Shown here one piece after another: positions 1 to 64,000 of a stretch of 64,000 nt of DNA. The notes under the pieces were generated by a model that saw nothing but the letters and a program-made list of their open reading frames with translations, was not told the origin of the DNA and did not search any database. Origin of the DNA: Streptomyces milbemycinicus (GTDB lineage Bacteria > Actinomycetota > Actinomycetes > Streptomycetales > Streptomycetaceae); contig NZ_MUNE01000148.1 in the NCBI RefSeq assembly GCF_002154605.1, forward strand, positions 1 to 64,000, in the 5' to 3' direction. A program made the position numbers and the translations under genes. Every line of letters starts with the position of its first letter. Position 1 is the first letter of the stretch.

Positions 1-2196
1 CTGCTGGACGCCGCACTGCACCCCGCCCTCTTCGGTGCATCCGGTGAACCTGGTGAATCCGATGGACCGGACACCGGCGCGATACGCATGCCCGCAGACT
101 GGACGGCCGTCGTGCTGCACGCCGTCGGCGCCACCGCGCTCCGCGTCCGGATCCGCCCCGCCGACGAGGCGGGAGCGGTGTCCGTGGCGCTCGCCGACAC
201 GACCGGCGCCCCGGTGGCGTCCATCGAGGGCCTGGCCGTGCGCCCGGTCGCGGCGGAGCGGCTGCGTGCAGCCGTGGGCGTCACGCGCGACGCGCTGTTC
301 CGCCTGGACTGGGTTCCCGCGCCGCGGATCACAGAAGCGCCGGATCCGGCCGCCACCGCCCGGTGGACGGTGCTGGACACCGACGACCTCAAGCTCGCCA
401 CCGTTCTCAGCGCCGCCGAAGTCGCGGACGACGACGCACCCGAGTTCGCCGTCGTGTCGTACGGACCGGCCGTGGACGCTGTGTCCGGTCTTCCCGGCCT
501 CGCCGGGCGCGCCCGCGAGGCGACCGCCGGGGCGCTCGGACTGCTGCGCGAGTGGCTGGCCGACACCGGCTCCGCCACCTCGCGGCTGGTCATCGTCACC
601 CGGGGCGCGGTGCCGGTCCGTAACGGGGAGGGCGTGGCGGACCTCGTCCACGCCCCGCTGTGGGGGCTGGTGCGCGCCGCGCAGGCCGAACAGCCGGGCC
701 GGTTCGTGCTGGTGGACATCGACGAGGGCGAGTCCTCGCGGGGCGCGCTGGCGGCGGCCGTCGCCACCGCGGTCGCGTCGGACGAGCCGCAGGTGGCGAT
801 CCGCGAGGGGGCCGTCCTCGTACCGCGCCTGGTCCGCGCCCCGCGCCCCGCCACCGGGCCCGTCCCCCTGGACCCCGAGGGCACCGTGCTCATCACCGGT
901 GGCACGGGCACGCTCGGCGGGCTGCTGGCCCGCCACCTGGTCGCCGAGCACGGCGTACGCCACCTCCTGCTGGTCGGCTGCCGGGGGCCGGCCGCGCCCG
1001 GGGCCGCTCGGCTGCTGGCGGAACTGACCGAGGCCGGGGCGAGCGTCGAGGTCGCGGCCTGCGACGCGGCGGACCGCGACGCGCTCGCCGCCGTACTGGA
1101 CACCGTCCCCGCAGCGCATCCCCTCACCGCCGTCGTGCACGCGGCCGGCGCCCTGGACGACGGGCTGATCGGGGCGCTGACCGCCGACCAGCTCGACGGT
1201 GTGCTGCGGCCCAAGGCGGACGTGGCGGCGCACCTCCACGACCTTACCCGCGACCACCCAGGTCTGGCCGCCTTCGTCCTGTTCTCGTCGGTCGCCGGGA
1301 CGCTCGGCAACCCCGGGCAGGCCAACCTCGGCGCGGCGGGCGTCTTCCTGGACGCGCTCGCCGAGCACCGCCGCGCCGCCGGGCTGCCCGCCGTATCCCT
1401 GGCCTGGGGCCCGTGGGAGGCCGCCGCACCGGAGGGTTCGGACGCCCGTGGCTCGGGTGTGCTGCCGTTCACCACTGCCGAGGGGCTTGCCCTGTTCGAC
1501 GCCGCGCTCCGGGGCGCCGACGCGCTGACCGTGCCCGTACGGCTCGACACCCCGGCGCTGGCCACGGCCGCCACCCCGGGCGCCCTGCCCGCCCCGCTGC
1601 GCGGCCTCGTGCGCGCCCCGGCGCGCCGGGCGGCGGCGCCGGGACCGGGCGGCGAGGGGGCGCGACGGACCGAACTGGCCCGGCGGCTGGCCGGGATGGG
1701 CCGCCCCGATCAGGAGCGCACCCTGCTGGAGCTGCTGCGTACGGAGGTGGCCGCCGTACTGCGCCACGCCACCGCGGACGACGTGGCCGCCGACCGGGCG
1801 TTCAAGGATCTCGGCTTCGACTCGCTGACCGCCGTCGAGCTGCGCAACCGGCTCGGTGCGGCCACCGGGCTGCAGTTGCCCGCCACCCTCGTCTTCACCT
1901 ACCCGACGCCGCTGGCGCTGGTCCGTTTCCTGCTGGACGAGATGCGGCCGGGCGAGGCCGCCGTGCCACCGGTCCTCACCGAGCTGGACCGGCTCGACGC
2001 CCAACTGTCCGAGCTGGCCACGGCCCCGGACCCGGGGATACGTGACCAGATCACCCAGCGGCTGGAGGCCCTGCTGTGGAAGTGGAGCGGTGATCCGGGT
2101 GACGCCTCAGCGGGCGTGCTCGGGCGGGACGCGCTCGACACCGCCTCGGACGACGAGATGTTCGCGCTGATCGACAAGGAACTGGGCGCCTCCTGA
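1..2196 (+). CDS. Modular type I polyketide synthase, 3' part (DH end-KR-ACP)
   Basis: The gene enters from the left edge in frame 1, so its start, KS and AT lie outside. Visible order is the end of a dehydratase (LLDAALHP motif at the very start), a ketoreductase with Rossmann motif [10 protein letters not shown] near base 883 and an LDD motif, then an ACP with [10 protein letters not shown] near base 1812 carrying the phosphopantetheine serine. The C-terminal tail after the ACP is a helical docking region ending in [13 protein letters not shown], which should meet the N-terminal coiled coil of the next protein. The KR looks inactive: the usual NYAAAN is NLGAAG, so the catalytic Tyr is Leu and the conserved Asn is Gly, although Ser and Lys are present. 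The glycine-rich SRRG stretch is also altered (VGCRG). PKS identity is certain; KR inactivity is inferred from residues only. Confidence 0.95.
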
Positions 2197-2283
2197 GCGG
2201 AGCGGTTCACGGCGCGGACGCGGCGGTGCACGGCACAGACGGGCTGACGGGCTTGACGGGGTTTCGAAGGAGTGCTGGGGGAC

Positions 2284-5200
2284 ATGGGCAACACCGAAGA
2301 GAAGCTTCGCGATTACCTCAAGCGGGTGACGGCGGATCTGAGCCAGACCCGCCGGCGGTTGCGTGAGGCGGAGGCGGCCGACCATGAGCCGGTCGCGATC
2401 GTCGGCATGGCCTGCCGCTATCCCGGCGAGGTGGAATCCCCCGAGGACCTGTGGGAGCTGGTGGCGGAGGGCCGGGACGCCATCGGCCCGTTCCCCGAGG
2501 ACCGGGGCTGGGACGTGGCCGGGCTGTACGACCCGGACCCGGACTCCCGGGGCACGAGTTACGTCCGCAGCGGCGGATTCCTCACCGGCGCGGGCGACTT
2601 CGACCCGGCCTTCTTCGGCATCACCCCACGCGAGGCGCTGGGCATGGACCCGCAGCAGCGACTGCTGCTGGAGACCTCCTGGGAGGCGTTCGAACGGGCC
2701 GGGCTCGACCCGCGGGCCGTGGAGGAGACCCAGGTCGGTGTCTACACCGGCATCGTCGCCACCGAATATGTGTCGCGGCTGAGCGAGACACCGGAGTCGG
2801 TCGAGGGGTATGTGATCACCGGCACCATGGCGAGCGTCGCTTCGGGCCGTATCGCGTACACCCTCGGGCTCCGGGGGCCCGCCGTGAGCGTGGAGACGGC
2901 GTGCTCGTCCTCACTGGTGGCGCTGCATCTGGCGGTGCAGGCGTTGCGGGCGGGGGAGTGCTCGATGGCGCTGGCCGGGGGCGTGACGGTGATGCCGGTC
3001 CCGGACGCGTTCGTGGAGTTCAGCCGTCAGCGGGGGCTTGCCCCGGACGGGCGGATCAAGGCGTTCGCGGAGGCGGCGGACGGCACCAACTGGGCCGAGG
3101 GCGCGGGCGTTCTGCTGGTCGAGCGGCTGTCGGACGCCCAGCGCAACGGCCACCGGGTGCTCGCCGTCATCCGCGGCTCCGCCCTCAACCAGGACGGCGC
3201 CAGCAACGGACTGTCCGCCCCCAACAACCTCGCCCAGGAACGGGTCATCCGCGCCGCCCTCGCCAACGCCCGGCTCACCCCCGCCGATGTAGACGTGGTC
3301 GAGGCCCACGGCACCGGCACCACCCTCGGCGACCCGATCGAGGCGCAGGCGCTGCTGGCCACGTACGGGCAGGGGCGGCCGGCGGACCGGCCGCTGCGGC
3401 TCGGCTCGATCAAGTCCAACTTCGGCCACTCCGGCCCGGCGGCGGGCGTGGCCGGGGTCATCAAGATGGTGCAGGCCATGCGACACGGGAAGCTGCCCAG
3501 GACGCTGCACGTGGACCGACCCACCTCGCATGTCAACTGGTCCTCGGGCGCGGTCGAGTTGCTGACCGAGCCCATGGAGTGGCGGCCGGCCGAGGGGCGG
3601 CCGCGCCGGGCCGGGGTCTCCGCCTTCGGCATCAGCGGCACCAACGCCCACGTGATCCTCGAGGAGGCGCCCGAGCCCGGCACCGCGGGCGGCACCGAGC
3701 CCGGCATCCGGACCGGCACCGAGCCCAACACCCAGACCGGCACCGCGCCCGGCATCGCGGGCGGCGCCGGGCTCACCTCGGCCGTCGTTCCGTGGGTGGT
3801 GTCGGGCCGGTCCGAGCCCGCGCTGCGGGCCCAGGCCGCCCGGCTCGCGGCGCACACCACCGCCCGCCCGCGGCTCTCCCTGACGGACACCGGCCACTCC
3901 CTCGCCACCACCCGCACCGCCTTCGAACACCGCGGCGCCGTGCTGGCCGCGGACCGCGAGGGCGCGCTGGCGGGGCTCGCGGCGCTGGCCGAGGGGCTGC
4001 CGGCCGCCGGAGTGGTCACCGGTGTGGCGAAGGAGCCGGGCCGGGTCGTGTTCGTCTTCCCCGGCCAGGGCTCGCAGTGGCGCGGCATGGCGATCGAACT
4101 CCTCTCCGCCTCACCCGTGTTCGCCGCCCGGCTGGCCGAGTGCGAGGCCGCGCTGCGGCCGCATGTGGGCTGGTCGGTGACCGAGGCCATCCACGGCGGC
4201 CCGGGCGCGCCCTCCTTCGACGAGGTGGAGGTCGTGCAGTCGGCGCTGTGGGCGGTGATGGTGTCGCTGGCCGCGGTGTGGCGGTCCGCGGGCGTCGAAC
4301 CGGACGCCGTGATCGGCCACAGCCAGGGCGAGATCGCCGCCGCCGCGGTGTCCGGCGCGCTGTCGCTGGAGGACGCGGCGCGCGTGGTGGCGCTGCGGGC
4401 CCGGGCGATCGGCCAGGTGCTGTCGGGCAAGGGCGGCATGGTGTCCGTCCCGCTGCCCGCCGCCGAAACCGCCAAGCGCGCCGAGCCGTGGGGTGAGCGG
4501 ATCTCGGTGGCCTCTGTCAACGGGCCCTCGTCCACGGTGGTTTCGGGCGAGCCCGGGACGCTGGCGGAACTGCTGGCGTCCTGCGAGGCCGACGGCGTAC
4601 GCGCCCGCCGGATCGCCGTGGACTACGCCTCCCACTCCGCCCAGGTGGACGCCATTCGCGCCCAGGTCCTGGACGCCCTCGACGGCATCACACCGCGCGG
4701 CTCGGACATCCCCTTCTACTCCACCGTGACCGGCGGGCTCATGGACACCGCCGGGCTGGATCCCGAGTACTGGGTCACCAACCTCCGCCGGACCGTCCGC
4801 TTCGACGAGACGGTCCGGGCGCTGCTCGCCGACGGCTTCCGCTTCTTCGTCGAGTCCAGCGCCCACCCGGTGCTCACCGTCGGTCTCCAGGAGACCTTCG
4901 AGGACACCGGCCGTGCCGCCGTCGCGCTGGGCACGCTGCGCCGCGACGAGGGCGGTCCCGTCCGCTTCCTGACCTCGCTCGCCGAGGGGTACGTATGCGG
5001 CCTCGGCGTCGACTGGGACGCGGTGTTCGCGGGGACGGACCCCCGCCCCGTCGAGCTGCCCACGTACGCCTTCCAGCGGCAGCGCTACTGGCTGGAGGAG
5101 CCCACCGGGGCGGACAGGACCACTACGGCCCCCGCGGCCGACCCGGCGGAGGCCGGGTTCTGGGAGGCGGTCGAGCGCGGCGACCTGGACCAGGTGGCGG

Positions 5201-7335
5201 CCGAGCTGGAGATCGGCGCCGACCAGCCGTTGAGCGCGGTGCTGCCCGCGCTGTCGTCGTGGCGCAGGCGGCGCCGTGAGCAGTCGGCCGTCGACGGCTG
5301 GCGCTACCGCGTCACCTGGCGTCCGCTCGCCCCCGCCATCTCGCTGTCCCTCACCGGCCGCTGGCTGCTGCTGGTTCCGGAGGGCGCGGCCGAGGATCCT
5401 TGGGCGGACGGTGCGCTCCGGGCCCTCACCGGCCACGGTGCCCGGGCCGAGCGGCTGGTCGTGGACCCGGCCGGGGCGGACCGCGGCCACCTGGCCGAGT
5501 TGCTGCGTACCGAGCTCACCCACCCCGACGGCGTCGCCGGCGTCCTGTCCCTCCTCGCCTTCGACGAGGCCCCGCACCCCGGGCACCCCGCCCTGCCCAC
5601 CGGCCTGGCCGTCACCGTGGCCCTCGCCCAGGCGCTCGTCGAGGCCAGTGAGGAGGCGGGTGCCACCCCGCGGCTGTGGTGCGCCACCCGCGGCGCGGTG
5701 TCGGTGGGCGCGGACGATCCGCTGACCCACCCCGTACAGGCCCATGTCTGGGGCCTGGGCCGGGTCCTCGCGCTCGAACAGCCCCATCTGTGGGGCGGGC
5801 TCGCCGACCTGCCCGCCACCGTGGACGACGCCGCCGTCGCCCGGCTGGCAGCCGGGCTCGCCGGTCCGGCCGACGAGGACCACCTCGCCGTACGCGGCGC
5901 CGGACTCCACGCCCGCCGCCTCGTCCACGCCCCGGCCGCCGGCACCCCTGTGGTGCGCGCGTGGAAACCGGACGGGAGCGTGCTGATCACCGGTGGCACC
6001 GGTGGCATCGGCGGCCATCTGGCCCGCTCGCTGGCCCGCGCCGGCGCCGGCCATCTGGTGCTGGCCGGGCGGCGCGGCGCCGAGGCGCCCGGCGCGGACG
6101 AGCTGGTGGCCGAACTGACCGCGCTCGGTACCCGCGTCACCGTCGTGGCCTGCGACGTCGCCGACCGCGAGGCGGTCGCGCGGATGCTCGACGGCATCCC
6201 CGCCGAGCATCCGCTGACCGCCGTCATCCACGTCGCCGCCGTCCTGGACGACGGGGTGGTGGACTCGCTCACCCCCGGACAGATGGACCGCGTCCTGCGG
6301 GTCAAGGCGCACGGCGCGCTGCATCTGCACGAACTGACCCGCGACCTCGACCTGTCCGCGTTCGTCCTGTGCTCGTCCTTCGGCGCCACCTTCGGACTGC
6401 CCGCCCTCGGCAACTACGCGCCCGGCAACGCCTTCCTGGACGCGCTCGCCGAGGCCCGCCGCGCCGAGGGCCTGCCCGCCACCTCGGTGGCCTGGGGCAC
6501 CTGGGCGGGAACCGGGATGGCCGCCGGGGCGGTCGGCGCGCGCGGCCGGCTCGAAGGCATCCACGAGATGGCGCCCGAACTGGCCGTCACCGCCCTCCGG
6601 CACGTCCTGGACCGCGACGAGACCACCGCCGTCCTCATCGACCTGCGCTGGGACCGCTTCGCGCCGGTCTTCCACGCCAAGCGGCCCACCGCGCTGTTCG
6701 CCGAGATCCCCGAGGCGGTACGGGCACTCGCGGCGGACGGCGCCGGCGCGGCGGCCGAGGACCCCGCGACCGGCGGCGCGGCGGCCGACGGCCTGCGGGC
6801 GAAGCTGGCCGGGCGGTCCCGGCCCGAGCAGGAACACGAACTGCTCGAAGTGGTCCGCTCGCACGCGGGCGTCGTGATGGGCCACGTCACCCTGGACGAG
6901 AACGCGCGCGACGCCATCGACCCCCACAAGCCCTTCCGCGAGCTGGGCTTCGACTCCCTCATGGCGGTCGAACTGCGCAACCGGATCGGCGCCGCCACCG
7001 GTCTCACCCTCCCCTCCGCCCTCGTCTTCGACTTCCCCACGCCCGAGGCCGTCGCCCAGCACCTGTGGCGGGAGATGGGCCTCGCCGCAGACGAGGGCGC
7101 GCTGCCCGGGCTCGCCGAACTGGAGGCTCTGGAAGCCGTCCTGGCGCAAGCTCCGCCCGGCGACGCGGCCCGCGCGGCCCTCACCGGCCGGATGGAAAAG
7201 CTGCTGTGGAAATGGGGTGCGAACGATTCCACCGCCACTCCGGTCCACGGTGCGGAGCCGGACGACACCGAATTCACGGCCGTGAGCAACAACGAGATGT
7301 TCGACCTTATTGATCGAGAGCTGGGAACTACGTGA
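2284..7335 (+). CDS. Type I PKS, one module: KS-AT(methylmalonyl)-KR-ACP
   Basis: The start is ATG 2284 with AAGGAG at 2267-2272; a GTG four codons upstream is possible but poorly spaced. The protein has about 1683 residues. It begins with a charged docking helix ([10 protein letters not shown]), then KS (about 35-460) with Cys in [13 protein letters not shown], and His in [10 protein letters not shown] (about 590-890) has GHSQGE and YASH, the methylmalonyl-CoA signature. KR (about 1230-1430) has GGTGG, LDD, catalytic SS and NYAPGN, so it should be active and B-type, giving a beta-hydroxyl. ACP has [10 protein letters not shown] near 1555. There is no DH or ER. The C-terminal docking tail ends [13 protein letters not shown]. 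The domain calls are firm; hydroxyl stereochemistry is inferred from LDD. Confidence 0.95.
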
Positions 7336-7389
7336 CCTGCTCGCCGGAAAGTCCCTCAGGTTTCTCAGCTATCACCGGAGAGTACTGAC

Positions 7390-13008
<5,619 letters not shown>

Positions 13009-13069
13009 CCGCGGCCCGCGACGCCCTCGGCAACCGGCTGGACTCGACCATGGATAGGTGTAACGCCTG

Positions 13070-16000
13070 ATGGACAGCGAAGACAAGCTCCGCGAGTACC
13101 TCAAGCGGGCGACGGCGGATCTGCGCAAGGCACGCAGGCGCGTGCGTGAGTTGCAGGAGCCGCAGCCCATCGCCATCGTCGGCATGGCGTGCCGCTACCC
13201 CGGCGGCGCCTCCTCGCCAGAGGAGCTGTGGGGCATGGTCGCCTCGGGCCGCGACGCGATTTCCGACTTCCCGGACAACCGTGGCTGGGACCTGGAGGGG
13301 ATCTACGACCCCGATGCTGACGCGGAGGGCAAGACGTACGTCAGGCAGAGCGGATTCCTGCACGGGGCGGGCGACTTCGACGCGGACTTCTTCGGCATCA
13401 ACCCCCGTGAGGCGTTGGCGATGGACCCCCAGCAGCGGCTGCTGCTGGAGACCTCGTGGGAGGCCCTGGAACGCGCGGGCATCGCGCCGACCTCGGTGAA
13501 GGGCCAGCGGGTCGGCGTCTTCGTCGGCGCCGCGACCATCGACTACGTCACCGGCCGCCAGCGTGTCCCCGAGGGTCTGGAGGGATACACCGGCACCGGC
13601 TCGTTCGCCAGTGTGATCTCCGGCCGGGTCGCCTACGCCCTCGGCCTGGAGGGGCCCGCCGTCTCGGTGGACACCGCGTGCTCGTCGTCGCTGGTGGCGC
13701 TGCACCTCGCCGTTCAGGCGCTGCGGGACGGTGACTGCACGATGGCGCTCACCGGCGGCGCGGCCATCATGCCCACCCTGGCGGGATTCGTCGCCTTCAG
13801 CCGCCAGCGGGTGCTGTCCCCCGACGGCCGGTGCCGCTCGTTCGCGGCCGGCGCCGACGGGTTCGGCCCGTCCGAAGGCGCCGGGGTGCTGCTGCTGGAG
13901 CGGCTTTCGGACGCCCGGAGGCGTGGCCACCGGGTGCTGGCGGTCATCCGCGGCACGGCGATCAACCAGGACGGCGCGAGCAACGGCCTGACCGCCCCCA
14001 ACGGCCCCTCCCAGGAACGCGTCATCCGTGACGCGCTGGCCACCGCCCGGCTCTCGGGCGACCAGGTGGACGCGGTGGAGGCACACGGCACCGGTACCCA
14101 CCTCGGCGACCCGATCGAGGCGCACGCGTTGCTGGCCACATACGGGCAGGGACGGCCCGAGGGCAAACCGCTGCGGCTGGGCTCGGTCAAGTCGAACATC
14201 GGACACGCCGCCCACGCGGCCGGAGTCGCCGGCGTGATCAAGATGGTGATGGCGCTGCGCCACCGCGTACTGCCGCGCACCCTGCACGTCGACGCCCCCT
14301 CGCCGCACATCGACTGGTCGGCCGGTGCGGTGGAACTCCTCACCGAGCCGATGCCGTGGGAACGCGACGGTCACCCGCGCCGGGCCGGTGTATCGGCCTT
14401 CGGCATCAGCGGCACGAACGCGCACGTCATCCTCGAAGAGGCCCCGGAACAGGACGACGTGCACCCGGCGGAGCCGGCCGGATCCCAGGACACGCCGCCC
14501 ACCGCCGTGGCCACCGCCGCGCCGACGGGCACCCCCCGGCTCGAACTGCCGGTCGTGCCCTGGCCCGTCTCGGCCAGGAGCGACGCGGCCCTGCGCGCCC
14601 AGGCCGGCCGGCTCGCCTCGTACGCCGCCGGCCGCGAGGACCTGTCGCTGCCGGACCTCGGCTGGTCCCTCACCTCCACCCGGGCCGCGATGGAGCGCCG
14701 GGGCGTGGTGCTCGCCGCCGACCGCGACGACGCGCTGCGCGCGCTGGCCGCCCTCGCCGAGGGCGTGCCCGTGGCGAACGTGGTGACCGGCGCCGCCCGA
14801 GCGGGCGCCCCCCGCGTCGCCTTCGTCTTCCCCGGGCAGGGTTCGCAGTGGCGGGGGATGGCGGCGGAACTGCTCAAGTCCTCGCCGGTGTTCGCCGAGC
14901 GGCTGGCCGCGTGCGACGCGGCGCTGCGCCCGTACCTGGGCCGGTCCGTGACCGAGGCGGTCCGCGGCGAGGGCGACGCCGCCGATCTCGACGACGTGGT
15001 GGTCGTACAGTCCGCGCTGTGGGCCGTGATGGTCTCGCTGGCCGCGGTGTGGCGGTCGGTGGGTGTGGAGCCCGCCGCCGTGATCGGCCACAGCCAGGGA
15101 GAGTTCGCCGCCGCCGCCGTGGCCGGCGCCCTGACCCTGGAGGACGCCGCCAAGGGCGTCGCACTGCGCGCCCGGGCCATCGCCGAAGGTCTCTCGGGCC
15201 GTGGTGGCATGGTGTCGGTGCCGCTGACCGCCGACGAGGTACTCACACGCATCGCGCCATGTGCGCCGCGTGTCTCGGTGGCCTCCGTGAACGGCCCGTC
15301 CTCCACTGTGGTTTCCGGCGAGCCGGAGGCGCTGGACGAACTGCTCGCGGCCTGCGCGGCCGACGGTGTGCGCGCCCGCCGTATCGCCGTGGACTACGCT
15401 TCCCACTCCGCCCAGGTCGAGGCCATCCGCGACCGGGTCGTCGAGGCGCTGAAGGACATCCGGCCGCGCACCGCCGACATCCCCTTCTACTCCACCGTCA
15501 CCGGCGGCCTCTTCGACACCGAGGGGCTCGACGCCGAGTACTGGTACACCAACCTGCGCCGAACCGTCCGCTTCGACGAGGCGGTCCGCGCCCTGCTGGC
15601 CGACGGCTACCGCTTCTTCGTCGAGTCCAGTGCCCATCCGGTGCTGACCGTCGGCCTCCAGGAGACCTTCGAGGACGCGGGCGCCGACGCCTCGGCCCTC
15701 GGCACGATCCGCCGCGACGACGGTGGCGCCGAGCGGTTCCTCGCCTCGCTGGCCGAGGGGTACGTCCGCGGCCTGCCGGTCGACTGGGACGCGGTGTTCA
15801 CCGGTTCCGGCGCGGCCCGCACCGAGCTGCCCACCTACGCCTTCCAGCGGGAACACTTCTGGCTGGACGCCGAGTACGACACGGCCGACGCCGCGGGCCT
15901 CGGCCTCGACCCGGCCGGCCACCCACTGCTGGGCGCTGCCGTCCAGGTGGCGGGGGAGGACCAACTGCTGCTCACCGGGCGCCTGTCCCGGCACACCCAC

Positions 16001-18760
16001 CCGTGGCTGGCCGACCACGCCGTGGGCGGGATGATCCTGCTGCCCGGGACCGCGTTCGTGGAGCTGGCGCTGCGCGCCGGCGAGGAGGCCGGATGCGCCG
16101 CCCTGGAGGAACTGGCCCTGGGTGCCCCGCTGGTCATCCCCGAACAGGGCGGAGTCCTCGTGCAGGTCTTGGTAGGCGCCCCCGACGAGTCCGGGCGCCG
16201 CACCGTCGCCGTGCACTCCCGCGCCCAGGACACCGGAGACGGCGCGCCGTGGACGCGCAATGCCGTGGGCACCCTGGTGGCGGAGGCCGCCGACGCGGGC
16301 CAGAAGCTGTCCGTGTGGCCGCCCGCCGGCGCCGAGCCGGTGGACCTGGACGGCTTCTACGACCGGGCCGTCGGCTCCGACTACTGGATCGGCCCGGCCT
16401 TCCAGGGCCTGCGGGCCGCGTGGCGGCGCGGCGACGAGGTGTTCGCCGAGGTCGCGCTCGCGGACGAGCTCCGGGGCGACGCGGACCGGTTCGGCCTCCA
16501 CCCGGCGCTGCTGGACGGAGTGTTCCAGGCGATGAGCCTCGGCGGCTTCCTGAAGACCGCGGGCAGCGCGCTGATGCCGTTCAGCTGGCGGGGCGTCTCG
16601 CTGCTCGCCCAGGGGCCCAGGACGGTCCGCGCCCGGCTGCGGTCGGCGGGCACCGACGCGGTCGCGGTGGAGGTGGCCGACGCCTCGGGCGCCCCGGTGG
16701 CGTCGGTGGAGTCGCTGGCGTTCCGCCCGGTCTCCGTGGATCAGCTTCGCCGGGGCCAGGACGGCTACGACAACTCCCTGTTCCGGCTCGACTGGAAACC
16801 CCTGCCGCTGCCCGCGTCCGACGCCTCCGCGACGGCTCAGGCGTGGCCGCTGGTCAGCGCGGGGGAGATCCGGCCGTCCTGGTCGGAGGGGTTCATGGCG
16901 GCTGGCGCGTCCATCCACGCGGACGTGGACGAACTGGGCGCGGCGATCGACGGCGGCGGCCCCGTACCGGAGTTCGGCGTGCACTTCCGGCCGCTGGGCG
17001 GCGGGGTCGGCGTCGGCCTCGCCCGCCGGGCGCGCGGCGCCACGGTCAGGGGCCTGGCCCTCGTCCAGCAGTGGCTCGCCGAGCCCCGGCTGACCGGTGC
17101 GCGGCTGGTCGTCACCACCCGCCGCGCCGTGGCCACCAGCGAGCACGAGATCGTGCTGGACCTGGCCAACGCCCCGCTGTGGGGCCTGATCCGCTCCGCC
17201 CAGTCCGAACACCCCGGCCGCTTCCTGCTGGTCGACGTCGACAACGAGGACGCGAGCCGCGCGGTCTTCCAGTGGGCGGTCGCCGCCGCGGCCGAGGCGG
17301 GCGAGGGACAGGTGGCGATCCGCAAGGGCGAGGTGCTGGTCCCACGGCTGGCCCGGGTGCGGCCGCAGGACGGCTCGAAGGACCCGGCCCCGCCCGCGTT
17401 CGCCGAGGGCGGGACCGTCCTGATCAGCGGTGCGTCCGGGTCGCTCGGCCTGATGGTCGCCCGGCATCTGGTCGCCGAACACGGCGTACGCCATCTGCTG
17501 CTGCTCAGCCGCCGCGGCCTGGAGTCGCCCGGCGCGGCCGAACTCCAGGAGGAGCTGGCCGGCCTCGGCGCCACCGCCACCTGGGCCGCGTGCGATGTGG
17601 CGGACCGGGACGCGGTCGCCGCCGCGCTGGCCCTCGTCCCGGACGAGCACCCGCTCACCGCGGTCATCCAGTCGGCCGCCATCGTCGACGACGGTGTGGT
17701 CGAGGGCATGACGCCCGAGCGCGTGGAGCGGGTGATGGCCGCGAAGGTCGACGGCACGCTGCATCTGCACGACCTCACCCAGGAGACGGACCTCGCCCAG
17801 TTCATCGTCTTCTCCGCGGGCGCGGGGCTGATCGGCAACCCCGGCCAGGCCAACTACGCCGCGGCCAACGCCTTCCAGGACGCCTTCGTCACCCACCGCA
17901 GGGCCCAGGGGCTGCCCGCCATGGCGGTCGCCTGGGGCTACTGGGAGGCTGAGAGCGGGCTGACGGCCGGCATGAACGACGCGCAGATCGAACGGTTCCG
18001 GCTCGGCGGCGCCCAGCCCATGTCCGCCGCGCACGGGCTCGGCCTGTTCGACCTGGCCCGGGCGTACGACCAGCCGCTCGCGCTCGGCTCCAAACTGGAT
18101 CCCTCGGTCCTCCAGGCCCAGGCCGCCGCCGGAGTCCTGCCCAGGCTGCTGCACGGGCTGGTACGGGCCCGGGCCCGGCGCGCCGCGGACGGCGCCGCGC
18201 CCGCCGAGGCAGCGACGCTGCTGCCGCGGCTGGCCGCGTTGCCCGCCGAACGCCGCCTGGAGACGCTGACCGAGACGGTGCGCGGCCACGCCGCGGCCGT
18301 CCTCGGACACAGCACGGTGGACACGGTCCGGGCCGACCGGGCCTTCCAGGACCTCGGGTTCGACTCGCTCACCGCCGTGGAACTGCGCAACCGGCTCAAC
18401 GCCCTGTCCGGACTGCGGCTGCCCGCCACGCTGATCTTCGACTATCCGACACCGGACGCGCTGGCCCGGTACCTCCTCGCCGAGTTCACCGACGAACTCG
18501 GCGGCCCCCCCGGCGGCGCCGCGGCCGGCGATATGCCGGACGCGACCGAGGAGGCGGAGGTCAGGGCGGCGCTCGCGGCCGTCCCGATCGGCGAACTGCG
18601 CGCCGCGGGTGTCCTCGACACCCTGCTGCGCCTCGCCCGCGACGGCGCGGTGCGGACCGCGGCCGACGAGGGCCTCGCGGCAGCGGACGAAGCGCACGCC
18701 ATCGCCACGATGGACGTGGGAGACCTCGTACGCATGGCGCTCGAAGACACCGACAACTGA
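13070..18760 (+). CDS. Type I PKS, one module: KS-AT(methylmalonyl)-DH-KR(doubtful)-ACP
   Basis: The 1896-residue protein starts at ATG 13070 with docking helix [12 protein letters not shown] has VDTACSSS near 203, HGTGT and [10 protein letters not shown] has GHSQGEF and YASH, so methylmalonyl-CoA. DH has [10 protein letters not shown] near 983 and the downstream LLDGVFQ, both consistent with activity. In the KR the loop that normally reads FSSxAG is FSAGAG, which puts Ala at the catalytic serine; Tyr and Asn of NYAAAN are kept, LDD is VDD and the cofactor motif is ISGASGS. The KR may therefore be slow or dead, which would leave the DH without substrate. ACP has [10 protein letters not shown] near 1765. 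The C-terminal tail (LDTLLRLA then [10 protein letters not shown]) differs from the tails of the upstream proteins and suits the different N-terminus of the next protein. Confidence 0.94.
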
Positions 18761-18787
18761 GACACCCCTTCACGAGGAGCGCCGATC

Positions 18788-21700
18788 ATGGCAGAACCCG
18801 CCGCAACTTCCACCGAGCAGATCGTCAAAGCACTGCGGTCGTCGCTGGCCGAGACGGACCGGCTGCGGCGGCAGAACCAGAAGCTGACCGCCGCGTCCAG
18901 GGAGCCGGTCGCCATCGTCGGGATGGCGTGCCGGTTCCCCGGCGGGGTGACCTCCCCCGACGGGCTGTGGGACCTGATCGCCTCCGGTCGGGACGCGATC
19001 TCCACGCTCCCGGACGACCGCGGATGGGACGTCGAAGGACTGCTGGCCGACTGCCTCGGCCCGTACGGTGAGCACGGTGGCGCCGACTCCTTCCGGGGCG
19101 GATTCCTGTACGACTGTGCCGAGTTCGACGCGGAATTCTTCGGCATCTCCCCGCGCGAGGCGCTGGCGATGGACCCCCAGCAGCGGCTGCTGCTCGAAAC
19201 CTCCTGGGAGGCGTTCGAGCACGCCGGCATCGACCCGTCCGGGATGCGCGGCAGCTCCACAGGCGTCTTCTACGGGGCCTCTTACGCGGGGTACGGCATC
19301 GACACGGACCGGATTCCGGAGGGTGTCGAGGCGTACTCCATGACCGGCTCCATCACCAGCGTGGCGTCCGGGCGCGTCGCCTACGCCCTCGGCCTCGAGG
19401 GCCCGGCCGTCACGGTCGACACCGCCTGCTCCTCGTCCTTGGTGGCGCTGCACCTGGCGTGCCAGGCGCTGCGCGCGGGCGACTGCTCGCTCGCGCTCAC
19501 GGGCGCGGCGATGGTGATGCCGAGCCCGGTGGAGTTCTTCGAGTTCAGCAGGCAGGGCGTGCTCGCCTCGGATGGCCGGTGCAAGCCGTTCGCCGCCGCG
19601 GCGGACGGCACCGGATTCTCCGAGGGAGTCGGCGTCCTACTGGTGGAACGGCTCTCGGACGCCCACCGCAACGGGCATCCGGTGCTGGCCCTGGTGCGCG
19701 GCTCGGCCGTGAACCAGGACGGCGCGAGCAACGGGCTGACCGCCCCCAACGGCCCCTCCCAGCAGCGGGTCATCCGTGCCGCGCTCGCCAACGCCCGCCT
19801 GAAGCCCGACGACATCGACCTGGTCGAGGCGCACGGCACCGGCACCACCCTCGGTGACCCCATCGAGGCCCAGGCCCTGCTGGCCACGTACGGACGGGGC
19901 CGCTCCGAGGACCGCCCCCTGTGGCTGGGCTCGGTGAAATCCAACCTTGGCCACACCCAGGCAGCCGCCGGCGTGGCCGGTGTCATCAAGACGGTGCAGG
20001 CGCTGCGCCACGGGATGCTGCCGAAAACACTGCACGTGGACGCCCCGTCACCGCAGATCGACTGGTCCGCCGGCGCGGTCCGGCTGCTGATGGACGAGGC
20101 CCGGTGGCCAAAGCGGGACCGGCCGCGCCGGGCGGGCGTCTCCTCGTTCGGCGTCAGTGGCACCAACGCCCACGTCATCGTGGAGGAGGCCCCCGCCGAG
20201 GAGCCCGATGGGCGGGCTCCGGCCGCCGAGGAACCGGTGGCGCTGTGGACCGTATCCGGGCACACCGAGGCCGCGATGCGCGACCAGGCACGGCGGCTGC
20301 TGAACCATGTGCGCTCCCGCCCCGGCCTGCGGCCGGTGGACATCGGCTACTCCCTGGCCACCGGCCGGGCCGCCTTCGACCACCGCGGCGCGGTGGTGGC
20401 GGCCGGCCGGGAGGACACGCTGCGGGCCCTGACCGCGCTGGCCCAGGGCGCCGAGGACCCGGCCGCGGCCGCCGGCGTGGTGAGGGCGCGCGGCAAGGCC
20501 GTGTTCGTCTTCCCGGGCCAGGGCTCCCAGTGGGCGGGCATGGCCGCCGGACTTCTCGACTCCTCCCCGGCCTTCGCCGAACGCTTCACCGCGTGCGCCG
20601 AGGCGCTGCGGCCCTACACCGAGTGGTCGGCCACCGATGTGGTGCGCGGCGCACCGGGCGCCCCGCCGCTGGAGGGCGTGGACGTCATCCAGCCCGTGCT
20701 GTGGGCCGTGATGGTCTCGCTCGCCGAGCTGTGGCGGTCCTCCGGGGTGGAACCCGCGGCGGTGGTCGGCCACAGTCAGGGCGAGATCGCCGCGGCCTGT
20801 GTGGCCGGTGCGCTGTCGCTCCAGGACGCGGCCAAGGTCGTGGCGCTGCGCTCGCAGGTCGCCCTGGAGGCGCTGTCCGGGCGCGGCACGATGGTCTCCG
20901 TACGGGCGGGCGCCGCCCGTGTCCGCGAACTCATCGCCACCGGGAGCCCTGGGCCGACCGTCGCGGTCGTCAACGGCCCCTCCTCGACCATGGTCGCGGG
21001 CGACCCCGAGGCTCTCGACGAGCTGGTGGCCCGCTGCGAGGCCGAGGGCGTACGGGCGAGCCGGTTCGCGGCCGCCTACGCATCCCACTCGCCCCATGTG
21101 GAGGTCGTACGCGACCAGCTCGTCAGCCTCGTCAAGGACATCGAGCCGCGCCGCGCCGCCATCCCGTTCTACTCCTCGGTCACCGCCGGGCCGCTCGACA
21201 CGAGCCGCCTGGACGCCGAGTACTGGTACGCCAACCTCCGGCAGCCGGTCCGCTTCGACGAGACGATCGGGGCCCTGCTGGCCGACGGCCACGGCTTCTT
21301 CGTCGAATGCAGTCCGCACCCGGTCCTCACCGTCAGTGTGCAGGAGATCTGCGACACGGCGGGAGTGGACGGCGTCGCTGTCGGCACCCTGCGCCGGGAG
21401 GAAGGCGGCATCGTACGGTTCCACCGCTCGGTCGCCGAGGCCGTCGTGGGCGGTCTCGTCCCGGACTGGAAGACCGCGTACGCCGGCACCGGCGCACGCC
21501 GCGTCGAACTGCCCACCTACGCCTTCCAGCACGCCCACTACTGGCTGGAGAACGGCCCCGGCACCACCGCCGATGCCTCCGCCCTCGGTCTCGCCCCCGC
21601 CGGCCATCCGCTGCTCGGCGCGGTCGTACGAACGCCCGGCCACGGCGGAGTGGTGCTCACCGGCAGGATCACCACCCGCACCCAGCCCTGGCTGGCCGAC

Positions 21701-23716
21701 CACGCGGTGCTCCAGGCCGTGGCGGTGCCCGGCACCGCACTGCTGGAGCTGGCGCTACGGGCCGGCCGCGAGGTGGACCGCGATCGGGTCGAGGAGCTGA
21801 CCGTGCGGGCCCCGATGCCGCTCCCCGGCGGGGCGGGCCTGGCCGTCAGCGTCGTCGTGGCGGAACCGGTCGAGGAGGGGCGGTATCCGGTCGAGGTGTA
21901 CGCCAGAGCGCAGGACACCCCGGCGGACGACGGCCAGTCGTGGACCCACTGCGCCACCGGCCTGCTCGGCCGCGGCGACGCACCCGCCTTCGACCTGCGG
22001 GCCTGGCCCCCCAAGGGCGCCCGGCCACTGGATGTGACCGGGCTGCGGGAGCGCGCGGCGCGCGCCGGATACCACTGGGGACCCGCGTTCCGCGGCCTGC
22101 GCGCCGCCTGGACCGTGGGCGAGGAGGTGTACGCCGAGGTCGTGGCCCCCGACGGGCTGCCCGCCGCGCCGGGCTTCGGGGTGCACCCCGCCCTACTCGA
22201 CGCCGCGCTGCACCCGCTGTACGCCGAGGCGGACCAGGCGGCCCTCCCCGCCGCGTGGCGGGGCGTCACCCTGCACGCACCCGGCTCGGGGACGCTGCGG
22301 ATACGGCTGTCCCCGGCGGCCGGCGCACCGGGCGACGACGCGTCGGTGGCCGCCTGGGTGGCGGACGCCGAGGGCGCGCCCATCGCCTCCGTACGCTCCC
22401 TGACCCTGCGCCCCGTCGACCCTGAGGAGTGGGCAGCGGCGGCGGCCCGTGCCGCCGCTGACTCCCCGCGCGGCGGCGCGGAGCCGGATGCCGCCCGGCG
22501 GCAGCCCGGGGCGGCCGACCGGGAGCGGCTGGCCGCCCTTCCCGAGCCGGACCGCACGGCCGCCCTCACCGGGCTGGTCCGGGCCCGTATCGCCGACATC
22601 CTCGGTTATCCCGGCCCGGAAGCCGTCGCCCCGGACCGTGAACTGGCCACCCTGGGCTTCGACTCGCTGACCGCCGTCGAGCTCAGGAACCGGCTCGGCG
22701 CGGCCACCGGGCTGCGGCTGCCGGGCACCGTCGCCTTCGACCACCCCACCGCCGGTGCGCTCGCCGCTCACCTGGCCGGCCGGCTCGGCGCCGGCGCCGC
22801 GGGCGGCGACACGGCCCCGGCGGCGGCCGGTGAGCGGGAGGCCGGGGGGAACGAGGGTCTCAGCGCCCTGTTCCTGCGGGCCTGCGCCGAGGGGAAGTTC
22901 GTGGCGGCGCACAAGCTGATGGCGGGCCTGGCCGCCTTCCGCCCCACCTTCGGCTCGGCCGCCGAACTTCCCGACGGCCCACGCTGGGTGACGCTGCGCC
23001 AGGAGACCGGGACGGCCGGCGCGGAGCTGTTCTGCTTCCCCTCCTTCGTATGGCAGCAGAACCTCTACCAGTACGCTCGGTTCGCCGCCGGATTCGAGGG
23101 CCGCCGAGGTGTCTCGGTGATCACCTTGCCCGGCTTCGCCGACGGCGAACCGCTGCCCGCCTCGCTGGAAGCGCTCGCCGACGTGCTCGCCACGGCCGTC
23201 CTGCGGGCGGCGGACGGCAGACCGTTCGCGCTGGCCGGACACTCCGCGGGCGGTTCCATTGCGAGCGTGGTGGCCGCGCGCCTGGAGTGCGACGGCTCCC
23301 CGGCCCGAGGGCTCGCCCTGCTGGACACTCCCACCTGGGGAGCACCCAACGCGATGAGCTCACCCGAGTGGATGACTGCGATCCACGGTGCGCTGGCGGC
23401 CCGTCAGGACCGGATCGCGACCGCGGGCGACGGTGAGGCATGGGTGACCGCCCGGGCCTGCTACGCCACCTTCGACTACGCGGTACCGGAGCTGGCCACG
23501 CCCACGCTGCTGGTGCGGGCCACCGAGCCCATGGCCGGTTTCCGGCCGGAAACCGACGACTGGCGGCCCTCGTGGCATCTGGACCACACCACCGTGGACG
23601 TCCCCGGCGACCACTTCACGATGCTCGAGGCCGCCCATGCGGCCCGCGGCGCCCGGGCCGTCGACGACTGGCTGCGCGGTCACCGGCCCTGTCACGCACA
23701 CGACGCACAGAAATGA
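18788..23716 (+). CDS. Type I PKS release module: KS-AT(methylmalonyl)-DH(degenerate)-ACP-TE
   Basis: ATG 18788 follows AGGAG at about 18774. The 1642-residue protein starts with a helix of the type [15 protein letters not shown] (VDTACSSS near 215, [13 protein letters not shown]) and AT (GHSQGE, AYASH, methylmalonyl) are normal. Next comes a DH-sized region whose HxxxGxxxxP motif reads [10 protein letters not shown], with Gln for Gly, although LLDAALHP is kept. There is no KR at all: the DH-like region runs directly into the ACP ([10 protein letters not shown] near 1293). The last about 290 residues are a thioesterase with GHSAGG (nucleophile Ser near 1485) and a late GDHF histidine. The module should therefore add a methylmalonyl unit, leave the beta-keto group, and release the chain by hydrolysis or cyclisation. 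Confidence 0.95.
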
Positions 23717-23726
23717 GAACACGATT

Positions 23727-24494
23727 ATGACCGGATGGGACCGCAAAGCCGGGCCCTGGCTCACGCGGTACACCCCGGCGTCGGCGGCGGGGAACCGCAC
23801 CCAGCTCATCTGCCTGCCGCACGCGGGCGGCTCGGCCACCTTCTTTGCCACTTTCGCCCGGGAGATGCCCGACTCGGCCGAGGTGCTGGCGGTTCAGTAC
23901 CCGGGCCGTCAGGAACGCCGCGCCGAGCCGTTCGTCGACTCCCTGCCGGAGCTCGCCGACCACGTGGCCGACGCCCTCGAACACGCCGGGGACCTTCCCC
24001 TGGCCCTGTTCGGCCACAGCATGGGCGCGCTGCTGGCCTGGGAGGTGGCGCGCCGGCTCCAGGACCGTGGCTCGGGCCCGGCCCATCTGATCGTCTCCGG
24101 GCGGCCGGAACCGGCCCTGCACAACGAGGTGCGTCTCCATTTGCGCAGCGACGCCGAGCTCATCGCCGACCTGCGCCACCTCAGCGGTACGGCGGCGGGT
24201 CTGCTGGCCGACGACGGCATGCTGCGGATGGTGCTGCCCGTGCTGCGCAGCGACTACAAGGCAGTGGACGGCTACCGCTACCGTCCCGGGCCCCCGCTGC
24301 GCTGTCCGGTCAGCGTCTTCCTCGGTGCCGACGACGCGTGGGCGGACCGGGAGCGGGCCGAGGGATGGCGTGCGGTGACATCGGGGCCGGTCGTCTTCCG
24401 CACCTTTCCCGGAGACCACTTCTATCTGGCCGCGCAGTGGCCGCGGATCGCCCGGGCCGTCGCCGATGCGCTGATGTCCGTCCCGACCGGCTGA
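23727..24494 (+). CDS. Type II (editing) thioesterase of the PKS locus
   Basis: A 255-residue alpha/beta hydrolase of the RifR/GrsT class. Seen: the early LICLPHAGG stretch, the nucleophile elbow GHSMGA near residue 90, and the late GDHFYL histidine. These stand-alone enzymes clear stalled or wrongly primed acyl groups from carrier proteins in PKS and NRPS assembly lines. The start is set at ATG 23727, only 10 bases after the stop of the terminal PKS gene, because the protein aligns with the family from there; a longer in-frame reading to 23637 would overlap the PKS gene and adds an unlikely leader. It sits in the same transcription unit as the PKS, which fits the proposed role. Confidence 0.92.
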   Translation: MTGWDRKAGPWLTRYTPASAAGNRTQLICLPHAGGSATFFATFAREMPDSAEVLAVQYPGRQERRAEPFVDSLPELADHVADALEHAGDLPLALFGHSMGALLAWEVARRLQDRGSGPAHLIVSGRPEPALHNEVRLHLRSDAELIADLRHLSGTAAGLLADDGMLRMVLPVLRSDYKAVDGYRYRPGPPLRCPVSVFLGADDAWADRERAEGWRAVTSGPVVFRTFPGDHFYLAAQWPRIARAVADALMSVPTG

Positions 24495-24544
24495 CCGGCC
24501 CACACCCCAGATCCTCCCCTTCCGGAAAGGAATGTGAGACAACG

Positions 24545-25972
24545 ATGGCCGAACACACCAAGGCCGTGGTCCTGGGGGCGGGCATGGCGGGCATGCTGTC
24601 CGCCACCGCGCTGGCCCGCCACGTCGACACCGTCACGGTGCTGGACCGCGATCGGCTTCCGGGCAACTCCGAGCCGCGCAAAGGTGTGCCGCAGGCCCGG
24701 CACACCCATGTGCTGTGGTCCGGCGGGGCCCGGGTCATCGAGTCGCTGCTTCCGGGCACCACCGGCCGGCTGCTGGACGCGGGTGCCCACCGCATCGGCC
24801 TGCCGGAGGACCTGGTCTCCCTGACCGCGTACGGCTGGCAGCAGCGCTTCCCGGAGACCCAGTTCATGATCGCGGCCAGCCGGGCGCTGCTGGACTGGAT
24901 CGTGCGGGACCAGGCGGCGCGCGACCCCAAGGTGACCGTGCTCGGCGGCATTGACGTCATCGGGTTGCGCGGCGACGCCGAGCGGATCACCGGTGTCACG
25001 TACAAGCCGCGCCGGGAGGGCACTGTCTCGGTGCTGGAGGCCGATGTGGTGGTGGATGCCACCGGCCGCGGCTCACCGATGAAGCGCTGGCTCACCGGGC
25101 TCGGACTGCCGCCGGTGCAGGAGGATGTCATCGACTCGGGGATGGCGTACGCGACCCGTATTTTCCAGGCCCCGGAGGGCGCCCGGAAGAAGTTCCCCCT
25201 GGTCAGCGTGTACGCCGATCACCGGGCCGGAATACCGGGCCGCAATGGCATCCTGCTGCCCATCGAGGACGGCCGCTGGATGGTGACCCTGTCCGGCACC
25301 CGCGGCGGCGAGCCCCCGGCCACCGAGGAGGGTTTCACGGCGTATTTGGAGACCCTGCGCCATCCGCTGCTGGCCGAACTGGTCCGTCGCGCCGAGCCGC
25401 TGACCGGCGTTCAGGCGTCGCGTTCGACCGCGAACCGCCGCCTCTTCTACGATCGGCTCATCGACTGGCCCGACGGGCTGGTGGTGGTGGGGGACGCGGT
25501 GGCCGCCTTCAATCCCGTCTACGGCCACGGCATGAGCGCCGCGGCCCTCAGCGCGGCAGCGCTGGAATCCGCGCTGGCCGAGACGGGGGTGAAGCCGGGC
25601 CTGGCGCGCGCCGCGCAGCGGGCCATCGGCACGGTGGTGGACACTCCGTGGTCGCTGGGCACCTCACAGGACATCTGCTATCCGGATGTCTACGCCCGGA
25701 CCGAGGACCCGCGGCTGACCCGGTACGCCGCCGAGCGGCGTGCCCAGGGTGATCTGATCGGCACCGTCGCGCTGGCCGACCCGATCGTGTGCGCGGCCGC
25801 CATGCAGGTCAATACGCTCTCGGGGGCGACCGACGCGCTGGAGTCCCCAGAGGTGCAGGCCGCGCTCGGCAGGGCGGGGGAGTTGACGCACGCGACGGAG
25901 CCCACGCTGAGCGGCGAGGAGTCGCGCGTGTCCGGACTTGTCGGCGATCAAGGGCCGGGCAGCGGCCCTTGA
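24545..25972 (+). CDS. FAD-dependent epoxidase/monooxygenase, MonCI/LasC-like
   Basis: 475 residues from ATG 24545 with AAAGGA at 24526. The N-terminus VVLGAGMAGM is a GxGxxG FAD motif, followed by RKGVPQARH, then the mid-protein DATGRGS and the C-terminal GDAVAAFNP with YGHGMSAA, the second flavin contact. These landmarks and the overall length match my memory of the polyether epoxidases MonCI (monensin) and LasC (lasalocid), which epoxidise alkenes of the PKS chain. The position directly after the type II thioesterase supports action on the product of this PKS. No MonB-type epoxide hydrolase is visible in the window. An alternative is hydroxylation or oxidative ring formation at an activated alpha carbon. 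The C-terminal 40 residues are poorly conserved and overlap a hairpin. Confidence 0.88.
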   Translation: MAEHTKAVVLGAGMAGMLSATALARHVDTVTVLDRDRLPGNSEPRKGVPQARHTHVLWSGGARVIESLLPGTTGRLLDAGAHRIGLPEDLVSLTAYGWQQRFPETQFMIAASRALLDWIVRDQAARDPKVTVLGGIDVIGLRGDAERITGVTYKPRREGTVSVLEADVVVDATGRGSPMKRWLTGLGLPPVQEDVIDSGMAYATRIFQAPEGARKKFPLVSVYADHRAGIPGRNGILLPIEDGRWMVTLSGTRGGEPPATEEGFTAYLETLRHPLLAELVRRAEPLTGVQASRSTANRRLFYDRLIDWPDGLVVVGDAVAAFNPVYGHGMSAAALSAAALESALAETGVKPGLARAAQRAIGTVVDTPWSLGTSQDICYPDVYARTEDPRLTRYAAERRAQGDLIGTVALADPIVCAAAMQVNTLSGATDALESPEVQAALGRAGELTHATEPTLSGEESRVSGLVGDQGPGSGP

Positions 25973-26016
25973 CGGAATTTTGACGCGGCCAGGAGCGAAT
26001 TCCCGCTCCTGGCCGC
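25948..26016. terminator. Two consecutive hairpins ending the PKS transcription unit
   Basis: First hairpin: perfect 9-base arms TCAAGGGCC (25948-25956) and GGCCCTTGA (25964-25972) around a 7-base loop; its second arm contains the stop codon of the epoxidase gene. Second hairpin: perfect 13-base arms at 25985-25997 and 26004-26016 with a 6-base loop, followed by a short T-rich stretch. The second is the more likely intrinsic terminator; the first may protect the 3' end. Confidence 0.8.
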
Positions 26017-26052
26017 GTTGTTGCGCTTTCCTCTCGCCCCATCTTGTGATTA

Positions 26053-26089
26053 CAGTAATAACTGAAACTTCTAGCAGTTACTGAAAGTT
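26053..26089. promoter_or_regulatory. Candidate operator with two CAGT-ACTGAAA repeats
   Basis: Upstream of the GbsR/MarR-like gene lie two related sites, CAGTAATAACTGAAACTT (26053-26070) and CAGTTACTGAAAGTT (26075-26089). Each has a CAGT/ACTG inverted core and the same ACTGAAA extension. They sit 18-54 bases before the start codon and directly upstream of the AGGAGGT ribosome site, so binding would block transcription. Autoregulation by the adjacent gene product is inferred, not shown. Confidence 0.55.
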
Positions 26090-26106
26090 GTAGGAGGTGC
26101 TGCATC

Positions 26107-26646
26107 ATGACGTCCACCGCTGACCAGGAGCCGGATCCTGACCTGGAGAAAGTGCAAGCCTGGATGGAGCGTGTGGCGGCTTGGTTCATGCACCAAGCGG
26201 GCTGGGCGCCGATCATGGGACGGACCATGGCTTGGCTCATGGTCAGTGACCCGCCGGAGCAGAGCGCCGCGCAGATCGCCAAGGCTGTCCAGGCCAGCAG
26301 AGCCTCCCTGACGGGCACTCTGCGACTGCTCACCGAGGCCCGGATGGTGCAGGCGATGACCCGGGCCGGCAAGCGGGCGACCTATTACCGCATCACTGAG
26401 GACGCCTGGTCCGGCGTCCTGAAGAGACGGCTCGAAAGCATGACGTCCTTCGTGGACATCACGGCCGAGGGCCTGCGGCTCTTTCCCCACGGTGGGCCGG
26501 GGGCTGCGCGCATCAGGGAAACGCACCGGGTGTTCGAGTGGCTGAACTCCGAGGCCGGACCCATGTGGGAGCGCTGGGACGCCCTCAACGGCGGCGTTCA
26601 GCTCGAAGAACACAACGACGAGGACGGGACTGGGATGTCGTCATGA
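26107..26646 (+). CDS. GbsR/MarR-family winged-helix transcriptional regulator
   Basis: 179 residues from ATG 26107, with AGGAGGT 8 bases upstream. The N-terminal half (about 20-95) has the winged-helix layout of GbsR-like MarR proteins: GWAPIMGRTM, then DPPEQSAAQIAKAVQASRAS as recognition region and a basic wing near TRAGKRATYYRI. The C-terminal half is helical and probably dimerises. The stop overlaps the start of the following MFS gene (ATGA), a common pairing in Streptomyces in which the regulator represses the exporter. The candidate operator just upstream fits that. The ligand is unknown; it could be the polyketide made nearby. Confidence 0.85.
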   Translation: MTSTADQEPDPDLEKVQAWMERVAAWFMHQAGWAPIMGRTMAWLMVSDPPEQSAAQIAKAVQASRASLTGTLRLLTEARMVQAMTRAGKRATYYRITEDAWSGVLKRRLESMTSFVDITAEGLRLFPHGGPGAARIRETHRVFEWLNSEAGPMWERWDALNGGVQLEEHNDEDGTGMSS

Positions 26647-28130
26647 GTAATGAGGAGACCCGGAAATGGTGGGCGCTCGGCGCCATCGGGGTCAGTATGC
26701 TCACCGTCGGTGTGGACGCCACCATCCTCAATGTCGCGCTACCCACAGTCAGCGCCGACTCGAATGCGTCACCTTGTGGTGTGCGCACGCGGGCTCCGCG
26801 GGACAGCTGATCACGGCACGTGCGGTGCTGGGGCTGGCAGCCGCGTTCCTCATCCCCCGTCCACCTCCGTCCTGCTCAACCTCTTTGAGACGGAGCAGGA
26901 GCGGAACAAGGCCGTCGGCGTCATCGCCGTCTCACAGATGCTCGGGCTGCCGCTCGGGCCCATTGTCGGCGGCGCGCTGCTCAACCACTTCTGGTGGGGT
27001 TCGGTCTTCCTCATCAATGTGCCACTGGTCCTGGTGGGCACCGTCGCGGTGACCAAGCTGGTGCCCGAGTCGCGCGGGTCGCAGGACACCGGCATCGACT
27101 TCGTGGGCGTCCTGATCTCCAGCGTCGGCCTGACGGCGTTGACCTTCGGCACCATCGAGGCCGGTGAGAAGGGCTGGGGCAGCACCGAGACGGTGATGTC
27201 GCTGCTCGGCGGCGCGCTCGCGCTGATCCTGTTCGTGGTGTGGGAGGCCAGGATCGCCGCCGCGGGCCGTGACCCGCTCGTCGACCTCACCCTGTTCCGC
27301 GGCCGCGGCTTCATCTGGGGTTCGATCCTCAGCACCATCGTCAGCTTCGCGATGTTCGGCCTCATGTTCGCCCTGCCGCAGTACTTCCAGGCGGTCAGGG
27401 GGCGGACGCGCTCGGCACCGGTCTGCGGATGCTGCCCCTCATCGGCGGACTGCTGGTCGGGGCCGGCGTGAGCAACAAGCTGCCCGCCGAAGCCGGTCCG
27501 CGGGCCGCGCCCGCCCTCGGCTTCCTCCTGGTGGGTGCCGGCCTGTTCATGGGCACCTACACCGAGACCTCCACCGGCTACGGATACGTGGCCACCTGGC
27601 TCGTCGTCATCGGAGCTGGACTTGGTATGACCATGACCGGTGCGATGTCGGCCGCGCTGAACACACTGTCCAAGGAGCGCAGCGGCGTCGGCTCCGCCGT
27701 CGTCCAGGCGCTGCGCCAGGTCGGTGGCGCGATCGGCGTCGCAGTGCTCGGCTCGGTCGCCAGCTCCGGCTACCGCGGCAACCTCGACCTCAAGGTGCCC
27801 CAGAAGATCGAGGACGCGGCCGGCTGCAGCGTCTCCACCGGCGTGGCGGTGGCCTCCAAGCTGAAGGACGTGCACATGCTGGCGGCCGTGCGCGACGCCT
27901 TCGTGGACGCGATGCACACCCTGCTGCTCGTCTGCTCCGGCATCGGCGTCGTCGCCGCCCTGCTCGCCCTGGCCTTCATGCCCAAGCACGCGGCCCTGCC
28001 CGCGGACGCCGAGCCCCGCGGGACGACACCAACCCGTAGGAAGACGACAAGGAGACCAGCGACTCGGCCTCCTGACCCCAGGCCCCTTGAGGGCCCAAAA
28101 ACGCCGCGGCACCGCTATTCCCCCGTATAG
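26643..28130 (+). pseudogene. MFS drug exporter (DHA2, 14-TM EmrB/QacA type), broken
   Basis: Translation starts in the ATGA overlap with the regulator and reads MSNEETRKWWALGAIG and TVGVDATILNVALPTVSA, a typical first membrane segment. Near 26765 the homology jumps about 50 residues (TM2-TM3 region missing) and changes frame; it changes frame again near 26865 and near 27415. The last change is at a run of five Gs where a sixth would restore QAVRGADALGTGLRM. Later membrane segments (MLGLPLGPIVGGALL, LPLIGGLLVGAG, GLGMTMTGAM) are intact. The C-terminus runs into a terminator. The combined deletion and frame changes make a working protein unlikely unless some are sequencing errors. It would otherwise be the natural exporter of this locus. 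Confidence 0.85.
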
Positions 28131-28153
28131 GGTGCCGCGGCATTTCTTTTTTA
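28103..28153 (+). terminator. Rho-independent terminator after the MFS gene
   Basis: Perfect 11-base arms GCCGCGGCACC (28103-28113) and GGTGCCGCGGC (28131-28141), extended inside by CTAT/ATAG, are followed by CATTTCTTTTTT. This is a textbook intrinsic terminator. It also lies at the end of the converging gene at 28190, so it may act in both directions. Confidence 0.85.
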
Positions 28154-28189
28154 CTCCTTCTTCTTGGTCGGCTCCTTCTTCTTGACCGA

Positions 28190-28417
28190 CTACTCCGCGA
28201 CGTAGGTGACCCGAGTCCAGGTGAAGACCTGCAGATCGACTCCGTCGTGATTGATCGTTTCCGGAGACGGCTCGAAATGCTCGTAACGGTTTCCCCGCGG
28301 AAGCTTCAGCGAGATCGCCGCGTCCGCCACATAACGGACGCGTTCACCCTCAGGCAGTTGGGAGGCGGGTCCTCCACGGAGTATCACGTTGGCTTTGGGC
28401 ATCTGCATGGCGGTCAC
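28190..28417 (-). CDS. Small conserved protein, DUF5988-like
   Basis: 75 residues, read leftward. GTG 28417 is chosen because AGGAGG lies 7 bases upstream; the internal ATG at 28408 is an alternative. The protein opens with TAMQMPKANVILRGGP, contains LPEGERVRYVADAA, and ends FTWTRVTYVAE. I associate this pattern (nucleotide-like short beta-rich protein with a VILRGGP opening) with the DUF5988 family of Streptomyces, found beside biosynthetic genes with no known function. It has no signal peptide or membrane segment. It converges with the MFS pseudogene and diverges from ccr. Confidence 0.65.
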   Translation of the reverse strand: MTAMQMPKANVILRGGPASQLPEGERVRYVADAAISLKLPRGNRYEHFEPSPETINHDGVDLQVFTWTRVTYVAE

Positions 28418-28479
28418 AGACCCTCCTCCTTGAAGAAACTCTTCGGGCCAAGGCTTGACCAAGTCCCACTGCCTGGCAA

Positions 28480-28544
28480 ACCCCTATCCCCCCATACCGT
28501 GTTCGGGCCCCGCGACGCACGGGTCGAAAGGCGAGGTTAGGGGT
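28480..28544. promoter_or_regulatory. Divergent promoter region with ACCCCTA/TAGGGGT inverted arms
   Basis: Between the small gene (starting at 28417, leftward) and ccr (28617, rightward) are ACCCCTA (28480-28486) and its exact reverse complement TAGGGGT (28538-28544). They are 51 bases apart, and further C-rich tracts lie next to the left arm. They could be regulator sites shared by the two divergent genes. The evidence is only the inverted match. Confidence 0.3.
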
Positions 28545-28616
28545 ACTGACGGTCCGGCGGCCCGGCCTAGTGTCGAGCGGGCCGGCCGCATTACCCACCC
28601 ATGAATCGGGGCCCTC

Positions 28617-29960
28617 ATGGAAGACCTCATCAGCGCCGCTCTCCGCGACGACGCCACCTCCGAGGAGTTCGCGGGGCTGCCGGTGCCGGAGTCCTACCGC
28701 GGTGCTGTCGTGCGCAAGGACGAGGTCGCGATGTTCGAGGGACTGGCCACGGCGGACAAGGACCCCGGGAAGTCGCTGCACATCGAGCAGGTGCCGACGC
28801 CGGAGCCGGGCCCCGGTGAGGCGCTGATCGCGGTGATGGCGAGCTCCATCAACTACAACACGGTGTGGAGCGCCATCTTCGAACCCCTGCCCACCTTCGT
28901 CTTCCTGGAACGCTACGCCCAGTTGGGCCCCGAAGGCGCGCGTCACGACCTCCCGTACCACGTCCTCGGCTCCGACCTGTCCGGCATCGTCCTGCGCACC
29001 GGCCCGGGGGTACGCCGCTGGAAGCCCGGCGACCGGGTGGTGGCCCACTGCCTGTCGGTGGAGCTGGAGAGCGCCGACGGCCACAACGACACCATGCTCG
29101 ACCCCGAGCAGCGCATCTGGGGCTTCGAGACCAACTTCGGCGGCCTCGCCGAACTCTCTCTGGTCAAGGCCAACCAGCTGATGCCCAAGCCTGCCCACCT
29201 GACGTGGGAGGAGGCCGCCTGCTCCGGCCTGGTCAACTCCACCGCGTACCGCCAGCTGGTCTCCCGTAACGGCGCGGGCATGAAGCAGGGCGACAACGTC
29301 CTGATCTGGGGCGCGAGCGGCGGACTCGGCTCGTACGCCACCCAGTTCGCCCTGAACGGCGGCGCCAACCCGATCTGCGTCGTCTCCTCACCGCAGAAGG
29401 CCGAGATCTGCCGGACGATGGGCGCCGACGCGATCATCGACCGGGCCGCCGAGGACTACCGCTTCTGGAAGGACGAGCGCACCCAGGACCAGCGCGAATG
29501 GAAACGCTTCGGCAAGCGCATCCGCGAACTCACCGGCGGCGAGGACGTTGACATCGTCTTCGAACACCCCGGCCGCGAAACCTTCGGCTCCTCGGTCTAC
29601 GTCACCCGCAAGGGCGGCACCATCGTCACCTGTGCCTCCACCTCCGGCTACCGCCACGAATACGACAACCGCTACCTGTGGATGTCCCTCAAGCGGATCA
29701 TCGGCTCCCACTTCGCCAACTACCGCGAGGCATGGGAAGCCAACCGCCTCATCGCCAAGGGCAAGATCCACCCCACCCTCTCCGAGGTCTTCCCCCTCGC
29801 CGAAACCGCCGAGGCCGTCCGCGAGGTCCACCGCAACCGCCACCAGGGCAAGGTCGGCGTCCTCGCCCTCGCCCCCCAGGAGGGCCTGGGCATAGCCGAC
29901 CCCGAATCCCGCACCCGCTACCTCCCCCTCATCAACCGCTTCCGCGGCACCGCCGTGTAG
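28617..29960 (+). CDS. ccr: Crotonyl-CoA carboxylase/reductase
   Basis: 447 residues from ATG 28617. It is a medium-chain dehydrogenase/reductase of the Ccr type: SINYNTVWSAIFEP near residue 80, GSDLSGIV, GFETNFGG near 170 (the Phe-Glu-Asn region associated with CO2 handling), NAD(P)-binding WGASGGLGSYA, and HPGRETFG near 310, with the C-terminal GSHFANYREAWEAN. The reaction is reductive carboxylation of crotonyl-CoA to (2S)-ethylmalonyl-CoA with NADPH and CO2; relatives use longer enoyl-CoAs. In PKS loci it supplies ethylmalonyl or larger extender units, which fits the atypical VASH AT at 7390-13008. It could instead serve the ethylmalonyl-CoA pathway of primary metabolism, but no other gene of that pathway is near. 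No strong ribosome site is seen. Confidence 0.93.
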   Translation: MEDLISAALRDDATSEEFAGLPVPESYRGAVVRKDEVAMFEGLATADKDPGKSLHIEQVPTPEPGPGEALIAVMASSINYNTVWSAIFEPLPTFVFLERYAQLGPEGARHDLPYHVLGSDLSGIVLRTGPGVRRWKPGDRVVAHCLSVELESADGHNDTMLDPEQRIWGFETNFGGLAELSLVKANQLMPKPAHLTWEEAACSGLVNSTAYRQLVSRNGAGMKQGDNVLIWGASGGLGSYATQFALNGGANPICVVSSPQKAEICRTMGADAIIDRAAEDYRFWKDERTQDQREWKRFGKRIRELTGGEDVDIVFEHPGRETFGSSVYVTRKGGTIVTCASTSGYRHEYDNRYLWMSLKRIIGSHFANYREAWEANRLIAKGKIHPTLSEVFPLAETAEAVREVHRNRHQGKVGVLALAPQEGLGIADPESRTRYLPLINRFRGTAV

Positions 29961-30103
29961 GCTCCGGCGCCACGGTTGACAGGTCATCGAGCAGCGAGTC
30001 GGCGACCATCTCCTCGACTACCGCTGTGCCCCACTCGGACATCGCGATGGTCAAGGACGGGTCCCAGGGCCAACACCGGGACTCTGTTGGTGATCTTCTG
30101 GGG

Positions 30104-30630
30104 TCATGCGGTGGCCGTGCACAGGGCGTGGAAGCGTGTTGATCGGCGGCGGGTGGTCGTGGGTTCGGCTATCCAGTCGGCGACGCGGGTGAGGTTGCAG
30201 GCCAGCGCGGTCAGGATGTGCTGGACATGGGTTCTGGCCAGGCCGCGGTAGCGGGATCGGCGCAGGCCGCAGGTGCGAACGTTCTGGGAGATGGTGGCCT
30301 CGATCCCGGCGCGGATCGCATAGCGCCGCTGCCATGCTTCGGTCTGCTGTTCCACCCGGTTGCGGTCTGGATCTCATAGAGTTCACGTGAAGGCAGAAGC
30401 GCGAGTGCGCGGGGGCGGGTGGCGGAAGTGGTGCACTGGGGGCGGTCGGAGCAGGCCAGGCAGGTGACCTTGTCGAAACGAACCTGGATGTAGTTATGGC
30501 CGTTGATGGGCAGTGGCCCCAGTTCCGGCTGACCTGTCCGCGAGGGCAGGTGGCCTGCTCGTTGTCCCAGTCCACAGCGAAGGCGGACTTGTCGAAGCCT
30601 GCGCTTGCCGAATACCTCGTCCGTGCAGGT
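30104..30630 (-). pseudogene. IS1182-family transposase remnant (C-terminal part, frameshifted)
   Basis: Read leftward, three frames together give recognisable pieces: DKSAFAVDWDNEQATCPRGQ, then GHNYIQVRFDKVTCLACSDR, ELYEIQ, and finally AWQRRYAIRAGIEATIS and GLRRSRYRGLARTHVQH near the end. These are landmarks of the C-terminal half of IS1182-type DDE transposases. The N-terminal half is absent and the reading frame changes at least twice, so the element is dead. It is inserted into, or fused with, the metallo-hydrolase fragment at its right side. Confidence 0.75.
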
Positions 30631-30793
30631 CACGCTTGGGGTCCACGCCGCGGGCGGCGACCTGGTCGTGAATCAGCCGGCCGCTGCCAGGTGTTCCGGC
30701 GTCAACGATGATCGGTTGCCTGCCCAGCAGCAGATAGGCATTGACGGCGTGCCGACCGAACACGGGAATGGCAATGATCTTGGTCGGAGGCAT
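30631..30793 (-). pseudogene. MBL-fold metallo-hydrolase, N-terminal fragment
   Basis: From ATG 30793 leftward about 54 residues read as the start of a metallo-beta-lactamase-fold hydrolase (MPPTKIIAIPVFGRHAVNAY, IIVDAGTPGSG, QVAARGVDPK). The reading loses homology at about 30631, exactly where the IS1182-type sequence begins, before the HxHxDH metal site would appear. It was therefore truncated by the insertion. Confidence 0.65.
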
Positions 30794-30963
30794 TGAGGAA
30801 CTCCTCAACAAGCGTGGGGGGCTGGGCCGCAGGGCGATGAGGCGGGGACGCGGTTGGCCCGCAAAGGACATCCCTCACAGCATCCTGAACATTGATCAGA
30901 TGCCCGACAGGCCCTGGGAGGGGCGGGCGACCTGTGCATCCGTGCCCGGGCCGCCCGACGCGG

Positions 30964-32013
30964 TCAGCTGAAGAATGGGTCGTCCACGACGTGAACCCAG
31001 CCGCCGTCCGGCTGGCGTCGGAGGATCTCGGTGGTGGTGGAGACCACCGGCTCCGGTCCGACCCCGGTGAGGATGGCGTTGTTCGACACCAGGGCGACGT
31101 CGTCGGCCTGTCGGATCTCGCGCGGTTCGAGCTTGAGGCGGGCACCGCTGTCGACCATCTGCTGCATGGCCTTGCGGATGGCGTCCGTGCCCACCAGGTG
31201 GGTTCCGGGAGTGGGGACGAAGTGGGCGTTCGGCTCGTAGAGCGACACCAAACCCTCGATGTCACCGGCCTCCAGGTACTCCATGTACAAGGTCCCCACC
31301 TGCTGGGGCGTCTCGGCACGGCGCCGGGCGGTGACGCCGACCGGCTTGTCGCCCCAGCCGGCCGCGTCGATCAGGTCGTACCAGCTGGGATAGGCACCGT
31401 AGGGCAGGTGGCGACGCAGCAGGTCGCCAATGAAGGTCGTCGGGGACGCCTTGTGGGGCTTGGTCTTGGCCTGGGTGATGATGGCGTCGCTGAACCCGTA
31501 GGCCAGGTCCTGACGCGGCAGCAGGGCGTGCACTTCGTCGGCGAGGCCGGGCGGAAGGCTCTCACGCTGGATTCCGAGGATGTCGGTGCCGATGCCCGCC
31601 TGGGCCAGCGCCACCTCCGTGCCCTTCCGCTCGGCGATGCCGTCCGAGGTGTGCAGAGCGATGGCGTCCCAGGCGACGGCGATACGCCGTTCCTCGACAC
31701 CGCGCTCGCGGAGGAATGCCGCTGCGATGTCGGCGCCTTCGACTTCGAAACGCTGGTCGCCGTTGCTGCCCTCCTCGCTCAGTCCCATGTCGTGCAGGAC
31801 GCAGCTGACGAACAGCAGTTCGTCGTCGTAGTCGGTACCGGCGCGCAGACCCTGGTTCTGGGCATGGGCGCGGGCGAAGACGTAGCTGCGGACGCAGTGA
31901 TCGTGAATGTAGGCAGGCGTGGCCTGTGCCGCATAGGCGTATGTGTCCCGGGCGAGGCTCGTGTCGGGGAGGTCGAGCTGCTCGAAGACGGACAGGTGTG
32001 CGTCGGTGGTCAT
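30964..32013 (-). CDS. HD-domain protein with C-terminal SnoaL/NTF2-like domain
   Basis: 349 residues; ATG 32013 is preceded by AAGGAG. Residues about 20-230 form an HD hydrolase domain of the cyanamide-hydratase-like type: YIHDHCVRSYVFARAHA gives the first His, and CVLHDMGLSE the HD pair. Residues about 235-345 read as an NTF2-like fold of the SnoaL/DUF4440 kind (YMEYLEAGDIEGLVSLYEP, HLVGTDAIRKAM), often a small-molecule-binding or cyclase-like pocket. HD proteins of this type usually stand alone, so the fusion is unusual. It lies in a leftward run after an alpha/beta hydrolase and near a GlxA-type regulator. The substrate is unknown; nitrile, cyanamide or isonitrile hydration is one possibility. 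Confidence 0.8.
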   Translation of the reverse strand: MTTDAHLSVFEQLDLPDTSLARDTYAYAAQATPAYIHDHCVRSYVFARAHAQNQGLRAGTDYDDELLFVSCVLHDMGLSEEGSNGDQRFEVEGADIAAAFLRERGVEERRIAVAWDAIALHTSDGIAERKGTEVALAQAGIGTDILGIQRESLPPGLADEVHALLPRQDLAYGFSDAIITQAKTKPHKASPTTFIGDLLRRHLPYGAYPSWYDLIDAAGWGDKPVGVTARRRAETPQQVGTLYMEYLEAGDIEGLVSLYEPNAHFVPTPGTHLVGTDAIRKAMQQMVDSGARLKLEPREIRQADDVALVSNNAILTGVGPEPVVSTTTEILRRQPDGGWVHVVDDPFFS

Positions 32014-32166
32014 GATGTGTCTCCTTCTTTTGGGCCCCGGTCCGGGGCAGATCGGCACGGTGGCCGGGCAGCACGCTCACGCGTGCCGGGTATGGGGGTG
32101 CGGCTGCACGGCACGCGGAGTGACAGCCGATCGCCACACGGGGGATGTGCGGCTGGAGTGCTGTGC

Positions 32167-32967
32167 TTACAGCTGGACGACGAACGCGCCGATGTGCGCG
32201 GCCACCTGGTCGGGCACCTCAAGGGGCGAGAGGTGGCCGGTGTCCTTCAGGACGGTCAGCGTGGCGGTCGGGATCAGCGGCAGCAGGTGGTCGGCGAGCA
32301 CGGTCGGCGGGTCGACCTTGTCGTGGCTGCCCGCGAGAACCAGCACCGGCACCTCGATGGCTGAGAGGCCGGCCGACACGTCCTGGACCAGGCCCTGGCG
32401 CGGCCACTCGAGACGGGCCTCGTCGCCGCCGCGCAGACTGTCCTCGACCACCTGCCGGCGCAGCTCGGGAGTCAGCCCGCCGCGGGTCAGCATCAGGTCG
32501 ATGCTCTGAAGAACCGTCTCCTCGTTGTCGTAGGCGTGGGAAACCGTCTCCTGCACCTGCTCGGTCACCCCGATCGGCGCGGGCGGCGCGGGCGCCACGA
32601 GGACGACTCCCCTCAGACCGGCGGGCCTGCGTGCGGCCAGCATCTGAGCCACCTTGCCACCCATGGAATGCCCGACCAGTACGTAGCGGGAGTATCCGAG
32701 CGCGTCGACGACCCGCTGCGCGTCGTCCGCGAGCTGCTCCAGGTCATAAGGTCCCGGCACGCTCGTGGAGTCGCCCCATCCACGCTGATCGTAGGCCATG
32801 AAGCCCTGCCCGGGATCCAGACGCCGCAGCACCGGGATCCAGGTGCGCCGTGAGCCTCCCCAGTAGTGCAGGAAGATCAGTGCCGGGCCGTCACCCTCGC
32901 GGACGTGGGCGTACACCTGGCCGCCCTGCACGTCGAAGAAGCGACCCACCACATTCTGCAAAGTCAT
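32167..32967 (-). CDS. Alpha/beta hydrolase
   Basis: 266 residues from ATG 32967. It shows the oxyanion region LIFLHYWGGSRR, the nucleophile elbow GHSMGG near residue 96, an acid in LAGSHDKVD and a late His in KDTGHLSP. Length and motifs fit a single-domain cytosolic esterase, lactonase or haloperoxidase-like hydrolase. It lies 150 bases upstream of the HD-SnoaL gene on the same strand and starts back-to-back with the GlxA-type regulator at 33256. The three probably form a regulated unit. The substrate cannot be told from the sequence. Confidence 0.85.
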   Translation of the reverse strand: MTLQNVVGRFFDVQGGQVYAHVREGDGPALIFLHYWGGSRRTWIPVLRRLDPGQGFMAYDQRGWGDSTSVPGPYDLEQLADDAQRVVDALGYSRYVLVGHSMGGKVAQMLAARRPAGLRGVVLVAPAPPAPIGVTEQVQETVSHAYDNEETVLQSIDLMLTRGGLTPELRRQVVEDSLRGGDEARLEWPRQGLVQDVSAGLSAIEVPVLVLAGSHDKVDPPTVLADHLLPLIPTATLTVLKDTGHLSPLEVPDQVAAHIGAFVVQL

Positions 32968-33166
32968 TGCCGGCTCCTCGTCCACGGCCGGGGCTCTCGG
33001 ACCGCTCCACCAGTGTGTGGAGTCGGCTGCCCCGCGCTCGCTCTTCGATCCTGCTCCGGAACCTCCCTTCCAGGCCACGGCTCATCTGCCAGCATTCGCA
33101 TCTTTTGGGCCAGAACGGTGCTGGTGAGCCCTTGCTTTCCGGTCACACGATCAGCGGCTTGATCAG

Positions 33167-33178
33167 GGGATTTATCCC
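33167..33178. promoter_or_regulatory. Palindrome GGGAT-TT-ATCCC in a divergent intergenic region
   Basis: In the 288-base gap between the leftward hydrolase gene and the rightward GlxA-type regulator gene, GGGATTTATCCC has 5-base perfect arms around TT. A single half-site-like ATCCC recurs just downstream. It is a candidate operator; the support is weak. Confidence 0.3.
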
Positions 33179-33255
33179 AGGAACATCCCTGAGTCGGGGC
33201 ATGGCGACTCCCTGGCCCTCGCTGCGACATTGGTGTCGGACGTAATATTGCAGCC

Positions 33256-34203
33256 ATGAACAAGCACCGGGTCATGGTCCTGGCGGTCGACGGCGTGCTG
33301 CCCATGGATCTGGGGATCCCCACGCAGATCTTCAACGCCCGTCCGAACACCCCCTACGAGCTCACCGTGTGCGGCGACACGGAGGAGGCCGTGACCGCGA
33401 GCGCCGGTTTCACCCTCGGGCTGACCGCGGGTCTCGAGGCGCTCGCCGAAGCGGACACGATCATCGTCCCGGGCTTCGAGGACTTCCGGCGCCCTCCGCG
33501 TCCACGGGTGAGGGCCGCTCTCAAGCTCGCCGGCCGCGCCGGGATACGCATCGCTTCCATCTGCACCGGAGCCTTCGCCGTCGCCTCGGCAGGACTGCTC
33601 GACGGCCGCACCGTCACCACCCACTGGGCCAAGGCGGATGACCTCGAAGAGCTCTACCCCCGGCTGCGCGTCGACCGCAACGTCCTCTACATCGACAACG
33701 ACACCATCCTGACCTCCGCGGGCTTCACGGCCGGCATCGACCTGTGTCTGCACCTGGTCCGCAAAGACCTCGGCGCAGCCGTCGCGAACGACATCGCCAG
33801 GGACATCGTCGCTGCCCCACACCGCGACGGCGGACAGGCCCAATACATCAACAGGACCCTCCCCACCCCCCAGGCCACCACGCTCGCCGACACTCGTGAA
33901 TGGGCCCTGCTCCACCTCGAAGAAGACCTCACCATCCCCCACCTCGCCGACCATGCCGGCGTCTCCCCACGCACCCTGACCCGCCTATGGCGCCAGGAAA
34001 CCGGCGTCAGCCCCCACCAATGGCTCCTGACCGCCCGCATCAACCGCGCGCGAGAACTCCTGGAGGCCACCGACCTCCAGGTGGAGCAGATCGCCGTCCG
34101 GTGCGGACTCGGCAGCGGCGCCAACATGCGCGCCCGCTTCCGTGACACCGTCGGCAATACCCCCACGGCCTATCGCCGCACCTTCCAGCACCAGGCCGCC
34201 TGA
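33256..34203 (+). CDS. GlxA-family regulator: DJ-1/PfpI-like domain plus AraC-type HTH
   Basis: 315 residues from ATG 33256. The N-terminal half (about 5-175) is a DJ-1/PfpI-like domain with the nucleophile-elbow region IASICTGAFAVASAGLLDGR followed by THWAKADDL. The C-terminal about 100 residues have two AraC-type helix-turn-helices (LADHAGVSPRTLTRLWRQ and IAVRCGLGSGANMRARFR) and the closing TPTAYRRTF. GlxA-type proteins activate or repress adjacent catabolic or amino-acid genes. The divergent hydrolase and HD genes are the natural targets. Confidence 0.88.
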   Translation: MNKHRVMVLAVDGVLPMDLGIPTQIFNARPNTPYELTVCGDTEEAVTASAGFTLGLTAGLEALAEADTIIVPGFEDFRRPPRPRVRAALKLAGRAGIRIASICTGAFAVASAGLLDGRTVTTHWAKADDLEELYPRLRVDRNVLYIDNDTILTSAGFTAGIDLCLHLVRKDLGAAVANDIARDIVAAPHRDGGQAQYINRTLPTPQATTLADTREWALLHLEEDLTIPHLADHAGVSPRTLTRLWRQETGVSPHQWLLTARINRARELLEATDLQVEQIAVRCGLGSGANMRARFRDTVGNTPTAYRRTFQHQAA

Positions 34204-34340
34204 ATGCGAAGGCCAGACTGCGCGGGTCAGAGTCCGTCGACCCAGGCGCGCGTCCGCCCCGGCAGTGCTCAGGGCAGGAAGATCGCCTCACGGTAGGGCG
34301 TCGAGAAGGCTCGTGGCCCGTACGGGCATGATCGCGCACC

Positions 34341-34616
34341 TTGGCCCTGTGCGGCAGTCCGGGCAAGGTCGGCGGCAACCCTCACCGACCACTGGTCTAC
34401 CACCGAAGGCTCCAGCGCGTGTTCTACACCTCCGCGCTGGTCAGCGTCCGCTACGACCCGAGCTCGCGGAAGTTCTACGACCGCAGACGCGCCGGAGGGA
34501 AGAAGTACCTCCAAGCCGAGCTCGCCCTCGCCCGTTGGCGCGTCAACGTCCCGTGGGCCCTGATCCGTGACCGAAGGTGCTACGAAGTGGCGCCCCCTGT
34601 GGCTGCGACCGCTTGA
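34341..34616 (+). pseudogene. IS110-family transposase, C-terminal fragment
   Basis: The reading HRPLVYHRRLQRVFYTSALV, followed by the RYDPSSRKFYDR stretch, and ending WALIRDRRCYEVAPPVA with a stop at 34616 is the C-terminus of IS110/IS116-type transposases. The upstream catalytic DEDD half is absent. It fills most of the gap between the two GlxA-type regulator genes, suggesting an insertion and later deletion there. Confidence 0.75.
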
Positions 34617-34624
34617 CAACAACA

Positions 34625-35590
34625 TCAGGAAGCGAAGGTGCGGCGGTAGCTCGATGGGCTGGTCCTGGTCATCGCGGTGAAGTGGATTCGCAATGACTCC
34701 GCGGAGCCGAAGCCGCATCGGTGGGCGATGTCGTCGATGCCGAGGCGAGTGGTCTCGAGGAGTTCGCGCGCGCAGGCTACGCGTTGCATGGCCACCCAGT
34801 TCATGACGCTCGTTCCGGTCACGGCCCGGAATCTGCGGCGCAGGGTTCGTGTGCTCATGTGGCTGTGCCGGCTGACCGACTCCAGGGTGAGCGGCTCGTC
34901 GAGGTGTTCCAGGATCCAGGTGATCACGTCGGTGATCTCGGAGTCGCCGCCGGGCGGGATGTGCTCGATGAACTGGGCCTGTCCTCCTTCGCGGTGGGGC
35001 GGGCTGACCAGGAAGCGGGCCATCGTGTTCGCGGCGGCTTGACCATGGTCGAGCCGCAGGAGATGTAGGCACAGGTCGGTTCCGGCGAGGACACCCGCGG
35101 AGGTGAAGACGCCGGCGTCCTCGACGTAGAGCTCCGCTTCGCGGACCGTGACCGACGGGTGGCGGTCTCGCAGCAGGCCGGCCCAGCGCCAGTGGGTGGT
35201 GGCGCTGCGGCCGTCCAGAATCCCGGCCGCAGCCAGGGCGAAGGCGCCCGTGCAGATCGACACCATCCGGCTGCCCCGGTTGTACGCGTCACGCAGCCGT
35301 TCGACCAGCTCGGCGTCCGGAGACTCGGTGGGGTCTTGCACCCCGGCGACGATCACGGTGTCCGCCGTGTCCAGCCGGTCGAGCGGCTCGACCTCGCGGG
35401 GCACCAGCGAGTTTTCCGCGGGAACCGCACTCACCAAGGTCAGCTCGTAGGGGGCGCTGCCGGGCCAGCAGGCGGTCACCCAGTCCGGCCAGCGGCCGAA
35501 CACCTGCTGGGGAACGGCTACGTCCAACAGGACGTAGCCCGGCTGCACCACCACTACGACCTTGGCCGGATCTTTGGGATTACTGTCCAT
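34625..35590 (-). CDS. Second GlxA-family regulator (DJ-1/PfpI-like plus AraC HTH)
   Basis: 321 residues from ATG 35590. It has the same architecture as the regulator at 33256: VVVVVQPGYVLLDVAVPQQV at the start, MVSICTGAFALAAAGILDGR in the DJ-1-like core, THWRWAGLL, and the AraC helices SRHSHMSTRTLRRRFR and IAHRCGFGSAESLRIHF before the TSPSSYRRTF end. It starts back-to-back with the broken DUF6616-like gene at 35669, behind which a piece of an HD-domain gene follows. This mirrors the GlxA-HD arrangement at 30964-34203. Confidence 0.87.
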   Translation of the reverse strand: MDSNPKDPAKVVVVVQPGYVLLDVAVPQQVFGRWPDWVTACWPGSAPYELTLVSAVPAENSLVPREVEPLDRLDTADTVIVAGVQDPTESPDAELVERLRDAYNRGSRMVSICTGAFALAAAGILDGRSATTHWRWAGLLRDRHPSVTVREAELYVEDAGVFTSAGVLAGTDLCLHLLRLDHGQAAANTMARFLVSPPHREGGQAQFIEHIPPGGDSEITDVITWILEHLDEPLTLESVSRHSHMSTRTLRRRFRAVTGTSVMNWVAMQRVACARELLETTRLGIDDIAHRCGFGSAESLRIHFTAMTRTSPSSYRRTFAS

Positions 35591-35668
35591 CTGGCCATCG
35601 TACGGTGTCCTCGGTCTTCCTAGGCTGGTCGCGTCACGCCGATCGCGATTAATGAGGAGATACGCAAC

Positions 35669-36017
35669 ATGTACGTAGTCGTCGAGACGTGGACACCGAA
35701 GCCCGCGTTCCTTCGCCGCCGACGAGGAGGCGCGGAACGACCTGTTCACAGGGATTCAGGAAGCCATGAAGCAGCTCGCGGAAATCGGATTCGTGACGCT
35801 CGGCTGGGGCAGGGTGGAACCGGCCGCGCATTCCGCGTCCTATGAGTGGTTTGCGGTCTGGCAGGCCCCTTCGAGGGAAGTGGCAGACGTGTTCCTGAGC
35901 GGTGTCGAGAGCTCCGGCTGGTACACCTACTTCGAGCAGTCCAACGTCGTGGGTGAGCTGCGGCCGGCCGATGCGGTCATCGCCGAGCACCTGGCACTGA
36001 AGGCTGAGGCCAAGTGA
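35669..36017 (+). pseudogene. DUF6616-like small protein gene with a frameshift
   Basis: ATG 35669 with GAGGAG upstream reads MYVVVETWTPKPAFL and then leaves the family frame near 35710. Another frame continues ADEEARNDLFTGIQEAMKQL, then GFVTLGWGRVEP, WFAVWQAPSR and GWYTYFEQSNVVGEL to the stop at 36017. The joined reading is a about 115-residue protein of a type often annotated DUF6616, probably a small ferredoxin-like fold. Translation could restart at ATG 35766, giving 83 residues. The frame change may be real or a sequencing error. Confidence 0.65.
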
Positions 36018-36193
36018 GCGTGCTCGAGAATGTGCCGGAGGAGATCGGAGGCTGGCCGCGTACGGCGGCCACGGAGGCCGCTGTTGCCTTCACTGCCGAG
36101 CACTCTCCGGAATGGCTGCTCAACCACACTGTCCGCAGCTACTTCTATGCTCGCAGTATCGCCACCGCCAGGAAATCCAGGGCAGGAAGATGA
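36014..36193 (+). pseudogene. HD-domain protein, N-terminal fragment
   Basis: A GTG at 36014 overlaps the preceding stop (GTGA). It reads SVLENVPEEIGGWPRTAATE and EWLLNHTVRSYFYARSIA, the beginning of an HD hydrolase like the one at 30964, then leaves homology and stops at 36193 after 59 codons. It lacks the HD metal pair. It appears to be the decayed twin of the intact HD gene. Confidence 0.6.
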
Positions 36194-36315
36194 CCCGATA
36201 GATGATGGGGGCACCACCCGGTCGATTAACTCGTCGCCGTTGAATATGCTGCCGGGCCAGGCGGCGAATTCGGGCGCCTCTGCCCGCCGGTCGCGCAGGC
36301 AGTCCGATCCGTCGA

Positions 36316-36352
36316 CTGAAGGGTCGCTGAACGTCCTGAAGATCCTCTTCAG
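36316..36352. promoter_or_regulatory. Candidate response-regulator site upstream of the two-component genes
   Basis: Three CTGAA boxes (36316, 36327, 36336; spacing 11 and 9) and a closing TTCAG (36348-36352) lie 35-71 bases before the response-regulator start. The 37-base block is the reverse complement, with 33 of 37 matching bases, of the block at 40092-40128 upstream of the secreted-protein gene. Spaced direct repeats of about 10 bases are typical of OmpR-family sites. Confidence 0.65.
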
Positions 36353-36386
36353 CGCCTGGCCCGACCGGTCAGGCAAGGTAGAGGGC

Positions 36387-37064
36387 ATGCGTGTGCTGGT
36401 GATGGACGACGACACCCGTCTCGTGGAGCTGCTCCAACAGGGCCTTCGCGCAGAGGGTTTCGCGGTGGACGCCGCGAGCGACAGCCTTGATGGTCTCGCC
36501 AAGGCAGCAGCCGACAACTACGACGTGATCATTCTCGACGTCATGATGCCCGGCCTGAACGGCTACAAGGTGTGCGCCCATCTGCGTTCGATCGGCGACA
36601 ACACCCCGATCCTCATGCTGACGGCGAAAGACGGTGAGTACGACGAAGCGGAAGGACTGGAGACCGGGGCCGACGACTATCTGACGAAGCCCTTCTCTTT
36701 CGTCGTCCTCACCGCCCGGCTGCACGCCCTGATACGTCGCGCGCGCCCGGAGCGGCAGGTCGTCCAGCACTTCGGGGACCTGGAGATCGACACAGGAGGC
36801 CGCCGCTGCCGCCGCGCAGGCACGGACATCGCCCTCACTCCTCGCGAGTTCGATGTTCTCGCGCTGCTCACGGCAACACCGGACATCGCCATCAGCAAGG
36901 CCGCCATCCTGGACCGGGTCTGGGACAGCGCGTACGAGGGCGGCCCGAACATCGTGGAGGTCCACGTCAGTGCTCTTCGCCGGAAAATCGACCGACCCTT
37001 CGGCCGGGCCAGTATCGAAACCGTGCCCGGCGGGGCCTACCGGCTCCGCTCCGACGGAGCGTGA
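36387..37064 (+). CDS. OmpR/PhoB-family response regulator
   Basis: 225 residues from ATG 36387. The receiver has acidic pocket MDDD, phospho-acceptor Asp in IILDVMMPG near residue 53, Thr in MLTAKD and Lys in LTKPFSF. The C-terminal winged helix has [32 protein letters not shown] and [10 protein letters not shown]. It is followed at once by its sensor kinase. A repeat block resembling an OmpR-type site lies just upstream and again in front of the secreted-protein gene at 40230, suggesting autoregulation and a nearby target. Confidence 0.93.
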
Positions 37065-37104
37065 CCGCGGACACCGCCGACGCCTGGGGCTGCGGCCGCA
37101 GACC

Positions 37105-38373
37105 GTGCGCGTCCGTGCCACCGCCGCCGTCGCACTGGTCGCCAGCCTTGCCCTCGCCGCCTGCTCGGTGGTCCTGCTCTACGCCGTCCACACCAACCTG
37201 GTCGCCTCCGCCCAGAACGCGGCTCGTGACCACGTCGACAAGGCAGCCCACCAACTCGGCTCAGGAACACCTCCGGCCGACGTACAGGCCGCCCTGCCGG
37301 ACATCATCCTGGACACCGCGCCCACTGCCGATGCGTCGTCCACTGCGTCGGCAGACCAGGGTGCCAGTGCCAGTGTGGGCACGCCCACGGGGCCGATCCT
37401 GGTGCAGGCCTTTCCGAACCGTGCTCCCGCGCATACCGCCGTCATCACTCTGACCTGGGCCCTGGTCCCCTGTACCGCCCTGCTGGTCCTGCTGGTGGCC
37501 TACCTGGCGTGGTACGCCATGGGCCGGGCACTGCGACCGGTGGAGAACATCCGTGCCGAGTTCGCCGACATCACCGCCCACAGTCTGCAGCGACGCGTCC
37601 CCGTCCCCGACTCCGACGACGAGGTCGCATGGCTGGCGGAGACGATGAACGGCACTCTCGATCAACTCCAGCGTTCCGTCGGCCGCCTGCGGACCTTCAC
37701 CTCGGATGCCTCGCACGAACTGCGTGGCCCCCTCACCACCCTGAAGGCCCGTCTCGAGCTGGCCCTGGCCCGTCCCGACCGGGCTGAATGGACCGCGGTC
37801 GGCAGCGAGGCGCTGCGCGACACCACACGTCTTGAGGACATCGTCGCCGATCTGCTGCTCCTTGCCCGCCTGGACGCCCGCCAGCCCCTGAAACTCCAAC
37901 CTCTTCGCGTGACTGACCTCTTGCGACGGACCCTCGCCGAGCGCTACCCCGGTCAACCTGTCGTCCTCGTAGCGGACTCCGACCCCGATGAGGCGGTCCT
38001 GGGCAGTCGTACGGCACTCGCCCGCCTCTTCACCAACCTCCTCGACAACGCTCTGCGCCACGCACACAGCACGGTGACGGTGGAGGTGCGTCACACGGAG
38101 CACGAAGTGGTCGTCGAGGTGAGCGACGACGGTCCGGGCATCCCCGAACCCGACCGGGAGAGGGTCTTCGACCGCTTCACGCGTCTGGACAACGCCCGTA
38201 CCCGCAGCGAGGGAGGCACAGGTCTTGGCCTCGCTATCGCCCGCGACATCGCGACCGCTCACGGGGGGACGCTCACTGCCGAACCACCTCGGACCACTGA
38301 CGGGGGTGCCCGTCTGCTCCTGATCACCGCCAGGCAAGACCAACCGCACAGCACATCGCGGCCGCGCGACTGA
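37105..38373 (+). CDS. Sensor histidine kinase, partner of the preceding regulator
   Basis: About 422 residues in this frame. TM1 is [20 protein letters not shown]; an extracytoplasmic loop of about 80 residues rich in Ala, Ser and Asp follows; TM2 is near 37445-37525; then HAMP (RALRPVENI), HisKA with the phospho-His in [10 protein letters not shown], and HATPase motifs [19 protein letters not shown] and [13 protein letters not shown] 37105 is the first usable start in this frame. The expected GTGA overlap with the regulator stop (GTG 37061) is one base out of frame and would read VTADTAD then [11 protein letters not shown] if a base were added near 37080. So either a 1-base deletion exists or the start is the later GTG. 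Confidence 0.88.
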
Positions 38374-38717
38374 AGATCGGACGCGTGTGAGGGCGCGTGA
38401 GTGGGTGCCGTGCTCAAGGCCCCCGTGGCGTCGAGAGTCGAGAGAGGTGTTCTGCGCTCTTTACGGCCCCGCGGTCCGGAGAATGGTTCATCGCCCATTC
38501 ATGTGAGAGACAAGCGGCCGATTGATCATCGACGCTGGATTCAGATCCGGTGTCCGTGCGAAGCCGGACACGGCTGGACGGGCGCCCTGGTTAACGCTCG
38601 TGGCGGCTCACGGCGCTGGAACGGCATCCCAAGGGTGACCGCGTGCCTCCGGTACCCCGGACCGGGGACCCAGGCACGCTCCGGTGAGAGGTGGATCCGG
38701 TGGAAGGGACAGCTCCG
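38374..38717. other. 344-base stretch without a recognisable gene
   Basis: It lies between the sensor kinase and the broken hydrolase. No reading frame with family resemblance, no hairpin terminator with a T-run and no clear repeat was seen. It must contain the promoter of the hydrolase gene; the start at 38718 has GGAAGGGA upstream. Confidence 0.4.
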
Positions 38718-38870
38718 ATGGCGCTGAACTACTCTCAGGCGCCGACCAGAAAGGTGACCGCCGCCAACGGAATGGAGTACGCGTACCGTGAGGTCGGCGA
38801 GGGCGGAGTGCCCCTGGTTCTGTTGGTGCACTTCAGGGGCAACCTCGACAACTGGACCCGGCGCTGGTGA
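38718..38870 (+). pseudogene. Alpha/beta hydrolase, N-terminal fragment
   Basis: ATG 38718 reads KVTAANGMEYAYREVGEG and LVHFRGNLDNW, the opening of a Streptomyces alpha/beta hydrolase, and stops at 38870. One missing G after AACTGG would restore NWDPALVNA for a few more codons, but then the sequence passes into a reversed IS5-type fragment. The catalytic GxSxG and His are gone. It was truncated by insertion or rearrangement and probably frameshifted later. Confidence 0.65.
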
Positions 38871-39121
38871 ACGCGCGGTGGGCTGCGGGGTCGGCGCTGC
38901 TTTTGACGGGCCCGGCGGTGTGCTGGTGAGCGCAGGCGACAGTGGAGTCCACCGCGACGATCCAGCCGAGGTTGCCTTCGGTGTCGGCCTGGGTCGGCAG
39001 AGCGGGCCGGTCCGGTACTTGAACGTGATCGTGTCGACCCCGCCACCGCCCACCCCCGCCCTGGCACCCGGTCGGGTGACACGGGTGCGATCCGTGCCCA
39101 CTGGGCGTCAGCCAACGGCAT
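38871..39121 (-). pseudogene. IS5-family transposase remnant
   Basis: Read leftward from ATG 39121: MPLADAQWARIAPVSPDR, then in shifted frames a GRGGRWR trace, FKYRTGP, and GNLGWIVAVDSTVACAHQH with the catalytic Asp region. This is the N-terminal third of IS5-type (IS1647-like) transposases common in Streptomyces, with an internal deletion and frame changes. It separates the hydrolase fragment on its left from other fragments on its right. Confidence 0.7.
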
Positions 39122-39400
39122 GCAGCCGGTGGAGCGCACCACCAGCTTGGCCAGACGCCCCAGCTCGGCTGCGATCTGAGGAGTGAGCACGTCGTTGAAA
39201 GGCTGGTGCTGAGCGATCTCGGGGGCAAGCGTATCGAGCAGCATGCCTCGCTCGTCGCCATGACAGCTCAGAACGAGATGATCGGGTTGGCTTAGTGTGC
39301 CGTTCAGCACGTCGGCGAGATGGCTGGGAAATCCGACAGGCAGCAGCCGGACATCGGCACCGTACTCAGCGAGGAGACTGCGCAGCGCATAGGGCTCGCC
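39122..39400 (-). pseudogene. Fragment of an unidentified gene
   Basis: Read leftward about 90 residues: GGEPYALRSLLAEYGADVRL, GFPSHLADVLNG, LVLSCHGDERGMLLDTLAPE, and QPFNDVLTPQIAAELGRLAK, breaking off at STGC where the IS5-type sequence starts. The motif SCHGDERG hints at a caspase-like or nucleotide-related Rossmann-type protein, but I cannot name the family. Its 5' end merges with the hydroxylase fragment at about 39400-39450. Confidence 0.45.
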
Positions 39401-39785
39401 CCCCGGTGGCCCCGATCGCAACCAACGCTTGCCGCTGGCCCGCTGGGTGCCGGCCACCGCCCGGTTGACCTGCGGAGGGATCAGGGTGTGTGCACAGCAG
39501 GTCCTCTTCGCGGACCTGCTCGTAGTAGCGGCGGATGTTCTCGCCGAACGCCGGGTCGGCTTGGGCGAACCAGTCGGCGGCGGAAGCCAGCGCCATCAGG
39601 GAGCTGTTCATGTAGTCGCTGGTGCGGCCGAGCATGCCGTTGCTGTAGTCGGCCCACACCTTGAACGCCTTGCGCCGCTTGACCAGGTCGTCCGGGGTCT
39701 TCGGAGTCAGGAACGAGGTGCCGACCGGTTCGCCGGAGGTGGGGGAGGTGTAGGTCAGGGTGTCCTTGTGCTCGGCGGTCGAGGC
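39401..39785 (-). pseudogene. 4-hydroxyphenylacetate 3-hydroxylase (HpaB)-type, N-terminal fragment
   Basis: Read leftward: AEHKDTLTYTSPTSGEPVGT, FLTPKTPDDLVKRRKAFKVW, GRTSDYMNSSLMALASAADW and NIRRYYEQVREEDLLCTH; with a frame change it goes on as IPPQVNRAVAGTQRASG. This is the region after the first about 50 residues of HpaB-family flavin monooxygenases. The start, the remainder and the active site are missing. On its right it abuts a truncated MarR gene pointing the other way. Confidence 0.7.
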
Positions 39786-39787
39786 GA

Positions 39788-40080
39788 AGAAGGTCGCGGA
39801 GCTGTCCGGCATGAGCCGCGCGGCCGTGTCGGCACTGGTGAACACGCTGGAGCGCGACGGCATGGTGCGGAAGGAGCGCGCGGCCTACGACGGACGCGCC
39901 GTGGGACTCTCGCTCACCGATTCCGGCCAGGAGGCGATCACCTCCGCGTTCCTCGCCCACAACAAGCGGGAGCAGGAGTGGGCGGGCGCCCTCAGCGAGG
40001 ACGAGACCCGCATGCTGGTCGAGCTACTTGGCAAGCTGACCGCCCACTCCGTCGACTTCGACGCCAGGCATCGAGCCTGA
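39788..40080 (+). pseudogene. MarR-family regulator, C-terminal fragment
   Basis: The frame reads VAELSGMSRAAVSALVNTLE, DGMVRKERAAYDGRAVGLSL, and ends LTAHSVDFDARHRA at 40080. This covers the recognition helix, wing and C-terminal helix of a MarR protein, but the first 50-60 residues (dimerisation and start) are replaced by reversed hydroxylase sequence. MarR and HpaB genes are often divergent neighbours, so one deletion removing both 5' ends and the shared promoter explains the junction. Confidence 0.7.
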
Positions 40081-40091
40081 GACATCAGGTG

Positions 40092-40128
40092 CTGAAGGGG
40101 ATCTTCAGGACGTTCAGCGGATCTTCAG
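40092..40128. promoter_or_regulatory. Second copy of the candidate response-regulator site
   Basis: CTGAA at 40092 followed by TTCAG boxes at 40104, 40113 and 40124 (spacing 9 and 11). The block matches the reverse complement of 36316-36352 at 33 of 37 positions. It lies 102-138 bases upstream of the start of the small secreted protein, which makes that gene a likely target of the regulator at 36387. Confidence 0.65.
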
Positions 40129-40229
40129 CCGGCAGGGGCGAGAGTTGCCTCGTTCTCGATCCCGAGGGAAACGGGGCCGGACGCGTGCCGGTACCCCTGT
40201 CTCCCTCCACCTGCGAAGGAGTTGATCGC

Positions 40230-40592
40230 ATGAAGGTGCGTAGGAACAGCATCTCGCGTCGTCAGGGTGCCGTGATGGCCGGCGCACTGGCCGTGCTGCT
40301 CGCCTCGGGCGGGGTTGCCGCTGCGGCCGCGACCGGCAGCAGCACCACCAAGCACCACGGCGCCACGGTCTCCGAGGCGCCCGGCAACCCGCACCCGCAG
40401 CACATCAAGCCGGGCACCGCACAGAAGCTGCGCGACCTCACGGTCGTCGAGGGCGGCCCCGTCACGGCCGATGGGCCGTCCGTCGTCGAGGTGCCCGGCG
40501 CGAAGCCGAAGGGCTGGGATCTCGGCGAGGCCACGCCGGTGAAGGACGCCCCCGTCGTCGTCGGCGGCGAAGGCAACACCACGCTGCGTTAG
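40230..40592 (+). CDS. Small secreted protein of unknown function
   Basis: 120 residues from ATG 40230, with GAAGGAG 8 bases upstream. The start shows a signal peptide: basic MKVRRNSISRR, hydrophobic GAVMAGALAVLLASGGVAAA, and likely cleavage after AAA near residue 34. The mature part is about 85 residues, rich in Pro, Gly and Val, with no Cys, and has HHGATVSEAPGNPHPQHIKP and VVEVPGAKPKGWDLGEA. I do not recognise a family. The upstream repeat block shared with the two-component genes suggests envelope-stress-type control. A strong terminator follows. Confidence 0.75.
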   Translation: MKVRRNSISRRQGAVMAGALAVLLASGGVAAAAATGSSTTKHHGATVSEAPGNPHPQHIKPGTAQKLRDLTVVEGGPVTADGPSVVEVPGAKPKGWDLGEATPVKDAPVVVGGEGNTTLR

Positions 40593-40640
40593 CCGCACAG
40601 CGACAGGGCAGACGTGGGGCTGCCGTGTCGCAGCCACGGA

Positions 40641-40674
40641 ACGCCCGGCCGGAGACGTCCGGCCGGGCGTTTTG
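40641..40674 (+). terminator. Rho-independent terminator
   Basis: Perfect 13-base arms at 40641-40653 and 40658-40670 with loop GACG, followed by TTTG. It lies 49 bases after the stop of the secreted-protein gene. Confidence 0.85.
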
Positions 40675-40747
40675 CATGGCATCTGCATGACATACAGCCG
40701 ACTCCGCCCGAAATCTCGCCCTTCTCCCCTGGGGGGATCGCCGGGCA

Positions 40748-40764
40748 GTCGGATTTTGACCATG
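40748..40764. promoter_or_regulatory. 17-base element shared with the flavodoxin promoter
   Basis: GTCGGATTTTGACCATG lies 111 bases before the DsbA-like gene. The same element with one change (A for G) occurs at 43964-43980 before the flavodoxin gene, next to an AraC-type regulator. It is a candidate binding site for that regulator. Confidence 0.5.
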
Positions 40765-40874
40765 GGGAGTCGTCTGCGTATCCGGCAACGACGGGCTTCT
40801 GAGCATAGTTTTGACGGCGTCGGCCCGACCGATACAGAGAGCCGGGTGACGGATTCCGGAAAGGACGAAGCGCG

Positions 40875-41525
40875 ATGAGTTCTGTGGAGCGCATTCGGCT
40901 GACGTATGCCTTCGACGCCTACTGCGGCTGGTGCTACGGTTTCGGCCCCGCCTTGCACGAGTTCGCCACCGCCAACGCGGACCGGCTGGAGCTGCGAGTG
41001 CTGTCCGGCGGTCTGTTCACCGGCTCGCGCGCACTTCCGGTGTCGTCCTACCCGCACATCCCCGGCGCCAACGAGCGCATCACCCAACTGACCGGTGTCA
41101 CTTTCGGCGACGGTTACCGGGCCGCGCTGGCGGACGGAAACGTGGTGATGGACTCCGCCGATGCCGCCACCGGCCTGGTCGCGCTGCGCAGCCAGCCAGG
41201 CGTGAACGCCCTGGAAGCGGCGGCCGCGATGCAGCGTGCTTGGTACCGTGACGGCCGCAACCTGTCCGCTGCCGGAGTGTACCGGGAGCTCGCGGCCGAG
41301 CTGAGTCTGGACGCCGAGGCGGTGGCGGCCGCGTTCGCTTCGCCCGCCGCCCGTGCCGAGGCGAAGGCCGACTTCCTCGAGGTGCGCCGCCTGGGCGTCG
41401 ATGCCTACCCGACGCTGCTGCTGCACACCGCCCACGGCACCGACCGCCTGGGCGGCCCGGTCGCCTCGGCCGACGCGCTCACCCACGCCCTGGACCAGCA
41501 CATGGCCGCCACCACGGCCGCCTGA
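40875..41525 (+). CDS. DsbA-family thiol oxidoreductase-like protein
   Basis: 216 residues from ATG 40875, with GGAAAGGA upstream. The thioredoxin-fold active site is AYCGWCYGF near residue 15-22, with cis-Pro region DAYPTLLLH near 175. No signal peptide is seen, so it is cytosolic, like the FrnE/2-hydroxychromene-carboxylate-isomerase-like branch. It may reduce or isomerise small molecules or protect protein thiols. It heads a rightward group with a broken MBL gene and a broken aquaporin gene and shares a promoter element with the flavodoxin gene at 44067, suggesting a redox or electrophile-stress regulon. Confidence 0.85.
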   Translation: MSSVERIRLTYAFDAYCGWCYGFGPALHEFATANADRLELRVLSGGLFTGSRALPVSSYPHIPGANERITQLTGVTFGDGYRAALADGNVVMDSADAATGLVALRSQPGVNALEAAAAMQRAWYRDGRNLSAAGVYRELAAELSLDAEAVAAAFASPAARAEAKADFLEVRRLGVDAYPTLLLHTAHGTDRLGGPVASADALTHALDQHMAATTAA

Positions 41526-41564
41526 AACCACCCCTCACACAACCCCTCGAAGCGCAGTGCACCC

Positions 41565-42372
41565 ATGTCCAGCCCGACGTATTCCGTTCACACGGCCGAC
41601 GACACCGGCCTGGACAAGTCGTCCGTCCTCGTCACGGGCGAGCGCGAAGCACTCCTGGTCGACGGCCAGTTCACGCTCGCCGAGCAGCACCGGATCCTGG
41701 GGGACGTCATCGACAGCGGCAAGGAGCTGACCACCGTCGTGGTCACCACCGCCGACCCTGATTACTACTTCGGCCTGGAAGTGATCCGCCAGGCGTTCCC
41801 GGAGGTGCGGATCGTCGCCCCGCCACCACCGTGGAGCGGATCAAGAGAAGTTGGCAGGGCAAGCTCAAGACCTGGGCACACCTGGGCAAGAACCTGACCA
41901 CCGAGGTGATCGTCCCGGAGGTGCTGCAAGGAGACCACGTCAGCATCGAGGGCCACGACTTCGAGCTGCGCGGCGGCCACCCCGACCTGGTCTGGCGCAC
42001 CGAGTACCTGTGGCAGTCCGAGGACCGCGCGGTGGTGGGCGGGGGCCTGCTCTTCGCCGGTCTGCATGCGTGGACCGCCGACACCCCTACGCCGCGTGAG
42101 CGGCACGCCTGGGCCGAGACACTGGCCGAGATGGAGCGGCTCGCCCCCGGTTCGTGGTCGCCGGCCACCGTTCCGCCGACTCCGCCACCGATGCTTCGGT
42201 GATCGGCTTCACTCGCACCTAACTCGCCGAGTTCGAGGAGGAACTGGCCAAGCACGGCAACGACTCCGAGGCTCTGAAGTCCGCGATGCTCCAGCGTTAC
42301 CCAGACCTGGGCCTGGCGGTGGCTCTGGACCTGGGCACCAAGGTCGCCACCGGCGAGATGAGCTGGGGCTGA
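41565..42372 (+). pseudogene. MBL-fold metallo-hydrolase with two frameshifts and a stop
   Basis: ATG 41565 reads SSPTYSVHTADDTGLDKSSV and TTADPDYYFGLEVIRQAFPE, then shifts frame near 41825 where one missing G would give VAPATTVERIK. The second frame carries DHVSIEGHDFELRGGHPDLV and a late HAWTADTPTP. It shifts again near 42165; the third frame reads RFVVAGH, meets TAA at TRT*LAEF (a Tyr codon in place of the stop would fit), and ends GEMSWG at 42372. The first metal motif, normally HxHxDH, is TADPDYY, so even the intact ancestor may not have been a standard hydrolase. Confidence 0.75.
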
Positions 42373-42413
42373 CCCATACTCACGAGGGCCCCTGCGCCGG
42401 GTGGTGGGCCACC

Positions 42414-42930
42414 GTGACCACCACCTGGGGCGCAACCGCCGCGGAGTCCGTCCTGACCGGCGGTGTCTTCTTCGCCGCGGCCACCACCGTCCGCTGGGTG
42501 ATGGTGGGTTCCCCACTCGGCCGGGACCTGCCGGAGCCGCACCTTCGGCTCGAGTTCGTGGCGGTGATCGTCGGCGCGGTGCTCGTGTGGGCGCCGCCGT
42601 CTCCATGGGGTCGTCACTCCGGCGGACACCTCAACCCGGCCGCCGCCCTCGGCCTGTGGTTGACAGGCGTCTTCCCCGGCCGCCGACGGTGTACATCGCC
42701 CCTGCTCGCTGGTTTCGTAGTCGGCAATGGCCGCCTGGCCCGCCTCGTGTGGGGACCGGCGGCGGATCGACTACGCCGCAGTTGAGTCCGCCCCTGCCTG
42801 GCCGGACGCTGCGTTGTTCATCGCCGAAGCCGTGTCCTGAGCGGCGATCCTCGGTGTCACCCTGCTGCTGATGCGAACCGGCCCGCCGGTAGGCGGCCTC
42901 TGTGGGTCTCTGTCTATTGGCTCCGCTCGC
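42414..42930 (+). pseudogene. MIP-family aquaporin/glycerol channel, broken
   Basis: GTG 42414 reads AAESVLTGGVFFAAATTVRW, LEFVAVIVGAVLVW and SGGHLNPAAALGLWLTG, the first half of an aquaporin with its first NPA box. Near 42685 the frame changes (GVFPGR then YIA), and a third frame carries IDYAAVESPPAWPDAALFIA, a stop codon, then AAILGVTLLLMRTGPP. The second NPA box is not seen before the AraC gene, so the protein is truncated. Confidence 0.7.
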
Positions 42931-42941
42931 GGGAGCGGCGC

Positions 42942-43895
42942 TCACCGCCCAGGTCGCCTGGCGTCGGCCGTTTCGCTCCCGCCATCCTCCGAGGAGCGGC
43001 CGCGGACGGTCACACGGAAGGAGATCGGAGACTGGCCGGTGCGCTGGTGGAAGAACTTGCTGAAGTTGGTGGCGCTGGTGAAGCCCAGTTGCGCCGCGAC
43101 ACGGGCGGCTGATTGATTGCCGTGCGCCAGGAGGCGCTTGGCTTCCAGGACGACCCGCCGGTCGATGAACTCCTTCGCCCCCACCCCGGCTCCGGTCAGC
43201 GCGGCCCTGGAGAGGGTGCGGGGTGAGTAGCCCAGGGCTCGGGCGTAGTCCTCCAGGCGACGGGTGCGGGTGAAGTCGCGTTCGACCGCGTCACGGAAGT
43301 GGAGGAATGTCTGCCCTGGGTCCGGTGCCGGGCTGCCGACGGGCGCGGTGCGCTGCGAAAGGCGCAGCACGAGGACTGCCAGCAGGTGGCGCAACACCGC
43401 CAAGTGCGCTTCCAGGGAGATGCCACGCAACGCCTGGAACTCCAGCGCCAGATGGTCCACGGCCATCTCCAGCGCGTGACGGTCCTCGGGACCGGGAACC
43501 TGGAGCGTAGGGGCGTACGGATCGTCCATCCGCGCTGCGGCCACGGTGGCCGGATCCAGGAAGTCGCCCTCGAAGAGGACCAGGGTGCCCTCGGCGTCGT
43601 CCAGATCACCCCACTGCTGCACCTGACCAGGTCGGGTCCAGAGCCAGGAGCCCGGCTTGAGGGCGTAGCCGGTGAAGTCCACCGTGTGCCACAACGAGCC
43701 GCTGGAGAGGGTGATCAGGTGGTGAAACGTGGGTCGCTGCGGTGCCTGCAGCCCTCCTTCGCCCATGTGGACGGCGGCCCGCTCCCGCAGGTCGGCCAGA
43801 GAGATGATTTCGATGCCGGCAGGTGTTCCGACGGCGGGAGCGAAGCCGATGTCCGCGATCTCGCGCGATGTGCCCTGTCGTTTTCTCACCGTCAC
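42942..43895 (-). CDS. AraC-family transcriptional regulator
   Basis: 317 residues; the start is GTG 43895 (TVRKRQGTSREIADIGF). The N-terminal about 150 residues form a cupin-like sensor (FHHLITLSSGSLWHTVDFTG, PGSWLWTRPGQVQQWGD). The C-terminal about 100 residues hold two AraC helix-turn-helices (EDYARALGYSPRTLSRAALT and AARVAAQLGFTSATNFSKFF) and the family end TGQSPISFR. It is divergent from the flavodoxin gene, and the 17-base element in between recurs before the DsbA-like gene, so both are likely targets. The inducer is unknown. Confidence 0.9.
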   Translation of the reverse strand: MTVRKRQGTSREIADIGFAPAVGTPAGIEIISLADLRERAAVHMGEGGLQAPQRPTFHHLITLSSGSLWHTVDFTGYALKPGSWLWTRPGQVQQWGDLDDAEGTLVLFEGDFLDPATVAAARMDDPYAPTLQVPGPEDRHALEMAVDHLALEFQALRGISLEAHLAVLRHLLAVLVLRLSQRTAPVGSPAPDPGQTFLHFRDAVERDFTRTRRLEDYARALGYSPRTLSRAALTGAGVGAKEFIDRRVVLEAKRLLAHGNQSAARVAAQLGFTSATNFSKFFHQRTGQSPISFRVTVRGRSSEDGGSETADARRPGR

Positions 43896-43963
43896 CAGTA
43901 GCCACCATCACGCAGGGAACCTGGCCGTTACCAGCTTAACCGGAGTAGCCGTCACACCCAAGT

Positions 43964-43980
43964 GTCGGATTTTAACCATG
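43964..43980. promoter_or_regulatory. 17-base element, second copy
   Basis: GTCGGATTTTAACCATG, 16 of 17 bases identical to 40748-40764, lies 87 bases before the flavodoxin gene in the gap shared with the divergent AraC-type gene. Confidence 0.5.
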
Positions 43981-44066
43981 ATCTGTCAGCCTCCTACCTG
44001 GTTCACCTGCGAGGACGCCAATAAGTTGAATCTCGAAGCTTTCATTTTCAAGCGTAGGAGGTACTT

Positions 44067-44657
44067 GTGACTTCGCCCATCGTGTCCGTTGCCTATCACT
44101 CCGGCTACGGCCACACCGCCGTCATTGCCGAGGCTGTTCAGCGTGGTGCCAAGGAGGCCGGCGCCGTCGTGAACCTGATCGCCGTCGGTGAGATCACCGA
44201 AGCCCAGTGGAGGCAGCTGGACGCCTCGGATGCGATCATCTTTGGTTCCCCCACCTACATGGGAACCGCTGCCACCGCTTTCCACGGCTTCGCGGAGGCC
44301 AGTTCCGAGCGTTGGTTCGGGCAGGTTTGGAAGGACAAGCTGGCGGCCGGATTCACCAACTCGGCTTCCAAGGCGGGCGACAAGCAGTCAACTCTCCAGT
44401 ACTTCTCGACGCTGGCGTCGCAGCACGGTATGCACTGGATCGCGCTCGGCCTGCCGGGTGGCTGGAACTCGTCCCAAGGGAGCGAGAACGATCTCAACAG
44501 GCTGGGCTTCTTCCTGGGTGCCGCCGCTCAGTCCAACGCGGATCAGGGGACCGAGGGGGTGACGGCCAGCGACATTGCCACCGCCGAGGCGCTGGGGCGT
44601 CGTGTCGCGGATGCCGCCGCCACGTGGGTGGCCGGCCGCGCCGCACGCGCTGCCTGA
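44067..44657 (+). CDS. Flavodoxin-fold NAD(P)H:quinone oxidoreductase-like protein (WrbA-like)
   Basis: 196 residues; GTG 44067 has AGGAGG 5 bases upstream. The flavin phosphate loop is SVAYHSGYGHTAVIAE at the start; IIFGSPTYMGTAA near residue 60 and LPGGWN near 133 contact the isoalloxazine ring. The length and FGSPTYMG motif fit WrbA/NQO-like flavodoxins that perform two-electron reduction of quinones. With the DsbA-like, MBL and AraC genes it looks like a small redox-stress regulon. A long stretch of transposase remnants begins after it. Confidence 0.88.
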   Translation: MTSPIVSVAYHSGYGHTAVIAEAVQRGAKEAGAVVNLIAVGEITEAQWRQLDASDAIIFGSPTYMGTAATAFHGFAEASSERWFGQVWKDKLAAGFTNSASKAGDKQSTLQYFSTLASQHGMHWIALGLPGGWNSSQGSENDLNRLGFFLGAAAQSNADQGTEGVTASDIATAEALGRRVADAAATWVAGRAARAA

Positions 44658-44881
44658 TCGCGGGCCCTTCGCCCCGGCTGCCGGGTTTCCGTACGGCGCC
44701 GGGGCGGGCGGCAGATCCTTGGCTGGGCTGCCGACAATGCGAGTCGACGGGGTCTCCAGTGCGCCGGGGCCGACGAGTGGTACACGCTCACCGGCAGCCC
44801 CGCCTGTGCCGTTCGGAATGTCATCGCTGCTGCTCGGGGCGGGTCTGGCGTTCCATCACGGTCTGCTGGAACCCTGTCCGG

Positions 44882-45962
44882 GTGATCGTCTCTCTGGTGT
44901 ACCAGGTGGCTCGGAAGCTGCTCGCGTTCCCGGCGTTGCTGTTGCGTCGGGACGCGGCCAAGGACGCGGAACTGCTGGTGCTGCGACACGAGAACGCGGT
45001 GCTGCGCAGGCAGCTCACGAGGCCTGTGCGGTACGAGCCGGCGGATCGGCTGTGGTTCGCGGCGCTGTCGCCGCTAATCCCCCGGTGCCGGTAGGCGAAC
45101 GCGTTCCCGGTGACGCCCGCGACGCCGCTCGTATGGCACCGCAGGCTGACCGCTCGGAAGTGGGACTACAGCAAGCGCCGGGCCAGGCCCGGGAAACCGC
45201 CGACCGCGCCTGTGGTGAAGGCGCTGGTGCTGCGGCTGGCCAAGGAGAATCCGCGGTGGGGCTGCCGACGGATCCAGGGCGAACTCATCCGGCTCGGACA
45301 CCCGGTCGGCGACGGTCTGGGAAATCCTCACAGCGGCAGGCATCGATCCAGCCCCACGCCGGGGAGGCCCGACGCGGCGCGAGTTCCCGACCGCGCAAGC
45401 CGAGTCCATCATCGCCTGCGACTTCCTGTACGTCGACCTGATCGACCTGCGCCGCGTGTACGCGCTGCTGTTCCTCGAGCACGACACACGCCGACTGCAC
45501 ATCGCCGGCGTGACAGCCCATCCCACCGGGCCCTGGACGGTGCAACAGGCGAGAAACCTCGCCATCGAGCTGGGTGTGCGGATGGACACGCTGCGCTTCC
45601 TGCTTCGCGACCAGGACGCGAAGTACACCGATTCCTTCCACGCAGTCTTCGCAGCCGATGACATCGAGGTCGTGCCGACAACGCCTCGAACGCCACGGAT
45701 GAACACGCCATGCGAACGGGTCATCGGAACCCTGCGGCGCAAGGTCCTCGACCACCTGCTCATACGGAACGAAACCCATGCCCGACAGATCCTCGACGCC
45801 TACGCCCAGCACTACAACCGTCATCGCCCACACCAGGCCCGGGCACAGCTCCCTCCCCTCGCCCACGAACACCCGAAGCCCATGAGCGCTCCGACTACTC
45901 ACCGGCTCCTGCACACCCGAATACTCGGCGGCGTGATCAACGAGTACAGATACGCCGCCTGA
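44882..45962 (+). pseudogene. Integrase-core (IS3/IS481-like) transposase with a stop and a frameshift
   Basis: The reading opens VIVSLVYQVARKLLAFPALL and ELLVLRHENAVLRRQL, continues to LIPRCR, then meets TAG at 45092-45094 where its relative at 48571 has Trp (RRRWAKVF). After the stop the same frame goes on PVTPATPLVWHRRLTARKWD and NPRWGCRRIQGELIRLGHPV. Near 45308 the frame changes and reads TVWEILTAAGIDPAPRRGGP, CDFLYVDLIDLRRVYALLFL (DDE core) and NTPCERVIGTLRRKVLDHLL, ending GGVINEYRYAA at 45962. It is full length but inactivated by exactly one nonsense and one frame change. Confidence 0.85.
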
Positions 45963-45974
45963 CCAGCAGCGACG

Positions 45975-46131
45975 AGTTTCCGAACGGCACAGGTCGGCCC
46001 GGACGACGGGATGGGTAGGTCCACTTCCAGACGATGAGCCGTGCGTGCCAGCGCAGCACTGACCGTGGAGAGACCAGCAAGGCCAGTTGTGATCGCCGCT
46101 TTGCGCTGACGAGCGGGAGCAGTGCCGCCAT
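45975..46131 (-). pseudogene. Transposase N-terminal fragment, reverse orientation
   Basis: Read leftward: VMAALLPLVSAKRRSQLALL, SPRSVLRWHARLIVWKWTYP, SRRPGRP. The last part is the HTH-to-core linker of integrase-type transposases (LRWHRxLV...WTYPRRRPGRP). It abuts the 3' end of the preceding element. The bases from 46132 to about 46390 carry no gene I can recognise. Confidence 0.55.
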
Positions 46132-46395
46132 GACGGCCCTGTCGCCCCTCCTCGCATCTCGGGGGAACCTCAATGCTGCCTCAGAACGGATCGCTGCTCC
46201 TGAGGTCTGGCAGATCCGAACCAGCAGGTCAGCCCAGGTGACATAATTCCCGGCACCCACAGGCCGCAAGAGGTGGACCATGCGCTGGAAGGCACCCCTG
46301 AACGCCTTCCAGGTCGCCTTCGAGGGCCACCTGACCCCGAGCAACAACTGACCACTCACCCACCAAGATCAGCCGTTAAATTGACACACCCCATG

Positions 46396-46620
46396 ACCAG
46401 CACAGATGACATTCTCGGCAAGGACACCGCTACGGCTGTGAGGTGACATGGGCAGCCACGGGGCGGGACGGACTCACCCGGCCGCCGCGGACGTGGTGCT
46501 GCTCGACCTGGGTCTGCCGGACCTCGACGGTCTCGACGTGTGCCAGAAGTTGCTGAACCCGCAGCGACGTCCCGCTCACCGTCGCGCGATACGTATGGCC
46601 GGGTGGCGACCGACAGACGT
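46396..46620 (+). pseudogene. Response-regulator receiver fragment
   Basis: In the frame entered after 46450 the sequence reads ADVVLLDLGLPDLDGLDVCQ KLL, the phospho-acceptor segment of a receiver domain, with no start nearby and no effector domain after it; homology fades by about 46620. It is a stray fragment between transposase pieces. Confidence 0.5.
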
Positions 46621-46749
46621 GCCCACCGGGTCTTTCATCGTCGGACCGGGGGCCGCGTTGGCGCACGTGTCCCGGGCTGGGACGCGGTGGGTGAGGTGAG
46701 GGCCGAAGTGGGGGAGTGGGGGGCCTTGAGTGGGCCGCGGTGCTGGTCG

Positions 46750-46824
46750 TAACTCCGTGCCCTTGGCGGTCTGTCGGCGCAGAAGCACAGCCGGGATCGA
46801 CAGGAGCTTCCGCGTACCCGACAA
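46750..46824 (-). pseudogene. Transposase N-terminal scrap
   Basis: Read leftward: GTRKLLSIPAVLLRRQTAKG TEL. This corresponds to the ARKLLAFPALLLRRDAAKDA segment of the element at 44882 and to TRRLLAVPTVLLRRDTSKEA at 48571. It ends against the VapC gene. Confidence 0.5.
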
Positions 46825-46825
46825 G

Positions 46826-47245
46826 TCAGTGGTCCGCTGTGCCCGCCTCCACGACCCACTTCATGGGCTGGCCTGTTATCGCGGCAATCATGTCGTAGTC
46901 CTGGTCGTAATGCAGCACCGTCACCACATGCCGTTCGGCCGCTGCGGCGATCAACAGGTCCGGCATGGACAGCGCGCGGTGGTTGCCCTTGGCGATGGCC
47001 TGTCGCTGGACGTCTTTGGCACGGTCCCACACCTCGTCGGTCATCGGCAGGTAGTCGAAGCCGGCCAGGAACCAATGCAGGCGCTTCGCGTCGTTCTCGT
47101 TGCGCGCGGAGTACATCACTTCTATCTCGACCGGTCCGCACACAGCCAGTACGCCATCCTCGTGGAGCGGGTCGAGGACCTCCGCCACCTTCGGCTTGCG
47201 CCATCGCTGGAGGGCGGAGTTGTCGATCAGGAAGCGCTCACTCAC
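46826..47245 (-). CDS. vapC: PIN-domain ribonuclease toxin (VapC-like)
   Basis: 139 residues, read leftward from GTG 47245, which overlaps the antitoxin stop (GTGA). The four acidic positions of PIN domains are present: Asp in FLIDNSALQRW, Glu in GPVEIEVMYS, Asp in ALSMPDLLIAAAA and Asp in VLHYDQDYDMIAAITG. VapC toxins cleave RNA, often tRNA, and are neutralised by the VapB partner. The pair is intact although surrounded by transposase debris, as expected for an addictive module. Confidence 0.9.
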   Translation of the reverse strand: MSERFLIDNSALQRWRKPKVAEVLDPLHEDGVLAVCGPVEIEVMYSARNENDAKRLHWFLAGFDYLPMTDEVWDRAKDVQRQAIAKGNHRALSMPDLLIAAAAERHVVTVLHYDQDYDMIAAITGQPMKWVVEAGTADH

Positions 47246-47454
47246 GCCACGTTCCTGCTGTCGGGCTCTGTCCGGCTGTCGTAGGTCAGGTCCAGGTCAC
47301 CGGACTTGATCGCGTCGATGCCCTCCTGTCGCAGTCGACGCTTGACGGCCTCTTCCATGGCCATGCGCACGGCCTTGGCCTTCGTTTTCACGCCGTACAG
47401 GCGCATCGCCTGCTCTACCATCTCATCGTCGAGATCGATCATGGTGCGCGACAT
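47242..47454 (-). CDS. vapB: Antitoxin, VapB-like (ribbon-helix-helix)
   Basis: 70 residues from ATG 47454, with GGAGG upstream. It begins SRTMIDLDDEMVEQAMRLYG, typical of the VapB N-terminal DNA-binding ribbon, then KTKAKAVRMAMEEAVKRRLR, and a short acidic C-terminal toxin-binding tail. A longer in-frame reading to 47508 lacks a ribosome site. The pair should repress its own promoter. Confidence 0.88.
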   Translation of the reverse strand: MSRTMIDLDDEMVEQAMRLYGVKTKAKAVRMAMEEAVKRRLRQEGIDAIKSGDLDLTYDSRTEPDSRNVA

Positions 47455-47508
47455 CAAGTTCCTCCTGCCAGGCGCAGTGACACCCGAAATGATAGCAGTA
47501 TGAGGCAC

Positions 47509-48020
47509 TGAAATGGTGTCGTTTTGAGGTCGATGGCCGTGCGGGTATCGCCGAGGGGGTTGGACGGGTCTGTTTCGGGGCTGGTGATATCGAAGTGGGG
47601 GCGGTCGGGGTCCTGGGGCCCGAGCTCCGCAGGCTCGGTGTTCGGGGCGAAGAGGTGCGGGCGATGGCGACGCCGAGCTGGTGAATGGTCGTGCCGTCGG
47701 CTTGGAGCGTTGCGTAGCAGGATTGGTGCGCTCGGGAGCCGGTTGCTGGTAGCGGCGTTCTCTTGCCCTGTACGGCGGTGTACGACCTCGAGGCAGGCTG
47801 CTACGGTGCGGTACGGATTATCGCGGAGAGTGGTCGCTGGGCTGGGGGTCAAGACGTCCGATGCGGATGATCTGTCAAGCGGCTGCTGCGGGGGCGGGGT
47901 TTGTCGGTGCGGGGAATGCGGTTGTTTCGTTGTAGTGGGTGCTGTGGGTGAGGCAGTGGTGGAGGCATCCGAGCAGTCGGTTGAAGAGGTTGCGTTGGGC
48001 GGAGGTGTGGCGGTGTTCGG
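47509..48020. other. 512-base stretch without a supportable gene
   Basis: Between vapB and a transposase C-terminus. Both strands are open in places because of GC content, but the readings are low-complexity Pro/Arg/Thr or Gly/Arg/Ser rich and show no family landmarks. It must contain the vapBC promoter near 47460-47520. Confidence 0.4.
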
Positions 48021-48299
48021 ATGCCGAGAATGAACTCGATCATGGAACGGTGGGTGCAGACCTGCAGACGGGAACTCCTGGACCGTACTCTGATCTGGAA
48101 TCACCGGCACCTGCTCCACGCCCTGCGCGAGTTCGAGCAGTTCTACAACGGACACCGGCCACACCAGGGCATCGCCAACGCCCGCCCGCTGCACCCGTTA
48201 CCGCCAGCGATCGCCGATCCGGAGAAGATTACCCGCCTCAACATACGACGTCGTGATCGCCTCGGCGGCATCCTCCGCGAATACCGACATGCCGCATGA
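48021..48299 (+). pseudogene. Integrase-type transposase, C-terminal fragment
   Basis: Reads PRMNSIMERWVQTCRRELLD, WNHRHLLHALREFEQFYNGH, RPHQGIANARPLHPLP and LGGILREYRHAA, ending at 48299. This is the last about 90 residues of a DDE integrase-core transposase, including the final Glu region. The rest is missing. Confidence 0.75.
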
Positions 48300-48304
48300 C
48301 CTGG

Positions 48305-48571
48305 GCGGATGAGGTTTCCGGCAAGCGCAGTGCTGGGCGTGATGGGGAAGACCTTGGCCCAGCGGCGGCGGGGGATTAGGGAGGACAAGGAGGCGAACCA
48401 CAGGCGGTCCGCGGGTTCGTACCGTACTCGTCCTTGTAGTTGGCGTCGTAGCACGGCGTTTTCATGGCGCAGGACGAGTAGTTCGGCCTCCTTCGAGGTG
48501 TCCCGCCGCAGAAGCACCGTCGGGACGGCGAGAAGGCGTCGAGTCACCTGGTACAGGAGCGACACGATCAT
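48305..48571 (-). pseudogene. Integrase-type transposase, N-terminal fragment, tail-to-tail with the previous one
   Basis: Read leftward from ATG 48571: MIVSLLYQVTRRLLAVPTVL, KEAELLVLRHENAVLRRQL, RYEPADRLWFASLSSLIPRR and WAKVFPITPSTALA, then homology ends at about 48305. It is a close relative of the N-terminus at 44882, with the Trp that is a stop codon there. Confidence 0.75.
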
Positions 48572-48935
48572 CCCAGCATGGTCGCAGCTCTCTGCGCGCC
48601 GCGTGGGGCGTTGGACCAGCAGCGATGAATAACCGAGCCCCACACCCGACAGCAGGAGGGACCCCAGCAGTCGGCAGAAGATCAGGTAGAGCAATCGCAG
48701 CCCCACGATCAGCGATCATGCCCAAATTCGGGCCATCGCAAAGCACCAGGTCAGCCGTTATACGGCAGTAATGACACCCTTCAACTCGGTGGGCTGCTCA
48801 ACGAGTACCACGCCATGCCGCCCCGGCTGCCTCATCATCCACAGGAAATGCCCGGCTCAGCAGCCCGATCGTGAATATTGACAACTTTCAAGGGCAGTCG
48901 CAGCAGCACCGGACGAGATTTCTGGCACGTACACC
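48572..48935. other. Transposase-flanking debris without a gene
   Basis: No intact gene is seen. Near 48778-48810 one frame reads QLGGLLNEYHA, resembling the C-terminal GGVINEYR end of the local integrase-type transposases, so at least one further remnant is present. The catabolic locus begins at 48936. Confidence 0.4.
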
Positions 48936-49904
48936 CTACAGGTCGAGCTCCAGCACGGGGGAGGCGGACCGGCTCACGCAGATCATCATCGTGGTGGCGG
49001 TGGGACGTTCGGACGGGTCGATCACCGTGTCACGGTGGTCGGGGATCCCGGCCGTGACCGATGTTTCGCAGCTGCCGCAGTAGCCCTCTTCACAGGAATA
49101 GGGCACGTCCGGCAGCTTCTCGCGGACGACGTCCAGCACGGAACGGTCGGCGGGCACGGTCGTCCGCACCCCCGAACGGCGCAGCACCACCTCGAACTCA
49201 CCCCTCTGCGAGCCGGATCGCTCCGGGAGCCCGGAATCGGCGGGGGCGAAGCGTTCCAGGCGAGGCGTCCGCACTGGGTCCGCGGCCCGGCACAAGGCCG
49301 TCACCGCGTCGAGCATCGGTTGCGGGCCGCACGCGTAGACGGCGTGAGCGGGCGGGGATGCGGCGAGTTCGGCGGCCAGGTCCGGCAGACCCGCCTCGTC
49401 CTGCGGTACGAGTAGCACCCGGTCCCCGCCCAGCGCCACCAACTCCTCGGTGTACGCCAGACGGGACCGATCGCGGGCGCCCAGGACCAGCCGCCAGGGC
49501 AAGCCGCGGGTGGTGAGCTCGCGTGCCATCGGCAGCAGCGGGGTGATGCCGATGCCGCCGGCCAGCAGCAGATAGCCCTCCGCGGGCACGAGCGGGAACC
49601 GGTTGACCGGCCCCCGGACCTTCAGCTCCCGGCCCACCAGGGCGGTGTCGTGTATCTCCCGTGACCCGCCGCGCCCGTCGGGCACCCGATGGACCGCGAC
49701 CGTCCACGACTCGGTGTCCGCGACGTCCCCGCACAGCGAGTAGGCCCGGCGCAGCCCTGAGGGCAGGGTCAGTTCCACGTGTGCTCCGGGTTCCCACGAC
49801 GGCAGGGTGCCGCCGGCCGGCCGGATCAGCCGCAGTTCCACCACGTCGTGGGCGACCCAGCGGGCCTGTTTCACCAGGAGACGTTCGGTGGTCGGTGAGG
49901 TCAT
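48936..49904 (-). CDS. Flavin/2Fe-2S oxygenase reductase (phthalate dioxygenase reductase/VanB type)
   Basis: 322 residues from ATG 49904. Residues about 1-105 are a flavin-binding barrel with RAYSLCGDV, 105-215 an NAD-binding domain with LAGGIGITPLLPMA and YACGPQPMLDAV, and the C-terminus a plant-type 2Fe-2S domain with CEEGYCGSC and a later Cys lost or replaced in the ICVSRS segment (Cys present). This domain order is that of class IA reductases that pass electrons from NADH to Rieske oxygenases. It is the last gene of the run Rieske-ligase-reductase and is the obvious partner of the oxygenase at 51372. Confidence 0.92.
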   Translation of the reverse strand: MTSPTTERLLVKQARWVAHDVVELRLIRPAGGTLPSWEPGAHVELTLPSGLRRAYSLCGDVADTESWTVAVHRVPDGRGGSREIHDTALVGRELKVRGPVNRFPLVPAEGYLLLAGGIGITPLLPMARELTTRGLPWRLVLGARDRSRLAYTEELVALGGDRVLLVPQDEAGLPDLAAELAASPPAHAVYACGPQPMLDAVTALCRAADPVRTPRLERFAPADSGLPERSGSQRGEFEVVLRRSGVRTTVPADRSVLDVVREKLPDVPYSCEEGYCGSCETSVTAGIPDHRDTVIDPSERPTATTMMICVSRSASPVLELDL

Positions 49905-49929
49905 GGGGACTCCGTCGGCGCGAAAGGTG

Positions 49930-51366
49930 TCAGAAGACACGGAAGTACTCCCGTTGCTCCCAGTCGGTGACCTCCTGGTCGAAGCGGCTGATCTCGGCGC
50001 GCTTGATGCTCGTGTAGTAGGACACGAAGTCCTTGCCGAGGCGGCTCGCGAGCGCCTGGTCCGCCTCCAGTGCGTCGAGGGCCTCGCCCAGCGAACGGGG
50101 CAGCGGTTCGGCCCGGGTGGCGTACGGCTCGTCGGCTGCGGGGCCGGGGTGGATGTCGCCCGCCACACCGTCCAGTCCGGCGGCGAGTTGGGAGGCGAGG
50201 TAGAGGTAGGGGTTGGCGGCGGGCTCTCCGATCCGGTTCTCCAACCGCACCGACGCCGGCCCGTCACCGAGCACGCGCACCATCGCCCCGCGGTTGTCGC
50301 ACCCCCACACCGCGCGGTCGGGGGCCAGCGACAGCGAGCGGAAGCGCTTGAAGCCGTTGAGGGTGGGCGTGGAGAACGCGCTCGTGGCCCGCGCGTGCCG
50401 CAGCAGTCCGCCGAGGAAGGCGGTGCCGTACGCAGACAGCGGCGGGCCGGCCGCGGCGCGGCTCCCGTCCTCGGGGGCGAAGACACCGACGCCGTCCCGC
50501 AACACGCTCTGGTGCAGATGCCAGCCGCTGGAGAACACCCCGGGCAGATGGGGGCGGCACATGAAGGTGGCGTGGTGGCCGTGGCGGGCGGCGACCTGCT
50601 TGACGGCGCCGCGCAGCAGCACCATCGCGTCGGCTGTGCCCAGCCCGTCGGCCGGCTGGAGGGTCAGCTCCAACTGGCTCGGGCCGAACTCCACCTCCAG
50701 GCTGCGCAGCGGCAGTTCCAGGCCCTCGAGGTGCGAGCGCAGGAGGTCGAGCATGGGGTCCAGCTCGTCGTACCGCAACTCGCTGAGGTACTGGTAGCCG
50801 TGGTTGAGCATGCCGACCTCGGGCGCGGCGCCGGGCTGTCCCAGATCACCGGGGCCCAGCCGGGGGTCGTCCAGCCGGAAGAGGTGGAACTCCACCTCCA
50901 GGCCGGTGCGGTACGTCATCCCGTCGGCCTGGGCCAGCACCGAGCGCAGTAGCCCTCGTGTGCAGAGCGGGACCGGCGCTCCGGAGGTGAAGCGCAGGTC
51001 ACACAGGAGCCAGCCCGTTCCCGGCGACCAGGGCAGCATCCGGAAGGTCAACGGGTCGGGCACCATGACCATGTCGGCGGCGCCGCGCAGTTCGGGCAGC
51101 CCGAGCGGCGTCTCCTTGGTGAACAGGGGGAAGACGGTCCGCCCGGAGGTGTCCTTGGCGAGCAAGGACGAGGCGATGCCGGTGCCGTCGCGCAGCACGT
51201 TGGGCAGTTCGGCCACGGTGACGGTCTTGCCGCGCAGCAGACCGTGCTGGTCGGCGAAGACCAGGCGCACCACCGTCATTCCACCGGCCGCAGCGCGCTC
51301 GCGTATCTCGCCCGCCGCGGCGGTCTGTTCGGCGCTCCACAGGGCGTGGTGTTCGATGAATCCCAC
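49930..51366 (-). CDS. Glutamine-synthetase-like gamma-glutamyl ligase
   Basis: 478 residues. The start is set at GTG 51366, six bases after the oxygenase stop; a start inside the oxygenase gene is possible. The N-terminal beta-grasp part has VRLVFADQHGLLRGK; the catalytic part has metal-site motifs LEVEFH, EVEFGPSQLEL and GWHLHQS, NGFKRFR, and the closing ENRIGEPAANPYLYLAS. It is shorter and more divergent than the nitrogen-assimilating enzyme, and the context is catabolic, so it probably joins glutamate to an amine, as PuuA does with putrescine, IpuC with isopropylamine, and TdnQ-type proteins with aniline. Known facts concern those relatives; the substrate here is inferred only as an amine. 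Confidence 0.85.
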   Translation of the reverse strand: MGFIEHHALWSAEQTAAAGEIRERAAAGGMTVVRLVFADQHGLLRGKTVTVAELPNVLRDGTGIASSLLAKDTSGRTVFPLFTKETPLGLPELRGAADMVMVPDPLTFRMLPWSPGTGWLLCDLRFTSGAPVPLCTRGLLRSVLAQADGMTYRTGLEVEFHLFRLDDPRLGPGDLGQPGAAPEVGMLNHGYQYLSELRYDELDPMLDLLRSHLEGLELPLRSLEVEFGPSQLELTLQPADGLGTADAMVLLRGAVKQVAARHGHHATFMCRPHLPGVFSSGWHLHQSVLRDGVGVFAPEDGSRAAAGPPLSAYGTAFLGGLLRHARATSAFSTPTLNGFKRFRSLSLAPDRAVWGCDNRGAMVRVLGDGPASVRLENRIGEPAANPYLYLASQLAAGLDGVAGDIHPGPAADEPYATRAEPLPRSLGEALDALEADQALASRLGKDFVSYYTSIKRAEISRFDQEVTDWEQREYFRVF

Positions 51367-51371
51367 GTCGC

Positions 51372-52724
51372 TCAGCCGTCCGTTTCCAGGGGCTGCGCCC
51401 AACTGCTGTCGGCGCGTTGCTTGGCGGTGACGGCGGCCCAGTACTCATGCCAGCCCTCGGTGGGGCCGATGCCGTCGAGGGTGGCCGGGCCCTTGATCCG
51501 GGCGGCTTCCTCGGGGGACAGCACCAGGGGCGGGTCGTCGCCGCGTTCGACGGCGGATATGGCCTCGCCGAGCATCCGCCGGTACATCACGATGGCCTTG
51601 TCGGAACGGCCCAGGTGTTCGCGGGTGCGGTCCTGGACGGCTCCCTGGCCCTCCACCGCCCACTGGTCGTGCACGTTGATGTCGGTGCCGAGGCCGGTGT
51701 ACGTGCTCGTCAGCTGTTCCGCCGGGTCGTAGCCGTAGTTGTTCGAACGGCCGTAGCGCGGGCGGTAGTCGGGCAGGGTGACCGCGCCGACCCGCTGCCG
51801 GCGCATCTCCTGCCGGTCCACCGGGCCGCCGATGCTGGTGAACAGCGCGTACCAGTAGCAGGACGTGTCGTCGATGGGCACGTGCCACTGGGTGATGGCA
51901 GTCTCCGCGTCGAGCGGGATGTGGAAGGCGTGGGGGAAGACCTGGTGGGTGATGCGGACGTGGGTGCGGCTGCCGTCCATCGGCCGGCTCTCGGTGTCGG
52001 TGCCGTCGAGGGTGCGCAGGGCGGTGATGCGGATGCCGTACGGGGTGCGGACGGCGTCGATGTCGGGCCGCCCGTACTCGCGCAGGATCTTCGTCATCGG
52101 CAGTTCGGTGCCCTGGGAGGCGGCGCGGAACTGCTTGCCGTAGCCGTCCTGGGGATCGTCGTCCTGGAAGAAGCGGTGGAGGTAGGAGGCGTGGGCGGGG
52201 TCGATGCCGACTTCCAGGGCCTGGAGCCAGTTGCACTCCAGCAGGCCCTTCCATGCGAACGCGCGGTCGGCGGGCGCCCGGAAACAGTCGAGGGCGGGCA
52301 GCTCCGGCGGCTCGCCGGGGCCGAGGTAGCCCCAGATGATGCCGTTCCGCTCGCGCACCGGGTAGCTGCCCAGCGTGACCCGGGACGCGAGCGTGCTGCC
52401 TACGGGCTCGGCGGGTGTGTCCAGGCAGGAGCCGTCGCGGCCGAAGAGCCAGCCGTGGAAGCAGCAGCGCAGTCCGCCGTCCTCCAGACGGCCGAGCGAC
52501 AGGTCGGCACCGCGGTGCGGGCAGCCGCGGTCGACCAGGCCGAGCCGGCCGCCGTCGTCGCGGAACAGCACCAGGTCCTGGCCCATCACCTTGGGAGCCA
52601 CCAGGGGCCGTATGCCGTCGAGCTCCTCGCTGAGGGCGATGGGCTGCCAGTAGCGGCGCATCCATTCCCCGGCCGGGGTGCCAGGTCCGGTTCGGGTGAG
52701 CCGTTTGTTTTCTTCCTCGCGCAT
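51372..52724 (-). CDS. Rieske non-heme iron oxygenase, large subunit (phthalate-dioxygenase-like)
   Basis: 450 residues from ATG 52724. The Rieske 2Fe-2S motif is CPHRGAD followed 17 residues later by CCFHGW near residue 70-95. The mononuclear iron site is in VGIDPAHASYLHRFF (D-x2-H-x4-H) near 180. No separate small subunit gene is present, which fits the alpha-only phthalate dioxygenase-type oxygenases that dealkylate, demethylate or hydroxylate. Electrons should come from the reductase at 48936. The location beside a glutamine-synthetase-like ligase recalls aniline oxygenase loci, although those enzymes have two subunits. Confidence 0.92.
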   Translation of the reverse strand: MREEENKRLTRTGPGTPAGEWMRRYWQPIALSEELDGIRPLVAPKVMGQDLVLFRDDGGRLGLVDRGCPHRGADLSLGRLEDGGLRCCFHGWLFGRDGSCLDTPAEPVGSTLASRVTLGSYPVRERNGIIWGYLGPGEPPELPALDCFRAPADRAFAWKGLLECNWLQALEVGIDPAHASYLHRFFQDDDPQDGYGKQFRAASQGTELPMTKILREYGRPDIDAVRTPYGIRITALRTLDGTDTESRPMDGSRTHVRITHQVFPHAFHIPLDAETAITQWHVPIDDTSCYWYALFTSIGGPVDRQEMRRQRVGAVTLPDYRPRYGRSNNYGYDPAEQLTSTYTGLGTDINVHDQWAVEGQGAVQDRTREHLGRSDKAIVMYRRMLGEAISAVERGDDPPLVLSPEEAARIKGPATLDGIGPTEGWHEYWAAVTAKQRADSSWAQPLETDG

Positions 52725-52845
52725 CGGACGCCTTTCTGTCCTATTCGGGCCCGTGTGAGAGACGGGCGTGTAACAGCTCGGGGTGTGCAAAGGCCGAGCG
52801 GCCCGCGCGGCAGGCATGCCGCCATCGCGGCGTCCGCCGTCAGCA

Positions 52846-53394
52846 TCAGACGGTTTGGGCGGCCGGACCGTCCAGCACCAGCAGCGGAGGCAGGTGCCAC
52901 GCGTACGTCGTGACCGTCCAGGCCAGGGCGCCCGACACCGCTTCCGGAAGGCGAGAGCGGGCCCGGCGCGGGGGAGGCGCGGACCGCCCGGCCCCCTCGG
53001 TCGCGTGGACGGCGTACGCCAGCAGACCCGGCCCCACCCCCGCGAGCAGCTCGAACCGGGCCATCGCCCACAGATGGGCGTCGAAGCCGTCGGCGGGGTG
53101 CGCCCAGCGCAGCGGTACGGCCAGCGCCAGCGCACCGGCCGTCGCGGCGAGCAGGGACCGCCACGTCATACGGCGCCGCTCCGGTCGCAGGGCCACCCGG
53201 AGGGCGGGCCAGCTCACCGCGAGGGTGAACGCCGACACGGCGGTGACCAGGCCCGGGGCGGCGTCGGCGGCGTGCGTGTGCGGAGCGTGTACCGGCCCGG
53301 TGCCGCCCGCCGTCGCGGCCGCGGTGAGCGTCGCGGCCACCGCCACCAGCCCCGCCGCTGTCGGCCAGAGCGGCCGCGGCAGGGCCCGGCTCAT
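52846..53394 (-). CDS. Small integral membrane protein, CtaG-like
   Basis: 182 residues. ATG 53394 overlaps the stop of the copper amine oxidase gene (ATGA), so the two are translated together. It has about five hydrophobic segments, a His-rich loop (VHAPHTHAAD) after the first, and WTVTTYAWHLPPLLVLDG near the end, which resembles the WHLP signature of CtaG-type cytochrome oxidase assembly proteins. CtaG-type proteins help load copper. Tight coupling to a copper amine oxidase suggests a dedicated copper-handling role, but similarity is partial and the protein is shorter than typical CtaG domains. Confidence 0.65.
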   Translation of the reverse strand: MSRALPRPLWPTAAGLVAVAATLTAAATAGGTGPVHAPHTHAADAAPGLVTAVSAFTLAVSWPALRVALRPERRRMTWRSLLAATAGALALAVPLRWAHPADGFDAHLWAMARFELLAGVGPGLLAYAVHATEGAGRSAPPPRRARSRLPEAVSGALAWTVTTYAWHLPPLLVLDGPAAQTV

Positions 53395-55358
53395 TCGCAG
53401 CAGTGGTCCGGCGCCCCGGACCCGTGGCCGGCCGCCGCGGGCCGCGGCGCATGGCAGGAGACGGGTGGGGGCACGTCGAGGGCCGGGTTGCGGTCGAAGA
53501 ACCCGTCGGGCTCCAGCCGCAGCCGCGCCCTGGCCACCGGCATCACCGGCCACTCCTCGGGGCGCGGGAAGTGGTGCGAGCCGACGGTGGCCCACAGCAC
53601 CAGGTCCGTGCCGTCCAGCGAGCGGTCCTCCTCCTGCCACTTGTGCACGCCGTCCGCACCCGGCTCGGCCTGGTTGGGGTACTCACCGGCGACGAACCGT
53701 CGGTCCGGGTCGTAGGCGGTCGCCCACAGCTGCCGGCCCACGAACGGAGCGCGGCGGGCGCACACACTGTCCTCCCGCACCGGCAGGACCGCGGTGTTCT
53801 CCAGGTGCACCCGGTACGCCGTCGGTTCGCCCATCCGGTTGCGGGCCTCGGCGCTCTCCACCCGCCAGTGCAGCGCACGCGACGGATCGGTGCGCCGGGC
53901 TCCCTCCGCCTCGCTGAGGATGGGGCGCAGCACGGTCCGGGCGGCGTTGCCGTACGGGTCCAGCTCCGGGTCGGTCTCGTGCTCGGCGGTGACCTCGACC
54001 AGCCGGTTGCGGGGGCCGTCCACGGCCATGTCGAGGCGGACGCTGAAGAAGTGCTGGTGGTTGGTGACCGCGACGTTCGGGGCGACCCGCCGGGCGTAGG
54101 GGGTCTCTTCGCTCTCCGCCACGCCGGTGGCGGAGAGGATGCCGGTCATCTTGATCTCCAGCATCACCGAGCCGTCCTGGTACAGCGACCAGTAGAAGCC
54201 GTAGTCGTAATTGGCCACCGTGGCGAACGCGGAGATGATCAGACGGCGGGACCGGCGCACCTCCGTGCGGCCGCTGCGGCCGTCGTGGTGCTTCCACAGG
54301 ATGCCATCGTCCTCCTCATGCAGGCAGACGGCGTTGGGAATGACCCGGGGGACGCCGTCGCCGCCGAGCACCGCGGCGTCGAAGTAGTGGATGACGCCCA
54401 GGCAGTCGCAGCCCAGGGCCAGGGAGTTGGTGAGCGGGCCCGCGCCGTACTCGCCCCAGTCGAAGAAGTTCTTGCGGTATTGAGTGGAGGCGGTGTCGAA
54501 GTAGGGGACGTACATCTCGTTGACGGCCGCGCGCCGGATCACCTGCCGCGGGCCCTTGCCACCCGCGTCGAAGGTCAGGTCGTGCAGCACCAGGCCCTCG
54601 CGGTGGGTGAAGCCGACCCGCACCGACCAACCCTGCCAGTCGATCCGCTGACCGGTGACGGTGAAACTGGGGCCTTCGGGCTGGACCACCTCCAGGGGCC
54701 GCAGACCCGGCCGGGGCGGCACCACTCCGGTGGAGAACACCCCGGACTCCTGCGACAGCGGAACCACGCCGTGGTCCTCGATGTGCAGGATCTCCATGGA
54801 CTCCATGTCGATGATCGGCACCACGCCCTGCACGGGGCGCGCGTAGCCGTTGTCGTCCTCGGAGGTGCGGTGCCACACGCTGCCCCATGTCAGCCGGCGG
54901 CCCTTGTACTCGGGCGGTTCGAAGCCGCCGATCGACTCCGGGTCCACCATCACCAGCGACACGTCGTGGATGCCGCGCAGCGCCAGCGCCCGCTGGAAGC
55001 GCGGGTCCGCCCGGCAAGCGGCAGCGGCCTGCCGCGCCTCCTCGGAGGAGCAGCCCGGACTGCGCACATCCAGCTCCCGCCAGGCGGTGCTCCGCGGCGT
55101 GTCGCCGAGTTCGAGGCCGACCTCGTACGCGAGGTGCGCGGAGGGGCAGATCACGACCGCGCGGGCCCTCCGGGTGTCGCCGGGGGCGGCACGGCGGGCG
55201 TGGTCCTCGTCCAGTGTCACGCCCCAGAAGCGCGCGTCCTCGGTGACCCGGGCGTCGCCCCGCAGGACCTTGGCGGCGGTGGCCAGTTCGGCCGCGGTGA
55301 GGGGGTCCAGCGGATGCGGTGCGTCCGCCGGTACGGGCTCGGGGGCGAGGGTGCTCAT
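53391..55358 (-). CDS. Copper-containing primary amine oxidase
   Basis: 655 residues from ATG 55358. All hallmarks are visible: catalytic Asp in VPYFDTASTQY, the Tyr that becomes topaquinone in VANYDYGFYW (N-Y-D), copper ligands in NHQHFFSVRLD (HxH) and a third His in TVGSHHFPRPEEW. The enzyme oxidises primary amines to aldehydes with O2, releasing ammonia and H2O2. The C-terminus has an added His/Cys tail (CHAPRP, HGSG, DHCCE). Its aldehyde product can be taken by the aldehyde dehydrogenase at 60867. It lacks an obvious signal peptide. Translation overlaps both neighbours. Confidence 0.95.
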   Translation of the reverse strand: MSTLAPEPVPADAPHPLDPLTAAELATAAKVLRGDARVTEDARFWGVTLDEDHARRAAPGDTRRARAVVICPSAHLAYEVGLELGDTPRSTAWRELDVRSPGCSSEEARQAAAACRADPRFQRALALRGIHDVSLVMVDPESIGGFEPPEYKGRRLTWGSVWHRTSEDDNGYARPVQGVVPIIDMESMEILHIEDHGVVPLSQESGVFSTGVVPPRPGLRPLEVVQPEGPSFTVTGQRIDWQGWSVRVGFTHREGLVLHDLTFDAGGKGPRQVIRRAAVNEMYVPYFDTASTQYRKNFFDWGEYGAGPLTNSLALGCDCLGVIHYFDAAVLGGDGVPRVIPNAVCLHEEDDGILWKHHDGRSGRTEVRRSRRLIISAFATVANYDYGFYWSLYQDGSVMLEIKMTGILSATGVAESEETPYARRVAPNVAVTNHQHFFSVRLDMAVDGPRNRLVEVTAEHETDPELDPYGNAARTVLRPILSEAEGARRTDPSRALHWRVESAEARNRMGEPTAYRVHLENTAVLPVREDSVCARRAPFVGRQLWATAYDPDRRFVAGEYPNQAEPGADGVHKWQEEDRSLDGTDLVLWATVGSHHFPRPEEWPVMPVARARLRLEPDGFFDRNPALDVPPPVSCHAPRPAAAGHGSGAPDHCCE

Positions 55359-56947
55359 CGGGGGTTTCCTTCCAAAAATCCGGCGAGGTCTGCCGCGGCG
55401 CCGCCGTGGGGCGGGCCGTGGAACACGGTGGCGCCGTCGGCGCGTGGATCGGAGGCGCCGTCCAGCCGGCCGTCGGCGGCCAGCCGCACAACCTGGGTGT
55501 GACCGGCCAGGTCGGTGCGGCCGGGAGCGACAACGACCGGTACGTTCGACGGGAAGCCGGGCGTGGCGGCGGGGACGGACCCGGGCTCGGCCAGCAGGGT
55601 CTGCGTTGCGTGGCCGATGTCGCGGGCGCCGACCACCCAGCGTGGCCGGTCCAGCACGGCGGCCGGGTCGGCGGCCGGGTCCATCAGATCCGGCACCGTC
55701 TGGGCGAGGATCTGCGGCTGGGCCCGGCCGCCCTGGCAGCCGGCCGCCAGCAGCAAGTCGGCGGACCGGCCGAGCACGGGGCACAGGGTGTGCGGGGGCC
55801 GCAGCCCGGGGCCGATGAGGGCCGGGTGGCCAGGCAGCAGACTGAAAGCCGAGCCGCGGTTGTGCAGCACGATGCCGGTGTCCGGCTCGCAGATGCCGGA
55901 GCCGAAGGTCTGGTAGACGCTCTGGATCAGAGAGACCGCCAGCCCCGAGGAGTCCACGGCGGTGACCGCGACCGTGTCCCCGGCGGGCCGGAACGGCGGC
56001 TTCGGCGGCCGCGCACCGGCGAGCGGCGCCGGCCGCAGCAGTCCGTCCAAGCCCACCTCCGTGCCGCGTGGATCGCCCAGCAGCCGGTCACGGGCCGCCG
56101 AAGCGTCCTGGCAGCGGGCCGCCAGGAGGCCGGTCCGCCATGGCTCGGGGAGTGTCGCGGCCGCGTCGGCGGCCTCCAGGACGGCCAGCAGGCTCGCGCC
56201 CTGACTCGGTGGCGGCGCGGTCCACCAGCGGGTGCCGAACACGTCCAGCGTCAGTGCCTCGACGCTCTCCGTGCGGTGGGCCGCGAGGTCGCTCGCGGTC
56301 AGTGGGCTGCCGGCCCGGCGCAGCCCGTCCGCCAGTGCCTCGGCAACCGCCCCCCGGTAGAAGGACGACGGATCGTCCGCCAGCGCACGCAGTACGGCGG
56401 CCAGCCGCGGCTGCGGCAGTGGGTCGCCCTCGTCGAGCGGCGCCCCGCCGGGCCCGGTCAGCAGCGCGCTGAGCCCGGGATCCGCGGCGATCCGCGCGGA
56501 CTGTTCGCGCACGGCGCGCGCCAGCCCCGCCGATACGGTGGCACCCTCCTCCGCCAGCGCGGCGGCGTCCCGCAGGGTGGCGGCCAAGGTCCCCGGTGTG
56601 CCATGGGCTTCGGCGAGCTCGGCCCAGCCGGCCACCGCGCCGGGTACGGTCACGGTCTGCGGCCCCTGCGCGGGCATCCGCCGGTCCGCGGCGCGCAGCG
56701 TGTCGACATCGACGTCGTGTGCGGCCGCGCCGGCCGACAGCACCGCGCGCACCGTGCCGTCGGGGGAGTGGACGAGTGCGATCAGGTCGCCGCCGAGAGA
56801 GCATTGGTGGGGATAGACGACGGTGAGGACGACCGCCGCCGCCAGTGCGGCGTCCACCGCGTTGCCGCCCCGCTCCGCCGCCCGCCGGGCGGCCGTCAGC
56901 GCCGCCGGATGCGGCGCGGCCAGGATCAGCCGGGAGGCGGCGGTCAC
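55355..56947 (-). CDS. Gamma-glutamyltransferase family protein
   Basis: 530 residues from GTG 56947, which overlaps the previous stop (GTGA). The N-terminal part has the AERGGNAVDAALAAAV segment and YPHQCSLGGD; the processing site and nucleophile Thr is in PAGDTVAVTAVDSSGLAVSL, which would start the small subunit near residue 325. No signal peptide is present, unlike the usual periplasmic or secreted enzymes, so it probably acts in the cytosol. With the glutamine-synthetase-like ligase in the same locus it may remove the gamma-glutamyl group after the amine has been oxidised, as PuuD-type hydrolases do in the polyamine pathway. Confidence 0.88.
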   Translation of the reverse strand: MTAASRLILAAPHPAALTAARRAAERGGNAVDAALAAAVVLTVVYPHQCSLGGDLIALVHSPDGTVRAVLSAGAAAHDVDVDTLRAADRRMPAQGPQTVTVPGAVAGWAELAEAHGTPGTLAATLRDAAALAEEGATVSAGLARAVREQSARIAADPGLSALLTGPGGAPLDEGDPLPQPRLAAVLRALADDPSSFYRGAVAEALADGLRRAGSPLTASDLAAHRTESVEALTLDVFGTRWWTAPPPSQGASLLAVLEAADAAATLPEPWRTGLLAARCQDASAARDRLLGDPRGTEVGLDGLLRPAPLAGARPPKPPFRPAGDTVAVTAVDSSGLAVSLIQSVYQTFGSGICEPDTGIVLHNRGSAFSLLPGHPALIGPGLRPPHTLCPVLGRSADLLLAAGCQGGRAQPQILAQTVPDLMDPAADPAAVLDRPRWVVGARDIGHATQTLLAEPGSVPAATPGFPSNVPVVVAPGRTDLAGHTQVVRLAADGRLDGASDPRADGATVFHGPPHGGAAADLAGFLEGNPR

Positions 56948-57597
56948 GCCTCGTCCCGCGGCAGGAGCACGGTGCGCGAGGGGGCGGCCTCGGCGCCCTG
57001 CAACGGCACCGGGAGGGAGAGCATGTCGTACACCCCGGCCGGCGTATGCAGCAGGTCGACCACCTCCAGGATCAACACGTCTGCGGCGCACAGCAGTTGG
57101 TGGGTCGGCCAGTCGGTGGTGTGGGCGACGGCCTCGATGCTCAGGTAATCGATGCCCGCGGTGCGCACCCCGGCTTCGATGAGGCGTTCCGCGCCGTCCG
57201 GGGCCAGTCCGACCCACTGCCGGGCCTTCCACGGGCTGCGCAGTACGCCCTCCGAGTTGCTGGTGCGCAGCAGCACGCGCTCTTCGGAGCCGAGGCCGGC
57301 CGCGTCGAGGTCGGCGGCGGTGATCTGCTCCTTCACATGCGTCAGGTCCAGCACCCGCGCGGCGCCGTTGAGAGCGGACAAATCGAGCCGGTCGACCGTC
57401 TTTCCGCCGTCGATGAAGTGGGCGGGAGCGTCGATGTGCGTGCCGGTGTGGGTACCAATGCGCCAGCGGCTCACATTGGAGGCGTCGCCGGCGGTGCGGG
57501 ACTCGACGATCTCCACCTCGGGGCGGCGGCCCCAGTGCAGCATTCCGGGGTGGATCGGCACCGACACGTCGATGGCCTTGTCGAAATCCAGATTCAT
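56944..57597 (-). CDS. Cyclase-family hydrolase (kynurenine formamidase-like)
   Basis: 217 residues from ATG 57597. It has the metal-binding signature HTGTHIDAPAHF near residue 50-62 and the later TAGIDYLSIE. Members hydrolyse N-formyl kynurenine, isatin or related amides and lactams using Zn or Mn. Here it is the first gene of the leftward block after the divergent GntR gene, and the gamma-glutamyltransferase gene overlaps its stop. An amide, formyl or cyclic intermediate of the pathway is the likely substrate. Confidence 0.87.
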   Translation of the reverse strand: MNLDFDKAIDVSVPIHPGMLHWGRRPEVEIVESRTAGDASNVSRWRIGTHTGTHIDAPAHFIDGGKTVDRLDLSALNGAARVLDLTHVKEQITAADLDAAGLGSEERVLLRTSNSEGVLRSPWKARQWVGLAPDGAERLIEAGVRTAGIDYLSIEAVAHTTDWPTHQLLCAADVLILEVVDLLHTPAGVYDMLSLPVPLQGAEAAPSRTVLLPRDEA

Positions 57598-57611
57598 GCA
57601 CTTACCCCTTA

Positions 57612-57642
57612 TTGGATTCGAATATGATGGAAGTGGATCCAA
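57612..57642. promoter_or_regulatory. Candidate GntR operator in a divergent promoter
   Basis: In the 79-base gap between the cyclase gene and the GntR gene lie TTGGATTC (57612-57619) and GGATCCAA (57635-57642), inverted copies matching at 7 of 8 positions. ATTCGAAT inside is a small perfect palindrome. The position covers both promoters, as expected for an FCD-type repressor. Confidence 0.45.
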
Positions 57643-57676
57643 AAGACCGACCACGAGAAGGGCTTGACCGACTCCG

Positions 57677-58381
57677 ATGACGCCCCAGACTGATGAGGGC
57701 CCCCTCGTCGACGACATCGCGGCCCGCATTCGCGCGCGGATCATGAACGGCGAGCTGGCGATCGGCAAACCGTTGCGCCAAGCGGCGCTGGCCGCCGAGT
57801 TCGGGGTCAGCCGCACACCGGTGCGCGAGGCGCTGCGCCAGTTGCAGAGCGGCGGGCTGATCGAGGTGCAGCCCAACCGCGGCGCGGTGGTCCGGGTGCC
57901 CACGCCCTGGGAGGTGCGCCAGGCCTACGAGGTGCGCGCCGAGCTGGAGGGGCTGGCCGCCCGGCGTGCCGCCTCGCGTATCACGGGGCGTCAGCTCACC
58001 GCACTGCGGGAGCACAACGCCGTCCTGCGCGAGGCCGCGGAGCGGGCCGCCGGTGAGGAGGCGGCCGCCGGCAGCCCCGCGACCACGGCGGCCAACGACT
58101 GCTTCCACACCGTCGTCTGCGAGGCGGCCGACAACCCTTGGCTGAGCCGGATGATCGACCGGATCAACGAGAGCTTCCCGCGCAATGTCTCCTCGCTCGC
58201 CCTCGCCGGTGACGAGCGCCACCGGCAGCTGAACATCCGGCAGCACGAGCTCATCGTCGAAGCGCTGACCGCCCGGGACGCGGACCGTGCCCAAGAGGTC
58301 ATGCGCGACCACGTCATCAGCTCCGGCGAGCTTCTGACCGCCTGGTACGAGCGCCGCTCCCAGACCGTCTTCCACGGCTGA
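57677..58381 (+). CDS. GntR-family regulator with FCD domain
   Basis: 234 residues from ATG 57677. The N-terminal winged helix has IRARIMNGELAIGKPLRQAA and FGVSRTPVREALRQL, the standard GntR recognition stretch; the C-terminal FCD domain (EVRAELEGLAARRAA, NDCFHTVVCEAADN, LIVEALTARDADRAQEVMRD) has the His and Asp residues that bind a metal and a carboxylate ligand. It is the only + strand gene of the catabolic locus and divides it in two, so it probably represses both halves until an organic acid intermediate appears. Confidence 0.92.
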   Translation: MTPQTDEGPLVDDIAARIRARIMNGELAIGKPLRQAALAAEFGVSRTPVREALRQLQSGGLIEVQPNRGAVVRVPTPWEVRQAYEVRAELEGLAARRAASRITGRQLTALREHNAVLREAAERAAGEEAAAGSPATTAANDCFHTVVCEAADNPWLSRMIDRINESFPRNVSSLALAGDERHRQLNIRQHELIVEALTARDADRAQEVMRDHVISSGELLTAWYERRSQTVFHG

Positions 58382-58428
58382 GACGGTCCCGGACCATCCG
58401 GACCATCCGGGCCGCCCGATGGCGCCCC

Positions 58429-60870
58429 TCACCCGGCACCACCGGGAAGCAGCCGAGCCGGGGACAGGAAGTCCAGGTCCGGGCGGGCGGTCCCGCACAC
58501 GAGATCGGCCAGTGCCTCGCCGATCGCCGGGCCGAACTTGAAACCGTGTCCCGAGCACGCCGACGCCACCAGCGCCCGCTCCACTCCCGGTACCTCGCCG
58601 ACCACGAAACGCCGGTCGGCCGTCATGGTGTAGAGGCAGGTCAGGCTCTCGGTCACCGGGCCGGCACCGGGCAGCACCTGGGCCACCGCCTCGGCGAGCA
58701 GGGCCAGTTCCGCCGCGGTCGCCGCGGGGCGGGGCGCGTCCGGATCCCAGGCCGGGCCGCTGTCCAGCCCCACTTTGAGGCCGCGGCCACCGGTCGCGGG
58801 GAACCCGTACAGCAGCCCTTGCGGCAGATCCACGGAGAAGCTGCCCAGACCGGACGGGCCCAGCGGTCCCGCCAGGTCGGCGGCGAAGTAGGCGTTGACG
58901 ATGCGGGTGACCGTCAGCCGCGCCGCCAGCGAGGGGACCTGGGCCGCCGTCCAGGGACCGGTGCACAGCACCAGGTGCCGGGTGCGCAGTACGCCGTCGG
59001 CGGTGCGCACCACGACCTGGTCGCCGTCCGGCTCCCAGCCGATGACCGGGGTACGGTCCGCCACGGCCGCACCCGACCGTTCGGCCAGCGTCAGCTGGGC
59101 CCGCAAGGTCTCCTCCGCGTCGATGATCCCGGCCCGCGGGTCGTGTACGGCGCCGAATCCGGCGGGCAGCCGGAGCCCCGGGAAGATCCGCGCCGCCTCC
59201 TCGGGGCCGACCTGTCGGCAGCCGGGGCCGCGCAGCGGATCCGGCCGGTCCATCGGCGCCGCGTACAGACCGCCGGTGATGTCGACCAGACGGGTCTTCG
59301 CGGCGTCCTCCAGCTCCTCCCAGGCCCGGTAGGCGGTGTCCACCAGACCGTCCCAGTCGGGATGGGGATAGGCGCGCCGGATCATCCGGGTCGCACCGTG
59401 CGAGGACCCGAGGTCATGGCCCAGGGCGTACTGTTCCAGGCCCAGGACATCGAGTCCGCGCGCGGCCAGCCGGCGCAGGGCGGCACTGCCGTGCACGCCG
59501 AGGCCGACCACGATCGCGTCACGGCACCGGGTGCCACGGCGTGCCGTGACGGGTGCGGGTGCGGGGACAGCGGCGCTGGACCGACGTGCGGGCTCCCGCG
59601 GCGGTGTGGGCGTGCCGTGCAGGCTGACGATCTCCCGCACCGCCTCGACCAGGGCGTCCAGGTCGGCCCTGTCGTTGTAGACGTGCACCGAGGCCCGCAC
59701 CACCTTGGTCAGGCCCCGGGGATCCATGTCCCAGCGGCCGTGCCCCGCCGGCACCGCGATCAGATGGATCCGGCGGCGGGCGAGTTCTCGCTGTACCGCG
59801 CCGGCGTCCAGTCCGTCGACCACGAAGGTGACAATCGCGCCGCCCGCGGCCGGCGGGTCGGTGACGCGCACGCCCGGCAGTTCGGCGAGGTGTTCCCGCA
59901 GTGTGGTGGCGAGCGTCGCCAGATGCCGGGAGACGGTGTCCACGCCCAGGGCGGTCAGGTCCGCCAGAGCGGCACCCAGACCGAGGCGAAGGGCGTGTGC
60001 GGCCTCCCACAGCTCGAACCGCTTGGCGTCCGGCACCAGTTCCCAGCTCCGCTCGGCGGTCCAATGGGCACCCCGGACGTCGGGTGCCTCGGGGGCCAGC
60101 CGGTCCAGGAGGGGGCGGCGGACCGCGAGCAGCCCGGTGCCGCGCGGCGCGCGCAGGAACTTGCGGCCGGTCCCGATGAGCAGGTCGCAGCCGATGGCGC
60201 CGATGTCGACCGGGAGCTGGCCGAGCGACTGTGTCGCGTCCAACAGGAAGGGAACCCCGTGCGCCTGGGCCAACGCGCCGATATCGGCGGCGGGTTCGAC
60301 CAGACCCGAGGAGGTCGGCACATGCGCCGCGGTGACCAGGGCGGCGGGACCGGTGCGCAGCGCCGTCTCCAGTGCCTCCAGTGCCACCGCCCCGTCGGGG
60401 CCGTTGGGCAGCAGCTCGACCCGGACACCGTGGTCGCGTTCGGCCGACAGCAGGTGCAGGGCGCTGCTGACGTAACTGGAGCGAGTGGCCAGCACACGGT
60501 CGCCGGGGCGCAGCCGCAGCGCCGACACGGCGCGATGCCAGCCGGCCGTCGCGCTCTCGACGAGGGCGACTTCCTCCGGCCGGGCGCCGAGGAGCTCAGC
60601 GGTACGTGCGTAGACGGCATCCAGCGCGGGGGCGGCGTCCTTGGCGGCTTCGTAGCCGCCGGACAGGCTTTCGGCGCGCAAGTGGCCGATGACCGTCTCC
60701 ACGGTGACGGAGGCGGGCAGGGCCGCACCGGCGGCGTTGAAGTGGTGGCCGGTGGCGGAGCCCGGCGTGCGGGCGCGCTCAGCCGCGACCTCCAGCGCGC
60801 GGGCGGAGAAGATGGCGGGTGGCGGTGCCGGGTGCGAGGCGGTGGTCCCGGTCGTGGTGGGGGCGCTCAC
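58429..60870 (-). CDS. Fusion: class V aminotransferase-like domain plus sarcosine-oxidase-like FAD domain
   Basis: 813 residues from GTG 60870, which overlaps the aldehyde dehydrogenase stop (GTGA). Residues about 1-420 are a PLP fold-type I class V protein: TGHHFNAAGAALP, ALVESATAGWHRAV, FLLDATQSLGQLPVD, and the PLP Lys in IGTGRKFLRAPRGTG. After a Pro/Ala-rich linker (about 420-447), residues from about 450 form an FAD amine oxidase: VVGLGVHGSAALRRL, SSHGATRMIRRAYPHPDW, and CLYTMTADRRF, whose Cys matches the one carrying covalent FAD in monomeric sarcosine oxidase. No frame change separates the halves. The fusion probably channels an amine or imine between transfer or elimination and oxidation; I know no characterised enzyme of this form. 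Confidence 0.9.
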   Translation of the reverse strand: MSAPTTTGTTASHPAPPPAIFSARALEVAAERARTPGSATGHHFNAAGAALPASVTVETVIGHLRAESLSGGYEAAKDAAPALDAVYARTAELLGARPEEVALVESATAGWHRAVSALRLRPGDRVLATRSSYVSSALHLLSAERDHGVRVELLPNGPDGAVALEALETALRTGPAALVTAAHVPTSSGLVEPAADIGALAQAHGVPFLLDATQSLGQLPVDIGAIGCDLLIGTGRKFLRAPRGTGLLAVRRPLLDRLAPEAPDVRGAHWTAERSWELVPDAKRFELWEAAHALRLGLGAALADLTALGVDTVSRHLATLATTLREHLAELPGVRVTDPPAAGGAIVTFVVDGLDAGAVQRELARRRIHLIAVPAGHGRWDMDPRGLTKVVRASVHVYNDRADLDALVEAVREIVSLHGTPTPPREPARRSSAAVPAPAPVTARRGTRCRDAIVVGLGVHGSAALRRLAARGLDVLGLEQYALGHDLGSSHGATRMIRRAYPHPDWDGLVDTAYRAWEELEDAAKTRLVDITGGLYAAPMDRPDPLRGPGCRQVGPEEAARIFPGLRLPAGFGAVHDPRAGIIDAEETLRAQLTLAERSGAAVADRTPVIGWEPDGDQVVVRTADGVLRTRHLVLCTGPWTAAQVPSLAARLTVTRIVNAYFAADLAGPLGPSGLGSFSVDLPQGLLYGFPATGGRGLKVGLDSGPAWDPDAPRPAATAAELALLAEAVAQVLPGAGPVTESLTCLYTMTADRRFVVGEVPGVERALVASACSGHGFKFGPAIGEALADLVCGTARPDLDFLSPARLLPGGAG

Positions 60871-62324
60871 AGGGCGATCGTGACGCTCTTGAGCTCGGTG
60901 AACCCGTCGACGGCGGCGTCGCCGAGGTCCCTGCCGAGGCCGGACTGCTTCATCCCGCCGAAGGCCACGGCGGGGTCGAACTCGTTGTAGGTGTTGACCC
61001 ACACGGTGCCGGCCTCCAGCGCCGCGACCGTGCGGTGGGCGCGTGCCAGACTGCCGGTCCACACACCGGCGGCAAGTCCGTAGTCGCTGTCGTTGGCCAG
61101 GGCGATCGCTTCATCCTCCGTGTCGAACGGGATGACCGTGGCGACCGGGCCGAAGATCTCCTCCCTGGCGATCCGCATGCCGGGGCTGACGCCGGTGAAC
61201 ACCGTCGGCCGCACGAACCAGCCCGGTCCGGGCAGCGGTTCGCCACCCGCGGCCACCTTGGCGCCCTCGGCCCGGCCCAGGCCGAGGTAGCCGCTGACGC
61301 GGTCGTACTGCTCCTGGGACACCAGAGGACCGATGTTGATGCCGCCCGCCAGCCCGGGGCCGATCCGCAGTGCCTCCACCGCCGGCAGCAGCCGATCGAG
61401 CAGCTCCTTGACGACCGGCCTCTCCACCAGCAGCCTGCTTCCGGCGGTGCACATCTGTCCGGAGTGCCCGAACACCGCACGCACGGCGGCCGGGGCCGCG
61501 GCGTCCAGATCGGCGTCCGCGAAGACGATGTTGGGCGACTTGCCGCCCAGTTCGAGGGTGAGCCGCTTGACCGACGGCGCCGCCGCGGCCATGATCAGCC
61601 GCCCCACCTCGGTGGACCCGGTGAAGGACACCTTGGCGACGTCGGGATGGGCGACCAGTTCCGCACCCGTACGCCCGTCACCGGTCACCACGTTGACCAC
61701 GCCCTCGGGCACGCCCGCCTCCAGGCAGAGCGCGGCCAGCCGCAGCGCGGTGAGCGGGGTCTGCTCGGCCGGCTTGACCACGACCGTGCAGCCGGCGGCC
61801 AGAGCGGGGGCGATCTTCCACGCCGCGATCATGAAGGGGAAGTTCCACGGCAGTACGGCGGCGACCACGCCGACCGGCTCGCGCACGCTGTAGACATGCC
61901 GGTCGGCGCCGGATGCGTGCACAGTGCCCGACAGCCGGGTCGGGGCGCCCGCGAAGTGGCGGATGGCCTGCAGGCCGAGGTCCACATCGCCGCGCGCCCG
62001 CTCGATGGCCTTGCCGTTGTCCAGCGTGTCCAGCACCGCCAGCTCCTCGGCGTCGCGTGCCACCAGCTCGGCGAGGCGCAACAGCACGTCGCGGCGGAGG
62101 CGGGGCGGCAGTCCGCGCCATCGCCGGTCACGGTGCGCGTCGGCGGCGGCCGCCACCGCGGCGGACACCTCCTCGGGACCGGCCTGGGCGATGGTGGTGA
62201 GCTGCTCCTGGGTGGCGGGGTCGAGCACCGGGATCCGCTCCCGCGCGGTGCCCGTGGTCCACTCCCCGCCGATGAGCATGGGCTCGCAGTCCGGCAGCCG
62301 GGGGAGCACGATGCTGGGGTCCAA
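60867..62324 (-). CDS. NAD(P)-dependent aldehyde dehydrogenase
   Basis: 485 residues. TTG 62324 is chosen as start because AGAAGGAG lies 6 bases upstream; ATG further in at MLIGGEW would remove conserved sequence. Motifs: PWNFPFMIAAWKIAPAL, catalytic Glu in LELGGKSPN, catalytic Cys in FGHSGQMCTAGSRL, EEIFGPV and NTYNEFDPAVAFGGMKQSG. The enzyme oxidises an aldehyde to an acid; in this locus the aldehyde may come from the copper amine oxidase or the sarcosine-oxidase-like domain. It is closest in pattern to betaine-, gamma-aminobutyraldehyde- and hydroxymuconate-type dehydrogenases. Confidence 0.94.
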   Translation of the reverse strand: MDPSIVLPRLPDCEPMLIGGEWTTGTARERIPVLDPATQEQLTTIAQAGPEEVSAAVAAAADAHRDRRWRGLPPRLRRDVLLRLAELVARDAEELAVLDTLDNGKAIERARGDVDLGLQAIRHFAGAPTRLSGTVHASGADRHVYSVREPVGVVAAVLPWNFPFMIAAWKIAPALAAGCTVVVKPAEQTPLTALRLAALCLEAGVPEGVVNVVTGDGRTGAELVAHPDVAKVSFTGSTEVGRLIMAAAAPSVKRLTLELGGKSPNIVFADADLDAAAPAAVRAVFGHSGQMCTAGSRLLVERPVVKELLDRLLPAVEALRIGPGLAGGINIGPLVSQEQYDRVSGYLGLGRAEGAKVAAGGEPLPGPGWFVRPTVFTGVSPGMRIAREEIFGPVATVIPFDTEDEAIALANDSDYGLAAGVWTGSLARAHRTVAALEAGTVWVNTYNEFDPAVAFGGMKQSGLGRDLGDAAVDGFTELKSVTIAL

Positions 62325-62389
62325 GGTGTTCTCCTTCTGGGTCGGGCCGCCGCCCCGCGGTCCGTTGTCCTGGGTTCCCGATCCCGGCG

Positions 62390-63238
62390 TCACGCGTGTC
62401 GTCCGGGGCGGTGGGTTGGATCGGGCCAGGGCTCGCGGACCGCGGCGGAGACCGCCCGGGCGGTGGTCAGGACGCAGCGGTCGAACTCCGCCGCGCCATG
62501 GGTCGGGTCCGCGTCGGTGACGTCCCTGCCCCACACCCCCGTCTCGCTGACCTGGTCCATGCGGTAGTCCCAGAAGGAGTCGAGGTCGACATGGGAGGTG
62601 GCCAGTTCCATCCGGACCAGCTCCGGCGCCAGATGCAGCATGACGGAGGTCTCGAAGTAGTTGGCGTGCATCAGCGCCCGGCCGTAGGTGACATGTCCGT
62701 CGACCTCGGGTCCCGGGTACATCGTCACGTATCCCAATGCCCGCACCCGGGCATCACGATGGCGGACCCTCAGCTTCTCGGCCGACACATCGAGCGCGCC
62801 GTTGTTCCAGATGTGCCCGTTGAGCTGGATGAACTGCCGTATCCCGGAGGCGTACAACGAGTCGATGACATCCTCGACGACGGCGATCATGGTCTCCGGC
62901 CGCAGCGCCACCGTCCCGGCGAAGTCGCCGTGGGACGCGGACACTCCGAAGCTCAGGGGCGGCAGGACGGGCACACCGGTCAGGGCGGAGACCCCCAGGG
63001 CGACGGCCTCGCAGATCCGGGTGTCCACCGCGAGCGGGAGATGGGGACCGTGCTGCTCGGTGGCGCCGACGGGGATGATGACGGCGTTCTGGCCCGCGGC
63101 GGTGGACTTCGCGTCCGGCCAGGTCAGCTCCTCCCACAGCACCGGCGAACCGGTCCCGCCCAACCGCGCGGCGAGTTCCGGGACGTCCAGGCCGGTGGGT
63201 ACGGTCCGTCCGGACGGCCCGGTGATGAAGACGGACAT
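62390..63238 (-). CDS. Creatininase-family amidohydrolase
   Basis: 282 residues from ATG 63238, with GGGAGG close upstream. The metal site motif is GATEQHGPHLPLAVDTRI near residue 60-78 (Glu, His and Asp ligands), followed by FGVSASHGDF and QLNGHIWNNGAL, all typical of the family that includes creatinine amidohydrolase and cyclic-amide or formylaminopyrimidine hydrolases. It is 31 bases downstream of the cytidine-deaminase-like gene. A ring-opening or deamidating step on a cyclic amide is likely. Confidence 0.9.
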   Translation of the reverse strand: MSVFITGPSGRTVPTGLDVPELAARLGGTGSPVLWEELTWPDAKSTAAGQNAVIIPVGATEQHGPHLPLAVDTRICEAVALGVSALTGVPVLPPLSFGVSASHGDFAGTVALRPETMIAVVEDVIDSLYASGIRQFIQLNGHIWNNGALDVSAEKLRVRHRDARVRALGYVTMYPGPEVDGHVTYGRALMHANYFETSVMLHLAPELVRMELATSHVDLDSFWDYRMDQVSETGVWGRDVTDADPTHGAAEFDRCVLTTARAVSAAVREPWPDPTHRPGRHA

Positions 63239-63267
63239 GTCTCCTCCCTTCTCGGGGCCGGTGGCGC

Positions 63268-63726
63268 TCACCACCGGCGTCGGCTCTTCTCGGGCAGCAG
63301 GTCCAGGGCGCGCAGGGGGACGGGCTCGTCCCCGTCGACCGTGGTGACCCACACGGTGGCGTCCGGGCAGTAGTCGCTGATCAGTTCGCGGCACACCCCG
63401 CACGGGGCGATGATCCGGAATCGGCCCGCCGGTTTGATCTGCACCGAGACCACCGACACGATGCTCAGCGGCGCCTCGGCGGGCAGGGCGCCCCGGGCGG
63501 TTCCCATGGCCACTCCCTCGGCGCAGATCGAACTGCGCCGGCAGGAACCCTCCACATGGATGCCGGTGTGGACGCGGCCGTCCGCGGTACGCAGCGCCGT
63601 CGCCACCTCGTGGCGGTCCGGCTGCCAGACCCGGGCCAGCAAGGCCTGGGCCGCGGTGAGAAGTTCGGCGTCGCCCGTGCTCATCGACGGCGGGACGGGC
63701 ACGGGGCTGACGTCCGCCGCGCTCAT
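63268..63726 (-). CDS. Cytidine-deaminase-like zinc deaminase
   Basis: 152 residues from ATG 63726, which overlaps the amidohydrolase stop (ATGA); ATG 63684 is an alternative start. The zinc motifs are CAE in SSICAEGVAMG (the Cys-type of tetrameric cytidine deaminases, with Glu as proton shuttle) and PCGVCRE. It is similar in size to cytidine and blasticidin-S deaminases. In a run with a creatininase-type amidase and an amidohydrolase, it probably deaminates a heterocyclic or amidine-like intermediate rather than serving nucleoside salvage. Confidence 0.87.
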   Translation of the reverse strand: MSAADVSPVPVPPSMSTGDAELLTAAQALLARVWQPDRHEVATALRTADGRVHTGIHVEGSCRRSSICAEGVAMGTARGALPAEAPLSIVSVVSVQIKPAGRFRIIAPCGVCRELISDYCPDATVWVTTVDGDEPVPLRALDLLPEKSRRRW

Positions 63727-64000
63727 GACGTCAGGCCCAGCAGCCGGGCCATGTTGCCGCCCTCGACCAGCGCCCGGTCCTTCTCGTCCTCGACCGCCTT
63801 TGCGATCTTCATGCGTTCCAGGTCGAAGTCCGAGCCGGGCCACTCGCTGCCCATCAGGATCTTTTCGGGCCCCAACCGCGTGTAGGCGCGCTTCACGTCG
63901 CTCAGCAATGTCGCCGATGTCTCCAGGTACACATGCGGCTGGCGTTCGGCCACGATGATCGCCTCCGGCACGTTCCACACCGCCCCCATGTGCGCGATGA
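63723..64000 (-). CDS. Amidohydrolase (TIM-barrel, amidohydrolase-2 type), C-terminal part
   Basis: The gene runs off the right edge; the last about 92 codons are visible. PHVYLETSATLLSDVK and KILMGSEWPGSDFDLERMKI give the late Asp/Glu region of the amidohydrolase-2 family, where many members have FGSDWP. The C-terminus is NMARLLGLTS. Members hydrolyse or decarboxylate ring acids (for example ACMSD-like and gamma-resorcylate enzymes). It is the most upstream visible gene of the leftward catabolic run. Confidence 0.82.
   Translation of the reverse strand, partial: IAHMGAVWNVPEAIIVAERQPHVYLETSATLLSDVKRAYTRLGPEKILMGSEWPGSDFDLERMKIAKAVEDEKDRALVEGGNMARLLGLTS

Follow-up and report, generated by a model that had tools for sequence, protein, structure and literature searches.

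The 64,000-nucleotide stretch of Streptomyces milbemycinicus DNA analysed here (the window) ends in a run of genes that an earlier note took for an apparently complete, uncharacterised amine catabolic locus around one GntR/FCD regulator, which raises the question of whether these genes work as one system and, if so, on what compound.

Composition and recurrence of the gene set

All genes named in that note are present by Pfam (Table 1), the amidohydrolase AMH only as its 3′ end, since its start lies at 64,496. The description as complete did not hold, i.e., the contig runs past the window to 73.5 kb, and about eight of the roughly 19 genes of the whole set lie wholly or mostly past the window edge, so that the locus is only partly inside it. 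The contig continuation carries two ABC ATPases, an alpha/beta hydrolase (ABH), two permeases and an SBP_bac_5 binding protein, of which the ATPases, permeases and binding protein make up a peptide-type ABC importer, and also an MBL hydrolase and an amidase with an allophanate-hydrolase C-domain. The Pfam scan covered 18 cluster proteins, and those ORFs that were called by script depend on a rough GC-frame score, which missed true genes.

Table 1. Features of the locus in the window and on its contig continuation
Feature	Position	Strand	Assignment and remarks
RED, single-chain reductase	48936..49904	-	Pfam Fer2, NAD_binding_1
GSL, GS-like ligase	49930..51402	-	Gln-synt_C; start uncertain, 51,366 or 51,402
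RO, Rieske oxygenase, phthalate/isophthalate dioxygenase type	51372..52724	-	Rieske + LigXa_C
Hydrophobic ORF, 182 aa	52846..53394	-	Start overlaps CAO stop (ATGA)
CAO, copper amine oxidase	53391..55358	-	Cu_amine_oxid, E 2e-143
GGT, gamma-glutamyltranspeptidase-family protein	55355..56947	-	G_glu_transpept, E 2e-89
CYC, cyclase-type hydrolase, kynurenine-formamidase-like	56944..57597	-	Pfam Cyclase
Candidate operator	57612..57642		TTGGAT-N19-ATCCAA; right part is a one-mismatch TTGGATCCAA at 57,633
GntR/FCD regulator	57677..58381	+	GntR + FCD (Pfam); divergent from CYC
PLP-FAD fusion	58429..60870	-	Aminotran_5 fused to DAO (Pfam)
ALDH, aldehyde dehydrogenase	60867..62369	-	Aldedh, E 5e-175; start codon uncertain
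CRN, creatininase-family hydrolase	62390..63238	-	Creatininase, E 5e-63
CDA, cytidine/blasticidin-S-deaminase-like	63268..63726	-	dCMP_cyt_deam_1, 24.7 bits (cut-off 25)
AMH, amidohydrolase-2	63723..64000, on to 64,496 outside window	-	Amidohydro_2, E 5e-31
L005 stretch	contig C384, 60,000-73,496		Extra genes beyond window (Pfam); binding protein at L005:9219-10871

When the gene set was sought in other genomes, it was found to recur in nine Streptomyces assemblies, five of which could be read fully or nearly so (one reordered) and four in part. The copy in genome G040 is reshuffled in gene order with the set kept, G022 keeps the importer at an unlinked position, the RO of G011 is 88% identical to that of the window, and AMH occurs in 5 of 121 genomes of the genus, which are the five with the cluster. 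The flanks differ among the other cluster copies. Large ORFs (1,642 and 745 aa) lie at 18.8-26 kb of the window, and very large ORFs of 1,272 and 3,141 aa, which look like NRPS genes on visual inspection, lie near the G040 copy. As the earlier note had suspected of a combination that its author did not know, no counterpart of the whole set was found in the open-licence literature among the matches listed.

Regulator and shared palindrome

Orthologues of the GntR/FCD regulator, 60-88% identical, are present in the eight other cluster loci. A palindrome scan of the gap between GntR and CYC returned no repeat common to the loci, and the motif was seen in an alignment instead. The pair TTGGAT-N19-ATCCAA recurs in this gap in seven other loci (L017, L127, L028 and L039-L042), and the palindrome TTGGATCCAA occurs 15 times without mismatch in the nine cluster genomes. 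Thirteen of them lie just upstream of cluster genes or their orthologues, one of these preceding the unlinked importer (SBP) operon in G022, and the remaining two forward copies stand beside unrelated ORFs. Before RO the palindrome is found in G040 and S. cylindrosporus and is absent in the window (best site with 4 mismatches). The 57 relatives without the oxygenase, among 61 genomes, hold five exact sites, a genome being counted as cluster-free when it has no oxygenase match at 1e-60. As a control, TTGGATCCAA read backwards gave 0 copies in five cluster genomes, 6 in 61 and 2 in five. Since the palindrome was first counted on the loci of its discovery, the genome-wide counts and the unlinked operon are the more independent evidence. 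The sharing of TTGGATCCAA by the cluster genes and an unlinked importer, together with its few copies in relatives, makes it likely that the genes form one predicted GntR/FCD regulon, and gives the earlier idea of common regulation around GntR an independent sequence basis, including the operon in G022. The palindrome may also serve as a candidate reporter and as a route to further regulon members, the unlinked importer having already been found by it.

Recurrence in nine assemblies and a rare palindrome common to the promoters put the locus beyond chance, and the genes are genuine and belong together. That they are chance neighbours with separate roles, as the many enzyme families without an obvious common pathway and the distant importer of G022 could hint, is extremely improbable, given that the set stays together in nine assemblies, in another order in G040, and that the palindrome also marks the unlinked importer. 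A biosynthetic cluster for antibiotic tailoring would accommodate the large ORFs in the window and near the G040 copy, as well as the odd PLP-FAD fusion. However, a binding-protein-dependent importer stands under the same palindrome, the flanks differ at the other copies, and the enzyme families of the cluster are typical of breakdown, all of which makes a biosynthetic role quite unlikely. What is supported is a locus of catabolic appearance centred on a single GntR/FCD regulator.

Oxygenase-ligase pair and its substrate

GSL is probably a gamma-glutamyl-arylamine ligase, judging from its closest relatives. Its best solved relative is NpaA1 (PDB 8wwu), with an E value of 2e-123 and the next best at 1e-56, and it scores 416 bits against NpaA1 versus 155 bits against the glutamate-methylamine ligase 9qur. 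The best match to NpaA1, i.e., a similarity search only, places GSL in the organic-amine (GoaS) branch. K83, E236 and E238 are invariant (91/91), and at the amine-tunnel residues of NpaA1, F75 is replaced by an invariant Lys (91/91), W235 by Phe, and F86 is kept.

The oxygenase RO has solved relatives in PDB 9ina, 7fhr and 7fjl. Its residues C68, H70, C87 and H90 are kept in 90 of 91 sequences and D175, H178, H183, R257 and D353 in all 91, and R257 aligns with the Arg that binds carboxylate in phthalate and isophthalate dioxygenases. No small-subunit oxygenase family was found by Pfam among the 18 cluster proteins. The reductase RED combines an NAD-binding domain with a C-terminal 2Fe-2S domain, the layout of VanB and phthalate reductase, and has orthologues (73-84%) in six Streptomyces loci. 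It is present in the window, G011, G076 and L039-L042 and was not found in the searched stretches of G040 and G022.

GSL lies directly downstream of RO in 89 of 92 loci, the window included, and the distances of the two proteins correlate at 0.92 over 91 pairs. Near the pair, a PcaR/PobR-like regulator occurs in 61 of 91 loci, although the PcaR query may pick up further IclR regulators as well, and many of the counted loci are from related Bradyrhizobium. Benzoate-CoA ligase occurs near it in 28 of these loci, BoxC in 24, BoxB in 19 and 4-hydroxylaminobenzoate lyase in 3 (E up to 1e-20 over more than half of the query, with no random-position control). None of these aromatic-acid genes (PcaR-like regulator, Box, benzoate-CoA ligase, PnbB) turned up in the stretches from Streptomyces. 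The pair is also present in the sulfanilate-degrading N. resinovorum SA1, on its plasmid pSA3 (RO 56% and GSL 52% identical), where it presumably acts on sulfanilate. It lies there near a gene annotated as maleylacetate reductase, which has no match to an NCBIfam model of that name. The conserved residues and the aromatic-acid neighbours in other bacteria suggest that the substrate of the pair may be an arylamine with an acidic group.

The adjacency in 89 of 92 loci, the resemblance to the sad operon, which encodes a 4-aminobenzenesulfonate dioxygenase and a glutamine synthetase (PMC5632844), and the plasmid-borne copy in a sulfanilate degrader mean that the pair is not new. The sad system, with SadA/SadB of Hydrogenophaga strain PBC (WP_009515254.1, WP_009515256.1), turns 4-aminobenzenesulfonate into 4-sulfocatechol. 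The label uncharacterised thus stands for the whole set and less so for this core. Relatives of RO are common (at least 586), and the only published function found for such a pair concerns industrial 4-aminobenzenesulfonate, for which system the authors suspected a natural substrate (PMC5632844); the neighbourhoods point to aminobenzoate-like substrates.

The isopropylamine (ipu) pathway glutamylates the amine, hydroxylates or dealkylates the alkyl part, and then hydrolyses the product. An ipu-like role of ligase, oxygenase and GGT on an aliphatic amine would fit the GGT-family protein standing in place of an AtdA2-type amidotransferase, the presence of CAO and ALDH within the same operon, and a tunnel that is aromatic at two rather than three of the NpaA1 positions (F75 = Lys; W235 = Phe; F86 kept). 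However, the ligase is far closer to NpaA1 than to 9qur, the phthalate-type oxygenase keeps its carboxylate Arg, and the pair elsewhere adjoins aromatic-acid genes, which leaves the aliphatic amine as an unlikely substrate.

Proposed pathway and relation to known systems

The nearest solved relative of CAO is a phenylethylamine oxidase (E 1e-131), and CAO passes the primary-amine oxidase model PRK11504 of NCBIfam (747 bits, cut-off 651), while the best NCBIfam model for ALDH is phenylacetaldehyde dehydrogenase (538 of 850 bits). The PLP-FAD fusion, one open frame with a linker of varying length in 9 of 9 cluster loci, joins an EgtE-like class-V PLP domain (183 of 400 bits on the EgtE model and thus not EgtE by that test) to a sarcosine/N-methyltryptophan-oxidase-like domain that passes the N-methyltryptophan oxidase model PRK11259 (279.5 bits, cut-off 257), a match that does not imply the substrate. 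Stand-alone relatives of the PLP domain showed no common neighbour theme in 3 of 459 plasmid records. CYC matches 8hmo, 1r61 and 4co9 in the PDB and reaches 115 of 223 bits on the arylformamidase model, CRN fails the creatininase equivalog of NCBIfam (122 bits, cut-off 235), and CDA matches PDB cytidine and blasticidin-S deaminases (best E 1e-9). The N-terminus of GGT shows nothing signal-like by eye. The 182-aa ORF has no Pfam family above cut-off and, among six loci compared, a relative (44%) at the equivalent place only in S. cylindrosporus L042.

The occurrence in one locus of a glutamine-synthetase-like ligase, an ALDH, an amine oxidase and a member of the GGT family recalls the Puu pathway, as the earlier note had remarked. 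This likeness did not hold, with 231 bits against a cut-off of 650 for gamma-glutamylputrescine synthetase (NF045547), 424 against 850 for PuuC, and no PuuD-type gamma-glutamyl-GABA hydrolase (an amidotransferase) by Pfam among the 18 proteins. As the ligase is also tightly paired with an oxygenase, a polyamine or monoamine pathway of Puu type, with other genes as passengers, is very improbable.

The reading preferred here, with a rough probability of 0.58, is that one GntR/FCD regulon serves the uptake and breakdown of a nitrogen-rich compound, part of which is an aromatic amine. Given the gene set, its conservation, the shared palindrome, the pairing of RO with GSL, and the invariant Arg and tunnel Lys seen in the sequence, each reaction, direction and substrate would be as follows. 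The compound would be taken up by the peptide-type ABC system (step 1) and cut or opened by ABH, MBL, CRN, CYC, AMH and the deaminase CDA (step 2). CAO and ALDH would convert a primary amine to the acid, and the PLP-FAD fusion may act in parallel on an amino-acid-like or N-alkyl part (step 3). GSL would then couple L-glutamate to an aromatic amine bearing an acidic group, most likely 4-aminobenzoate or a closely related compound (e.g., 4-aminophenylacetate), RO and RED would convert the gamma-glutamyl-anilide by dioxygenation into an ortho-diphenol, as happens in aniline systems, and the GGT-family protein would clear excess gamma-glutamyl product, which elsewhere is the job of AtdA2 (step 4).

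Several other routes were considered and set aside. An indole-acetate or isatin route, an idea from CYC, was rejected with the indole-acetate oxygenase IadDE listed as alpha/beta, and none of the six PDB sequences that CYC matched at 1e-8 bears the name isatin hydrolase. A kynurenine route was dropped with the PLP domain nearest to EgtE and cysteine desulfurases, and no evidence was found for folate or peptidyl-nucleoside breakdown, an idea from the deaminase and the PABA-like part. An exit as protocatechuate is possible in four of five genomes, with no support in the window's own genome.

A more specific version, which is tentative and more doubtful than the general scheme, would be a hitherto undescribed pathway, so far confined to Streptomyces, for a whole natural product with acidic arylamine and alkyl- and N-alkylamine parts, in which glutamate is attached transiently so that the ring can be dioxygenated, a fused PLP-flavin enzyme acts on the side chain, and the near-unique TTGGATCCAA is the candidate operator. 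If true, it would reveal the natural role of the sad-type oxygenase-ligase pair, about which PMC5632844 had asked. For enzymology, both the PLP-flavin fusion and the oxygenase of phthalate type that works with a glutamyl ligase offer useful targets.

Among known systems, the locus had first been likened to aniline loci. In the aniline and 1-naphthylamine systems, glutamylation is followed by dioxygenation, as described in PMC11335346 and PMC4539516. The likeness stood for the ligase, with GSL clearly related to NpaA1 and the logic of glutamylation before dioxygenation alike. It did not stand for the oxygenase type and gene pairing, which are nearer to sad. The atdA, tdn and npaA loci have large and small oxygenase subunits and an amidotransferase, whereas a phthalate-type RO and a GGT-family protein are found here, and F75 of NpaA1 is Lys in GSL. 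Membership in the aniline (atd) family was rejected, with RO of LigXa_C type, no small subunit, and no AtdA2-type protein (no GATase or Peptidase_C26 match by Pfam) among the 18 cluster proteins. The Puu pathway has the same kinds of component, namely a gamma-glutamyl ligase, an oxidase, an ALDH and a hydrolase for gamma-glutamyl compounds; it differs in that the ligase is paired with an oxygenase here and PuuD is replaced by a GGT-family protein. Phenylethylamine oxidase and phenylacetaldehyde dehydrogenase are nearest to CAO and ALDH by sequence, but the ALDH model stays below its cut-off and the enzymes belong here to a larger regulon. The fusion halves have their nearest characterised relatives in EgtE of ergothioneine biosynthesis and in monomeric sarcosine or N-methyltryptophan oxidase, and here form one chain. 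The sad system likewise combines an oxygenase gene, a GS-like ligase and a redox partner for an acidic aromatic amine (PMC5632844), a kinship by description, with sequence likeness shown for the SA1 copy only, from which SadA would be of the LigXa_C-like Rieske type. Unlike the proteobacterial loci examined, which have separate ferredoxin and FAD-reductase genes, the Streptomyces locus uses a single-chain reductase and, in contrast to sad, embeds the pair among about 16 further genes.

Extent and recurrence of the locus

The earlier note described an uncharacterised amine catabolic locus at 48,936-64,000, around one GntR/FCD regulator. The genes that it listed are all present, each confirmed by Pfam and NCBIfam, and all cluster genes in the window lie on the minus strand with the sole exception of the regulator. 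The observation stands, and the locus proves larger than described. The contig extends past the window to position 73,496, and there Pfam identifies, on the same strand, an amidohydrolase (AMH), two ABC ATPases (ABCa, ABCb), an alpha/beta hydrolase (ABH), two permeases (PER1, PER2), a binding protein of the SBP_bac_5 type (SBP), an MBL hydrolase (MBL) and an amidase whose C-domain is of the allophanate-hydrolase type. With these further cluster genes the system is longer, and the earlier note had covered its lower portion.

A search for the gene set in other genomes showed that the cluster recurs, in nine assemblies in all. The single-contig genome G076 carries the order MBL-SBP-PER2-PER1-ABH-ABCb-ABCa-AMH-CDA-CRN-ALDH-PLPFAD-(GntR)-CYC-GGT-CAO-RO-GSL-RED, where CDA is a deaminase-like protein, CRN a creatininase-family protein, ALDH an aldehyde dehydrogenase, PLPFAD a PLP-FAD fusion, CYC a cyclase-type hydrolase, GGT a gamma-glutamyltranspeptidase-family protein, CAO a copper amine oxidase, RO a Rieske oxygenase, GSL a glutamine-synthetase-like ligase and RED a reductase. 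In the relative G011, SBP to RED are collinear and 76-92% identical, and MBL lies beyond them at the far end; in G022 the cluster comprises AMH to GSL plus MBL, and the importer operon lies at a separate place. G040 has the set in a different gene order, RED and MBL not being found in its searched stretches. Its importer, ABH, AMH, CRN and CDA are 73-93% identical to those of the window, whereas RO, GSL, GGT, CYC, PLPFAD, ALDH, CAO and GntR reach only 47-62%, and because of this split the G040 copy is read as a mosaic. The 21-kb loci of Streptomyces geranii, Streptomyces sp. NRRL F-525, S. hokutonensis and S. cylindrosporus span CRN or ALDH to RED, as much of the set as they have room for; SBP lies further upstream in these strains, and MBL adjoins it in three of the four. 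The allophanate-hydrolase-type amidase was not found in the searched cluster stretches of G011, G022, G040 and G076.

RO DNA, compared in seven of the nine assemblies, gave no identical pair (85.8-95.4%). Within the genus, RO occurs in 4 of 61 genomes and AMH in 5 of 121, namely the four RO bearers and G076. The full PLP-FAD fusion is a single open frame in all nine cluster loci. Of 80 genomes sampled from the order, it turned up in two, that of the window and G180, the latter taken as NRRL F-525 since a 3-kb locus is identical.

The left border of the cluster contains a transposase remnant with an integrase core, and its GC is lower (0.65-0.67), which suggests an insertion-rich left edge. Elsewhere in the window, a weak PS-DH match (Pfam, 21.2 bits, under the cut-off of 23.7) and two long ORFs possibly belong to a modular polyketide synthase.

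Coordinates of individual features in the window, its contig continuation and related loci
Feature	Sequence	Position	Remark
PS-DH match	window	1-300	
Two long ORFs	window	18,788-25,972	1,642 and 745 aa
Left cluster border	window	44,000-50,000	
Integrase core rve_3 (Pfam)	window	45,456-45,962	
182-aa hydrophobic ORF	window	52,846-53,394	overlaps CAO stop codon
GntR/FCD regulator	window	57,677-58,381	opposite strand to rest of cluster
Amidase with allophanate-hydrolase C-domain	L005 (same contig, 60,000-73,496)	11,775-13,463	4-base overlap with MBL start, window strain
Relative of 182-aa ORF	L042 (S. cylindrosporus)	9,300-10,000	44%, same place
Putative flavin-oxidase-like/ferredoxin reductase fusion	L126 (G076)	7,500-9,700	directly upstream of MBL
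Oxygenase-ligase neighbourhood	L033 (Nitratireductor)	20,978-25,747	

A shared palindrome

The GntR-CYC gap contains TTGGAT-N19-ATCCAA in the window and in seven other loci of the same layout. Allowing one mismatch at most, a scan of the window and the contig continuation for TTGGATCCAA gave two places only, the GntR-CYC gap and a site about 50 bp upstream of SBP (contig 70,921), and zero sites in the remaining 48.9 kb of the window. Under a first-order random model, 0.13 sites at one mismatch are expected by chance in the 24.6-kb cluster region, and an exact site arose in none of 40 simulations.

Genome-wide, exact copies number one in the window's own genome (G000), one in G011, three each in G022 and G040, one in G076, and two, one, one and two in the four named strains. 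Of these 15 copies, 13 lie upstream of SBP (9), RO (2), MBL (1) or AMH (1); the remaining two (G022 C247, G040 C67) are beside unrelated ORFs. The SBP-PER2-PER1-ABH-ABCb-ABCa operon of G022, on its separate contig (73-86% identity), has an exact palindrome before SBP. Exact copies occur in 8 of 61 genus genomes, four of them cluster bearers, the 57 others having five copies spread over four genomes. As a control, the palindrome written backwards gave no copies in G000, G011, G022, G040 and G076, six in the 61 genus genomes and two in another five. The cluster is likely a single regulon, and we infer from the sequence that the palindrome is a candidate operator, which the GntR protein would bind.

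The oxygenase-ligase pair

RO is a Rieske oxygenase with a LigXa C-domain (Pfam), its closest PDB relatives being isophthalate and phthalate dioxygenases. An alignment-based scan of 84,980 species genomes gave at least 586 relatives; the best 80 were pooled with seven loci from plasmids, four from relatives in the genus and the window itself into a 92-locus set, to which the following counts refer. GSL is present in 91 of 92 loci, directly downstream of RO on the same strand in 89; in the one locus that lacks it (L050) the sequence stops 292 bases past RO. Over 91 pairs, the distances of RO and of GSL show a correlation of 0.92, to which shared ancestry contributes. RO residues C68, H70, C87 and H90 are conserved in 90 of 91 sequences (a gap in one row), and D175, H178, H183 and D353 in all 91; their functions we assign from family knowledge. 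R257, likewise invariant (91/91), aligns to R244 of phthalate dioxygenase and R234 of isophthalate dioxygenase (numbering inferred from chains). PMC12445078 reports that these arginines bind the substrate carboxylate and that changing R234 abolishes activity. The second carboxylate arginine of phthalate dioxygenase, R207, is not conserved in RO.

Among solved GS-type enzymes, GSL is closest to the 1-naphthylamine ligase NpaA1 (416 bits; next 195). Numbered as chain minus 15, the amine-holding glutamates E232 and E234 of NpaA1 are both kept, V201 is replaced by Tyr, as also in AtdA1, and the tunnel residue F75 by a Lys that all 91 sequences share. The ligase Lys and the oxygenase Arg would fit an arylamine bearing an acidic group.

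Across 91 loci, a PcaR/PobR-like regulator is near the pair in 61 (one of two scanned passed the model cut-off), with benzoate-CoA ligase in 28, BoxC in 24, BoxB in 19, 4-hydroxylaminobenzoate lyase in 3 and a PcaK-like transporter in 2; we read these neighbourhoods as probable aminobenzoate chemistry. None of these neighbours was found in the Streptomyces stretches, so that it is the conserved pair alone that carries this reading over. Three plasmids (L032, L035, L037) have a nitroreductase and DUF4863/PnbB (4-hydroxylaminobenzoate lyase) near the pair, Pfam-checked in L037. In Nitratireductor, the surroundings of the pair include a protein of the creatininase family (38% to CRN) as well as a cytosine deaminase and FAD oxidoreductases, which is reminiscent of part of the gene set in Streptomyces.

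Remaining enzymes and known systems

CAO is nearest to phenylethylamine oxidase and passed the primary-amine-oxidase model of NCBIfam. By the same resource, the FAD half of the fusion passed the N-methyltryptophan oxidase model (279.5 vs. cut-off 257), the PLP half has EgtE as nearest named function at a score under the EgtE cut-off, and CRN and CYC score under the cut-offs of their best-matching named functions; the PLP-FAD linker is short in some loci and reaches some 200 residues in others. CDA is just under its Pfam cut-off. The hydrophobic ORF at the end of CAO resembles CtaG-type copper proteins by eye, without Pfam confirmation; it has a relative in S. cylindrosporus and none in five other compared loci. 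The putative G076 fusion, also read by eye, is possibly an additional redox partner.

Among the open-licence papers listed, neither a description of this gene combination nor a glutamyl route for 4-aminobenzoate was found, though either may exist. PMC5632844, which describes the sad operon (a 4-aminobenzenesulfonate dioxygenase with a glutamine synthetase), considers the original substrate of that system to be probably a natural, structurally similar compound, and names N. resinovorum SA1 as a further degrader. In SA1 the pair is on plasmid pSA3 (RO 56%, GSL 52% identity to the window's), near a gene annotated as maleylacetate reductase, whose best NCBIfam match is a different iron-alcohol-dehydrogenase-type model, under cut-off.

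Where aniline loci have AtdA2, the same position here holds GGT, which by analogy may do AtdA2's job in this cluster; naphthylamine work was done in a ggt-deleted host, according to PMC11335346. The RO-GSL core is of an already known kind, here in a new setting.
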